In this document: positions 1-64,000 of the stretch, one piece after another | How the letters are laid out: the number at the start of each line of letters is the position of its first letter | Position numbering within the stretch: position 1 is the first letter of the stretch | Assembly (NCBI RefSeq): GCF_026210795.1 | Contig: NC_089460.1 | Location: forward strand, 2,070,501 to 2,134,500 | Direction of reading: 5' to 3' | DNA length: 64,000 bases | DNA from: Rhizophagus irregularis | Taxonomy: Eukaryota; Glomeromycota; Glomeromycetes; Glomerales; Glomeraceae | Translations under genes and position numbers: made by a program | Notes under the pieces: generated by a model | What the model was told of the DNA's origin: nothing | Databases searched by the model: none | The model's input: the letters and a program-made list of their open reading frames with translations, nothing else

Positions 1-1237
1 ATTTTTCAATATAAAATTTAATGACTTATTTTATTAATTAATTATATTTTTAAAAATAAAATTAATTTATTTTATATTAATGTATATAAAAAATTTGGTA
101 TAAAATTTTTTTAATAATAATTATTATATATAAATTTGAAATTTGAAATAAAATTTTATATATATATTTTAATATTATTATTTAAAATCAAATATTTATT
201 AATATTTATATTTATAAAATAAAAATCAATGAATTAGTTTTAAAATTTTAAAATTTTATAATAAATATTAAAATATATTATTAATTTTTTTTTTTTAAAA
301 AAAAATTATTCTTAAAAAGAATAGGTCAAATCTTATTAATACTGCTGATAGATTTTAGTACAGAAAATAAAAGATAATTTTTACACAATTAAACTTTAAA
401 AGTAAAGTAAGATATACTCTATGAATATGAACTAAGGTAAAAGGAAAAAATATGGTAATTAGTAGTAATAATAGTAAAAACACTTCAGATAATCTAAAAT
501 TATTACTAACTAATTAGAATAAAAAAAATTTCTGAAATAAACTAAAATTTCTATCTGTAAAACAAATAAAAAATTAAAACTATTTACATCTATATAAAAT
601 TAAAAATTAACTTTTTAATAAACTAATCAACAGCTTTTTAGTAATTATATCCTGTTTATTAGCTTCTTTAATGTCTCCTTTAATTTTATTTTTATAGTTT
701 AGGTTTAGATTTGCAGTTCTGATTAAAAGATCCTCTTATATTATTATTCTAGTTTTTTGATCTTATTATAGTTAAATATTTAAAAAAATCTGATTAATAC
801 CTATAACTTTATTCTTAAGATTGGGATTCTTTTTTTGAGATGTTGTGAAGTCCTTAAATTTATCTTATTTTTAACTTATTTTTGAATTTTTTAGTAAATT
901 GAAAAAAAGTATGGCAGCACTAATTTAGTTTTTTAGCATTAATGTTATAATTTTTTCCTATTTTTCTAAATAAATTATAAGTTTACATTTACAATTCTCT
1001 GTAATAAAAACTTTAAAAGCTTTGTAGTCATTAATTATCATTAAAATCAAATAGTATATTGAAAAGTGTTGCTTAAAATTTTTCTTAATAGAGAAACTAG
1101 GTGGTTGGAAACTACCTTACTGGAATATTTTTTAATGATGTTATTTAGATATCATTATTCTAAGTTTACTTATATAGTTAACATATCTTTAATTTAAGTC
1201 TAATTGTATTGTATTTCTTCTATTAATAGAGATAACC
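1..1237. other. AT-rich intergenic DNA, no gene seen
   Basis: Extremely AT-rich sequence with homopolymer runs and stops in every frame. I see no coding region, RNA gene or paired repeat. It ends at the 8-bp duplication (AGATAACC, 1230-1237) of element X-A. Confidence 0.6.
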
Positions 1238-1556
1238 AGAACCCTGCTTACTTCTAATAGAGGTCACCGTAAAATTTTTAAGATTTATATGTAAATTTAC
1301 CTTACTCCAAATTTTCCTTCTACTAAGTAATTTTACCTCCTTTCCAGTTACATTTTTAAATCACATATATTTTTACCTTACAAGTTCAGTAACATTTATA
1401 ATTATAGATTATATAAAACATAATTTATTTTATACATTTAGTACTTTTTATTTTTTTTAAAATTGGCCTAATTTTTAGATATAATTATTTTAAAAAAATG
1501 TAAAAAAGTTCCTATTTAAAATAAGTTCAAAATTGATCAATAGTTATAGATATATA

Positions 1557-2517
1557 CAGTCAACTCTCTTTATAGTCACACATTTAGGACAGTCCATATT
1601 TGGTGATTATAAAGAGATGTGACTATATAAAAAATTTCTTATATTAGTATATCATAATTCCGGCCAAAAATTAACATAATTTTGGCCAAAATTATACTTA
1701 AAACTTTATTGTATCGTAACTCCTCCAATATTAATCGTAGAGAGATGATCTTACCGCCATTCGATTCGTCTTGATGAGACGGTTCTAATGGTATAAAATA
1801 CATCGAAATCCAATCACTAGATTAATTTCCGAAATTAAAAAAATATTAATGGTTTTTGTGTAATAACTCTGCCAATATTGATCCTAGAGAGACGATCTTA
1901 CTACCATTCGATTCGTCTTGATGCGACGAATCTAATGGTATAAAATACATCGAAATCCAATCACTAGATCAATTTCCGAAATTAAAAAATATTAAATGGT
2001 TTTTAAGTAGTAACTCTGTCAATATTGATCATAGAGAGATGAGCTTACCACCATTCGATTCGTCTTGATGAGGCGATTCCAACGAGCTATTAATCGTCTT
2101 TTTACAATCACTAGGTACCGAGATATTTAGCAAAATGTTAAATGGCGCAGTAAACGTAAATCAAGGAATATAATAATGCCGATGCTTAACATTTTATTGA
2201 ATAACTCATCAGCCAGTGATCGTAAAAGGATAAAACTACCACCATTCGATTCGTCTCAGTGAGACGATTCTAACAAGCTATGGTACATCTTTGTACGATT
2301 ATTAGATGCCAAGTTATTTAATATATTCTTTATATAACTGTGATTATAAACGGTTCTTTTTAATATAAGATTTTTGAGGATAGGTGTGATAGTGACTATA
2401 GATAGATTGTGACTATATAGGATAGATTTTAATAATAAAGTGTTTTGAACATTCAACTGGTGTGACTATATAGTAGAATGTGACTATAATGGGAGTGACT
2501 ATAGAGGGAGTTGACTG
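1557..2517 (+). mobile_element. pogo/Tigger-like non-autonomous element, copy A (intact, empty LINE target)
   Basis: This 961-bp element begins CAGTCAACTCTCTTTATAGT and ends with an inverted copy (ACTATAGAGGGAGTTGACTG). TA dinucleotides flank both ends (1555-1556, 2518-2519). A CAG terminus with TA target is the signature of pogo/Tigger members of the Tc1/mariner superfamily. No transposase is encoded; the short minus-strand ORF at 2256-2456 is not convincing. The interior holds about four degenerate ~65-bp repeats sharing CCATTCGATTCGTCT. The 15-mer at 1596-1610 is the unoccupied version of the LINE target used in copy B. Confidence 0.75.
1719..2268. repeat. Internal degenerate repeats of the pogo-like element
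   Basis: Four units, near 1719, 1863, 2009 and 2203, each begin with a TAACTC block and end near CCATTCGATTCGTCT followed by GATGAGACG-like sequence. Spacing is about 145-195 bp. Copy B at 29,500-32,650 carries the same units. Confidence 0.6.
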
Positions 2518-2798
2518 TATATTATTTTTTGACAAAAAAAAAATAAAAAAAAATAACTTTAATTTATCCCACCTACCACCCTCAACCCTTTCCGATCTTT
2601 ACTTTATTTTATAATTTTTTTTTACATATTTATTTTTTTAATTTTACATGTTTGTGTAATAAATTTATACATGTTTGTATTATGAAATTTTACGTGTCTG
2701 TGTAATGAACTTATGCTAAAAACAATATAATAAATTTTACGTGTTTGTGTAATGAATTTGTATTAAAAATAGTATAATAAATTTTATGTGTCTGTGTA

Positions 2799-2912
2799 GC
2801 AAATGTATTGTTCTTATACGATCAGGTGCTATGTTCTTATACAACGTATATGTCACATAATATAGGTCGTATAAGATAGTATGTCGTACACGTATAAGAA
2901 TGATACATTTGC
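2799..2912. mobile_element. 114-bp MITE, copy 1 (9-bp duplication, Mutator-like)
   Basis: Terminal inverted repeats begin GCAAATGTAT and end ATACATTTGC. The direct repeat GTCTGTGTA flanks both sides (2790-2798, 2913-2921), giving a 9-bp target duplication typical of Mutator-like elements. A second copy of the same length lies at 38940-39053. The interior is itself palindromic around CTTATACGA-type motifs. It is inserted inside element X-A. Confidence 0.8.
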
Positions 2913-3258
2913 GTCTGTGTAATAAACCTGTAACTAAAAATAGTATAATAAATTTTACATGTTTGTGTAATGAAATTTTACGTGTCTGTGTAATAAACTT
3001 TGTGCTAAAAATAGTATATACTAATAAATTTTACAAAATCATAAATTTTACCTTATAATTACAAGTTACATTTTAAAATTCTGTTTAATTTTACCATATA
3101 CTTAACAGTTACATAAAAAAAACTTACCACAGAATTACATTTACTTTTTTTAATTTATAAAGAATTTTACCTTATGAATTCAACCAGTTTTTTTGACTTT
3201 TCTATATAATTTTTACCTTAGACTTGTGGGTGACCTCTATTAGAAGTAAGTGGGTCTT

Positions 3259-4341
3259 AGATAACCTTATCTTAAACTTTCAGATAGTATAGTAAATCTG
3301 TAGTATTACTTTAAGTTAAAAAAACATTATATATTATGATATCATTTATATTGGTTAGAGCTAGCGATTCATAGGCAGTTCAGCTTAATTTGGTTTATGA
3401 GTAAATTGGATGAACTATTAATTCACAGCTAAATTCTGCAATTTTGACTGGATTTAATTAATATCATGTAAAATTATACTAATTTCCAAAAAAAGGAAAT
3501 TTTGTTTCTTACAAAAACTAAAAATGTGTTATATAAACATTTCAAAATAGAATGTTACGTAATTTTCAGATAATTTTGGCCAGTTTTAGAAGTTTTGATC
3601 AGAGTTTCAGCTAAGTAATTTTAGTTTTAAAAATCCAAAATTAGCTTTAATTAGCAATATTAAATTTTGGCTATCATTAATTAGATAATCTAAAATATTA
3701 TAAAAAATTAATTTAGTTAATAGTTCATCCAGTTCACTCATGAATTGAACCAAACTAAATCAAAACTGATTCAAATTTGAGTCATCTATTAGCAAACTGT
3801 GATTATCTTTAAAAATAATTCTATTAGTTAATATCCTATTATTATACAATATATATAACCTTCTTTGTAGTAACCTTGATTTTTTTAAGTTTTCTTATCC
3901 TTTATTATTTTAGCTTAATTACTATTTTACTAATCTTTAATTCATCTAAACAGTTTAGCAAGTAAAGTTCCTTCTATTTCAGTATAATTTTATTAATAAA
4001 AAAATTAGCAGTTTTAGCTTTCTGTTAAAGTTTATTTTTCCTTCTTGCATATTATTAGAAATTACTATATTCAGCAAGTCTGATTTATCATTTAATAAAA
4101 TTTCCTATTAGCTGGTTATGTTGATCTAATTCTAACTGAAAGATTCTAGTAATTTTTGAATAGAACATGCTAAAAGCTATTAGAGTAATAGTATTAGTTT
4201 TATTATTAGCTTAATAGCTTTATTTTTAAAGAGTTTTAATAGTATCTTGAAGATAATTAACTGATAATAAATTTATTTTCATTTTTGACTAGTTCTTATG
4301 TTAACTATTGTGGCTACTACTCTTTCAAGAAGACTTTCATT
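3259..4341. other. AT-rich spacer with a decayed inverted-repeat element
   Basis: No gene is seen. An imperfect inverted repeat of roughly 40 bp pairs 3390-3430 with 3715-3760 (the left arm includes TTGGATGAACTATTAAT). This suggests an old foldback or MITE-like insertion of about 370 bp. Ends and duplication could not be fixed. Confidence 0.4.
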
Positions 4342-4627
4342 AGGATCCTACTTACTTCTAATAGAGGTCACCTATAAGTCTAAAGTAAAATTACATAAAA
4401 AAATTAAAAAAACTGGTTGAATTTATAAGTTATAAATTAAAAAAAGCAAATGTAATTCTGTAGTAAGTTTTTTTTACATAATTGTTAAATATATGGTAAA
4501 ATTAAATAGGATTTTAAAATGTAACTTATAATTATAAGATAAAATTTATGATTTTGTAAAATTTATTAATATACAGTCAACTCTCTTTATAGTCACACAT
4601 TTGGGATAGTCCATATTTGGTGATTAT

Positions 4628-4748
4628 GAGCAAACAGTCTTATGACTTTATCTTTTATTATAATTTTAAACGAAAAGTACAATAGTCAAATCGAACAATA
4701 TTACAAAAGTATTACAAACAAAATATAGAAAAATAAACATAAAAAATA
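4628..4748 (-). mobile_element. 5'-truncated LINE tail (121 bp) at the shared target site
   Basis: Read on the minus strand this is the extreme 3' end of the LINE, ending AGTCATAAGACTGTTTGCTC. It is flanked by ATATTTGGTGATTAT at 4613-4627 and again at 4749-4763. It matches the 3' end of copy 1 (4764 onward) with small differences, including several internal bases. It looks like a separate dead-on-arrival insertion at the same target. Confidence 0.75.
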
Positions 4749-5026
4749 ATATTTGGTGATTATGAGCAAACAGTCTTATGACTTTATTTTTATTTAATTT
4801 TTAAACGAAAAGTACAATAATCAAATCGAACAATATTACAAATAAAATATAGAAAATAAACATAAAAATAAAAAGAACTAGCTTCACGATTCATACAAGT
4901 AAAGAAATCTAAACAAAATAAAATTAAGTAAAGAAAAACTAAACTATTACAGAAAGCAGCATCTCTCAACTTTACCCGAAGGCCAGTGTGAGTCAACTAT
5001 CCAGCGTCACTAAGATCCAAGTCACG

Positions 5027-8000
5027 TTACCAAAAAGAAATCCTAAGTAGAGGCTGAACTGTTAAGTAGCGCCAAAAATCCAAGTGCGAAATCCAAGATC
5101 CCTCACGGATTACATAAGAGGAAACCCAAGAAACCCAGGAATCCAAGGAAACTGTCGCCAGGGAAGGTGTCAAAAAATCAGGAGAAATATGAGAGAAAGG
5201 ATGAGAAATAAGAGAAGGACCAATAGCAGACGATTTCATTTTATTAGTAATGCCTTGAGCTGATTCCCAATAATGAAAGAAAACGGAACGGCACAACCAG
5301 ATTTGAACATAAAGGTCAAAATGAAAGTTGTGTAGGGGTGTATCAAGGATAGACCAAATATTGGATAGTGAAAAATAAGTTCCAAGAAAACTTGTAAGAG
5401 ACATCGGTATAAGTCCTCGAGCTAATCGCAGACAGAAGTTTGAAGGAGGGTCACATTCCCAACAATCAATAGCCGTAAATTCTGCAATAAAAGAGTCTGA
5501 TAAAGGTTTCAAAGGAGTCGCGAAAAGAAATTTTTCAAGGTAAACAGTACGAAGGTCCAATAGAAGTGTTTTAAAAGTATTAAATGGGCTAAAATCAGAT
5601 AGTATATAAGGACAAGTCCATAGGTGGTCTAAAGTCTCAGGAGAGGAGTTGCATTGAGGACAGAGCCAACTCGGATCATAAATATGAGGCTTTCGTTTCT
5701 GAAGAGTTGTGAGTGTCAGAAGCATATCCAATAAAATCTTGATACGAAAAGCACAAAATTCAGAGCAGCCATTGCGATGGGAAAATTGTAATTGTTTATT
5801 ATTAAAGCAAAATTTGGTACAAGCCCAATCGATGTCGGAATAGAGGAATTAAGATTGAATCTTGGTAATAAAGCAAGAGTCAAAAGATTCTTAGCGTCAA
5901 AAATTTCTCCAATGAATTTCCGGATATTCATATCCACAGGTAAAGAATTAAATTGTAAAATACAAAGAGCCAAAAGTGCAGGCGACTGAAAGGAAAGACA
6001 CAAGTCTGTATGAGCAGCTTTTGCTAAATCATCAACGTGATTATTCAAAGAATCGTCAGCGTGAGCAGGAACCTTGATTAAAGTAACTTCTAGGTTCTTT
6101 CATGAAATAATAGCATGTGCCGAAGACCATAAAAGGTGGTTGGATTCTTTAAGCATTTTAGGAATAAAAGGAGCATCCACATACGTAGACCATAGAGAAA
6201 TTAAATGAGCACAATCAGTAGCGACAGTAATCTTGGAATTCTGAGGGAGAGAGTCCAATCCATGCAATAAAGCAAAAATTTCAGAACGCAATGCAGAAGG
6301 AATGGTATTATAATGAGATTCAAGAATGAATCCATCAGAATCAATAGCAGTCCATGCATAAGCCATCGAAGGTACCGAATGACTAGGAAAAGGAAGAAAA
6401 GAGCCATCGATATAGAGTGTAGACACCAAAGAAGGAAGTTGGATAGCGGAAATCCTAGACAGTTGATCGTTCATAGGAAGTGATCGAACCGGAGCAAAAA
6501 GATGAAATAATAATAGAGATTTGGCATAGCCTAACGAGGCGGAAAGTAAGACCGAACGAGTATCCGCATGTATATAAGTACGAGGCTTCGTAGGGTAACG
6601 GATAAGAGTGGATAAAGCCACATAAGAAAAGCACTTTTCTGAAGGATATCGTTTAATCAAAGTCTTGGAAGTAGAGGATCGCGGGATAGCAGAGGCACAA
6701 CCTTGGCATGCAATAAAATCGGATAATAAGTCATCAACAGATGACGCAATCCAATGTGAAATAAGAGCTTCATTTCGCGGAGCAGGATAGGTAATGATCA
6801 CACGGCCAACAAGAAAAAAATTAGTATCACGATTAAAAGAAATAGCCCATTGTGGATTAAACAAATAATTTCGACTAATATTTATAGAATGGATAGAAGC
6901 TACAGTATGGGAATTAGGTATTCTAAATTGCGGTAAAACAAAAAAGGAAGAAGAATTAGAAATAACAACAAAATTAAATAAATAAGTAAACCAAGCAGGC
7001 ACAGATCCTTTATTCGAAACACGTTTAAGAAAGCATAAATCTTTCCATGAAAGAAGTCTGGAGCCACATGGAGTAACCAGTTGGGCAAGGAAACAAGTAC
7101 CAAAATTGTTTCGAACATTTTTCATGGAAGTAAATAAATCCTTAGGTAAAATAGACCGGAGTGGAATCGCCGGACATAGATCCTTCTCGGAGGTCGGAAC
7201 AATAAAGACCACGTGATATTCAATCGAGAAGAGAACAATAAAGAATTAAATAAAGAATGTGTGCGAAGAGAAAAGGTATGGGACCGATGGTTCTAAATCA
7301 ATAGTAGAAGGACAGGCATCACAATCTAGGAAGCCTTGGAGATAAGTAATTATATAATTGGCAAAATTCTTATATAAAGGGTGAGAAAAAATTCTTTGCC
7401 ATGAAGCCACATGAGACGATAAAAATCGACCAAATGCTTGTTGGATTGAAAATGGCAACAATGTAAAAAGCGCGGAAAGAGGAGTCGTTGAGGCAAAACC
7501 AGCCTTCTGTTGAATGAGAAAAAGCATTGGGAAACCATACGGTTAATGGTGGATTCAGCAAATAATGTGATTTGTAGGCGAAATTCTAGTCTCAGGAGCA
7601 AAACAACATTGTAAAGGTAAGCCACATGGTGTGCCAAAAGTTTTTTAGGACTAAGTAAAGCAGCCATATCTTTAACCATGGAAGTACATTGATCATGAAC
7701 AAAACGAGAGGAAGCCGAAAGGCAAAACCAGACACCTAAAAAACGGAAAGACTTAGATAAAGCTAACGCCTTTAAAGTAAGGGAACAGATCGGGATTAAG
7801 GGAGATGGGAAAAGATCAAACACTATAGTTTGAGAAAATTGTTCAGAAGAAAGAAGGATATATTTTGCAGAATTCGCTTGAGTAATATTTAAAGTATAGA
7901 ATTCAGCGGTAATGGAAAGACAATCTTCAATTCCTCGTTTAGATGAAGCAATCAAAGTAGAATCATCCATAAACGTAATATGTGAAACAGGAAGATTCTG

Positions 8001-10880
8001 TTGTTCATATTCAATTGGAGAATAATCCAATAATGCAGAGGATTTTAAAATAAAAGGATCACAAGCTTCTCGATTAAGTGTTGTAAGCAAAGGATCTAAA
8101 TAAATCACCCATAATAACGGGAAAATAATTTCACCCTAGTCAATACCAATTCTAACTCTATATCCAGAAGTATCACCATGATGAGTAATGATTTTGTTGT
8201 TGCGTCTTGTAAAAAGGTTGATGATAAACTTAATCAACAAAGACGGTATATGCAGACAGATTAAAGCTAGTCTAAGCATATTCAAATCAATTGAGTCAAA
8301 GGCTTTAGAAATGTCTTGAGAAACAATCCATAATTCTTGGTCATCAGTTTTGTCAAAGCGGCGTTGATAAATAATAGCATCAAGCATCTTAATAGGAATG
8401 TCAGTAGATCTACCCAACAATCCAGCAAAATTACCACCTTGAAGTATTTGGTTATCAGCTAGGATTTTTAAAGTCGAGTTGTAACGACCTTAACCACACA
8501 TTTGCGTACAGTTTCTAACAGAGTAATAGGTCACGTATTCTTCAATTGGGCGTCAAATTCATGAGGCTTAGGAATGGGATAAACAAGCGCTTCACGCCAA
8601 TTAGCAGGAATATCTCCATGAATAAGGCAGGCATTGGCTAAAATAAGGGACAAATTAAAAGCTTCTTCAGTTAAATATTTGAGCATCTCATAAGAGATCT
8701 TAGAAGGACCAGAGGCTTTGTTATTAGGCATAGACCGAATAGGATCCCGGATATCTAATATAAAGGTCATAATGGACTTTTGGCCAAAAACACCCCTTTT
8801 TGCTGAAACTCAAAAAATCGTTTTTTGTAAATATCTCAGCATCCAGTAATTCAATTTTAATGAACTTTTTTTTATTTTGTAGCCCTCATTTAGCTCTACA
8901 ATTTAAAAAAAGTTCATCAAAATTGGACTACTGGATGCCGAGATATTTACAAAAAACGATTTTTTGAGCCCCTGAAAAATGGGCCAATCTGCCGAAAGTG
9001 TGACTTATGACCTGTTTTGGAGATATCTGGGGTCCTGACTGAATAGTGTTTTTCCATTCTTCTTCCAGAATAGGAGACATGACCGAGTTATATAAAGACG
9101 AGTCAATGTCAGAAATAGGAGCATATGCTCGTTGCCAGCGTGAAGGAAAGGAATCAGTAGAAGAATACTGGACCAAAGAAGGAGTGACAACCGATTGGAA
9201 ATGTTTAATAGCAGCTTGTTTGATATCTGAAGGGTCAGTAAGTAAAGTAGGTTTGTAGTCAATTACAACCAAAACTCTATCGAGAATGATAGAGCGATGT
9301 TCCACTGACAGGGCTGAAGAAATGAAAGAACCCAGCGATGTAGAGAAATGTTCGTCTCTAAGAGCAGTATAATATTCAATAGAATCCACACGATATTGAT
9401 TAAATTGCGTGGAAAGATAGGCAGAGACCAAAGCTTTTTGTGAACGCAAAAATTTGACAAAAGCAGGAAGTGGTGTTGTACTATAAATAGGTATAGTATA
9501 ATCTGTTAAAAGAGATTTCAAAAGAATTAATTGTGTAGGTAAAGTATTAATCATTTGTGAAATTTGAGCGGGGCGATTGGTCCTAGATGTGGTCAATTTA
9601 AACAATAATCTATCCAAGAATTTGTTGATAGCAATAAGCTTTGTGAGCTCAGGAGAATATTTATGATGATGGGTATTGGATACGTGTTGGAATGGTAAAG
9701 AATCTATGGCACCTCCAAGAATAGATCGTTTAAGAGCGTGCCAAAGTTTGTCTAATGAGAGAGCCGAAAGTGAAGATATTGAAGAATGATGTGTAGTCAA
9801 ATACAACTCGAGACGTGAGTTTACTTCATTGGAAAATGTGTCCCAAGTATCTTCCGTTAAATTTTTGTACAGAAAAATGGTGCGTTGTTCACTTTTCTGC
9901 TTTAATCTAGCTTTGGCTAAAGTAGCGAAACAAGAGCTAAAATCAAAGGCTGTAAAAAGGACACAGTGATCAGTAAATTGATTATCATTCAACTTAGGAC
10001 AAGATTCAATATAAGAGAAAAGACTGGGAGCAGGAAATCCAGGGAATGACCAAATATAATTAAGTCTTGAAAAACCATACTGATGATAAAAAGTAGGACT
10101 AGGACCTGAAATTGAAGAAATATGGGATTGATGATCTGTAAAATATCGAGAAGAGAGTGATCGTAAAATTTTCAAATGATGTTGGGGAAGATGTGAATGG
10201 GAAAGTTCATCTGCATTAAAATCACCAAGGATGATTACATGATAATTATTTGAACAGGCTTTATCAAGCCATGAATTAAGTTGTGCAAAAATAGCATCAC
10301 GTTCTTTATAATGAATAGAATGATAAGGAGGAATATAGACAGAAATAATGGAAATTTTTGTTTGATAGAAAAAAAGATCCAATTTTAAAAGACGACCTTT
10401 CCAAGGATCAATCTTCTGAACATGTTTATGTAAAGGATGACGAAGTAAAAGACCAACACCATCATGTGGTCGCAAATTAGAAGGAGAAGGAGCCCAATAG
10501 GACTTAAAATTATATTGGGAATGTTCATTTTGATAAATAAATTTAGCACTGGAAGAAGTAAGACGAGTATCATTTAAAGATAAAACGCCAAAAGAAGAAT
10601 GAAGAAAATAATTTAACAAATGTAATTGTCGAACAGGGGAACACAAACCATTAACATTGATTTGTCCAAAATTAACAAGAGGGGAAAAAGGAAGAGAAGG
10701 ATTATTGGGACTATTAAAATTTGGTATCGCACTATTAGGGGGGTGAAATCCCTGTGATACACCCGATATAGATTGGTGTTCAATCATTGGAAGGGGAGGG
10801 TTTTGAGGGAGAGAAGGAGTCCAATTTTTCCATAATCGAACCAAGTTGAGTAGAAAGATTCTTTTGCACATTAGTGACAT
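5027..10880 (-). pseudogene. LINE ORF2 of copy 1 (endonuclease-RT-RNase H), broken
   Basis: The protein would nick the target and reverse-transcribe LINE RNA. The endonuclease region is open from 10880 (motifs GQINVNGL, ILGDFNADE, TDH). The RT fragments follow at 8531-8770, 8136-8420 (SQDISKAFDSIDLN) and 7350-8108 (FMDDSTLIASS). RNase H is in 6100-7212 (YIDGSFLP, SALRSEIFALLHGL, VATDCAHL), and a C-terminal CPQC...DHLWTCPYI zinc finger in 5027-5731. Reading is broken by frameshifts and stops near 8500, 8110, 7350, 7230 and 6100, and by the foldback insertion at 8742-9036. It cannot be functional. Where copies 2 and 3 have TGA between RT and RNase H, this copy reads CGA. Confidence 0.85.
8742..9036. 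mobile_element. 295-bp foldback MITE inside LINE ORF2
   Basis: Absent from LINE copies 2 and 3, so this is an insertion. It is a near-perfect palindrome with arms of about 130 bp: the left end GGATCCCGGATATCT mirrors AGATATCTGGGGTCC at the right, with paired AAAAAATCG/CGATTTTTT blocks inside. The flanks GACCGAATA (8733-8741) and GACTGAATA (9037-9045) form a 9-bp duplication with one mismatch, suggesting a Mutator-type element. Confidence 0.75.
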
Positions 10881-11070
10881 TAGAAATTTCCAATTGGCAA
10901 TTGCAGACGGGAAGTAGTAGTATCGGGGGTAGTGATATTAGGGCGGGAGTTAGGTAACGGGACATGTCTGCGTAATAAGACGGAGTTAGAGTCCAGAGCT
11001 GAAAAGGAAGCATCAGGAGAAGTGTCCATAAGAGAAGGGAAAGTATGGGGAGGAAGAGTGAATCCAGAAT

Positions 11071-12897
11071 TCATGTCTTAGGTTGGGCATCATCCCATCC
11101 ATTATTATAAGAATAATTTAGATTTTCAAGATCATCACGAGGCAGATACAAATCAGAGTCACCAGGGTTGTCATAATTCATCATTGATTCAAGCTCAGAT
11201 AACCTATACTCATGGGCCGTGATAGTATCATTCATCCAGGAGACAGTTTCCTCTAAAGTATTGAGGGTGTGAGCAATCTTTTCAATCTGCGCTTTTAACT
11301 CATCAATGATGTGTTGAGAAAGCGTATAATTAGGATTGTTCTTCAGAAGAGTAGACATAGTATTGTTAGGATGAGGAGTATGTAGAGATTGTGTAGAACC
11401 AGAAGAATTTGCATTGTTCCTAGAATTGGTATTATTGTTACTGAACGGATTGTTACGGTTAGGAACATTAGGACGAGAAGTATTATTATTATTATTATTA
11501 TTGTTGGATCTGGATGAGGACGAATTATTACGGGATCTAGGGGTGGATCGCGATCTTGAACGGGAATTAGATTTATCACGTGATTGGCGCGAATCCTGAC
11601 GACCACGTTGAGGACCAGCATTAAAGCGTGAATATAGTTTGTTAAGGCGATCATTCACTTTGCGTGCGGGACGAGGGTTACATATAGAAGAGGAGCAATC
11701 CAAGCGTCCACAAACATGACATAAAGTGTGAGCTTCATTAGGAGGGTGCCATGTTAAACCTTTGCCTCGAAAAGCCACAGATAACTCTTTCGCTGCCTCA
11801 AGGGTATCAAACGAAGAGAAGTTTAAATATACATAAGGTTTGGGCTTGTAGGAATTGATAAAAAGGGGGACATTAAGGGCTTTAGCGTTGACTTGAGTAG
11901 CAATTTCTAAAAGGTCAGCTTCTTTGATATTCTTTGGAATACTGGCAAGAATGGCGACATGCTCTCTTCGGCTATCGCGTTGGGATTTTGAGAAAGATGC
12001 CAGACAGACGCGTAAGGAATTACCTAGGCAAATGATCACCCAGATATCGTTAAATTGGGTAATTGCATCTGCAGAGGAAAATTGGATATGACCATTATAA
12101 TAATGTTTCTTAGGGGTGAGTTTACACTTGATCACAGTGCCATATCGGGAAAATGCCTGGCGGACCTGCGTCTCGTTTAGGAAAAGTGGGATGTCGGTGA
12201 CAAACAAAGACTTCGCTTTGGCATCTGCAGGGGAATAGTGAGTGAAGACTAAATTGAGAAGATCTGCATGTGGGGAGCTGATACAATCGGTAAAATCTTG
12301 CTGATCGTTGAAGAAGACAAGGATCTTTTTGTTATCGCCTAATCCATCGCAGCGTGCGCGGGCACCATAGAAGGAATATCGGGAGAGTGAACAATCCACT
12401 TTGTCACACATGGAGCGATTGGTGGTAAATTTAGCTTTGAACGCGTCAGGCACGTTGCGTAAATAGGCTGCAGCATGATAACGAGATGGTGCGGATTTGA
12501 TAGCGGCAGCATTACCATCGGCGGATGGCCGACGTTCAGGGATATCGAAGGCAACAGATTTACCTTTGTCATTAGGAGAAGGGTTTGTAGAAACGGGAAG
12601 GGGGTGGGCATGTATAGAAGAATCTAAAGACGTATTAGTAGGAGGAGGTTGAGTAATAACTAGAACTCTATTAATAGGAAGGCCAGAAGGAACGGTGGAA
12701 GTGAGGCTGGAAGCAGGAGCAGAGGGTGAAGTTATATCAACATTCATGGCGTCAGGAGATAATACGCGAACGTTTGTTAGGTGCGCCAGCAGTATTGGTA
12801 GGAGACAAAGGTCGGTCTCCAGACGGAGCGAAGTGTCAGGACGCGGTGGCGGTGGAATATCTGGGTTAATAACAGAAGGAGCTGGAGGTGTTGTCAT
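11071..12897 (-). CDS. LINE ORF1 protein of copy 1 (RRM, zinc knuckle, coiled coil)
   Basis: 608 aa, the RNA-binding partner protein of the LINE. In order: a proline-rich N terminus (PPAPSVINPDIPPPPRP); an RRM-like region near residues 230-320 (SLFVTDIPLF ... NGHIQF) and a second RRM-like segment (HVAILASIPKNIKEADLL); a cysteine knuckle LCHVCGRLDC...C; a Ser/Arg/Asn-rich low-complexity stretch; and a coiled-coil-like segment (QHIIDELKAQIEKIAHTLNTLEETV). Compared with copy 2 it ends about 90 residues early because of a frameshift near 11071; the lost C-terminal part is still visible in other frames at 10780-11074. It is likely non-functional in context. Confidence 0.75.
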   Translation of the reverse strand: MTTPPAPSVINPDIPPPPRPDTSLRLETDLCLLPILLAHLTNVRVLSPDAMNVDITSPSAPASSLTSTVPSGLPINRVLVITQPPPTNTSLDSSIHAHPLPVSTNPSPNDKGKSVAFDIPERRPSADGNAAAIKSAPSRYHAAAYLRNVPDAFKAKFTTNRSMCDKVDCSLSRYSFYGARARCDGLGDNKKILVFFNDQQDFTDCISSPHADLLNLVFTHYSPADAKAKSLFVTDIPLFLNETQVRQAFSRYGTVIKCKLTPKKHYYNGHIQFSSADAITQFNDIWVIICLGNSLRVCLASFSKSQRDSRREHVAILASIPKNIKEADLLEIATQVNAKALNVPLFINSYKPKPYVYLNFSSFDTLEAAKELSVAFRGKGLTWHPPNEAHTLCHVCGRLDCSSSICNPRPARKVNDRLNKLYSRFNAGPQRGRQDSRQSRDKSNSRSRSRSTPRSRNNSSSSRSNNNNNNNNTSRPNVPNRNNPFSNNNTNSRNNANSSGSTQSLHTPHPNNTMSTLLKNNPNYTLSQHIIDELKAQIEKIAHTLNTLEETVSWMNDTITAHEYRLSELESMMNYDNPGDSDLYLPRDDLENLNYSYNNGWDDAQPKT

Positions 12898-13054
12898 AGT
12901 ATAAAGCTCAGCAAAGAGGAAAGCAACTGGGGAATTGTTAGTATTTGTACGAGCACTTAGAAATTTTCAAACGAAAATTTCAAAAATAAATTTTTTATTA
13001 GTATTTTCAAAAATTCAGGAAAGAGTTGCGATGATCCTCATATTTGGTGATTAT

Positions 13055-13397
13055 TTTACAAGTGTATTGTACGTTAAGTGGCCACTACTTTCTGCACCCT
13101 CTATTGAAGGTTATGGAGGTAGGTCGTTCGTATCCTCGCCATCCTTGAACCACCAGATGTCATCAAGGCCACCTTTTTAACCAAGACAACTTATCCAGCA
13201 CGTTCATTAATCAGGCATACCCCAGGGGACCCGAAGGCCTTTGGATCGGAAGAACACCACCCTACTCGTTCTTTAATCCGTTGCATGATACTGTAATGGC
13301 TACTATTATAAACCCCTCACCACTACTACTGTCACGGAGGACTTTTGTCAGATAACCTTCAAACATCTAGACCCCTTCCATACCACCATATTAGGTA
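13055..13397 (-). mobile_element. 5'-truncated SINE-like fragment wedged between LINE copies
   Basis: Read on the minus strand, this 343-bp segment begins with sequence resembling the last ~310 bp of the SINE-like element at 31579-32575: shared blocks include TGGTGGTATGGAAGGG, AAAGTCCTCC and TATCATGCAA. It diverges strongly toward its end. It is bounded on both sides by the LINE target 15-mer (13040-13054, 13398-13412), so it occupies the same position in the array as a LINE copy. The plus-strand ORF at 12935-13180 is a chance reading across the junction. Confidence 0.65.
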
Positions 13398-13674
13398 ATA
13401 TTTGGTGATTATGAGCAAACAGTCTTATGACTTTATCTTTTATTATAAATTTTTTTTAAACGAAAAGTACAATGAACAAATCGAACAATATTACAAAATA
13501 TAGAAAATTAAACAAAAAATAAAAAGAACTAGCTTCACGATTCATACAAGTAAAGAAATCTAAACAAAATAAAATTAAGTAAAGAAAAACTAAACTATTA
13601 CAGAAACGCATACCCCATCTTTACCCGAAGGCCAGTGTGAGTCAACTATCCAGCATGTCCTAAGATCCAATCCG

Positions 13675-16600
13675 TTACCAAAAAGAAATCCTAAGTAGAG
13701 GCTGAACTGTTAAGCGGCGCCAAAAATCCAAATGCGAAATTCAAGATCCCCCACGGATTATATAAGAGGAAACCCAAGAAACCCAGGAATCCAAGGAAGC
13801 TGTCGCCAAGGAAGGTGTCGAAGAGTCAAGAGGAATGTTAGAGGAAGGACGAAGAATAGAAGAAGGCCCAAGAGCTGACGATTTCATTTTTTTTGTAATG
13901 CCTTGAGCTGATTCCCAATGATGAAAGAAAATGGAGTGGCACAACCAGATTTGAACATAAAGGTCAAAATGAAAGTCGTGCAAAGGTGTATCTAAGATAG
14001 ACCATATGATAAGTGAAGAAAAATAGTTTTCAAGAAATTCTGTAAGGGATATCGGTATAAGTCCTCATGCGAGTCTCAGGCAAGAAAATGAAGGAGGGTC
14101 ACAATCCCAACAATCAAGAGCCATAAATTCAGCAGCAAAAGAGTCTGGTAAAGGTATTAAAGATGACGCGGAAAGGAATTTGTCAAGATAATTAGCCCGA
14201 AGAGCCAATAGAAGTGTTTTAAAAGTATTTAAAGGGCTAAATTCCGGTAAGATATAAGGACAAGTCCACAAGTGGTCTAAAGTCTCAGGGAAAAGAGTTA
14301 CATTGAGGACAAAGCCAACTTGGATTATAAAGATGAGGCTTTCGTCTCTGAAGAGTTGTAAGCGTCGGAAGCATATCTAATAGTAGTTTGATATGGAAAC
14401 CACAAAACTCAGAACGGCCATTCCGATGAGAGACAAATTGCTTATTGTTAATGAGACAAAATTTGGTGCAAGCCCAATCAATATCAGAAGTTGAAGAAAA
14501 GGAGTTAAATCTTGGTAACATAGCAAGAGTTAAAAGACTTTTAGCGTCAAAAATATCTCTAATAAATTTCCGGATATTCATATCCACAGGTAAAGAATTA
14601 AATTGTAAAATGCAAGGAGCCAGCAATTCTGAGAAGAAAGATATGAGTCGTTATGAGCGGCTTTGGCTAATGCATCCACATGATTATTCAAAGGGTCATC
14701 AGCGTGAGCAGGAACCTTGATCAAGGAAACATCCAGATTCTTTTGCGACATAATAGTGCGTATGGAGGACCACAAAAGGTGGTTGGATTCTTTAAGCATT
14801 CTGGGAATAAAAGGAGCATCCACATACAAAGACCATAAAGAAAGTAATTGGGCACAATCAGTGGCAACAGTAATCTTTGAATTCTGAGGGAGGGAGTCCA
14901 ATCCGTGCAATAAAGCAAAAATTTCTGAACGTAAAGCAGAAGGAAAAATGGAAGAAATGTTATTATAATGGGATTCCAAAATAAATCCATCAGGATCTAT
15001 AGCAGTCCATGCATAAGCCATCGAAGATATCGGATGACTAGAAGGAGGAAGGAAGGAACCATCAATATACAGTGTAGACACCGAAGAAGGAAGTTGGATA
15101 TCAGAAATCCTAGACACTTGGTTATTCATAAGGAGTAGTCAAATCGGAGCAAAAAGATGAAATAATAAAAGAGATTTGGCATAGCCTAGCGAAGCAGAAA
15201 GTGAAACCGAGCGAGTGTCCGCATGTATGTAAGTACGAGGTTTTGTAGGATAACGGATCAAACTTGATAACGGAACATAAGAAAAGCATCCTTCAGAGGG
15301 ACATCGTTTAAGTAAAGTCTTAGAGGTAGAGGATCGCGGAATAGCAGAGGCACAACCTTGGCATGCAGTAAATTCAGAAAGCAAATCATCAACAGATGAC
15401 GCAATCCAATGTGAAATAAGAGCTTCATTACGTGGAGCAGGATAGGTAGTAATCACACGGCCAACAAGGAAAGAGTTAGTAATACGATTAAAAGAAATAG
15501 CCCATTGAGGGTTAAACCAATAATTTCGACTAATATCTATAAAAGAAATAGAAGCTACAGTATGAGAAATAGGAATTCTAAATTGTGATAAAACAAATAA
15601 AGAAGGAGAATTAGGAATAACAATAAGATTAAATAAATAATTAAACCAAGCAGGCACAGATCCTTTGTTCGATACTCGTTTAAGAAAGCGTAAATCTTTC
15701 CATGAGAGAAGTCGAGAGCCACACGGTGTAATCAATTGAGCAAGAAAATGAGTACAGAAGTTGTTTCGAACATTTTTCATGGAAGTAAATAATTCTTTCG
15801 GTAAAATAGACCGGAGTGGAATCGCCAGACGTAAATCTTTCCTCGGAGGTCAGAACAATAAAGACCACGTGATATTTAGTCGAGAAGAGAACAAAAAAGA
15901 ATTGAATAAAGAATGTGTTCGTAAGGAAGAGGTATGGGACCATGGTTCCAGGTCGATAGTAGAAGGACAGGCGTCACAGTCCAAAAAACCTTGGAGATAA
16001 GTGATCATATAATTGGCAAAGAGCTTATATGAAGGGTGAGAAAAAATTTTCTGCCATGAAGCCACATGAGATGATAGAAATCGGCCAAACGCTTGTTGAA
16101 TAGAGAATGGTAACAATGTGAAAAGCGCAGGAAGAGGAGTGACTGAGGCAAGGCCAGCCTTCTGACGAATAAGGGAAAGCATTGGAGAAACCATGCGGTT
16201 AATGGTGGATTCAGCAAATAATGTGGATTGTAGGCGAAATTCTAGCCTCGGAAGTAAAACAATATTATAAAGATAAGCCACATGTTGTGCCAAAAGTTTT
16301 TTAGGACTAAGTAAAGCAGCCATATCTTTGACCATGGAAACAGTTTGGTTGTGAACAAAACGAGAAGAAGCCGAAAGATTAAACCAAACACCTAAAAAAC
16401 GAAAGGATGTAGATAAGGCTAACGCCTTTAAAGTAAGGGTATGAGATGCAATTAAAGGAGAAAAAGAAAGATCAAATGTTATATTTTGAGAGAATTGTTT
16501 AGAAGAAAGAAGGATATATTTTGCAGAATTTGCTTGAGTATTATTTAAAGTATAAAATTCAGCAGTAATGGAAAGGCGATCTTCAATTCCTCGTTTAGAT

Positions 16601-19083
16601 GAAGCAATCAAAGTAGAGTCATCCATAAATGTGATATGTGAAACAGGAAGGTTATGTTGTTCATATTCAATTGGAGAATAATCCAATAATGCAGAAGATT
16701 TCAAAATAAAGGGATCACAAGCTTCTCGATTAAGTGTGGCAAGTAAAGGATCCAAGTAGATAACCCATAATAGTGGGGAAATGATTTCACCCTGGTCAAT
16801 ACCAATTCTAACTCTATATCCAGAAGTATCACCATGATGGGTAATAATTTTATTATTACGTCTTGTAAAAAGATTGATAATAAATTTAATCAATAAAGAC
16901 GGTATATGCAGGCGAATTAAAGCTAGTCTAAGCATATTCAAATCAATTGCGTCAAAGGCCTTAGAAATGTCTTGAGAAACAATCCATAACTCTTGGTCAT
17001 CACTTTTGTCAAAGCGTCGTTGATGAATAATAGCATCAAGCATCTTAATAGGAATATCAGTAGAACCGCCTGGTAATCCAGCAAAATTACCACCTTGAAG
17101 CACTTGATTGTCAGCTAAGATTTTTGAAAGTCGAGTTGTAACGACCTTAACCACACATTTTCGTACAGTTTCCAGCAAAGTGATAGGCTGCGTATTTTTT
17201 AATTGGGCATCAAATTCATGAGGCTTTGGAATGGGATAAACAAGCGCTTCACGCCAATCAGCAGGAATATCGCCTTGATTAAGACAGGCATTAGCTAAAA
17301 TAAGAGACAAATTAAAAGCTTCGCCAGTTAAATGTTTGAGCATCTCATAAGAGATCTTGGAAGGACCAGAGGCTTTGTTATTAGGCATAGAATGGAGAGT
17401 GCTCGTCCATTCATCTTCCAGAATAGGAGACATGACCGAGTTGTATAATGATGAATCAATACCAGAAAGAGGAGTATAAGCTCTTTGCCAACGTGGAGGA
17501 AATGAATCCGTAGAAGAATACTGGACCAAAGGAGGAGTAACAACCGATTGGAAGTGTTTAATAGCAGCTTGTTTGATATATGTGGGATCAGTAAGTAAAG
17601 TGGGTTTGGAGTCAATAACAACCAAGACTCTATCAAGAACGATAGAACGATGTTCCACTGATAGGGCTAAAGAGATAAAGGAACCTGGAGACGTAGAGAA
17701 ATATTCATCTCTGAGAGCAGTATAATATTCAATGGAATTCACACGATGTTGATGAAATTGTGTGGAAAGATAAGCTGAGACCAAAGCTTTTTGTGAACGC
17801 AAAAACTTGATGAAAGCAGGAAGTGGTGTCGTATTATAAATAGGTATAGTATAATCTTTTAAAAGAGATTTGAGAAGAGTTAATTGTGTAGGCAAAGAAT
17901 TAATCATCTGTGAAATTTGAGCAGGATGACTAGGCCTAGATGTGGTCAATTTAAACAATAATCTATCCAAGAACTTGTTGATAGTAATAAGCATGGTAAG
18001 CTCGGGAGGATATTTATGATGGTGAGTATTGGATACATGTTGAAACGGTAGAGAGTCAATGGCACCACCAAGAATAGAGCGTTTAAGAGCGTGCCAAAGT
18101 TTATCCAAAGGAAGAACTGAAAGTGAAGATAAGGAGGGATAATGTGTGGCCAAATACAACTCAAGTCGTGAGTTTACTTCATTGGAAAATGTCATCCAAG
18201 AATCCTCTTTGATATTTTTGTAAAGAAAAATGGTGCGTTGTTCGCTTTTTTGTTTTAATCTAGCTTTAGCTAGAGTAGCGAAACAAGAGCTAAAATCAAA
18301 GGCCGTTATAAGTACATGGTGATCAGTAAATTGATTATCATTCAACTTAGGGCAAGTTTCAACATGAGAGAAAAGACCAGGAGCAGGAAATCCAGGGGAC
18401 GACCAAATATAATCAAGTCTTGAAGAACCATTCGGATAATAGAAGGTAGGACTTGAACCTGAAATTGAAGAGGTATGGGATTGATGATCCGTAAAATATC
18501 GAGAAGAAAGTGATCGCAAAATTTTCAAATGATGTTGAGGAAGATGTGAATGTGAAATTTCATCAGCATTAAAATCACCAAGGATGACTACATGATAATT
18601 ATTAGAACGGGCATTATCAAGCCATAAATTAAGTTGTGCAAAAATAGCATCGCGTTCTTTATAATGAATAGAATGATAAGAAGAGATATAGACAGAAATA
18701 ATAGAAATTTTTGTTTGGTGAAAAAAAAGATCTAATTTTAAAAGACGACCTTTCCAAGGATCAATCTTCTGAACATGTTTATGTAAAGGATGGCGAAGTA
18801 AAAGACCAACACCATCATGAGGTCGTGAATTAGAAGGGGAAGGAGCCCAATAGGACTTAAAATTATGTTGGGAATGTTCAGTTTGATAAATAAATTTAGC
18901 ACTGGAAGAAGTAAGACGAGTATCATTTAAAGATAACACGCCGAAAGAAGAATGGAGAAAGTAATTTAACAAATGCAATTGTCTAACAGGGGAACATAAA
19001 CCATTAACATTAAGTTGACCAAATTTAATAAGAGGGGAAGGAGAAGAGGGATAGATACTGTTATTAAGATTATCAGGTAACAC
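13675..19083 (-). pseudogene. LINE ORF2 of copy 2 (endonuclease-RT intact, RNase H broken)
   Basis: An open 1077-codon stretch (15850-19083) encodes the APE-type endonuclease (FGQLNVNGL near residue 22, ILGDFNADE, RLDYIW, TDHHVL) and RT (SGPSKISYEMLK, LPGGSTDIPIKML, SQDISKAFDAIDL, IGIDQGEIISPLL, catalytic FMDDSTLIASS). It stops at a TGA (15850) where copy 1 has CGA. Beyond the TGA the same frame continues into RNase H (15139-15780, then 14578-15129: YIDGSFLPP, SALRSEIFALLHGL, VATDCAQLL, NNHVDALAKAA). More frameshifts follow before the final zinc finger and TAA at 13675. ORF2 starts 48 bp downstream of the ORF1 stop. The usual endonuclease Glu in the QET-type motif reads Asp (LNDTRLT) in all three copies. 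Confidence 0.85.
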
Positions 19084-19131
19084 ACTGTCAGGGGGTGAAG
19101 TCCCTGTAAATCACCAAAATTAAGTTGGTAT

Positions 19132-21248
19132 TCAATCATTAGAAGGGGAAGGCTTTGATGGGGAAAAGGAGTCCAATTTATCCATAATCGAACCAAGTTG
19201 GGCAGAAAGATTCTTTTGTGTGTTAGAGACATTAGAAATTTCCAATTGCAGACGGGAAGCATTAGCATCAGGGGCAATAATAGTATGTCGAGAGTTAGGT
19301 AAGGGGACATGTCGTCTTGACAAGACGGAATTAGGATCCAAAGTTGAGAAGGAGGCATCAGGAGAAGTATCCATAAGAGAAGGAGAAGTATGGGGAGGAA
19401 GATTGAATCCTGAATTCGTGTCGTGGGCTGTGACATCATCCCATCCATTATCATAAGAGTGAGTTTCATGGTCATTATGAGGTGGGTACAAATCAGAGTC
19501 ACCAGAATTATTGTTATCATAATTCATCATTGATTCGAGCTCAGATATTCTATAATCATGATGCGTGATAGTATCCTGCATCCAGGAAACAGTTTCATCA
19601 AGAGATTTGAGGGTAGTGGCAATCTCTTTGATCTGTGCCTTTAACTCATCAATGATATGTTGAGGAAGTGTATAGGCAGAATTGTCAGAAGAAGAGGTAT
19701 GTGTAGAACTAATAGGATGAGGTACAAGTGGAGGTTGAGTAGAACCAAAAGAATTTTCATTATTCTTAGGATTATAATTATTATTGTTGGTCTGGTTACT
19801 ACGTCGAGAAGTATTAGGATGAGAAGTGTTAGTATTATTGTTACTGTTGTTGAAACGGGATGAAAAGGAACTATTATTGCGGGATCTGGAATTAGATCGT
19901 GATCTTGAACGGGAATTGGATTTATCACGTGATTGGCGTGAATCCTGACGACCACGTTTAGGGCCAGCATTGAAGCGAGAATAAAGTTTGTTAAGGCGAT
20001 CATCCACTTTTCGTGTAGAACGAGGATTACAAACAGAAGGTGAACAACCAGGACGCCCACAAACATGGCATAAAGTATGTGCTTTATTGGGAGGGTGCCA
20101 CGTCAACCCTTTGCCACGGAAAGCTACGGTCATTTCTTTCGCAGCCTCAAGAGTGTCAAATGAAGAGAAATTCAAATATGCATAGGGTTTAGGCTTGTAG
20201 GAGTTGATAGATAGTGGAACGTTAAGGGCTTTAGCATTAACTTGAGTAGCAATTTCTAGAAGGTCGGCCTCTTTAATATTTTTTGGGATGCCGACAAGGA
20301 TAGCAACATGTTCTCTACGGCTGTCACGCTGGGATTTCGAGAAAGATGCCGGGCAGACACGTAAAGAATTACCAAGGCAAATGATCGCCCAAATATCATT
20401 AAATTGGGTAATTGCATCCGCGGAGGAGAATTGGATATGACCATTATAGTAATGTTTCTTAGGGGTGAGTTTGCATTTAATCACAGTGCCATATCGGAAA
20501 AATGCCTGGCGGACTTGCGTCTCGTTTAGGAAAAGTGGGATGTCGGTAACAAACAAAGACTTCGCTTCGTCATTGAGTTTGGCATCTGCAGGGGAATAAT
20601 GAGTGAAGGCTAAATTGAGAAGATCTGCACGTGGGGAGCTGACACAATCGGTATAATCATGCTGATCATTAAAGAAGACAAGGATCTTTTTATTATCGCC
20701 TGATCCATCACAGCGTGCGCGGGCGCCATAAGAAGAATATCGGGAGAGTGAACAATCCACTTCGTCACACATGGAGCGATTGGTGGTGAATTTAGTTTTG
20801 AACGCGTCAGGTGCGTCGCGTAGATAGGCTGCAGCATGATAACGAGTGGATGCGGATTTGATAGCAGCAGCATTACCATCGGGGGATGGTTGGCGTTCTG
20901 GGATATCGAAGGCAACAGCCTTGCCTTTACCATCGGTGTTGGAGGGAGCATGGATAGAAGCGTCAACAGTTTCAACAGGAGTAGTAGTAGTATGAGGAGA
21001 GGTAATCACTTGGACTTTGTTGACAGGAAGGCCAGAAGGAACGGTAGAAGTAGGGGTAGGAGCAGGGCTGAGGGTGAAGTTATATCAACATTCATCGCGT
21101 CATCAGAGATAGTACGTATACGTTTATTAGGTGCGCCAGCGGTACTAGTGGAAGATAAAGGTCGGTCTCCAGAGGGAGTAGAAACAACAGGACGCGGTGG
21201 CGGTGGAATATCCGGGTTAATAACAGAAGGAGCTGGAGGTGTAGTCAT
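19132..21248 (-). pseudogene. LINE ORF1 of copy 2 (one frameshift near the N terminus)
   Basis: The N-terminal 80 codons (21006-21248, MTTPPAPSVINPDIPPPPRP) are joined to the main 625-codon frame (19132-21009) only through a frameshift near 21065. The main frame holds RRM-like regions (SLFVTDIPLFLNETQVRQAF; HVAILVGIPKNIKEADLLEI), the knuckle LCHVCGRPGCSPSVC, a Ser/Arg-rich tract, a coiled-coil segment (HIIDELKAQIKEIATTLKSL) and a conserved C terminus (LGSIMDKLDSFSPSKPSPSND). Apart from this shift the whole protein is readable, which points to fairly recent activity. Confidence 0.8.
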
Positions 21249-21667
21249 AGTTTAAAGCTCAGTAAAGAGGAAAGCAACTGGGAAATTATTAGTATTCTGA
21301 ACGAGCACTTAGAAATTTTCGAACGAAAATTTCAAAAATAAATTTTATTGGTATTTTCAAAAATTCAGGAAAGAGTTGCGATGATCCTCCATATTTGGTG
21401 ATTATATGCAAACAGTCTTATGACTTTATCTTTTATTATAAATTTTAAACGAAAAGTACAATAATCAAATCGAACAATATTACAAAATATAGAAAATTAA
21501 ACAACAAAAAATAAAAAAAAACTAGCTTCACGATTCATACAAGTAAAGAAATCTAAACAAAATAAAATTAAGTAAAGAAAAACTAAACTATTACAGAAAC
21601 GCATACCCCATCTTTACCCGAAGGCCAGTGTGAGTCAACTATCCAGCATGTCCTAAGATCCAATCCG

Positions 21668-24600
21668 TTACCAAAAAGAAATCCTAAGTAGAGGCTGAAC
21701 TGTTAAGCGGCGCCAAAAATCCAAATGTGAAATCCAAGATCCCCCACAGATTATATAAGAGGAAACCCAAATAACCCAGGAATCCAAGGAAACTGTCGCC
21801 AAGGAAGGTGTGGAAGAATCAAGAGGAATGTTAAAGGAAGGAAGAGGAATAGAAGAAGGCCCAAGAGCTGACGATTTCAATTTTTTAGTAATGCCTTGAG
21901 CTGATTCCCAATGATGGAAGAAAATGGAACGGCACAACCAGATTTGCACATAAAGGTCAAAATGAAAGTCGTGCAAAGGTGTATCTAAAATAAACCATAT
22001 GGTAAGTGAAGAAAAATAATTTCCAAGGAATTCTGTAAGGGATATCGGTATAAGTTCTCGCGCGAGTCTCAGGCAAGAAAAAGAAGGAGGGTCACAATCC
22101 CAACAATCAAGAGCCATAAAATCAGCAACAAAAGAGTCTGGTAAGGGTAATAAAGGTGACGCAGAAATAAATTTATCAAGACAATTGGCTCGAAGAGCCA
22201 ATAAAAGAGTTTTAAAAGTAATCAAAGGGCTAAATTCTGGTAAGATATAAGGACAAGTCCACAAGTGGTCTAAAGACTCAGGAAAGAAGTTACATTGAGG
22301 ACAAAGGCAACTCGGATCATAAAGGTGAGGCTTTCGTCGCTGAAGAGTTGTAAGCGTCGGAAGCATGTCTAATAGTAGTTTGATACGGAAACTACAAAAC
22401 TCGGAACGGCCATTCCGATGGGAGACAAAGTGCTTATTGTTAGTCAGACAAAATTTGGTGCAAGCCCAATCAATATCGGAAGTCGAAGAGAAGGAATTAA
22501 ATCTTGGTAATACAGCAAGAGTTAAAAGACTCTTAGCATCAAAAATATCTCTAATAAATTTCCGGATATTCATATCCACAAGTAAGGAATTAAATTGTAA
22601 AATACAAGGAGCCAGTAATTCCAATGATGGATGAGAAGAAAGATGTGAGTCCGTATGAGCGGCTTTAGCTAATGCATCCACATGATTATTTAAAGGGTCG
22701 TCACTATGAGCAGGAACCTTGAGCAAAGAAACATCCAGCTTCTTTTGTGACATAATGGTACGTATGGAAGACCACAAAAGGTGGTTAGGTTCTTTAAGCA
22801 ATTTAGGAATAAAAGGAGCATCCACATACAAAGACCATAAAGAAAGTAATTGAGCACAATCAGTGGCGACAGTAATCTTTGAATCTCGAGGGAGGGAGTC
22901 CAATCCGTGCAATAAAGCAAAGACTTCTGAACGTAAAGCAGAAGGAAAAATGGAAGAAATATTATTATAGTGAGATTCCAAAATAAATCCATCAGGATCT
23001 ATAGCAGTCCATGCAAAAGCCATCGAGGATACCGGATGACTAGGAGGAGAAAGGAAGGAACCATCAATATAAAGTGTAGACACCGAAGAAGGAAGTTGGA
23101 TATCAGAAATCCTAGGCACTTGTTCATTCGTGGAAGGTAACCGATCCGGAGCAAAGAGATGAAATAGTAAAAGAGATTTGGCATAGCCTAACGAGGCAGA
23201 AAGTGAAACCGAGCGAGTATCCGCATGTATATAAGTACGAGGTTTCGTCGGATAACGGATCAGAGTTGATAAAGACACATAGGAGAAACACTTTTCAGAA
23301 GGACATCTTTTAAGCAATGTCTTAGAGGTAGAGGATCGTGGGAGAGCAGAGGCACAACCTTGGCATGCAGTAAAATCAGAAAGCAAGTCATCAACCGAAG
23401 ACGCAATCCAATGTGAGATAAGAGCTTCATTACGTGGAGCAGGATATGTAGTAATCACACGGCCAACAAGAAAAGAATTAGTATTACGATTGAAAGAAAT
23501 AGCCCATTGAGGATTAAACCAATAATTTTGACTAATGTCAATAAAAAAAATAGAAGCTACAGTGTAAGAACTAGAAATTCTAAATTGTTGTAAAATAAAA
23601 AAAGAAGGAGAATTAGGAATAACAATAAGATTAAACAAATAAGTAAACCAAGCGGGCACAGATCCTTTGTTCGATACTCGTTTAAGAAAGCGTAAATCTT
23701 TCCATGAGAGAAGTCAAGAGCCACACGGAGAAACCAGTTGGGCAAAAAAACGAGTACCAAAATTGTTTCGAACATTTTTCATGGAAGTAAATAAATCTTT
23801 TGGTAAAATAGACCGGAGTGGTATCGCCGGACGTAAATCTTTCCTCGGAGGTCAGAATAATAAAGACCACGTGATATTTAACCGAGAAGAGAACAATAAA
23901 GAATTAAATAAAGAATGTGTTCGTAAAGGAAAGGTATGGGACCATGGTTCCAGGTCAATAGTAGAAGGACAGGCATCACAGTCCAAAAAACCTTGGAGAT
24001 AAGTAATCATGTAATTGGCAAAGAGCTTATATGAAGGGTGAGAAAAAATTTTCTGCCATGAAGCCACATGGGATGATAGAAATCGACCAAATGCTTGTTG
24101 AATAGAAAAGGGCAACAATGTGAAAAGCGTGGAAAGAGGAGTGACTGAGGCCAAACCAGCCTTCTGACGAATAAGGGAAAGCATTGGAGAAACCATGCGA
24201 TTAATGGTGGATTCAGCAAATAATGTGGATTGTAGGCGAAACTCTAGCCTCAGAAGTAAAACAATATTGTAAAAATAAGCCACATGTTGTGCCAAAAGCT
24301 TTTTAGGACTAAGTAAAGCAGCCATATCTTTGACCATGGAAACAGTTTGGTTATAAACAAAACGAGAAGAAGCCGAAAGACAGAACCAAACACCTAAAAA
24401 ACGGAAAGAAGTAGATAAAGCTAACGCTTTTAAAGTAAGAGTAGGATTTGAAATTAAAAAAGAGGGAGAAAGATCAAATGTTATATTTTGAGAGAATTGT
24501 TCAGAAGAAAGAAGGATATATTTTGCTGAGTTTGCTTGAGTATTATTTAAAGTATAAAATTCAGCAGTAATGGAAAGGCGATCTTCAATTCCTCGTTTAG

Positions 24601-27529
24601 ATGAAGCAATCAAAGTAGAGTCATCCATAAAAGTAATGTGGGAAATAGGCAAATTATATTGTTCATATTCAATCGGGGAATAATCCAGTAATGCAGAAGA
24701 TTTCAAAATAAAGGGATCACAAGCTTCTCGATTAAGCGTCGTAAGTAAAGGATCCAAATAAATTACCCATAATAACAGAGAAATAATTTCACCTTGGTCT
24801 ATACCAATTCTAACTCTATATCCAGAAGTATCACCATGGTGAGTAATAATTTTATTATTACGTCGTGTAAAGAGGTTGATAATAAATTTAATCAGTAAAG
24901 AAGGTATATGTAGACGGATTAAAGCTAGTCTAAGCATATTCAAATCAATTGAGTCAAAGGCCTTAGAAATGTCCTGAGAAACAATCCATAATTCTTGGTC
25001 ATCAGTTCTGTCAAAGCGTCGTTGATGAATAATAGCATCAAGCATCTTAATAGGGACGTTAGTGGAACCGCCTGGCAATCCAGCAAAATTACCACCTTGG
25101 AGCACTTGGTTGTCAGCTAAGATTTTTGAAAGTCGAGTTGTAACGACCTTAACCACACATTTTCGTACTGTTTCCAATAGAGTGATAGGCCACGTATTCT
25201 TCAATTGAGCGTCAAATTCATGAGGCTTTGGAATGGGATAAACAAGCGCTTCACGCCAGTCAGCAGGAATATTTCCATGAATGAGACAAGCATTGGCTAA
25301 TGCAAGGGACAAATTGAAAGCTTCTCCAGTTAAATGTTTAAGCATCTCATAAGAGATCTTGGAAGGACCAGAGGCTTTATTATTAGGCATAGAATTAAGA
25401 GTGTTCTTCCATTCATCGGCCAGAATAGGAGACATAACCGAGTTATATAAAGACGAATCGATGTCAGAAAGAGGAGTATACGCTCTTTGCCAACGTGAAG
25501 GAAATAAATCCGTAGAGGAATACTGGACCAAAGGAGGAGTAACAACCGATTGAAAATGTTTAATAGCAGCTTGTTTGATAACTGAAGAATCAGTAAGTAA
25601 AGTGGGTTTGGAGTCAATTACTACCAAAACTCTATCAAGAACGATAGAACGATGTTCCACTGATAGGGCTGAAGAAATAAAAGAGCCTGGAGACGTAGAA
25701 AAATGTTCATCTCTAAGAGCAGTATAATATTCAATGGAATCTACACGATGCTGATGAAATTGCGTAGAAAGATAAGCTGAGACCAAAGCTTTTTGTGAAC
25801 GCAAAAATTTGACAAAAGTGGGAAGTGGTGTTATACTATAAGAAGGTATAGTATAATCTGATAAAAGCGATTTAAGAAGAATTAATTGAGTAGGTAAAGA
25901 ATTAATCAATTGTGAAATTTGAGCAGGACGACTAGGCCTAGATGTAGTCAATTTAAACAATAATCTATCCAAGAATTTGTTGATAGCAATAAGCATGGTA
26001 AGCTCAGGAGGATATTTATGATGGTGAGTATTGGATACATGTTGGAATGGTAGAGAATCAATGGCACCACCAAGAATAGAACGTTTAAGGGCGTGCCAAA
26101 GTTTATCCAATGAAAGGGCTGAAAGTGAGGATATTGAAGGATGGTGTGTGGTCAAATATAATTCAAGACGAGAGTTTACTTCATTGGAAAATGTGTCCCA
26201 AATATCTTCATTCAAGTTCTTGTAAAGAAAGATGGTGCGTTGTTCGCTTTTCTGCTTTAATCGAGCTTTGGACAAAGTAGCGAAACAAGAGCTAAAATCA
26301 AAGGCCGTGATAAGTACACGGTGATCAGTAAATTGATTATCATTCAACTTAGGACAAGTTTCAACTTGAGAGAAAAGACCAGGAGCAGGAAATCCAGGGG
26401 ATGACCAAATATAATCAAGTTTTGAAAAACCATTCGGATGATAAAAGGTAGGACTAGGACCTGAAGTTGAAGAAATATGGGATTGATGATCCGTAAAATA
26501 TCGAGAAGAAAGTGATCGCAAAATTTTCAAGTGATGTTGAGGAAGATGTGAATGTGAATTTTCATCTGCATTAAAATCACCAAGGATGACTACGTGATAA
26601 TTATTAGAGCGGGCTTTATCAAGCCATAAATTAAGTTGGGCAAAAATAGCATCACGTTCTTTATAATGAATAGAATGATAGGGAGGAATATAAACGGAAA
26701 TGATAGAAATTTTAGTTTGATGAAAAAAAAGATCTAATTTTAAGAGACGACCATTCCAAGGATCAATTTTCTGAACATGTTTATGTAAAGGATGTCGAAG
26801 CAAAAGACTAACACCATCATGAGGTCGTGAATTAGAAGGGGAAGGAGCCCAATAGGACTTAAAATTATGAAGGGAATGTTCATTTTGATAAATAAATTTA
26901 GCACCAGAAGAAGTAAGACGAGTATCATTTAAAGATAAAACGCCGAAAGAAGAATGAAGGAAATAATTTAACAGATGTAATTGTCGAACAGGAGAACACA
27001 AACCATTAACATTGATTTGTCCAAAGTTAATAAGAGGGGAAGGAAGGGAGGAAGAGGAAGGATTATTAAGACTATTAGTATCAAGTTTCGCACTAGTAGG
27101 GAGGTGAAATCCCTGTGATGCACCCAATATAAATTGGTGTTCAATCATATGAAGGGGAAGGTTTTGAGGGGGAGAAAGAGTCCAATTTATCCATAATCGA
27201 ACCAAGTTGGGCAGAAAGATTCTTTTGTGTATTAGTAACATTAAAAATTTCTGATTGCAAACGGGAAGTGCTAGCATCGGGGGCAATATTAGTAGGTCGG
27301 GAGGCAGGTAAGGGGACATGTCTTTTTGATAGGACGGAGCTAGGATCCAGGGCTGAGAAGGAAGCATCAGGAGAAACGTCCATAAGAGAAGAGGAAGTAT
27401 GGGGAGGAAGATTGAAACCAGAATTCGTGTCTTGGGTTGGAGCATCATCCCATCCATTATCATAAGAATGATTATAATGTTCATGAGCATCCTGAGGCGA
27501 ATGCAATTCAGAATCGCCAGGGGCATCAT
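21668..27529 (-). pseudogene. LINE ORF2 of copy 3 (longest open version)
   Basis: An open frame of 1225 codons (23852-27529) includes the whole endonuclease (FGQINVNGL, ILGDFNADE, KLDYIWSS, TDHRVL) and RT (SQDISKAFDSIDLN, FMDDSTLIASS); its first ~150 codons overlap the end of ORF1 and are probably not translated. It ends at the same TGA as copy 2 (23852). The frame continues past this stop and past a second CGA-to-TGA change near 23714 into an open 663-codon stretch (21668-23659). That stretch carries RNase H (YIDGSFLSPP, SALRSEVFALLHGL, VATDCAQLL, NNHVDALAKAA) and the zinc finger (CPQCNFFPESLDHLWTC). Only these two stops separate it from a full-length ORF2. Confidence 0.85.
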
Positions 27530-29259
27530 AATTCATCATGGATTCCAGTTCAGATAACCTATACTCATGAGACGTAATAGTATCATTCATCCAAGAGACA
27601 GTTTCTTCCAAAGTATGGAGAGTGTTAGCGATCTCTTTGATCTGCGCCTTTAATTCATCAATAACATGCTGAGGAAGCGTAGGGGCAGGATTGTCGGATG
27701 AAGAAGTAGGTGTAGTAGAAATGATAGGATGAGGTCTGTGCGGAGGTTGAGTAGGTCCAGAAGAATTTTCATTGTTCCTGGGATTATTATTATTATTGTT
27801 GGGCCGGTTGCTACTTCGAGAAGTATTGGGACGAGAAGAGTTAGAATTATTATTGCTATTGTTAGAGCGGAATGAAGAGGAATTATTATTGCGAGATCGA
27901 GAATTGGAACGTGATCTTGAATGGGAATTAGAATTGTCACGTGACTGTCATGAATCCTGACGGCCACGTCTAGGGCCAGCATTGAAGCGAGAGTAAAGTT
28001 TGTTAAGGCGATCGTCCACTTTTCGTGTGGTACGGGGATTGCATATAGAGGGAGAACAACCAGGACGCCCACAAACATGACATAGAGTTTGTGCATCATT
28101 AGGAGAGTGCCATGTTAATCCTTTGCCGCGGAAAGCCACGGTCATTTCTTTGGCAGCTTCAAGAGATTCGAATGAGGAGAAATTCAAATATACATATGGT
28201 TTAGGCTTGTAGGAATTGATAGATAATAGAACGTTAAGGGCCTTAGCATTGACTTGAGTGGCAATTTCTAGTAGATCAGCTTCTTTAATATTCTTAGGAA
28301 TACCGGCAAGGATAGCAACATGTTCTCTGCGGCTATCGCGTTGGGATTTCGAAAAAGATGCTGGGCAGACACGTAAAGAATTACCAAGGCAAATGATTGC
28401 CCAAATATCATTGAATTGGGTAACTGCATCCGCACAGGTAAACTGGATATGTCCATTATAGTAATGTTTTTTAGGGGTGAGTTTGCATTTAACCACAGTA
28501 CCATATCGGGAAAATGCCTGACGGACTTGAGTCTCAGTAAGGAAAAGTGGGATATCAGTGACGAACAAAGACTTACGTCACTGAGTTTGGCGTCTGCAGG
28601 GGAATAATGACTGAAGACCAAATCGAGGAGATCGGCACGTGGGGAACTGACACAATCGGTAAAATCATGTTGATCAAAGAAGAAGACAAGGATTTTTTTA
28701 TTATCGCCTGATCCATCGCAGCGTGCGCGGGTGCCATATGAGGAATAATGGGAGAGTGAGCAATCCACTTCGTCACACATGGAGCGATTGGTGGTAAATT
28801 TAGTCTTGAACGCGTCAGGCGCGTCGCGTAAATATGCCGCAGCATAATAACGAGATGGAGCGGATTTTATAGCGGCAGCGTTACCATCAGGGGATGGTCG
28901 TCGTTCGGGAACATCAAAGGCAACAGTTTTGCCTTTACCATTGGTGTTAGTGGGAGCATGGATAGAAACGTCAACAGTTTCAACAGGAGTAGTAGTGTTT
29001 TGAGGAGAGGTAAACACTTGGACTTTGTTGACAGGAAGACCAGAAGGAACGGTAGAAGTAAGGGTGGGAGCAGAAGCAGAAGGCGAAGTTATATCAACAT
29101 TCATAGCATCATCAGTGACAATACGTGAACGTTTATTAGGCGCGCTAGCGGTAGTCGTGGGAGACAAAGGTCAGTCTCCAGAGGGAGTAGAAGTAATAGG
29201 ACGCGGTGGCGGCGGAATATCTGGGTTAATAACAGAAGGAGCTGGAGGTGAAGACATAG
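27141..29259 (-). pseudogene. LINE ORF1 of copy 3 (broken)
   Basis: Pieces with ORF1 identity: 28268-29167 (N-terminal half), 27948-28568 (RRM region, FVTDIPLFLTETQVRQAF, and knuckle CHVCGRPGCSPSIC) and 27141-27611 (coiled coil and C terminus ending LGSIMDKLDSFSPSKPSPSYD). Breaks are a frameshift near 28570, an in-frame stop at 27948 just before the Ser/Arg-rich tract, and a shift near the N terminus. The upstream initiation region (MSSPPAPSVINPDIPPPPRP-like) lies at 29200-29259. Confidence 0.8.
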
Positions 29260-29909
29260 TAGAAGCTCAGTAAAGAGGAAGGCAACTGAAGAAATATTAG
29301 TATTTAGAACGAGCACTTAGAAATTTTCGAACGAAAATTTCAAAAATAAATTTTTATTAGTATTTTCAAAAATTCAGGAAAGAGTTGCGATGATCCTCAT
29401 ATTTGGTGATTATAAAGAGATGTGACTATATAAAAAATTTCTTATATTTGTATATCATAATTCTGGCCAAAAATTAACATAATTTTAGCCAGAATTATAC
29501 TTAAAACTTTATTGTATCATAATTTCACCAATATTAATCGTAGAAAGATGATGTTACCGCCATTCGATTTGTCTTGATGGGACAGTTCTAATGGTATAAA
29601 ATACGTCGAAATCCAATTACTAGATTAATTTCAGAAATTAAAAAAAATATTAATGGTTTTTGTGTAATAACTCTGTCAATATTGATCCTAGAAAGACGAT
29701 CTTACTACCATTCGATTCGCCTTGATGAGACAAATCTAATGGTATAAGATACATCGAAATCCAATCACTAGATCAATTTCCGAAATTAAAAAATATTAAA
29801 TGGTTTTTAAGTAATAACTCTGTCAATATTGATCACAGAGAGATGAGCTTACCACCATTCGATTCGTCTCGATGAGGCAATTCCAACGAGCTATAAATTG
29901 TCTTTTTAC

Positions 29910-31424
29910 TTTGCTATGTTTACGGCCAGACCACCCATTGCCTCTTTTTGAGACTAATTTCGGGTCTGTATCCTATCATCTTCATTGGGCAACCATTATA
30001 CCGAGTACTTAATTCCTCAGGTAACAGCACCACTATAGAAGACATCCCCCATCAGGCCACTTTAGGCTAATCTGAAGCTAGGTACACGCCGTCTACTCAT
30101 CCTATACCCATTGCATGATACTGATACTCAATTTATTTTACAACCTTTAGAGAGCATCTACTTTTATAGAGGACTTTTGACAGGTAACATCAACCATCTA
30201 TGCTACCTGTTTTGTGCACAAACACCTTGGTTGGTCTAAGATCTAACAGAAGGTCTACATATCCGCCGATTTGCAGAATTTGCCGATCATCAATTATGTG
30301 GCGCAGTACCGATTAAAATCGATCAAAACCCGTTCCTACGTAAGAAAAAATGTTAAAAATATATAAAAAAACCTTTAAGACCTCTCCCAAAATATTTACC
30401 TCTTTAACCCGAAACCAGTAGAAGGAGTTTCTAGAAAAAAAGGGAAAAAAATATTATAAAGTTAGTTTATTAAAAAAAGAAAGAAAAACTTTACAAAAAT
30501 ACAGAATATTTAATGATTTAACGAAAAAAAATTAACTGAAAAATAATTAATAATAAATATCAAATAGATTATAATTAAACAACTAATCAATACATAATTT
30601 AATTTCGCTAAATCATTGTTATTAATATTTAGAGTTATATCTTTATTGAAAGATTTTTTTGAATAATTTTGCTTTCTAAATGAATTTTTTTTATAAACTA
30701 TAAAAAAAAAAATAAAAAAACAGTTCCAAGTTGTGTCTAATGTAAAATAATTACTAATATACTTGCAAAAATTCTCAACTTACTTGATGTAAAAACTGGT
30801 TGAAAAGTTGATGGGGAGTTGATGGGGAGTTTAATAGGGAGTTTACGAAAGAAAAAAAATTTTTTAACGCAACTTTTTGTTGAAGTAATTTCTTGATATC
30901 TGTCATATGATTATGTAGTACAAGTGTGATCATTTTTGCAAAACTTAATTTACCTAATTTTTATTAAATTATTGTCAAATTCCTTAATTTAGACGAATTT
31001 TGTTAATTCCGCAGATCGGCAGATATGAACTACCACTAAGATATTGCACCCTCAGCTTTACCATCTAGGACGACCATCTAGCCATTACTGACCCCAAGTG
31101 GTATCGTAGAGTAACTATCCGGACAGGAAGTCCCCCCAAGGTATAGTAGTGACCAAAACGAGAACAGGATTGTAGCATGCAGTAGGGGAACGTTAGAAGG
31201 ACACCATGACCACCCTTAGTTGAAATGTGCGGCCTAACCGTACACACTAATTCACCATAATGCAGTCCAACTATGCTAATCCCTGTACCTTCACGCTATT
31301 GGTTGTAGCGTCCGCAGTAAAATTCTTTTTATTTCTGTGGTCATGGGAATTGAACCTGCGACCTCACCATACTCAGGCTTAATAAGAGTCTCAGTGACTA
31401 ACCACTAAGATAGGGTGACCAACC
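29910..31424 (-). mobile_element. tRNA-headed SINE-like element, left copy (interrupted)
   Basis: An inverted copy of the element at 31579-32575. The tRNA-like head is at about 31330-31422 (minus) and the tail at 29910. Target duplications of 19 nt with one mismatch flank it (29891-29909, 31425-31443, ending GTCTTTTTAC); such long duplications are typical of target-primed retroposition. A 770-bp TIR element is inserted at 30258-31027, and about 250 bp of the middle seen in the right copy is missing. Confidence 0.7.
30258..31027. mobile_element. 770-bp TIR element inside the SINE-like element
   Basis: Absent at the corresponding place in the right SINE-like copy. The ends are inverted repeats of about 24 bp: CATATCCGCCGATTTGCAGA at the left, and CATATCTGCCGATCTGCGGA when the right end is read on the minus strand. 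The interior is AT-rich with no coding capacity. The target duplication looks like one or at most two bases, so the superfamily is unclear. Confidence 0.65.
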
Positions 31425-31578
31425 CTATAAATCGTCTTTTTACAATCACTAGGTACTGAGAAATCTAGCAAAATGTTAAATGGCGCAGTAAACGTAAATC
31501 AAGAAATATTATAATGCTGATATTTAACATTTTGTTAAATAACTCGTCAGCCAGCTGACGGAAAAAGGATAAAACTAC

Positions 31579-32575
31579 TAAGGTTGGTCACCCTATCTTG
31601 GTGGTTAGTCACTGAGACCCTCATTAAGCCTGAGTATGGTGAGATCGCAGGTTCGATTCCCATGACCATGGAAATAAAAAGAATTTTACTGCGGACGGGC
31701 CTTACTGAACCAATAGCGTGAAGGTACAGGGATTAGTGTAGTTGGACTGCATCATGGTGAATTAGTGTGTACAGTTAGGCCGCACATTTCAACTAAAGGT
31801 CATGATGTCCTTCTAACGTTCCCTATGAGGCCATTGGCACGTGCGCAGTCCTGTCCTCGAGGTCACTACTATACCTTGGCGGGGACTTCCTATCCGGGTG
31901 GTCACTTCACGATACCACTTGGGGTCAGTAATGGCTAGATGGTCGTCCTAGATGGTAAAACTGAGGATGCAATGTCTTAGTGGTAGTTAGACCTTCTGTT
32001 AGGTCTTAGGCCAACCAAGGTGTTCGTGCGGAACGGGTAAGCAGGTAGTTTATGGTTAGGTTCGATTCCCCACTTCTTGGGTCCTAGTTGGTGATCCCTG
32101 GTGGTTGATACCTACCATAAGGGGTGATCCTGGACAGAAGCCTGCTACTTCCTGTATGAGTGGTCACTACAAAGTATACCACTTGGGGTAAACAACTGTA
32201 CTATCGGTGTTAGGTAATCGCGGGCTGTAGTGGCCTTTGAGTGAGACTTAGTACCTAAAATGGTGGTATGGAAGGGTACTAGATGGTTGATGTTACCTGT
32301 CGAAAGTCCTCCATGAAAGTAAATGCTCTCTAAAGGTCGTAAAATAAATTGAGTATCAGTATCATGCAATAGATATAGGATGAGTAGGCGGCGTGTACCT
32401 AGCTTCAGATCAGCCTAAAATGGCCCGATGGGGGATGTCTTCTAAAGTGGTGCTGTTACCTGAGGAATTAAGTACTCGGTATAATGGTTGCCCAGTGAAG
32501 ATGATAGGAGGGCAGTGGACCCGAGATTAGTGCATAAGAGGTAATGGGTGGTCTGGCCGTAAACACTAGCAAAGG
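31579..32575 (+). mobile_element. tRNA-headed, dimeric SINE-like element, right copy (complete)
   Basis: 997 bp flanked by the perfect 16-nt repeat AAAAGGATAAAACTAC (31563-31578, 32576-32591). A tRNA-like head occupies 31585-31668: outer 7-mers TGGTCAC/ATGACCA pair at six of seven positions, an A-box-like CTTGGTGGTTAG lies at 31598-31609, and a good B box GGTTCGATTCC at 31650-31660. A second B box (GGTTCGATTCCCC, about 32051) and a second copy of the CACTTGGGGT segment (about 31917 and 32180) show that the body is a decayed dimer. No poly-A tail; it ends CACTAGCAAAGG. No protein is encoded. Confidence 0.7.
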
Positions 32576-33719
32576 AAAAGGATAAAACTACCACCATTCG
32601 ATTCGTCTCAGTGAGACGATTCTAACAAGCTATGATACATCTTTGTACGATTATTAGATGCCAAGTTATTTAATATATTCTTTATATAACTGTGATTATA
32701 AACGGTTCTTTTTAATATAAGATTTTTGAGGATAGGTGTGATAGTGACTATAGATAGATTGTGACTATATAGGATAGATTTTAATAATAAAGTGTTTTGA
32801 ACATTCAACTGGTGTGACTATATAGTAGAATGTGACTATAACGGGAGTGACTATAGAGGGAGTTGACTGTATATTATTTTTAGTATAAAGTTTATTACAC
32901 AAATACGTAAAATTTCATTACATAAACATATAAAATTTATTATACTATTTGTAGTATAAGTTTATTATATGGACACATAAAATTTCATTACACAGATATG
33001 CATGTACAATTTATTATACTATTTTTAGTATAAGTTTATTACACAAACACGTAAAATTTATTATATTATTATTAGTACTAATTTATTATATGGACATGTA
33101 AAATTTTATTACACAGATATGTAAAATTTATTATTATGTAAACATATAAAATTTTACTACACAAATACGTAAAATTTGTTATATTATTTTTAGTACTAGT
33201 TTATTATACAGATACATACAATTTCATTACACAAACACATAAAATTAAAAAAAAATATGTAAAAAAGAATTTTTTAAGAGTATCTGTGTAATATAAAAAA
33301 TTATAAAATAAAGTAAAGATCAGAGGATGAATGGAAGGTGGAATAAATTAAAGTTATTTTTAAACTGACTATAAACTTTTTTTTTATTTTTTTTTTATCA
33401 AAAAATATATATATCTGTAATTATTAATCAATTTTAAACTTATTTTAAATAGAAACTTTTTTATTTTTTTTAAAATAATTATATCTAAAAATTAGGCCAA
33501 TTTTAAAAGAAATAAAAAAATACCAAATATATAAAATAAATTATGTTTTATATAATCTATAAATTCTACTTAATTATAAATATTACTAAACTTATAAGGT
33601 AAAAATATACATGATTTAAAAATGTAACTGGAAAGGTGATAAAATTACTTAGTAAAAGAAAAATTTGGAATAAGGTAAATTTACAAAAATTTTATGGTAA
33701 CCTCTATGTGGGGTCCTAT

Positions 33720-34139
33720 AGGAACACTATAGTTTAACAGAGATAATATAATCTAATAGGAATGCTATAGTCTAATAAGAACATTATAGTCTAATAGAAA
33801 TACTATAGTCTAATAGTAACTTTATAATCTAATCACATAATTTAACAGTAACTTTATAACTTAATTGTATAACCTAGATGTAACTTCATAAGTTTTATAA
33901 TCTAATTCCTGGATCTCTTTATGGTTTTCTAAATATTGTTTTAGTTTATTCCTACTATATTACTTTATGCAACTCTTTAATCCAATGGTAACCTTATAAT
34001 CTAGTAGTGATTGGAATTCTTTAATCTAATAGTATCTACATAACCTAATGGTTATGCTTTTTTTCTTTTTTTCTGTTTTTATTATTTTTAATTATCTACT
34101 TGTTTACAATACTCTGCAGAATTTTTATCTATAAAGAGA
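33720..34139. repeat. Degenerate tandem repeats (about 22 bp unit)
   Basis: From 33727 to about 33910 the sequence repeats a unit like ACTATAGTCTAATAGAAAT with drift, then continues with sparser TAACTTTATAATCTAAT motifs to about 34060. No gene is seen. Confidence 0.55.
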
Positions 34140-34141
34140 TA

Positions 34142-35473
34142 CACTACCCTCCCAAAAGTATCCGGTCAAATAATAAAGATTATATTTTTATTAATAATAA
34201 TTAGTATTTAGTTGGCCATCCATTGTTTTTAATGCATGCTTCAATTCGACATGGTATGCTCTCAATTAAATTAATGTAAGTTTTGGGTGGGATTCTTTCC
34301 TACTCATCTTGCAATGCTTCTTCAAGTTCACGAAAATTCTTTGGATGTGCAGATCATTTTCGAAGTCTTCGTTCAAGTTCATACCACAAATGTTCAATAG
34401 GATTAAGATCCGGGGATTGGGAAGGCCAATCCGGAAGAATATTAATCTTTTTCTGTACAATCCAATTTTTAACATCTCTTGCAGTATGAACAGAGCATTG
34501 TCATCCTGAAATGCGTAACGTTGCCTGTGATGTTTTGATCGAATGAATGGCAGTAAATTTTTTTCTAAAATATCAATATAATCTAACCTATTCATTTTAC
34601 CGTCTACTTTTACCAATGGTCCCAGTCCTTTTCCTGAAAAGCATCCCCACATCATAACACCACCACCATCGTATTTAACTGTAGGAGTCAAATTTTCGAT
34701 ATTGTATCGGGTTCCATTTTTTTGCCAAACACGACTAGGACCATCATTTTGAAAAAGTGTAAATCTGGATTCGTCACTCCAAATGATAGTTTTCCATTGT
34801 TGCATAGACCAACTTTGCCGTTCTATGCACCATGACAACCATTTTTCACGTTGAGACTCTGTAAGAAGTAGTTTCAGCGCAGCAACCCAGGAATAAATTT
34901 GCATTTGATGAAGGTTTTTACGAATAGTGTTAGCTGAAATCTGTTTATCCTGTGAACTATGAAATTTCTGCTAAATTTCACCCAAAGAAAGTTTATTATT
35001 CTTTTTAATAATTTTTAAAAGTTTACAACGATCATTATTATTCATGGAACATGGTCTTCCAGTTCTTTTAGTTGTTAATCCAGTATTAAAATTTTTGTAT
35101 CGGGCAATTGTGTCTGTAATGGTACTTTTTGGAATTTTTAGGACATGCCTGATAGCTTCATGAGTTCTTCCTCCTTTCCAGAGGCCAATAATTTGCCCAC
35201 GCCCAAACTCACTCAACTCACGAGTTTTTCCCATTTTAAAATAGCTAAGTGGCATAGTGAACAAAAAAAGTAAAGATCATCATTGGCAAAATTGAGGTGT
35301 TATTATTTGTTTTAATCGCCAAATCCAGTACATGCATCATAACACAATAAAAATACATCCATTTTAATTTTGAGAATCAGGGGAATTGGTTTTTTTTAAA
35401 AAAATGATAATTTATATATTCAATTTTGAGAAAATCGAAAAGAGCTTGACCAGATACTTTTTGGAGGGTAGTG
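34142..35473 (-). mobile_element. Tc1-type DNA transposon (decayed)
   Basis: 1332 bp. The termini are inverted repeats: CACTACCCTCCCAAAAGTAT at the left, and CACTACCCTCCAAAAAGTAT when the right end is read on the minus strand. TA flanks both sides (34140-34141, 35474-35475). It encodes a broken transposase on the minus strand. Confidence 0.9.
34210..35264 (-). pseudogene. Tc1 transposase, inactivated
   Basis: The start at 35264 sits just inside the right TIR. The N-terminal paired-type helix-turn-helix is readable (LSEFGRGQIIGLWKGG, IPKSTITDTIARY, TKRTGRPC). The first catalytic Asp is in IIWSDESRFTLF, followed by MMWGCFSGKG and the second catalytic FQDDNA; the third, in the DLNPIEHLW block, is in another frame. 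Defects seen: an in-frame TAG at about 34970 where a Gln codon is expected, a one-base deletion right after FQDDNA (about 34498), a TGA near 34358 and a TAG near 34300. Several stops are C-to-T or G-to-A transitions. Inactive. Confidence 0.85.
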
Positions 35474-35475
35474 TA

Positions 35476-36175
35476 TCTATTTGTTCACCTGTTTTTAGGC
35501 CTCTTTGATTGTTTGTTAAGATGTCGGTAATGCTTTTCTTTTACATCTGTTTGGCGGTCTCTTAAGGTATTGAAGTAATATAAAAAAATATTACTTTGGG
35601 TGATGCAGTAGATCTGCAATTAATTTTGGCCGGCACTATAGTATAATTCAGGCTGATTTTTTAGGCACATGATTTAAGGATCCAAGTTAGCGCCATAATG
35701 GCCTGGCAGTGCCTGAAACTCTTCCAGAACTATTATAGAACTGGCAGAAAACTAGAGTATTTCTATTAGTTCGCTTGCTAAAATATTGCATATCGGCTGA
35801 TTGGAAAAATCAAGCCAATTAATATTTAAGCTCAGTTGATAGGTTCATGATGGGTTACTAGCATATAAAATTATGGGGGCTTTTCTGATCAGCCAATATA
35901 GTCTAATGTAAACCTGAAATTTTAGGGAATAGTGCTGGCCGAATTTAAATGAATTTTTACTACGTCTACTGCGTCTACTATCTTTCCTAGCATCGCCCCA
36001 AGATTTTTCACCCCACATGACCTGCATAAAATGTCACCCAGCATCATACATACCATTTTCATTTTTTCATAAGTATTCTGAGGACTTGAAAATTTTTAGT
36101 GGTGAAAAAAATTTTATTCACGCCCCTTAAACATCACTGATCACGTGAGGGTGGAATTTTACTTAGAAATCTTGG
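35476..36175. other. Spacer, no gene seen
   Basis: Less AT-rich than the surrounding DNA, perhaps old transposon remains, but no TIR pair or conserved coding frame could be recognised. It ends at the 8-bp duplication of the hAT-type element. Confidence 0.5.
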
Positions 36176-36183
36176 GGTGATAC

Positions 36184-36848
36184 TAGGGATGGTAAAGTTC
36201 TAGGTCCTGAACCTAAAGACCTGGTCCTAGGACCTGGTCTGCAGATCTTTAGGTCCAAATTTTGGACCAGAAGCGGACCAGGTCCTAAAAAGTCCTAGCC
36301 AATAAGGTTATAAGAGATCTATATGTTTAAATTATATATGTATAATTTGCTGTAAATTTGATTTTAAGTAATTATAAATTATAAAAAAGTGCACTGCAAT
36401 ATTGCAATACAATTTTTATATTATTAAAATCATATAAAAAATGAGTTGCGATATTGCGATTCACATTTTTATATTAAAATCAATATAAAAAAGTGAATCG
36501 CGATACCGCAACTCACTTTTTTTATATAAAATCAATATAAAAAAGTGAATCGCGATACCGCAACTCACTTTTTTTATATAAAATCAATATAAAAAAGTGA
36601 ATCCCGATACCGCAACTCACTTTTTTTATATAAAATTAATATAAAAAAGTGAATCCCGATATTGCAACTCACTTTTTTTATATTTAATTATTACTAAAAT
36701 TCATAAAATCTATAAATAACTTAGTCAGGACCAGGTCCTGGGACCAGGTCCAGGACTGGTCCTAACAGGACCTGGTCCGCAGGTCCGTTCAATAGGACTT
36801 ATAGGTCCCAGGACCAGGACCGGACCAGGACCGACCTAACCATCCCTA
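36184..36848. mobile_element. hAT-type non-autonomous element (665 bp)
   Basis: It begins TAGGGATGG and ends CCATCCCTA. A perfect 8-bp direct repeat GGTGATAC flanks it (36176-36183, 36849-36856), the hAT signature. Subterminal regions are packed with GGACCTGGTCC/GGTCCAGGACC-type motifs in both orientations, as hAT transposases often bind clustered subterminal repeats. No transposase is present. Confidence 0.85.
36481..36690. repeat. 52-bp tandem repeat of palindromic units inside the hAT-type element
   Basis: About four units at 36481, 36533, 36585 and about 36637. Each holds AAAAAAGTGA ... TCACTTTTTT arms around a short core GATACCGCAAC, so every unit can form its own hairpin. Units 1 and 2 are nearly identical; later ones drift (GATCGCGA to GATCCCGA-like changes). 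Confidence 0.8.
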
Positions 36849-36856
36849 GGTGATAC

Positions 36857-38146
36857 TGGGGTAAATTGCGTCTACTGCACCGGTCACATGACTTTCACTG
36901 ACCTGTGGGTCAGAGGTAAAAAAAATAAAAAATCATGCAACATTTTGCAACCCATCCATTGCCTATTAGCTACTGGTATATGTATACCTCTTGGTTGCTG
37001 GTATATGTTTGCCATTTTTGCGCCTCATTGTTCTGGCCAAAATTGTGTAATAATGTCAGCTGAAGTTGAATAAAAATTTACTGCGCCTTGAGCCCCAGAA
37101 CCTTCCTGGCACTTTCTCGTCACTTTCAAGGGTCCGGTTTGGTGGTCAGTTGGTTAGAGAATTGGAGGTGCGATATGTATTATCTTTGTCCGGCCTATTT
37201 GATTGCCAGAAGTGCACCCAACTATTGCGCCGGTATAAGTAACCAATTTCGCATCCTGAAGTTCGAATCATTAGAGTGCATTCATATTGCCTCCGGTGGC
37301 ATGTTTTCAGACATTATTAGGATATTAGGATATAAATTGGGACGGTTTTTTTCTGTCCCTAGTGTCCCTAATATCCTTAGTAAAAAATAAAGTTATTCAA
37401 AACTTTTCCTATGCTACATATGTATGCTATATGGATGGTATATGGATACTATATGGATGATACAGTATATGCGTAATATTACATACTGTATGCTAAAAAA
37501 TAAAAAAAAGTTTAGAAGTTCCGATTTTTCCTAGAGTTACTAGGGCTACTAGGGCACCTACCTAGAAGACTTTCCAGAAATCTATGTGTCAAAAAGCCTA
37601 GTAATGACGCATTGCATTTCGTCATTCATTATCCTCCTTAAAAATCAATAAAGATGGCTTCAAAATTAGCAGATGGTCTCAGACCTCGCATAGATATCCC
37701 CAAATCCTATATGCGAAATAAGATTGCATTCATGATAATATTGGTTTTACTGAATTAAAAAATTAATTTATCAAGAATATATACGATTCGCACGTCGCAC
37801 AGCCCTATTCTTTTGGCAAGAATTTTTCCGATATCATACTGCGCATTTTCAGGTGAGCGATCTAGCCTACTACCTCGAGTCCTATAGATGCAACGTAAAT
37901 TATAAGACGATTCCGCCCCTTTCTTCTTATATTCACCTACTATATTTTCTTTATAATTCGTCTCACATGATGGACAAAGTGAAGATTTTGTCTTGCAACG
38001 ATAGACATCTTCAGATTCGACACTTTTACGCCAGGGTAAGGCTTTAAGACTTTATTGCGGACACGAAAAAATATATAGCAATGTAAAAACGCGTCTTTGA
38101 TTTATTATTTTATAAAAAATTATTTGCTATTCTTGCTTCATTCTTT
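36857..38146. other. Spacer with possible tRNA-like retroposon traces
   Basis: No convincing gene is seen. Near 37138-37265 an A-box-like GGTGGTCAGTTGGTTAG and a B-box-like AAGTTCGAATC occur about 110 bp apart, too far for a tRNA, so a SINE remnant is possible. The 100-codon plus-strand frame at 37088-37390 covers this segment and has no recognisable domain. Around 37500-37580 there are ACTAGGG repeats. Confidence 0.35.
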
Positions 38147-38147
38147 G

Positions 38148-39064
38148 TCAAACAAAGGTCTTGTTAGTATAGAATATGTTTGGAAAATTTGAATAAGAAT
38201 CATGATCAGAAAAGTAAGCTAAACATCTAAACCATCTATCCTTTAAATGCCGTAACATTAAATAATGATAATCTGGTAAAGTTAATGTATACATATACGA
38301 TTCTTTTGGCACAATATTGTAAGAACCGATTTTTCGTCCAATAAGTTCAACTTCACCAGTTGCTTTATTAACAATTCTAAACTCTCTAACTTTTCCCTTA
38401 ATATTACAACCAATTAGGACGTTGTCCCCGTGAATATTGTAGTAAAAATTCTGGATCCGATACAATTTCCAACACTATCACAATACACAAACCAAATGCT
38501 TCAGGTGGTTTTGGCTCTTATTAATAAAGTGTTTCTATTGCCTTTTTTCCCGGTTTTTTGAGTTGTCTTCCTGGCACTATGGTGAGAGCTAATTTCATGT
38601 CGACGTTCTCTGCTGTTGTCAACGTCACTTCGTCCGGTTCCTTTAAAAAATTTTATATATTTGACTTTATTAACCAAATATATACATGAAAATGAAGTAG
38701 CAGAGTGAATATAAATCAATAGATCTATATATTTACCAGCTGGTCTTCTCTGAGATCCAGATCCATTTTCGAGTTTCAAATCATTAATTACTTCGTCGTG
38801 TTCTACGAAAGGTTCTCCGTCCTAAATCCACTTTTTGTAACTGGTCCAATTTACAGAAGACTTGAAGTTTTTACTTGCTTCTTCTAGTTGTTGTTCTGTG
38901 AATTGAGGAAACAAAGAACGGGGAAACTGAGACTCAGACGCAAATGTATCGTTCTTATACGATCAGGTGCTATGTTCTTATACGACGTATATGTCACATA
39001 ATATAGGTCGTATAAGATAGTATGTCGTACACGTATAAGAACAATACATTTGCGACTCAGACAT
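38148..39064 (-). pseudogene. Decayed protein gene interrupted by a MITE
   Basis: Reading leftward from 39064, ATG TCT GAG TC is followed at once by the 114-bp MITE (38940-39053) and then by a continuing frame (QFPRSLFPQFTEQQLEEASK, VNWTSYKKW) to an in-frame TAG near 38824. Further pieces are open: HDEVINDLKLENGSGSQRRP up to about 38740 with a GTAAAT donor-like site, DEVTLTTAENVDMKLAL near 38620, and the 105-codon stretch 38148-38465 (GRKIGSYNIVPKESYMYTL). Frames shift between the pieces. I do not recognise the family. Confidence 0.45.
38940..39053. mobile_element. 114-bp MITE, copy 2 (9-bp duplication)
   Basis: Same length and same GCAAATGTAT...ATACATTTGC termini as 2799-2912, with only a few base differences. 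Perfect 9-bp duplication GACTCAGAC at 38931-38939 and 39054-39062. The right-hand duplication overlaps the start codon of the decayed gene, so the element sits right after the fourth codon. Confidence 0.85.
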
Positions 39065-39296
39065 ACTTGCGAGTTTTAAAAGGTTGTGATGTGACGTCAC
39101 TGTACCTATTGTTAGCATAGATAAAAGTCCTAATGATTGGCTGTGCTGATCAAGTTTGTTTAGCAATATTATTGGATAGTCAATTTTATTGGTTGAAAAT
39201 TTTATCACGTGATTACAGGCTTAGCGACGGTTTTTTTATTTTATTTTCTAAGATTAATAAAAAAATTTCCCAAAATACATTCTAAATGGAACCTTA

Positions 39297-39484
39297 AAAA
39301 TTACTTGGTCCTTGTTCTATTCATCAATGTTCAAAAAATTCTTCAAATTTTCAAAGATTAACAAAATTAGCTTATAATAAAGCTAAAGACCATGGAACAT
39401 TAATCATATATCCATATTTAAAATTACATGATACAATTTGTTTTCGTTCCTCATTATATGTCTATTGTAGAAGGAATATAATTT
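39297..39484 (+). pseudogene. Possible gene fragment, unrecognised
   Basis: A frame of about 60 codons reads PCSIHQCSKNSSNFQRL, LAYNKAKDHGTLIIYPYLK and then LHDTICF before TAG. Its composition is more protein-like than the surrounding AT-rich DNA, but no start, splice sites or domain were identified. It may be an exon relic. Confidence 0.2.
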
Positions 39485-40420
39485 AGTTGGAATTAGTTTT
39501 TTTGTATATATTATATTTTTTATAATGAATTTCTTTGAAAAAATAGATAAATATAATTTAATATTTTATATTAATAGATTTTTATAAGAAAATTCATTTC
39601 AGTTTTAAAGTAACATTTTTTTTAATATGTAAAAAGGCATTTTCTAATGAAAATTAAAATTATATTATTATATAAATACTAGTAGAAAATTGACCAATTT
39701 GACAATGATAGTATTTGTATTATGATACTTTCCTTTATAAAGTAATTAAATAATTATTAATATGCCTTTTAAAATTCTTAAATATGAGGTATACTATATA
39801 GTATTTGGTGATTCAATCCAGATTACTCCAATAAATCATTATTAATAATATTAAAATGTAAAAATAAGTCCTGAAAAGAATATTATATTATTAGTATTAT
39901 TTAGCTGATATTATGTCTAGTTGTCTGGTTGTTCATCATTCTCTAATTTCTTTTTTTGTCATAGATCATTCTTCTTTTGAACAACCCATAACAATGTAAG
40001 AAGTTGTAACATTTTCTATATCTTTCATTCTTTTGTAATATGCATCTTTATTTGGGAATAACATAATAGTGAGCCTAATATATTCAGTATGACTGAGTCG
40101 TGAATAGAAAATGAAGTTCTCTTCATTATGGCGTTTCTTCTTCAGAGGTTGACTAAGAAGTCACATGTTAGTGTGAATAACTGGATCGTTCATTTTATTG
40201 ATGTCAGAATTTAGTTTAAGAACATTTCAAGTCTTGTGATTGATCGATCAATTAACAATCATTTAGCGTTACGTGTTGAATTTAAATTGTACGGCCATGC
40301 GTGAGCGGCAGTTCGGTGATATTTCTACCCAATGATTAATATTTAATGACTGTTGTATAAACTATTGTCGTACAATTACACATGTTGGTTGCATAACTGC
40401 ATGATGTTCAAGAAAGAGCT
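39485..40420. other. Intergenic boundary between transposon island and gene block
   Basis: AT-rich; no gene, TIR or tandem repeat recognised. It ends at the promoter motifs of the Cdt1-like gene. Confidence 0.5.
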
Positions 40421-40431
40421 AACGCGGAAAA

Positions 40432-40480
40432 ACGCGTATAATAAAACGCGAATTTTATATAAAAAGGGCTCATTTCCCGC
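40432..40480 (+). promoter_or_regulatory. MCB- and E2F-like sites upstream of the Cdt1-like gene
   Basis: ACGCGT (40432-40437), a partial repeat ACGCG (40446-40450), a TATA-like TTTTATATAAAA (40453-40464) and TTTCCCGC (40473-40480) lie 92-140 bp before the ATG at 40572. ACGCGT is the MluI cell-cycle box bound by MBF in yeasts; TTTCCCGC matches the E2F consensus TTTSSCGC. Both drive G1/S genes, which fits a replication-licensing factor. Confidence 0.5.
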
Positions 40481-40571
40481 ACTGAAGTTCCATCAACTTT
40501 TTTTTTAACCTTTTTAAAGTTTGGATATTTCTTAAAAGTTCTTTTCGCCAAAGTCACTTATAATTAAAACA

Positions 40572-41613
40572 ATGGGTAAAATAAAAACCGAAAAAAGTCA
40601 TATAGTTTCCTCGTTTTTTACGTCAACTAAGGCTCGAACTAGAAGCCAGAAGGTAAAATAATTAGTTCGTAAATTCTTTTCTACTAAGCAGGCGAAAATT
40701 ATCATCAGATATTTAATATATTCTTATGTATTTGTTTCTTTTAATCAGGATGAAACATCTAAAGTTCGTTTAACTAAAGATGAAATATCTAAAGTTCGGT
40801 TAACTAAAGATGAAACATCTAAAGTTCGGTTAACTAAAGATGAAACATCTAGAGCTCGGTTAACTAAAGATGAAATGTCTAGAACTAAAGATGAAAAATC
40901 TAAAGATCGTTTAATTAAGGATAAAATATTTAAAGAAAATAAGCCCGTGAAGCGCGCGCCTATAATTAAACCGAAAAAGAGAGCTGATACGGCACACCGT
41001 CGCCGAGCATTAATCGAAAGAGTATGTAATTAAGGCCTCTTTTTTATACGATAACTTTGATGCGAATTAAAATGATCTTTTCATAGGTTCGTGCGAAAGG
41101 ACAGAAGACGATCGAAGAAACATTAGAAGGAGCGGAACTTCTCAAAAAGAAACAAAAAACCATGCTAAGCCGAGCTCGGGAAATTGCAAGTTCCCTTACA
41201 TTGTATCCTTTTTTTTTGTTAGAAAAAAGAATAAAATAAAATTTTAAATTCAATATTCAACTATATATTATTGACCCTAACATTTATCAGTATATATATT
41301 TCAAATAACAGAACAGTTATGTCTGTGAAGGAAGCTGCAACAAGAATTGCAGAAAGTTCGAAAATACCAATATCAGAGTGTATGTATTAATAATTCTATA
41401 TCTATTTGTATAATACTATATTATTATATATACTAAAAAAGAATATTTTCTTTAGACGAAGCAGTAGAACATTTCAAATTATTAACTAAAATTGCTCCCG
41501 AATGGTGTCAATTCTCTACCAATAAAAATAAAAATGATCTATTAACCATCAACACTTCAATACCAAGTCGAGATGCTCTTGAAGAAGGAATAAAAAATTT
41601 CGATGAGCCATGA
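40572..41613 (+). CDS. Cdt1-like DNA replication licensing factor (short form)
   Basis: Exons 40572-40652, 40749-41021, 41087-41202, 41291-41379, 41456-41613 give 717 nt, 238 aa. The N terminus SHIVSSFFTSTK resembles a PCNA-interacting (PIP) box: hydrophobic residue, two spaced aromatics, and a Lys at +4 as in Cdt1 PIP degrons, but Ser replaces the usual Gln. Residues 28-85 are six 7-10-residue repeats (DETSKVRLTK-type), followed by a KEN motif (FKENKP). The C-terminal ~110 residues (ISNNRTVMSVKEAATRIAES, HFKLLTKIAPEWCQF, LLTINTS) match the order of conserved residues in the Cdt1 C-terminal winged helix that binds MCM. The central geminin-type domain of full-length Cdt1 is absent. The third intron looks U12-type. 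Alternative: a Cdt1 paralogue. Confidence 0.55.
40749..40919 (+). repeat. 30-bp coding tandem repeats in the Cdt1-like gene
   Basis: Units begin GATGAAACATCTAAAGTTCG at 40749, 40779, 40809 and 40839; a 21-bp shortened unit lies at 40869 and a divergent one at 40890. They encode charged decapeptides of the form DETSKVRLTK and keep the reading frame. Confidence 0.9.
41203..41290 (+). other. Putative U12-type GT-AG intron in the Cdt1-like gene
   Basis: The donor is GTATCCTTTTT, a match to the minor-spliceosome consensus. CCCTAAC at 41275-41281, one base from the U12 branch consensus CCTTAAC, lies 10-11 nt before the acceptor ATCAG. Phase 2. This acceptor, rather than the AG 21 nt downstream, adds residues YISNNR that fit the Cdt1 winged-helix pattern. 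Confidence 0.7.
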
Positions 41614-42212
41614 TTATTCTCGTCATATATTAATTATATATAAAAAAAAAATAATCATATTTGTTTTTTTTTTTCAATGAAAATGTGGTCGGTCTACAAA
41701 GGAAAAAGAAATAAAAAAAAATTTCTACAATTTTAATTTCTACATACATGTTTAAACCCTCCCATATAATATATTTCCCGAAAATAAAAATAAAGAAATA
41801 AAATATAAATGATTTAAATAACAAATAATTCTATTGAGTCATTCAAATCTGTATAATCCCGATAAAAGCACAAAAAAAAAGAAAAATTACGAAGGGAAAT
41901 GAAAACGGTGGGGTTAAGTAAGAAGGAATGAGTGTATCTATCAAGTAATAGGGATAAATGCAAGAACTCAAATTTACATCCAAAGAAATGAATATGCTAT
42001 ACAATAATGGACGTATTTTTTATATTTTTTATTTTTTATATATATATATATGTATATTAGTAAAAACGAGAAAAAAAATTGAAAAAAGAATGCAAAGATT
42101 ACCTTCCTGGCCCTGTATATACATCCCTTCTTGACCCCTCTATATGTAAAACAATATGCGGGTCAAGACAGCAGTAATACGTAGAGGGTCAAGAAGGAAA
42201 TATTTGCTATTC
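41614..42212. other. Convergent 3' regions of the Cdt1-like and PKA-R genes
   Basis: AT-rich, no gene. An inverted repeat CTTCTTGACCCCTCTAT (from about 42127) / AGAGGGTCAAGAAGG (about 42183-42198) with a ~40-nt loop lies just beyond the PKA-R stop and could form a hairpin in its 3' UTR. Confidence 0.5.
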
Positions 42213-43416
42213 CTATTGTTGGCGAGCATTACGTGTGATAGTCTCATAATTATCGCTGTTACGTTTCAAGATATCGACAACGGGACCTAACAATCGGACA
42301 AAGGCTTTTTTGCCTAATGTAGCAACCTTTAGTCGACCTTTTGCCTTTATATTTACGGCGCGAGGTTTATTGTTAAGTAAAGCAAGTTCTGTAAAGAGTG
42401 ACAAGAAATTTTTTGTTAAGAAAATTTTAAAGAAAAAATTTTTTTTTTTTAATTATAATTTTTTTTTGTATACCTCCAAAATAATCTCCTTTTTTCAAGC
42501 CAGGTAATTCATGTTCAATTCCTTCTTCATCAATTTTCATTACACTAGCCTCACCAGATTCGATGAGAAAGAAATTATTACCAATATCACCTTGTTTAAT
42601 TACCAATTGACCATCTTCATAAACTGCGGACTCTAATGCATCAGCAATTTTATGTCTTTCATAAGGCTCTAATGATACTAGAATTGGTACTTCTTCAAGA
42701 AATGATTCATACATTTTGCGTTTACGAGAAGTATTTTCCATTAAAATTCTTCTAAAAGTTACTCTATCTAGAGCCCAAAGAACAGAGTCCGAAGTAGCAA
42801 CAACAGTAGCAGCGCGTGGAGCATTATACATTAAGGCCAATTCACCAAAACTACCGCCGGGACCATAACTATGAACTTTTTCTGGTGGAGCACCATTTTT
42901 GGAAACGTAAACATCAAAGGTACCAGTTTCTACAACATAAAAAAAATCACCAATTCCACCCTGCCTAATAATTTGTTCATGATTTGAAACTCTTTTTTCA
43001 ACCATAGCGTCAATAACATCTTTATACTGTTCTTCATCAAGATTTTTAAATAAAAAATTATTTTCAATAGAATTTTCTATTCGTTTTCTTTGTTCTTGTG
43101 TTTTTGGAATAACAACTTTAACATAATCCTTATCTTGACTAGGAGCCATTGATTCAGCGCTTACAGAAGTACGACGACCTCGATTATAATTTATTGGAAT
43201 AGAAGGAAGATCACTTGGTTCGTCATCATAAAGTTCTTCTTCACTGTCAGGAAAATAATCTGTTGTGGGTGTACTTGCCATTGAAGTTCTTGCAGAATAA
43301 AAGTCTGGCGATTCCGCTGGTTCTTTCATTTCAGTATCAGATAAGTCAGAATTACAATGTGAATGGTCCGATGGTGAAATTTCTTCGTCCATAATTTCTG
43401 GTCTTGTAGAAGTCAT
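42213..43416 (-). CDS. cAMP-dependent protein kinase regulatory subunit
   Basis: Two exons, 43416-42474 and 42388-42213, give 1119 nt, 372 aa; the 85-bp GT-AG intron splits a Gly/Glu boundary. It binds and inhibits the PKA catalytic subunit until cAMP binds. The pseudosubstrate/autophosphorylation site RRTSV is at residues 81-85 (type II-like). Two cyclic-nucleotide-binding domains follow; their phosphate-binding cassettes are FGELALMYNAPRAAT (190-204) and FGELALLNNKPRA (313-325), each with the Glu and Arg that contact cAMP. The N-terminal ~80 residues are acidic and Ser-rich, and no dimerisation/docking helix pair is visible. Fungal subunits normally have one, so a short upstream exon may be missing from this model. 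Confidence 0.9.
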
Positions 43417-44598
43417 TGTGAAACTAAATAGGAAAAAAATTTTTTTCTTTTCTTTTATTGAAAATATTTAGATCTTTAACCGAATAAATAGAGGTTATTT
43501 AAGATGGGGGTTTTTTTTTTAAAAAAAAAAATAAATAAATAAATAAAATATACTGTACTGATGATAATATATATAGGGCAAGTTTATTACGCCAAAGTCA
43601 GTCACGAAAAAAAAAAATAAAGTTCAAGATAAATATATATATATATACATATATAGATATATACGATAATATATAAGTTAATCTAAATGAAGGAATATCC
43701 TGGTCGAAAACTGCTTTTTTTTAAATAATACAAAATACAAATATGTAAGTCAGTGTAAGATTATAGTCGATTTATGTATATTAGAAAAAACCATATTAAA
43801 AATTTTAAAAAAAGCATGGCCTTGCATGGCAAACTCTAGTTTGAGGTATCACATCACAGTTATCCATAATTGAAAATAAGAGCAAGGCTAAGTCGCATTA
43901 CTTTACACGTTGCATATTAACATTTGGTTGAATGATTTAAATTTTTTAGGAAAAGTTAATTTTAAGGGTCTTTATAATAAAACTGGTTGATAACCATCAA
44001 AAATTTCCCGGTTTTGCAAAAAAAAGACTATAGTCTGAATTTTTTGGTATTGTTTTTCTTTCGGTTAAGCCCAAAAGACTTTCTTGATTATTATTTCTTT
44101 ATTTCTTTGAATTTAATGTTTTGGATTTTCTCCTTTCAATCTCCTTTTTTATGATACAATGTAATAATAGATAATAAAATTTTATACTTATACCTTCACA
44201 ACTTAAAGTAAGAAGTTACTTAAACATTTACAAAAAAAAAATATAATTATTAACGTAAAAAAAAAAAATTCACAGATTTTCTAATATTAACTCTTTATGA
44301 CTTATAATCGGTCCTACAATAAATAATCGTACTGTTGAGAAATACGAAAGAAAACGAAAACAGAAAATCCTTGACGAAAAGAACCTTGTTTAGAAGATCT
44401 ACGTTACAAAAGTCAATCACCTCGTGACAAATATTGTATTAATTTCAGCCAACGATTGCCTATTCAGTCAACATAGAACTACATATTCCCACACTTGACT
44501 CTCATTACTTGCCACGAGGAAATCATTATTCTTCTATATTTAGAAAATCATAAAAACGCCTGAAAATCATATAATTTTTTATCTAATCTGTGTTAAAT
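43417..44598. other. Divergent promoter region between PKA-R and TFIIIC6 genes
   Basis: No gene seen. It holds poly-A/poly-T runs, ATATAT microsatellite stretches (about 43630-43680) and possibly an unseen 5' exon of the PKA-R gene. Both flanking genes start outward from here. Confidence 0.5.
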
Positions 44599-45848
44599 AT
44601 GGAATTAGAAGAACCAACCTCTAATAATTCAAATATATCAAACGATAATTCGGATAGCGATGAATATGAAGAAGAGGTAATTTCTTTAATATCTTTTCTA
44701 AATCTTTTTAATTAAAAGTTTCTCATTTAATTTTCTAATTAACCCAAATTCAGTTAACCTTAACCCTTTCTTTCAAAACTTTTTTGAATTGACAGGTTTC
44801 TTACATAATAATTGACCTTGGTACAGAAGTAACTTTAGATATGATAACGAATAATTTCGAAATCTTAAACAATATAAATCCTTCTTCATTCAATTTTAAT
44901 CAAAATCGTAATCATCAAAATCAAGATCATTTATCCTCATCGACTTCAATTCTACAACAATCTTCCAGTTCTGACCTTCATGATAATATTAACAATAAAA
45001 CCAATGATGCTACTGCTTCAACTTCAGCAACAAGAACAACAAATCATTCTCAAAAATCTTTTCATTATTACATAAAACCTTTAGCAAATAACGAAAAAGA
45101 AAGTGTTGGCGACGAACCCTCCAATTTTAATAATAAAAAAGAAAATAATGACATTGATTATTCACTAATTGTAAGTATAAAACTTATAAATAATATAAAT
45201 AATTCATTTGGATACAATAAAATGTAATCAACCTAATCTTACATAGGGCTTAGATACGGATACACCTTATTTACGTATAGGTAATATACATTTTAAAGGT
45301 GAATATGATGAAACTATTGGAACTGATTTAATATTTTTTCCGGAACCAGGTATATATCAGTTCTATTTCAAAACCAAGTATACTCAATAATACTTTTTAA
45401 TAAATTTGCTCGTTATTACTTATTAATTTGCTCGTTATTACTTATTATTATGTAAAAAGATCCAATTAATCCGAGACAACAAAAACTTACATATCAATGT
45501 CAAACAACAAAAAAAATAAAATTTTCTCAAGTAAATTTACAAGAGATTAATTTAGACAAGACGAGTGAATTAAATCAATTTAATATTGACGATGATAATG
45601 AATGGGAAAATAAATATTCAATAAGCAAAAAAAAATTTTCTTTAGATGATCAAGAACTATTTAATATTAAAAGTAATCTCCATGATAATAGTGATGATGA
45701 TGAAAATGATGGTAATGAAAGTAATAATCAAAATGATACCGTTATTGTGAATAAGGGGAAGAGAAAAGAAATAATAAATCAAGAACAAAATATTGAGATT
45801 TCGAATGTTGAAACAAGAAAAGAAGAGGATACAATGGAAATAGATTAA
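44599..45848 (+). CDS. TFIIIC subunit 6-like (tau55/Sfc7 triple-barrel) protein
   Basis: Exons 44599-44676, 44796-45170, 45247-45349 and 45460-45848 give 945 nt, 314 aa. It would be part of the RNA polymerase III factor TFIIIC that binds tRNA promoters. The conserved TFIIIC triple-barrel pattern is split by a low-complexity insert: YIIIDLG at the start of exon 2, then GLDTDTPYLRIGNIHFKGEY and IGTDLIFFPEP in exon 3, then QQKLTYQCQTTKKIKFSQV in exon 4. The insert (residues ~45-130) is Asn/Ser-rich and the tail is acidic, ending TMEID. The start follows an in-frame-stop-rich 5' region. It is tail-to-tail with VPS36, 48 bp apart. Confidence 0.75.
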
Positions 45849-45896
45849 TACCATTAATATATATTTGATTAATAAATTTTATGTCAAATAAATAAG

Positions 45897-48144
45897 TTAA
45901 TTAATTCCTTTCCAAACGTAATTTATTATTAAATTATCATAATATCGAATTCCTTCAACACTTTCATCCCTGCAAATGAGTCCTTTGGCCTCCACCATCT
46001 GTTTGAATCAAAAAAGTTTTTAAAAGAATTGCAATTAAAGACAAATCAATTATTATATAATATACCTGTAATTGTTCATTTACTAAGACTACGCTTTTCT
46101 GTTCCATTGAAGCAAGCTCAATAGCACTTAATGATCCCTTTGATCGAATACATTCTAGAACACGTTGTGCTATCTGATCATCGCTATGAGCCAGTAAACT
46201 TCAAATTAAGAATGAAATAATATAATACAAAATATACGTAAGTGAAAATAATAATATAAATGCAAATAAAAGGATATCTGATTGAACAACTGACAATCCA
46301 CTTTCAAATTTTCTCAATCTGAAAGGTAAGTTTAATCGTTCAAATAAAGAACACGCCTTTTGTAAATCACTAGGGGAAATCAATGCTATTTAAGTATACA
46401 AAATAAAATTAATAATGATTATAAATATTGATGAACAATACAAATATATTTTTTTCCTTACCAACTCCCCTAGCCTTATTAAATATGCAATAAATGTCTG
46501 TTAAAGACATCATTTTATCATCTTTGACCAATACATTTTCTAAGAATTCTGCAAGTTCTCTTGCTAGTTCTTGATGGTAGGTTGAACCAGCTTCATCCCT
46601 ATAAAAAAAAACCATAATTTTAATTTCATATCTTTTAAAAAACTTGAATTTATTATTTTTTTAACCATACTTTGTGATACCAAGCTTAAACAAATCGGTT
46701 TTAAAAGCGGTAATTTCATCGGCTGAAGCCCCGGATTCTGCTGATTCTTTACTTAATCTATTATTAATTGATTGTGCAAGTTTAACCTAAAAACAATTTA
46801 TAATATATAATATTTATAAATAAAAGTTTTTTTTATTAATAAAAGTAATTCCAAAAAAATACCATTTCTTCCGTTATCGTTTTCAATGATTCCATATCTT
46901 TAAATGCTTGATTCAAATATTCATCCTGTTCCTTTTTGTTCTTTTCAGCATTACGCATTATACCACCTAGTAAAGGAATAATAAAATTAACATCATTGTA
47001 ATATCATTTTTTCTAGAGAAAATAGTCAATGTATTTACTAATTCCTCCGCGAACAGGATCAAAATCTGCAGGAGGTTTAGTAGATTCTACGGGTTTCTAA
47101 ATAAATAAATTAATTAATAAAAATTTTTTAGACATCAATTAATTGAATAAGGAAATTAACTTTTTTTGAACTTACTTCCCATCCTTTCATATTCATCGCT
47201 TGTTTCATTTTGTCATAAAAAGCGATAGCACCTCCATTACGAAAAGCCAATTTCACAAAGTCTTCTTTAAATATCTCATCATCAATATCAAGAGTTTTCA
47301 ATTTTGCTTCACACATCTCACAATTGATCATATAAGGGTGATTTAAAAATGTACATTGTGGACATGCTATGCCATCACTTTCGTCAGCTTCAACATTGTT
47401 ATCATGTGAATCTTGATGTGTTGTTGTATGCTGAGAGAAAATTCCAGAGGAAGAAGAAATGCTAGATGGAGGCGTACTAGAATTAAGATTCTCTGGCCTT
47501 TTTACACCGCAAAGTTGACACTTAGTATTTTGTGATTTATTTGAAAAAGAACAAATTGTACATATCCAAGTAGAAGAAAGAGTATTTTGAAATGATAATG
47601 TAGAAGCTGAAGGTGATGATAAATACGGATTATTGTTGGAACTGGGACTTAAATTATTATTGGAATCTGAAAATTTTAGTGTTATTTTTGGTGAAGATTT
47701 AACAAAGCCTGCCTATCTATTCCAGAAGATAATTATTCACAATAAAAAAAAAAGTAATTTTTCGTAAGACAATAATTTTTTTTCGTATAATTAAAGAAAA
47801 GGGTAAAAAAATTTTTTAGTATAAATCAAAATAATGAACTCCTTACATAAAATTCTCTACCCTTAATAAGTCTAATTTCGACTCCAATAGAATTATCCTT
47901 TGGTCGTTCAGAATCAACATAAATAATTCGGTGTGAGGTTAAATATACATTTCCACTCATATATTTAGCTGCCTTCTCATTACTGTATATTAGATTCAAC
48001 ATAAGTTATCAAAGTCAATTAATTAATATTTAAAAATCTAACATACCCATCATAAAGTCCAACGTTATCTTGTATTGCAAGAATCGTTTCTCCTTCCACT
48101 AAGACAGGTCTTAAAGTAGAAGTTAAATCTACTTTTATAAACAT
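45897..48144 (-). CDS. VPS36: ESCRT-II subunit VPS36
   Basis: Ten exons: 48144-48047, 47982-47847, 47712-47176, 47096-47039, 46966-46863, 46786-46671, 46598-46462, 46385-46278, 46193-46066 and 45998-45897 give 1524 nt, 507 aa. It sorts ubiquitinated cargo at endosomes. The N-terminal half of the GLUE domain (residues 1-80) is followed by two NZF zinc fingers (WICTIC...CQLC, ~127-146; CPQC...CEMC, ~195-212), as in yeast Vps36 and unlike the finger-less human protein. The second GLUE half and EAP30 winged helices follow (ASADEITAFKTDLFKLGITK, LPFRLRKFESGL, GLICRDESVEGIRYYDNLI). Intron 8 is an AT-AC, U12-type intron. Confidence 0.9.
46194..46277 (-). other. Putative U12-type AT-AC intron in VPS36
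   Basis: Read on the minus strand, the 84-nt intron starts ATATCCTTTT, the minor-spliceosome AT-AC donor, has TTCTTAAT with its branch A 12 nt from the end, and ends GTTTAC. Removal joins VVQS to VAHSDDQ in phase 1 and restores the VPS36 winged-helix alignment. A GT-AG alternative would insert a hydrophobic FAFILLFSLT run not expected in the family. Confidence 0.85.
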
Positions 48145-49087
48145 TGTTTAGTAAACGCAAAGAAAAAATTTGATCCTTAATAAATTATCAAGTCACACAA
48201 AACGGAATAATAGGATTTATGTAATGTTTATCGTGTGTCACAGCGGAAAAATTCATTTGTAAAAATGCAGATCATTGACGTAATAACAGCAGTATCGTTT
48301 TGACTACAAAAACCTGTTTATCGCGAAACCGTTTGAATTTTGAAAAAAAAAATCTTAAAACCTTTTTTCCTTTGAATGCACAGATTAATATGTAATTATG
48401 TAAGAAACACATATTTATGTCTGCATAACTCTGGCCATACGGCTTTGTATAATTTTCTAACTTCTAATTTATATATATTTTTTAATTCAACTTTTTTACT
48501 TTTTTTTAAAAGAAATATGCTTATAAGTTTAAGTTTATTTTATCCTTTTTTAATTAAGCAAAATAAAAATTAAACAATTATATAAATTCATAAAAAAAAG
48601 AATTAATGAAGATGAATAACATTCACTTTACCTGTTCTATTGAAATCTTACTAACCTTGATCATTGACTGAAATGATTTACTAATAATTAATAAATAATT
48701 ACACGCTTGTAGCTAAATACCTACAAGCAATTAATTAAATTCTAATAATTATATATGAACTATTGTATGTACAATTTCATAATTTGTAAATTCTTCTCTA
48801 AGTTAATGTTTCAACTTTTTTTTCAGTTATTAAAATATTTCCCAAAACAAAGCAAAATGATACCTCCACAATACTCACAGGGAATTATTTGCATATCCAT
48901 GAAATTTGTTATGAATTCAGCAGCCCATAAAAATTTAGCATTGGTTGTTAAAAGGAATAAAAAGAGTTTTTTTTAAAAAAAAGAAAAAAATTGTTTATTT
49001 AAAAAATCGCAGGGTGAAAGCTTGAATATTGTATGTTTGATTTTCCTAACTTTGAAATAATACAAAAAAAAACCAAACGAAATTAGC

Positions 49088-49119
<32 letters not shown>

Positions 49120-49549
49120 CATATATATATATAACAAAATAAGTATAGTTAATAAAGCGTATAAACAAACTTAAAAGCTCTCAGCCTTTTCTAACCGAAC
49201 CCAAGGCCCATATTATAAAGGGAATGTAAACAAAAAATCAATAAAATTTATATTAACTACTTAGAATACAGTATACATAACAAAAAGGAGGAAAGTAAAA
49301 AAAAAAAACCGACTGATCAGTTCATCTAATTAATTGGAATTAAAGGAAAAAATGGGGAAATTAGCATATATGCACAAGAAGAGATATAACAAAAATAAGG
49401 GGTTGGGTATAAACTATTTCACAGTAGGCCAAAGGTTAAGGTTATCCAAGTTAGAGAGCATAAATTACTTGAATTAATGTAAAGTCATAGTATTTCTTTT
49501 GTTAATCAAAATAGCTGTTTGTAAAATAACACTTATTTAACTTTATTCA
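48145..49549. other. Intergenic, no gene seen
   Basis: AT-rich, with a poly-A followed by an (AT)n tract at about 49087-49133. Short plus-strand frames at 48376-48573 and 48755-48976 are Phe/Lys/Asn-rich chance readings. VPS36 starts outward at the left edge; the Yippee gene ends at the right edge. Confidence 0.5.
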
Positions 49550-50140
49550 TCAATTGACATCGGTGAGTAGTTGCTTCTCCAGAATATATTTTCCTTCTTT
49601 GTAACGTTGATTCTGCTCATACGCTCTTTCCTATATAATAAAATTCGAGAAAATATATAAATAAACGAATCAAAGAATTCAACGAAATCAATAATACATT
49701 AAGCGATAATGCATACGTATTTCCATCCCAGCACAGATCGACAGCGGGAACAATGGATATCCTTAACAGTATGTAAACCAGTAGTCATATGGCGGTCTTC
49801 GGAAGGTCCTTCCTCAACATTAACTCTGAAGGGAAAAAGTTTTTTATAAAAAAACCAGGGTTTAAAATATGCATAGAATAACTACAAGCTTAATAATAAA
49901 TGGGAACCTACACAGTCTCAAAGAGATAAGCACGCCCATGTTGACCTTGAAATTGCTATAGCGAATAAAGAATCACTTATTATTTCGAAATTCTCAAAAG
50001 TGATTTCAACAGCAAGTATTATTATTAAAATATAATATAACCTTTGAAATAATACTGTCGGTCGTGGATAAGTGAGTTCGGCATTTACTGCATCCAAAAA
50101 TGCGGTTACCATTCAAATACGTACGATAAGTAAGACCCAT
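49550..50140 (-). CDS. Yippee-family zinc-binding protein
   Basis: Exons 50140-50042, 49955-49912, 49825-49717 and 49630-49550 give 333 nt, 110 aa, the usual Yippee length. A zinc ion is expected to be held by two CxxC pairs, CSKC (17-20) and CSRC (73-76). Family blocks seen: [56 protein letters not shown] and [15 protein letters not shown]. The fold is related to the cereblon thalidomide-binding domain. In yeast the homologue Moh1 is linked to stationary-phase survival; the molecular role is not firmly established. The start is fixed by the family N terminus MGLTYRTYL. Confidence 0.9.
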
Positions 50141-51766
50141 TTTTTAACTGTTAAAAAATTTTACCAAATACGTGTGTATATATATATAAAATATATATAT
50201 TTTTTTCAGAGGTCCTTCGCTTTTTTATTATTTATTTAACAAAAGAAATTTTGAAAATGCAAACACCTAAAGGTTGCAAGGTTTAAGGGGAAATACAAGA
50301 TAAATATTTTGCTTTTACACGCTTCTTGTAACTTATCGTCTTAATGAAGTATCTTATTGCATTTGGTGTTTAAAGGGAAAAGAACTGCAAGCAGGTGAGA
50401 AGACTATGATATACTGTATTAACAAATGATATAATCAAGTATCGATAATAGCATGTCACACGAATCTTTTACTTGTGATCTGATTGTTTTGGTGTCTCGT
50501 TGCCAGGTGTACAGAATAATAAAAAGTCGAGTTTGAAAATCATTAAACTTTTGTCAAAATTTCATGTCATCTTTCCCCTTAGATTTTGTGAGATGAACGA
50601 GAAATCACAATTAAAGAAGATGTCACAAACACGTGCTGTCCCTTGTCACACAACATATTATGGGGGATAATCTTCGTTAGGTAGTCATCAACAAAACATT
50701 TGTGCCAAACTTAGTCATAAGTTCGGCACTGCTAACAATTCAATAATCCATAAATCCACTCTTTATTATCATCCTATCTTTAGGGTTGATATTTAAATAA
50801 TTTGCTTATTAAATTACTTTAGGTTAAAAATGTTACTATCGCGTTTAGACTTGTCCGCACCTAACGCTAATTTCAACTGAGCCACTTCAATGAACTTGCA
50901 GTGACTTACTACCAGATTATTTAATCGTAAGGGCGTGTGAAAAATTAATTTATCTAAATATAAAGTGTTGTCTTACAAGGATAACAACCCAATTTTACTT
51001 TATCTGATTCCCGATTCCACCAAAAACGCACTTTCTTTATTAAAGTAAATAATTGCAACTAGAAATGTCACTCCTGGCCGTTGCGGCGAATCCCGATATG
51101 TTCAGTATTTTCACATGATTATCTAGTCGTATCTACATCTTACAACAAAGAAACTCGTTCAATTTTTATTTCTAAATTAAAAAGTGATGTCATTTTATTC
51201 TCGCTTCAACTTGAAAAAAAAAATCTCTCAACTCATCCGTCTTGCTAACTGGATAAAAATCACATCTAAATATGGGAAATTTGCTTGTGATTATATAAGT
51301 GAAAATTCCCGCTTTCTCCGCTTTCTCGTTCTATATCTGGATGAAATGGTATGTAACATATATATTATAGTACAAAAGTTTTATGAAATTCGGATTAGTA
51401 AAAAGTTTCATCAATTCCGTAAATATTAGAAGATTGTCCGTGAAATATCAAATTTACTTCCCGGAAGAAATTTAATCAGTCAGAAGGATGATGATCTAGA
51501 CCAAATTAATTATAGGCATTAAAAAAGAGTAAGCCTTTTAGATTACGGTTCACACTAGTCCAAAAATCAATTAGTTTTTTTAGTGGATGATTACTTTGTA
51601 GATGTAAATATCACTTTGTAAATGTAAATGTAAATATCACAAAAAAATTTCTATTTTACTGCGCATAATATAATTCATAAATGAAAAAATAAAGCGATCC
51701 GGAACTTTTATTTTATTAACATAAGAATATTAATAATTTATTAACGTAAATAAAGAAAAATCAAAA
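50141..51766. other. Intergenic, no supported gene
   Basis: AT-rich. An 81-codon plus-strand frame (51184-51429, starting MMSFYSRFNLKKK) has a biased Phe/Ile/Lys composition and no recognisable domain, so I do not call it. Nothing else is seen. Confidence 0.45.
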
Positions 51767-53015
51767 TTAAACGGCTTTTATTTCTCTACCAGCAGCCTTT
51801 TCACGTTTTCTCATCATAGCTTGAGATTTAACACCCATAATACCACCACCCCATTGCTTCTTATGTTCTTCATATTTTTCATTATAATTAATCTTGATAG
51901 AATTAATTAAATTACCGAATGCACTTTTATCTTCATCTTTAATATCAGCAAAAGCTAAAGCGGTAGCGGTTTTTTTATGAACTACGGCTCCTAATCTAGC
52001 TTTTCCATTAATAATAGCATATGGAACTTGCATTTTTTTACATAAAGCCGGTAACCATATAACAATTTCAATTGGATCAACATCATGAGCGATTAATACT
52101 AATTTGGCTTTTTTGGCTTCAACCAACGCGGTAATATGATTGATACCATATTTGATTACATAAGGTTTTTTAGGTTCATATTTTCCACCATCAGCCTTAC
52201 TTTTTGCTATAAGTTGAAGACGTTCTTTTTTTTCGACTTTGGTTTCAGGACGATATTTGTGAAGAAGTTTAAACGCATTAGTTGCAGTGGTCTTGTCAAG
52301 GGATTTGGTGAATTGATTAATTGCCGGTGGAACTTTAAGACGTTGGTTAAGAATCCTTTTTTGTCTTTGAAGACGAACATACTTGGGCCACTTAACGAAG
52401 CGGGTTAAATCTCTTTTAGGTTGAATATCTTGACCTATATAACATGAAATGTAAGATAACCGAAAGATTAAGATAAGTGGTTGAGATATATTAAATTTTT
52501 TAATATCACTATTTCACATTAATTCCTTTGAAAAAAAAATTATAAATTATCTTTCCACCAATCAAAGAATTAGATCACTCACCAATCCCAAAGTTTCTTG
52601 GTCTTTTCTCAAATAATGGGTTTTTAGTAGACTTTCCTGTATCCTTTTTCTTAACAGGATAAGGAGCAGGTGCTACTTTTTTCTGTTTAGGCTTATTCTT
52701 AGGCGGCTACATTACATGAGATTCGAATAAAATACCGAATTATCATGTAAAAGTGGGGTCATTGAGCAAACAATAAATAAAAAAAAACACTTGAATTAGT
52801 CATACAAGCTTTTTTTTTGTTGGTTTATTATATGTTTGCTCTAATACAAGTTTTTATTTTCATCTTCCGTGAATGTAAGACATTCATAGAAGAATAAAAA
52901 CTTTGCATGTATTTGCAACAAAGATGCCCTAAGGTTAACTTGTGCTTTTTCTCAAATTTCTCTTAACAAATTGATTCGATAATCCTTCATAAATTAATTT
53001 TAAATACTTTACCAT
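51767..53015 (-). CDS. RPL8: 60S ribosomal protein eL8 (L7a/Rpl8)
   Basis: Exon 1 is only the ATG (53013-53015); exon 2 is 52706-52583; exon 3 is 52434-51767: 795 nt, 264 aa, close to yeast Rpl8 (256). Part of the large ribosomal subunit, contacting 25S rRNA. Seen: a basic N terminus ([13 protein letters not shown]), the eL8 hallmark [17 protein letters not shown] across the exon 2/3 junction, [16 protein letters not shown], and the L7Ae RNA-binding domain ([47 protein letters not shown]) followed by QWGGGIMG. The ATG-only first exon is supported by a good donor GTAAAGT directly after it and by phase. Confidence 0.93.
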
Positions 53016-54589
53016 AATGAAATAAAATACCGTTCCTTTACTTTTAAACGGATGGATATAAAAAAAAGACTAATCTGATTGATTTTTAATTTTTTTTTTA
53101 TTTTAAAAAAAAAAAAAAAAAAATTTGGTTACACAACTGCGGCATTTTAAGCAAACCGCAGATTATCGATATCAAAATACTAAAAAGGGATAAAAAAAGT
53201 AGTTCATATTTGGAACTAAATCCTGAACTCTTGCTCCAAAAAAATGAGCAAGAATATGCCAAGAACAGAGAAAGAAATGCAAACTAACAGAGGAAAGCTA
53301 TGTCAGCACCTGGTTCAGTTGGCGAAGGGTAACAATTCTAAAATGCTGTTGTCCAATAGCAGCGAATGTATCTTGAAAAATAAAACAAAAGACAATAGAA
53401 GTATGTTGTAACTATAGGCAAGCAGTACGCGTCAGTCATAGCTCCAAAAAAAAGATACAGGCCAATTATGATCGGGATTAGAAAGAAACGCGACTGCTGC
53501 CTTTTCCCAAGAAACGGTGTGGAAGAATAACTTAATGAGATTGTGGGGATTATTTACAAACATTGTCTTGGATTCACTTGACAAAGGTGAAGCTCAATAT
53601 TCGATCAGAGCATTCACAATCGATGTACGAACAAAAAACTTGTCGCAATCGAAGAATTTACCAGATCGGTTATTGATCTACGATATCATATCACATTAGA
53701 CCAAGATAAGGGGAGGAAGAAGTGCGCAAAGATAATTTTTATAAACAAAAAATTAATATGCACGAAAGGAAGTTCATGTAATAATTTGACTACACATAAT
53801 TATTTGAGTATTTACTGAAGCATTTGGCATTATCAGTATTTGTAGATGATTCCGGTATGTAATTTGGATATTGACGAGAATTTATTGGAATTTGATGGGA
53901 AGGAGTAATATGTTCTGGAAGATTGTCATATCATTTCATTTTTTGTATAATCAAATGCTTATACTTATGTTTATCTAATAAGCGTACTGGTAAACAGATA
54001 ATTAATTAGACTTAATTGAATAGTTAGAATTTGGTAAAGTCGCTTTATTTGAAAATCATAAGAGGGATTTGAAAAGAAAAAATCATCTATTATTCAGCTT
54101 CAAAGGTTCTAATAATTTTTCGATAATTTATTTAATTTATTTATCACTGATGCCCAAGAGTCATTTAAAAGGTGATATGAACCGGTTATTTTCATCACCG
54201 CAACTAAGTGTTTCATTGTTAATTGCTTTAATTAACAGTGAAGCTACACTAATATAATAACAAATATATTAGGAAAAACCTTTTTTTTTTAATATTGCAA
54301 TAATTCAAATTTTTCCACAATATGTGATTATTAAGCTAATTTTTTCTATTTATTGGTAAAATAATGAGTATAAAAGAATTTGTTCCCACAATTTTTATTT
54401 GTATTGTAAATTTCATAAGAATTTTTTTTTTATTGATCAAATTTTTGTTATGGGCCAGTTAGATCACCGATTTGTATTGATTTAAACTGGCACCCAATCA
54501 ATAATCCGAGATTTCCTCTAAAAATTCCTCTAAAAATTCATACATAAAACTGAAAATTTAAGCTGATTAATCTTTTAAAAATTAACAAT
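53016..54589. other. Divergent promoter region, eL8 / MTHFS; no supported gene
   Basis: Contains a poly-T/poly-A tract near 53090-53122. The stretch 53,220-53,700 is less AT-rich and has a short exon-like start (ATG near 53301, MSAPGSVGEG, then a GTAACA donor-like site) and a 60-codon frame at 53517-53699, but I could not build a gene. A second small frame at 54069-54257 has no domain. Confidence 0.4.
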
Positions 54590-55670
54590 ATGAATCAATC
54601 ATTAAGGTCTATGAAGAACGCTTTGAGGAAGGAAATGCGCATGTTATTAAATCAAATTCCACTAGAAGTAATAGAACATGAAAGTATGTATTTAGTTAAT
54701 TTTATTATGGATAATTATAATCCAATTAAGGTTTTGATAGTTGGACAAAGAATTATTCTGATATTTTTTTTTAAAACCATAGGTAGTATTGTAACAGAAA
54801 AACTCATTAATTCAGAAGAATATTTAACAAGTAATCATATTAGCATATATATTAGCATGCCAAAAGGTGAAAGTTCTACAAAACAAATAATTAAAGATAT
54901 ATTTGAACGAGGTCTTTATTTTATTTTCTCTTTAATTAGTTTTTTTGGCTTTTAGACTGTTTTATCTAAAAATTACTATTGTAGAAAAGACATGTTATGT
55001 ACCGAGATGGAATAATGATGAAATGGAAATGGTAAAACTTTTTTCTTATAAAGATTACTTATCATTACCTGTAAATCGGTGGAATATACCTGAACCAGAT
55101 CATAATGAAATAAGGAAAATAGGTAATACAATCAGACTCTAGTTTTTAAAAATTTGATTTTTTTTATCTAATATTAAAAAATAAAAAAATTATATTTAGC
55201 CGATGAATTAGATCTGATAATAATGCCAGGTAAATCAATATTATAAGAATCTTCCTAAAAAATATTTAATTGATATTAATTGATGTTATTTATATATAGG
55301 TTTAGCATTCGATTATCAAGGAAATAGATTAGGTCATGGAAAAGGGTAATTTTCTACTTGCATTAAGTATTATTTTATGTAAAATACTAAATCGTCTCAC
55401 TTTTATTATAGTTATTATGATAAATATTTAACCAAATGTCAACAAATTTACCAAAATAAACCAACACCAAAAACGAGTAAGTATTGTAAACAAAATACAT
55501 CCGTTTTCTCTTTTATTACTACAAGAGTTGTAATAACCAAATTTTTAACAGTCGCGCTAGCGTTAGATTCTCAAATATTGAAGGATAAATTGGTACCCAT
55601 TTCACAATATGATCAAAAACCTGATCTAATTATAAGTTACAATAATATCATTCAAAATAAAAAAACATAA
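54590..55670 (+). CDS. 5-formyltetrahydrofolate cyclo-ligase (MTHFS)
   Basis: Seven exons: 54590-54683, 54783-54911, 54985-55122, 55200-55229, 55300-55345, 55412-55476 and 55552-55670 give 621 nt, 206 aa, the normal length. It converts 5-formyl-THF to 5,10-methenyl-THF with ATP in one-carbon metabolism. Family blocks: K-x-LR-K near the N terminus (KNALRKEMR, ATP site), ISIYISMPKGESSTKQII, CYVPRW, WNIPEPD, and the signature [26 protein letters not shown] that spans exons 4-6. Exon 4 is only 30 nt. The exon 2 donor (GTCTTT) is weak, leaving Arg-Glu-Lys where Arg-Gly-Lys is commoner, so that junction is the least certain. Confidence 0.9.
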
Positions 55671-56056
55671 AAATTTTTATTTAAATTCTAATAAAACTTA
55701 TTTTTTTTTCTATTAAATCTATTAAAAAATCGTTGTTTAATTTTTAGAGATGAGAATTTACAAATTCAAAAAAAAAGATTTTATTGATAATAATTAGTGT
55801 GCTAATTACTATTTGTGTTATGTGTTATGGGAAAAAAAAATAGTAATCATACAATATTGTATGAAGAGACAAAAAATCTCCCTTATCTAAGGGGATGTTT
55901 TTTAAGGTGTCATTAAATAATTGACGGCTATACTGTAGATAAAACTACCGTATTTAAATATTGTCTATAAATAAAATGTATTGTAATAAAATAATTATAT
56001 TACTAAATTTTTATATAATTAATTTTAAATAACATGTTTATATAACATTGTTATGT
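55671..56056. other. Convergent 3' region, MTHFS / vezatin-like gene
   Basis: AT-rich 3' flanks of two converging genes; no further feature seen. Confidence 0.5.
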
Positions 56057-58518
56057 TTAATTTGTTGCAACAGCAACACGAGAACCATGCAATTGTATTC
56101 GTTCTGGTTCTTCTGAAGAGGACTTTAACATCTCACTTTCATAATTCATGGGCTTCCGCCGTACTAATACATCTTTCAACTCATGTACCATACGTTCAGA
56201 ATCCTGACGTACAGACTTTGCCTTCTCCTAATATAGAATTATTACATATATTAGATTGCGGTTAAATAAAAAAATATGTAATATAATTCGTACCTCTTGT
56301 GTTCTCTTGGCTTTTTGAATGGTAATCCTTTCTTCTCTCGTTAACTTCTAAAAAGAATTACACATATATTAATACAAGATACTAAAGAACTAATAATATA
56401 AGCAAATAATTACCTTTTTTATAACTTCTGGTTCAGCCTCTGCTTCGAATACTTGTGCAGGTACATCTAATGGTTCATCCGTTTGTGTCCAATCAATGAG
56501 AGGTTTCTCGGAACTATTTTCTATAGGTTCATTGTTATTATTTGGAATTTCAACATTTTCAACTGAAGACTGATGTGGCCCAATAGAATCTGGATCTCTT
56601 GGTATCGGGTCCGTCATTTCCTTCAATACTCTCTTTCCCTCTTCCCATTCCTGGAAAATATAAGTAAAATCTTTGCTTATAGATTCGTATTGATTCATTA
56701 GGCATTCTTTTTCATTTTCATTCGACGCTCCTAATAATAGCATTATATATTATGTTAACGTTAAGCATATGATAGAATATTATATCCAAAATTTTACCTT
56801 CAGTTTCGTAGAATTTGCGAGCATCCTCATTACAAATATATAATTTAGCTTGAATACCACGAATATGCTGTTCTATACATGCAAGACGATGAAGATAAGA
56901 CTTAAGTTTCTTATTGGTAATGATAGCAGGAGATGGTTGAGACATAAAATCTTGTTTAGATGATGGTATTGTGTCTGAAGAAATGTAAGAATTAATTAAT
57001 TAAATAATTCCAATTAAAGAATAAAAAAAACAAATAAGGAGAAATATATACATAATTCGCTAGCCGAAGCAACAATAACCCTATCCAAGAAAAGTCCAGT
57101 AACCACACTCAAATTATTTAAGTGATTATTAACTGCTGCCCAATGGCTTTCATAATCTCTTCGATGAGAATCTCTTCCGGGTGTCATTACATCCAGTGCA
57201 AGGAAATGACAAAGACATTCTCTACGTTTCGTGTGCATTTTCTGAAAACATAATTTCAAATTCTCCAAAGAATGTGTATCATTCTCTTCTTCCTTAATCC
57301 ATTCATCATCTTCATTACACGGAACGATATTATACATGTTATACATAATATTTAAATTATGGTTTGAAATTTCTGGTTTCATAACAACTATAGCATTATG
57401 ATAGGTCAAAAAAGCTTCTTGAAGTATATTATATACAGTTTCCCGAAGTGCAAGACAACGTCGATTGTTTGAATTTTGTTCTATACGAGAAATTGGAGAC
57501 AATGGCATTGATCTGATATAACGTTAAAGATAAAATTACAACGAAAACATAGACAAAGTAACATATATCATCTAATTGATCAATATAATATAAAAAGGAT
57601 ACAATCTATAACCACGAGATACTAACTCAATCTCTTGAATCATAATTAACGCTTTATTGATCTTTAAATCGAGATTTTGGCAATTATATACAAGTGTTTC
57701 CATGTAATGTAATGCGGAATCATATAACGTCTTGACAGCTTTTCGTCGCTAAATTTAATTAAATAATGATATGATCGATCAAATTAATTAAATTTAATTT
57801 TAAGATTAATAAACATTAATAGTTACCATGCGACGGTATAAGAAAAAGGAAGCGAACATAGCCAAAAGGAATGCAGCAGGTAATCGAATCATTGTTGTTC
57901 TAAAATCTTTGGCTTCTGCATCATGTATCAACCATGTCAAGAATACAATTGTCAACCCGATTACTGCACTAAAAAGAACTTCAAAATTTCGTCGCGAAAG
58001 TCCACCAGCATATAATCCGGATTCCCTAAGTTCTGTTATACTAGGTTTTTTACTGTCATAGAAGTAAATCGACAATGTATCATTTAAAAGGTGTGATGTA
58101 CATAATAGGTATTTAAAGCGTTCTTCGAACTGATTTTCTTCTTGTATTGGCAAAGCTGTTGAAAAAGCTTCCTACAAAATTATCAAATAAGATTGTTATT
58201 AACGAATGAACGTGTTAATATAGGAATAAGAAACTTAGAAACCGATGAAAACCTTAAGATACTCGATAGTATCACACGTAAGTCGAGCGATAAAATTCAT
58301 TTCAGCTTCGCTATGTTGTGAAAATTGCCTTTCAAGTTCAAATATCTCAGGTTGCTTTATTAGCTCTTCTTTACTACCGATCTCTACATAAACAAAAAAT
58401 GATTTGAGGTTTAGAGATACCTTTTTTTAAAAAAAGGAGCTTTATTGACAAGAAAAACTTGCATACCTGCAAGATACTCAGCGAAGGGAGTATCTTCATA
58501 AATTATGCTTTCAGCCAT
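56057..58518 (-). CDS. Vezatin/Inp2-like membrane protein (myosin-binding family)
   Basis: Nine exons: 58518-58467, 58383-58253, 58171-57827, 57748-57603, 57512-57052, 56974-56798, 56730-56414, 56347-56294 and 56227-56057 give 1854 nt, 617 aa. Two adjacent hydrophobic segments near residues 122-140 and 155-170 (VLFSAVIGLTIVFLTWL; RLPAAFLLAMFASFFLY) resemble a membrane hairpin. The following RGYRLSMPLSPISRIE motif and helical region (ALRETVYNILQEAFLTYH) are typical of fungal proteins with the 'myosin-binding motif of peroxisomes' (vezatin family), including Inp2, the peroxisomal myosin V receptor. The C terminus is acidic, then basic helical. Intron 4 is U12-type. Peroxisomal function is inferred from family only. 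Confidence 0.6.
57513..57602 (-). other. Putative U12-type GT-AG intron in the vezatin-like gene
   Basis: Minus-strand donor GTATCCTTTTT matches the minor-spliceosome consensus. TCTTTAAC puts the branch A 11-12 nt before the ATCAG acceptor. 90 nt, phase 2; removal creates the family motif RGYRLSMPLSPISRIE across the junction. Confidence 0.75.
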
Positions 58519-59145
58519 GTGTTATTGATTTGTAGGAAGGAGGGTGAGATTTTTTATAGGGGAAATATTCCAAGTGTATGCGCCTATATGGGTCTAATGG
58601 AAAAAAATTTATCACTGCTTCATGAGAAAATCATGTGTCAAATATCGGATTAAACACAGAGATCTACATGTAATACATTCGTTATTTACCATAAAAGATT
58701 TGGTGAATTGGAATTATTAAGGAAATTTTGTATTTTTTCACAAATTTGGTGGCATGCATTTATATTATATACTACCTAAAAATATGCAATAATATACGCA
58801 ACTGCAAATAGGAACAAATATTATTATATAAATTTGAATTTGAAATAGAATATTAATCCAACAAGATTTATGACATTGCATTGTTCGAACCAAGATCTAT
58901 GGATTTACCCTGTTTTATTGAATATGTGAAACCGAATTATATAAACAAATTAACACTGGATAGGAGTTATTAATTAAAGCTAACATCGTAGATTTAATTA
59001 AATAAATGTACTATAGATGTATGATAAATGTAATAAATGTCTAAAATAAGTAAGTACAAGTAAAGCTGATAACTAACTGCTAATAAATATGGTTATAAAA
59101 TTTATAATCCAACAATTTTGTAAGTGTGTAGCAATTCCTGCTTTT
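58519..59145. other. Intergenic, no gene seen
   Basis: AT-rich promoter of the vezatin-like gene and 3' flank of RPN11. The plus-strand frame 58459-58653 overlaps exon 1 of the vezatin-like gene antisense and is not supported. Confidence 0.5.
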
Positions 59146-60587
<1,442 letters not shown>

Positions 60588-60822
60588 CGTAAAAAAGTTT
60601 GAAATAAGAAAATATCTCGCTAAATGTCCAATTATATAATTTTTTTTTTTACCGCAGTATTCGTAACGTTATGCACGTAATGAATCTTACGTGCTAACTA
60701 TTCAGATCACAGGAAAAAAATTTGATAATCAATAATTTTTTTTTTTATTTATTAATACAAAGGGAGCGGTGAATTATACTTTTTAGATATATAATATAAT
60801 AGAAATATTTGATTTATAAATA
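60588..60822. promoter_or_regulatory. Bidirectional promoter, RPN11 / PPR gene
   Basis: 235 bp between two outward-facing start codons. No TATA box or proteasome-associated control element could be pointed to with confidence; poly-T tracts are present on both sides. Confidence 0.45.
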
Positions 60823-63135
60823 ATGGTTTTTCAAACTCGCTTTGCCTCAACATGTCTAAAAGTAATACGTTCTCCTTTAACTAAATATCATTCTCATAAT
60901 ATAATAACTCAATATTTTATTTTTCAAAAATATAATGTTCAAAATAATTCATTATTTCGAATTTTATCCAATTCAAGAGCTTTTGGTAACGATAACTATA
61001 TTTCTATAAAGAGTAAAGAATGATTAAATTTTTATATACTTGGCAAATTGAAATATTCTTATGTTCCATATTTCTTTATTATTAGCTTCATCATATTCAA
61101 CTCATGAACATATTCTGAATTCGGCTGCAAATAACATACTTCTACTTCACGATATTTCAACAACACCAGAAATAACATCACAAGTAGATAAAGCACAAAT
61201 ACATCTTGAGCGCATGAAGAATTTTCTAGATACTAATAATCTTGAAGCTGTTACCAAAGAATTTATCGATTTAAAAGAAAAGAACATTTTACCAACATTA
61301 GAAATTTATCATATATTACTTCAAATGTGTCATAAAGCATCAGATTTAAATAGTGCTTTAGAAATATTCTCCCAAATTTATAATGATACAACAAAATCTT
61401 CTATTTCACCTACAAAAGAGACATATAAATACCTATTAGATGTTGTTGAAGTATCTTCTGATCATTTTCTTTCATTACATGTATTAAAATCTATCGTGAA
61501 TGGGCAAATACCATTTATTAAATCATCAAAAATTGCTTACAAAAATTTGAACATAAAACTTGATTTGGATATGTGGAATTCTATATTTCGTTCTTTAACA
61601 ACTTCACATAAATTATATTCAACAAGCGACCTAAATTATTTTAAGGAAGTAAAAGAATTAAGTGAAATATTCTTAAATTCTAATCCAAATTATCATAATT
61701 TCACAGAAGAAACTTGGCGATTAATTATTCGAGTAAGTCTAGAGTATAGAGTATAGTGTTATTCTTTCTCAATATATTATAATTTCTTAAAATCATCTTT
61801 TTTGCTTTCTTTTTTGTTGTGTAGGCATTAGGGACTTATCCCGGACCCTGTAAAAAATTCGATGAGATATTACAAAAAATCCAATCACTAGAACAAACTG
61901 TAATGACTCCAACAATTTATTCTGAACTTATTTGGGCATTATCAAGAAAATCTTTAGTGGATCTTGCAATAAAAAATTTAGATAAACTTATTTTACAATA
62001 TAATTATATACCATCTAGAGAACCTCTTTATATTTTATTATCTTATTATGCTGATTTGGGAGTTTATCAAGAAGCCGAATATTTAATAAATAAATATTTT
62101 AAATTTATTACTATACACGAACAATCAGAATCATCACAACAAAAAAGTTGGCAATTCAATTTCTCTACAATTTTGATGAAGGCTTATGTTCAAGCTTTAC
62201 ATAAGGAAATTTCTTTTCGGATTAAAAATCTTGAAGAACAAATTAAAAAAAATACATCTTTGATAACATCAAAAGAAAACATGAATAATCCTTTAAATTA
62301 CTTAACGAAAGATAATTTTACACAAAGTTCATTTTACGTTTCCTGGAAGAAATTATTAAATGAAGTGAAATTATCAAATTCAAAATATAATAAAGATCAT
62401 TTTGAATTAACGATTAGATTTCATATATTGTCCAATCAAATTAATCATCAAGAATTTCCTTTAAATGAAGCATTAAATATGATTTATGAGATGAAAGGTG
62501 ATGGAATTGAACCAACATTTGAGACATTTAAAATATTATTGGAAGGTCATGCTAATTCACCAGAATATAATTCGTCTAAACAAACTTTACAACGTATAGA
62601 AAATACTTTAGGAATATTTAATATGATGAAATCTTTTGGATATGATATGAATAATATAGAGATATTTCAAACATTACTAGATTCATGTATTCCAAAATAT
62701 GAACGATTTACCGACATAGATTTTAAACCTATAAGATTAAAGATCAAAGAGAAAATCAAACATATAAATAATTTAATTAAAATTCATAAAGCAAAGCATA
62801 ATCAAAAATCAATGTTAACGTTACTGGAATTATATGGATGTATACATTCTTTTAGTGAAATGAGACATATTTGGTTTGATATGTTTTTATCTGGATATCA
62901 TCGTAATTTAAATTTTTACAAAACGTTTATTAAAGCTTCTTCGCAAAATATACGAGAATCAACTTATTGTTTGGATGTTTTAAGACATCAAATGTCTAAA
63001 GAATATCCTCCCGTATATCCTGATTTAGAAACTTATAATTTATTATTAAAATGTTGTATTAAGTGTGATGACTTGATCACAAAGAAACAAATTACTAATC
63101 ATATTATGAAGCATTATTCTTCTTCTCAAAAATAG
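60823..63135 (+). CDS. Pentatricopeptide-repeat-type mitochondrial protein
   Basis: Exons 60823-61012, 61086-61732 and 61825-63135 give 2148 nt, 715 aa. The N-terminal 60 residues lack acidic residues until Asp and are rich in Arg/Lys/Ser (MVFQTRFASTCLKVIRSPLT), a mitochondrial targeting signal. The body is helical, with PPR-like helix pairs: NLEAVTKEFIDLKEKNILPT / LEIYHILLQMCHKASDLNSA, then LNMIYEMKGDGIEPTFETFK and CLDVLRHQMSKEYPPVYPDL with TYNLLLKCC. Such proteins bind organellar RNA and act in processing or translation. Which RNA it binds cannot be read from the sequence. The second start (61903) is an internal Met; phase supports the three-exon model. Confidence 0.75.
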
Positions 63136-63593
63136 TCAATAGTATTATATTTGAAATTAATGATTTTTTAATGTAAATTTCTCCCTTCCCTTTAAGATTT
63201 GAAAAGTAGGAGGATTACAAAATTATATAATATTTAATAAAAAGGTCTATCATTCATTTAGCATTCGTTATTTTACTTATTTAATATAGAATCATATAAT
63301 AAAATTTAAGAATCGAATTTATATCTTCTTAAGAAGAAAAAGAAGAAAGCATACTTTCCTGTTTTGCACACGTAAATTCAAAATTAACAAAAAAGGAGAA
63401 TTTTAATTATGGTTTGCTATTTCCGAGACATTAGATTAATATACCATATTCATCTTAAACGTCGTTACACGATTATAAATATAGCTATTAAACTTTAGAC
63501 CGGGGTAGTAGTTTAGATATATCATGACATATTTTTATAGGACAACACTGCTTCATTCATCTAAAACCTTTCACTTTCTTTCAACTTAACATA
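63136..63593. other. Intergenic, no gene seen
   Basis: 3' flank of the PPR gene and promoter of the flavoprotein gene. A short CT-rich patch (about 63540-63590) lies just before the ATG at 63594. Confidence 0.5.
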
Positions 63594-64000
63594 ATGAGGC
63601 ACTCGGGAAACTTGCGTTGGGTATTCATTTTTTACTTAGTATTTGCCTTTTATATTAACTTGATCTTCACAATACAAGTTGCTCACTTTGAGGTACCTCA
63701 GCAAAATCAACAAGTCAAAAAACTTGCAATAATTGGCAAGTACTTATTGAAAGTCGCATTCACATTTATATTTATAATTATAATTAAATTATTAATATTT
63801 ACTTTATTATTAATGTTTTGATAGGTGCTGGTGCCGGAGGTTCTTCAGCTGCCTATTGGATTTCAAATGCTTTTGTGAATTCTTCTGTTAAAGTCGATAC
63901 TACAGTTTATGAACAATCGTCACGCATTGGTGGACGTACTGAAATTATTAATTTTGAACGCGATGGTATAACCATCCCTATCGAGTTGGGAGCATCTATT
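63594..64000 (+). CDS. Prenylcysteine-oxidase-like FAD protein (5' part, runs off the window)
   Basis: Exon 1 is 63594-63735, exon 2 begins at 63825 and is open to the window end. A hydrophobic segment (about residues 9-29) would be a signal peptide or anchor. The FAD-binding Rossmann motif IIGAGAGGSSAAY is formed across the splice junction, followed by the dinucleotide-binding acidic residue (VYEQSSRIGGRTEI) and IELGASI. This order fits the prenylcysteine oxidase (PCYOX1) family, secretory-pathway or lysosomal/vacuolar enzymes that cleave prenylcysteines; another flavin amine oxidase relative is possible. The intron uses a GC-AG donor (GCAAGT). Confidence 0.65.
63736..63824 (+). other. GC-AG intron in the flavoprotein gene
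   Basis: The donor G|GCAAGT has GC instead of GT but otherwise perfect U1 pairing; the acceptor is GATAG. The 89-nt intron in phase 1 is the only one that restores the GAGAGG FAD motif. Confidence 0.75.

Follow-up and report, generated by a model that had tools for sequence, protein, structure and literature searches.

The locus

The window, a 64,000-nucleotide stretch of the Rhizophagus irregularis genome, contains two copies of a pogo-like transposon, one empty and one split by nested insertions. The empty copy is a 961-bp non-autonomous element with the features of a MITE, namely a TA duplication (1555-1556 and 2518-2519), a TIR starting CAGT (CAGTCAACTCTCTTTATAGTCAC) and no ORF of 150 aa or more. 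The array-bearing copy forms a single outer frame, starting with CAGTC at 4574, ending with GACTG at 32869 and flanked by TA on both sides; the arms of the two copies are 93.7% identical. The features are listed below by position in the window, with their basis in brackets.

1557-2517, plus strand: pogo-like non-autonomous element, empty (sequence, TA and TIR)
1596-1610, plus strand: site A, empty (exact ATATTTGGTGATTAT)
2224-2238, plus strand: site B, empty, AAAAGGATAAAACTA (duplicated around LINE-B at L062 and L063)
4574-32869, plus strand: second pogo-like element, interrupted by nested insertions (self-comparison, ends, TA on both sides)
4613-4627, plus strand: site A copy, target duplication (exact 15-mer)
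4628-4748, minus strand: LINE-A tail, 121 bp, 5'-truncated (self-comparison)
4749-4763, plus strand: site A copy (exact 15-mer)
4764-13039, minus strand: LINE-A copy 1, more diverged than the other two, frames broken (self-comparison, ORFs)
13040-13054, plus strand: site A copy (exact 15-mer)
13055-13397, minus strand: SINE-A, 343 bp, 5'-truncated, 3' part (matches the full SINE-A at L101 at 96.5% over 343 bp)
13398-13412, plus strand: site A copy (exact 15-mer)
13413-21390, minus strand: LINE-A copy 2 (self-comparison; endonuclease and RT in ORF 15850-19083, RRM in ORF 19132-21009)
21391-21405, plus strand: site A copy (exact 15-mer)
21406-29398, minus strand: LINE-A copy 3 (endonuclease-RT ORF 23852-27529, RNase H ORF 21668-23659)
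29399-29413, plus strand: site A copy, after which the pogo-like element resumes with its right part (exact 15-mer)
29892-29909, plus strand: site C, left target duplication, matching the right one at 17 of 18 bases (sequence)
29910-31425, minus strand: SINE-B copy at site C, with an internal AT-rich insertion (flank and sequence comparison)
31426-31443, plus strand: site C, right target duplication (sequence)
31563-31578, plus strand: site B, left target duplication AAAAGGATAAAACTAC (sequence)
31579-32575, plus strand: SINE-B of ~1 kb at site B, with a putative tRNA-like head (flank and sequence comparison)
32576-32591, plus strand: site B, right target duplication AAAAGGATAAAACTAC (sequence)

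The initial annotation had placed one 15-mer at every junction of the array and, as an empty site at 1596-1610, in the sister pogo-like element. Both observations are borne out: ATATTTGGTGATTAT is exact at 1596, 4613, 4749, 13040, 13398, 21391 and 29399, while chance predicts 0.83 matches in the window (up to 2 mismatches) and none of 100 shuffles reached seven. The 121-bp tail and three ~8-kb copies, which were reported as LINE-derived, are indeed so, the long units being 85-89% alike in self-comparison, whereas 13055-13397 turned out to be SINE-like, truncated at its 5' end and inserted at this target too. Two insertions in the same pogo copy, both SINE-B (29910-31425 at site C and 31579-32575 at site B), came to light beyond that annotation.

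Two main target sites in one MITE

Across the genome, the site A 15-mer occurs exactly 646 times, compared with once for its reversed control. Site B, the target of LINE-B and SINE-B, lies 628 bp from site A in the same 961-bp element and in the opposite orientation. Empty sites between short pogo flanks numbered 411 for A (up to 2 mismatches) and 267 for B genome-wide, with no hits for the controls; the 961-bp transposon is present in hundreds of copies in the host genome. Genome-wide pattern counts gave 130 junctions for A and 160 for B (controls 0), which, set against 339 LINE 3' ends with up to 2 mismatches, leaves about 49 unaccounted for, a rough figure because mismatch limits were not the same in the three counts. 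The base preceding AAAAGG beside LINE-B 3' ends is variable (G, C, T and others) in much the same way as in empty pogo copies, and the flank beside the LINE-B 3' end is therefore host sequence.

Site C is B-like, being the second-best place in the pogo-like element for the B motif AGTGATCGTAAAAGG (13/15). Judged by this motif likeness, B and C appear to be linked, and we retained that link. As both LINE-B and SINE-B are also found at site C, specificity is not absolute. A recognition motif common to A and B was dropped: A matches AGTGATCGTAAAAGG at only 10/15, ties with several places and is beaten by two.

Among ten DDE_1 loci compared with the pogo TIR without a shuffled control, six gave no match, one (L129) matched in a different manner with 5 mismatches, and three (L121-L123) have an end starting TACAGTCAACTCTC, with 5-6 mismatches over 23.

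Two LINE lineages keep to their own sites

Among 100 LINE copies with the flank read, 45 were at site A, 54 at B and 1 at C. Divided by lineage, LINE-A was at A in 45 of 45 copies and LINE-B at B in 54 of 55. Of these 100 copies, 60 were chosen by 3' end, being the first 60 of 100 exact ends listed (out of the 339), and all of them abutted A (25) or B (35; up to 3 mismatches). The others were chosen by ORF in the order listed, skipping any copy in the first set; all 20 LINE-A copies were at A, while 19 of 20 LINE-B copies were at B and one (L158) at C. In these samples, the LINEs are sequence-specific. The proposed specificity for a DNA transposon is thus upheld, all of the 100 sampled copies being at A, B or C of the pogo-like element. 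In the suggested check of the DNA beside LINE 3' ends, made on these samples, the reported 15 bp flank 25 of the 60 ends and the 20 ORF-picked LINE-A copies; the other 35 ends are those of the sister lineage, which has a site of its own within that element. Small junction changes were seen in several of the 60 ends, for example L022 and L044.

LINE-A and LINE-B are 69% identical in the RT part and 66% in the endonuclease regions. In LINE-A copy 3, Pfam searches found RVT_1 (2.6e-14), Exo_endo_phos (2.2e-11) and RNase_H (PF00075, 3.8e-7), the last lying after the RT, in agreement with the earlier description of a LINE with RNase H and as would be expected of the proposed I/Tad1-like type. Exo_endo_phos and RVT_1 exceeded curated cut-offs in two window ORFs, placing an APE-like endonuclease and an RT in one ORF, and window LINE-A also has an RRM-type ORF1 (ORF 19132-21009). 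Searched against solved structures, the LINE RT matched R2 and L1 chains only. Target duplications, 5' truncations at differing points and a constant 3' end, the hallmarks of LINEs, are all present. Many LINE copies are broken.

On a tree of the 60 LINE 3' ends, the A/B label changes once, compared with a shuffle mean of 19.5, and none of 500 shuffles was as low; the tree uses ~120 bp per copy, with a support of 77 for the A/B split and most forks weak. No intermediate third lineage appeared among the 118 candidates scored out of 1068 in the LINE-B protein search, which fell into two blocks of 73-100% and 56-59% identity; further lineages may lie among the remainder.

SINE-like elements use the same sites

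SINE-A and SINE-B, ~1 kb each, are 92% alike over their first 735 bp and have 3' parts that are unlike except for a 33-bp stretch. Both target duplications and 5' truncation are present. SINE-A (74 copies in all) was at site A in 30 of 30 copies checked, comprising 20 of 20 fetched tails beside A with up to 1 mismatch and 10 more placed by coordinates. For SINE-B (289 copies in all), the 17 flanks read were all at B (15) or C (2). A sensitive comparison of the SINE 3' parts with the LINE-A and LINE-B 3' ends revealed no sequence likeness, so that only the shared sites point to mobilization by LINEs. Most likely, the SINE-like elements borrow LINE-A or LINE-B proteins according to their 3' part. 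Regarding the putative tRNA-like head, default ARAGORN gave 0 hits in 1-36000 and Rfam 0 hits in 29300-33000; a relaxed ARAGORN run on the SINE returned a tRNA-like fold at 18-91, plus several less likely others.

Arrays arise from separate insertions

We examined 15 arrays, including that in the window. For only 1 of their 38 members (C22_1) does the nearest relative lie in the same array, against 1.39 expected from shuffled labels, and identity is 88.4% within arrays and 88.1% between them; two rows with very long branches (C12b1 and C13b1, which may be truncated copies carrying foreign DNA) were retained in all of these counts. As same-array nearest relatives are at chance level, the arrays consist of separate insertions of unrelated copies rather than tandem duplicates, which agrees with the initial proposal that arrays grow by repeated insertion at a re-created target. 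Growth at one end was not supported by terminal branch lengths: of 15 arrays, 9 had the longer branch leftmost (p 0.61), as did 13 of 23 adjacent pairs (p 0.68).

If a single insertion had been multiplied by tandem duplication or unequal crossing-over, arrays would form without repeated targeting, and both the regular ~8-kb spacing and the single member with a same-array relative are in keeping with such an origin. We nevertheless regard this as very improbable, given the equal identities within and between arrays and the chance-level neighbours; moreover, successive units of the window array differ in kind, LINE-A alternating with SINE-A and truncated pieces, and window copy 3 shares 94.3% identity with a copy on C17 but 89.8% with the adjacent copy 2. 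It is equally improbable that the LINEs inserted once and then spread as pogo cargo. Cargo would be found at the same pogo position, as the LINE copies are, but LINE pairs were less alike than their pogo arms in 8 of 9 cases with 1 tie (a small sample, and rates may differ between LINE and pogo). The differing 5' truncations, the two main sites and the 411 empty A sites also speak against cargo, and 8-28 kb would be an unusual load for a 961-bp MITE.

Slimmer still are the chances of the remaining two explanations. Loose insertion with purging of copies elsewhere would leave survivors in harmless MITEs; MITEs are a safe place for insertions, and the many broken copies fit such a history. However, the base-exact point within the MITE is left unexplained, since purging cannot fix an insertion point to the base, and 100 of 100 sampled copies occupy three positions. 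Long near-repeats are prone to misassembly, which could make the window array an artefact, yet its copies differ by 11-15% and the same kinds of junction turn up at many loci on different contigs. In addition, the matching DAOM197198 assembly of R. irregularis combined Nanopore reads with Hi-C, and coverage is described by its authors as highly uniform (PMC10234402).

A MITE as the probable landing pad for retroelements

Very probably, then, the MITE acts as a landing pad for two LINE lineages with SINE-like hitchhikers, and repeated insertions build the head-to-tail arrays. In this model, the 961-bp non-autonomous pogo-like transposon receives two sister lineages of a ~8-kb LINE with an APE-type endonuclease, the putative determinant of specificity. 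LINE-A inserts after ATATTTGGTGATTAT, close to the left end of this pad, and LINE-B at GTGATCG/NAAAAGG, 628 bp further; because LINE-B uses the other strand, the two point opposite ways. Insertion duplicates ~15-17 bp of target and may proceed from these candidate nick positions by target-primed reverse transcription. With the target kept on both sides and reusable, head-to-tail arrays follow from separate insertions. The SINE-like elements, which share a 5' part but end in one or the other of two 3' parts, use the same sites, most likely with LINE-A or LINE-B proteins.

Some APE-type LINEs of the Tx1 clade target a specific DNA transposon, as does Tx1L of Xenopus, a Tx1 clade LINE inserted in the Tx1D DNA transposon. 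Both that system and ours have an APE-type LINE at a fixed site within a DNA transposon; the fungal system differs in its two sister lineages, which occupy two oppositely oriented sites within one pogo-like MITE, its SINE-like hitchhikers and frequent arrays, and a LINE with RNase H and an RRM-type ORF1. R1, R2 and other rDNA- or snRNA-specific LINEs likewise have base-exact sites in a multicopy target, but theirs is a host gene and not a mobile element, and the R2 endonuclease is of another type than APE. Zepp of Chlorella and telomere-specific LINEs with partner elements also form nested or head-to-tail arrays, with short partners at the same site, whereas the fungal target is a MITE. A further likeness is offered by R8 and R9, relatives of R2 whose sites within rDNA are shifted (PMC5035012): here, too, related lineages occupy shifted sites in the same repeat unit.

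Repeat libraries of R. irregularis contain LINE/R1, LINE/I, LINE/L1-Tx1 and SINE families, which probably include LINE-A/B and SINE-A/B under a class label; the available text of these reports describes no insertion site, nesting or partnership (PMC8647823, PMC11075540). Pogo-site targeting was likewise not described in the literature searched, which took in passages of R. irregularis papers (PMC8647823, PMC11075540, PMC10234402) but not Repbase or most subscription papers. Transposon-specific LINEs were already known; what is new is one MITE common to two LINE lineages and tail-swapped SINEs.

We lean towards a broader reading, in which the MITE is a shared, self-renewing pad for a guild of retroelements. 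The LINE lineage would have split, its endonuclease shifting to another site of the MITE, and the SINEs would have followed by swapping their 3' part. If so, a change of tail alone would retarget a SINE by 628 bp and flip its direction, and SINE on LINE on MITE would amount to three-level parasitism with the load kept off genes, the multicopy MITE being exploited much as rDNA is by other retroelements. With base-exact sites on opposite strands, LINE-A and LINE-B form a natural pair for finding the residues that set LINE target choice, which is also relevant to programmable DNA insertion, and the SINE pair, with its common body and exchanged tails, may reveal which part of the RNA picks its LINE.

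Site-specific insertion into a pogo-like element

We examined the 15-mer ATATTTGGTGATTAT, which the initial annotation had placed at every LINE junction and in an empty site, and found it exactly at all seven window positions named for it. Sequence comparison within the window revealed that one pogo-like element is broken up by a nested set of insertions, and that its sister copy carries the same 15-mer near its left end (site A) unoccupied, as had been claimed. The features concerned are as follows.

1557-2517: pogo-like element, 961 bp, site A empty
4574-32869: pogo-like element, occupied; CAGTC start preceded by TA, GACTG end followed by TA
29910-31425: SINE-like element at site C, right half of the 4574-32869 copy, with its own target duplication
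31579-32575: SINE-like element at site B, right half of the 4574-32869 copy, with its own target duplication

A TA target duplication and a CAGT-type terminal inverted repeat are typical of the pogo group, and those of the host element fit this group. DDE_1 matches number at least 163 genome-wide, and an end that may be related (TACAGTCAACTCTC...) was present in 3 of 10 DDE_1 loci fetched. Profile matches revealed that the LINE units of the window code for an APE-type endonuclease, a reverse transcriptase (RT) and RNase H, with an RRM in ORF1. The segment 13055-13397 (343 bp) was rejected as a LINE unit; it derives from a SINE-like element of ~1 kb, of which it is the 3' part.

Using the host assembly (G000; 146,748,485 bases in 32 contigs), we identified 646 exact matches to the site A 15-mer, compared with 1 for a reversed control. 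Empty site A between pogo flanks was found at 411 places (≤2 mismatches over 26 bases) and the LINE 3' end at 339 (≤2 mismatches over 22). We then tabulated the DNA beside the first 60 of 100 listed exact LINE 3' ends. Of the 60, 25 adjoin the 15-mer and the other 35 a second sequence, (T)AGTTTTATCCTTTT (site B, ≤3 mismatches), so that all 60 lie at one of two sequences. Read on the opposite strand, the second sequence also belongs to the pogo-like element (window 2224-2238). Beyond the site, the neighbour was pogo in 26, a SINE-like element in 24 and LINE in 10 of the 60. Genome-wide, junction patterns numbered 130 for A and 160 for B, with none for controls; these counts leave ~49 of the 339 LINE ends uncounted, the mismatch limits differing from those of the 3'-end search.

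Independently of the 3' end, we read the downstream DNA of copies chosen by ORF in list order, minus those already sampled. All 20 copies of the LINE-A lineage were at site A. Of 20 LINE-B copies, 19 occupied site B; the exception, L158, was at site C, which lies in the same pogo element. Site C, which ranks second within pogo in its match to the B motif (13/15), also holds SINE-B copies (in the window and at loci L103, L115 and L116). In total, 100 of 100 sampled LINE copies, the three window copies being outside this count, occupy three positions of one element.

Two LINE lineages

Judged by sequence, the full-length site-B copies (L061-L063) are a sister family, LINE-B, to LINE-A. Amino-acid identity between the two is 66% in the endonuclease region, 69% in the RT part, 53% in the C-terminal part and 42% in the ORF1 part. 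At the DNA level the two agree at 82-83% over the final ~400 bp, against ~65-71% for the remaining alignable part; a role of the 3' end as the recognition signal of the RT may explain this. In a tree of 60 LINE 3' ends, built on ~120 bp and with a support of 77 for the A/B split, site labels require a single change, against a mean of 19.5 in 500 shuffles, none of which was as low; L011, a ~30-bp LINE remnant, forms a very long row. Pogo positions 670-684 are duplicated on either side of LINE-B in L062 and L063. The base preceding AAAAGG at the LINE-B 3' end varies much as in empty pogo copies, so this flank is host target rather than LINE.

SINE-like elements share the sites

SINE-A and SINE-B have their first 735 bp in common (92%) and differ thereafter save for a 33-bp stretch; their tails number 74 and 289 genome-wide, respectively. 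All 20 SINE-A tails fetched lie directly beside site A (≤1 mismatch) and another 10 adjoin the exact 15-mer by coordinates, bringing those checked to 30 of 74. SINE-B flanks, sampled for 17 of the 289 tails, were B in 15 and C in 2. Comparison of SINE with LINE tails found no likeness, so we infer a SINE-LINE partnership from the shared sites. The SINE head gave a tRNA-like fold, alongside other folds, in a relaxed ARAGORN run, and no tRNA match with default ARAGORN or Rfam. The SINE-B copy at 29910-31425 contains an AT-rich internal insertion of several hundred bases, of no obvious class.

Arrays arise by separate insertions

Spacing of ~8 kb between like junctions recurs on many contigs. A stretch of 1.5 kb was compared among 38 array members, drawn from 15 arrays including that of the window, together with 7 single copies. 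For only 1 of the 38 was the closest relative a member of the same array, against 1.39 expected when labels are shuffled, and identity was 88.4% within arrays and 88.1% between them, indicating that arrays are built by separate insertions, in line with the earlier proposal of growth by reinsertion at a re-created target. An earlier comparison of 9 arrays gave 0 of 24. A bias of growth toward one end was not demonstrated (9 of 15 arrays, p 0.61). At a single B site, locus L102 (G000 C1:1408300-1412900) carries four full SINE-B units and one truncated unit, head to tail.

Carriage of the LINEs as cargo by the pogo-like element would predict LINE identity above that of the adjoining pogo arms. 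Among nine locus pairs, a small sample, LINE identity was lower in eight and equal in one, which argues against cargo.

Under repeated targeted insertion, the junctions suggest that LINE-A would nick after ATATTTGGTGATTAT and LINE-B on the opposite strand, at site B, with the endonuclease probably determining the site; as in LINE biology generally, cDNA would be primed at the nick. The target duplication spans ~15-17 bp, and the arrays show that both site copies stay usable.

The textbook example of a transposon-targeting LINE is Tx1L, which inserts into Tx1D. Compared with known LINEs of this kind, the system described here appears new in combining two lineages that use two main sites of one MITE with SINEs of swapped tails and with recurrent arrays. 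Transposons are listed among known targets of sequence-specific LINEs in the available text of PMC5035012, and that of R. irregularis repeat papers reports LINE and SINE families without insertion sites (PMC8647823, PMC11075540, PMC10234402).

Other features of the window

Segments 1279-1556 plus 2549-3254 and 32870-33694 plus 4347-4573 appear to represent two copies, in inverted orientation, of an older repeat that contains TTACACAAACACGTAAAATT-type tandem units. The two pogo copies appear to sit at different points of these, so that each resembles the unoccupied target of the pogo insertion in the other repeat copy. An ORF at 34266-34904 (minus strand) had no Pfam match at 1e-3; from its motifs, we take it to resemble a Tc1/mariner-type transposase fragment. 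A tandem repeat at 36380-36683 comprises 5.8 copies of a 52-bp unit, the consensus of which is partly self-complementary.
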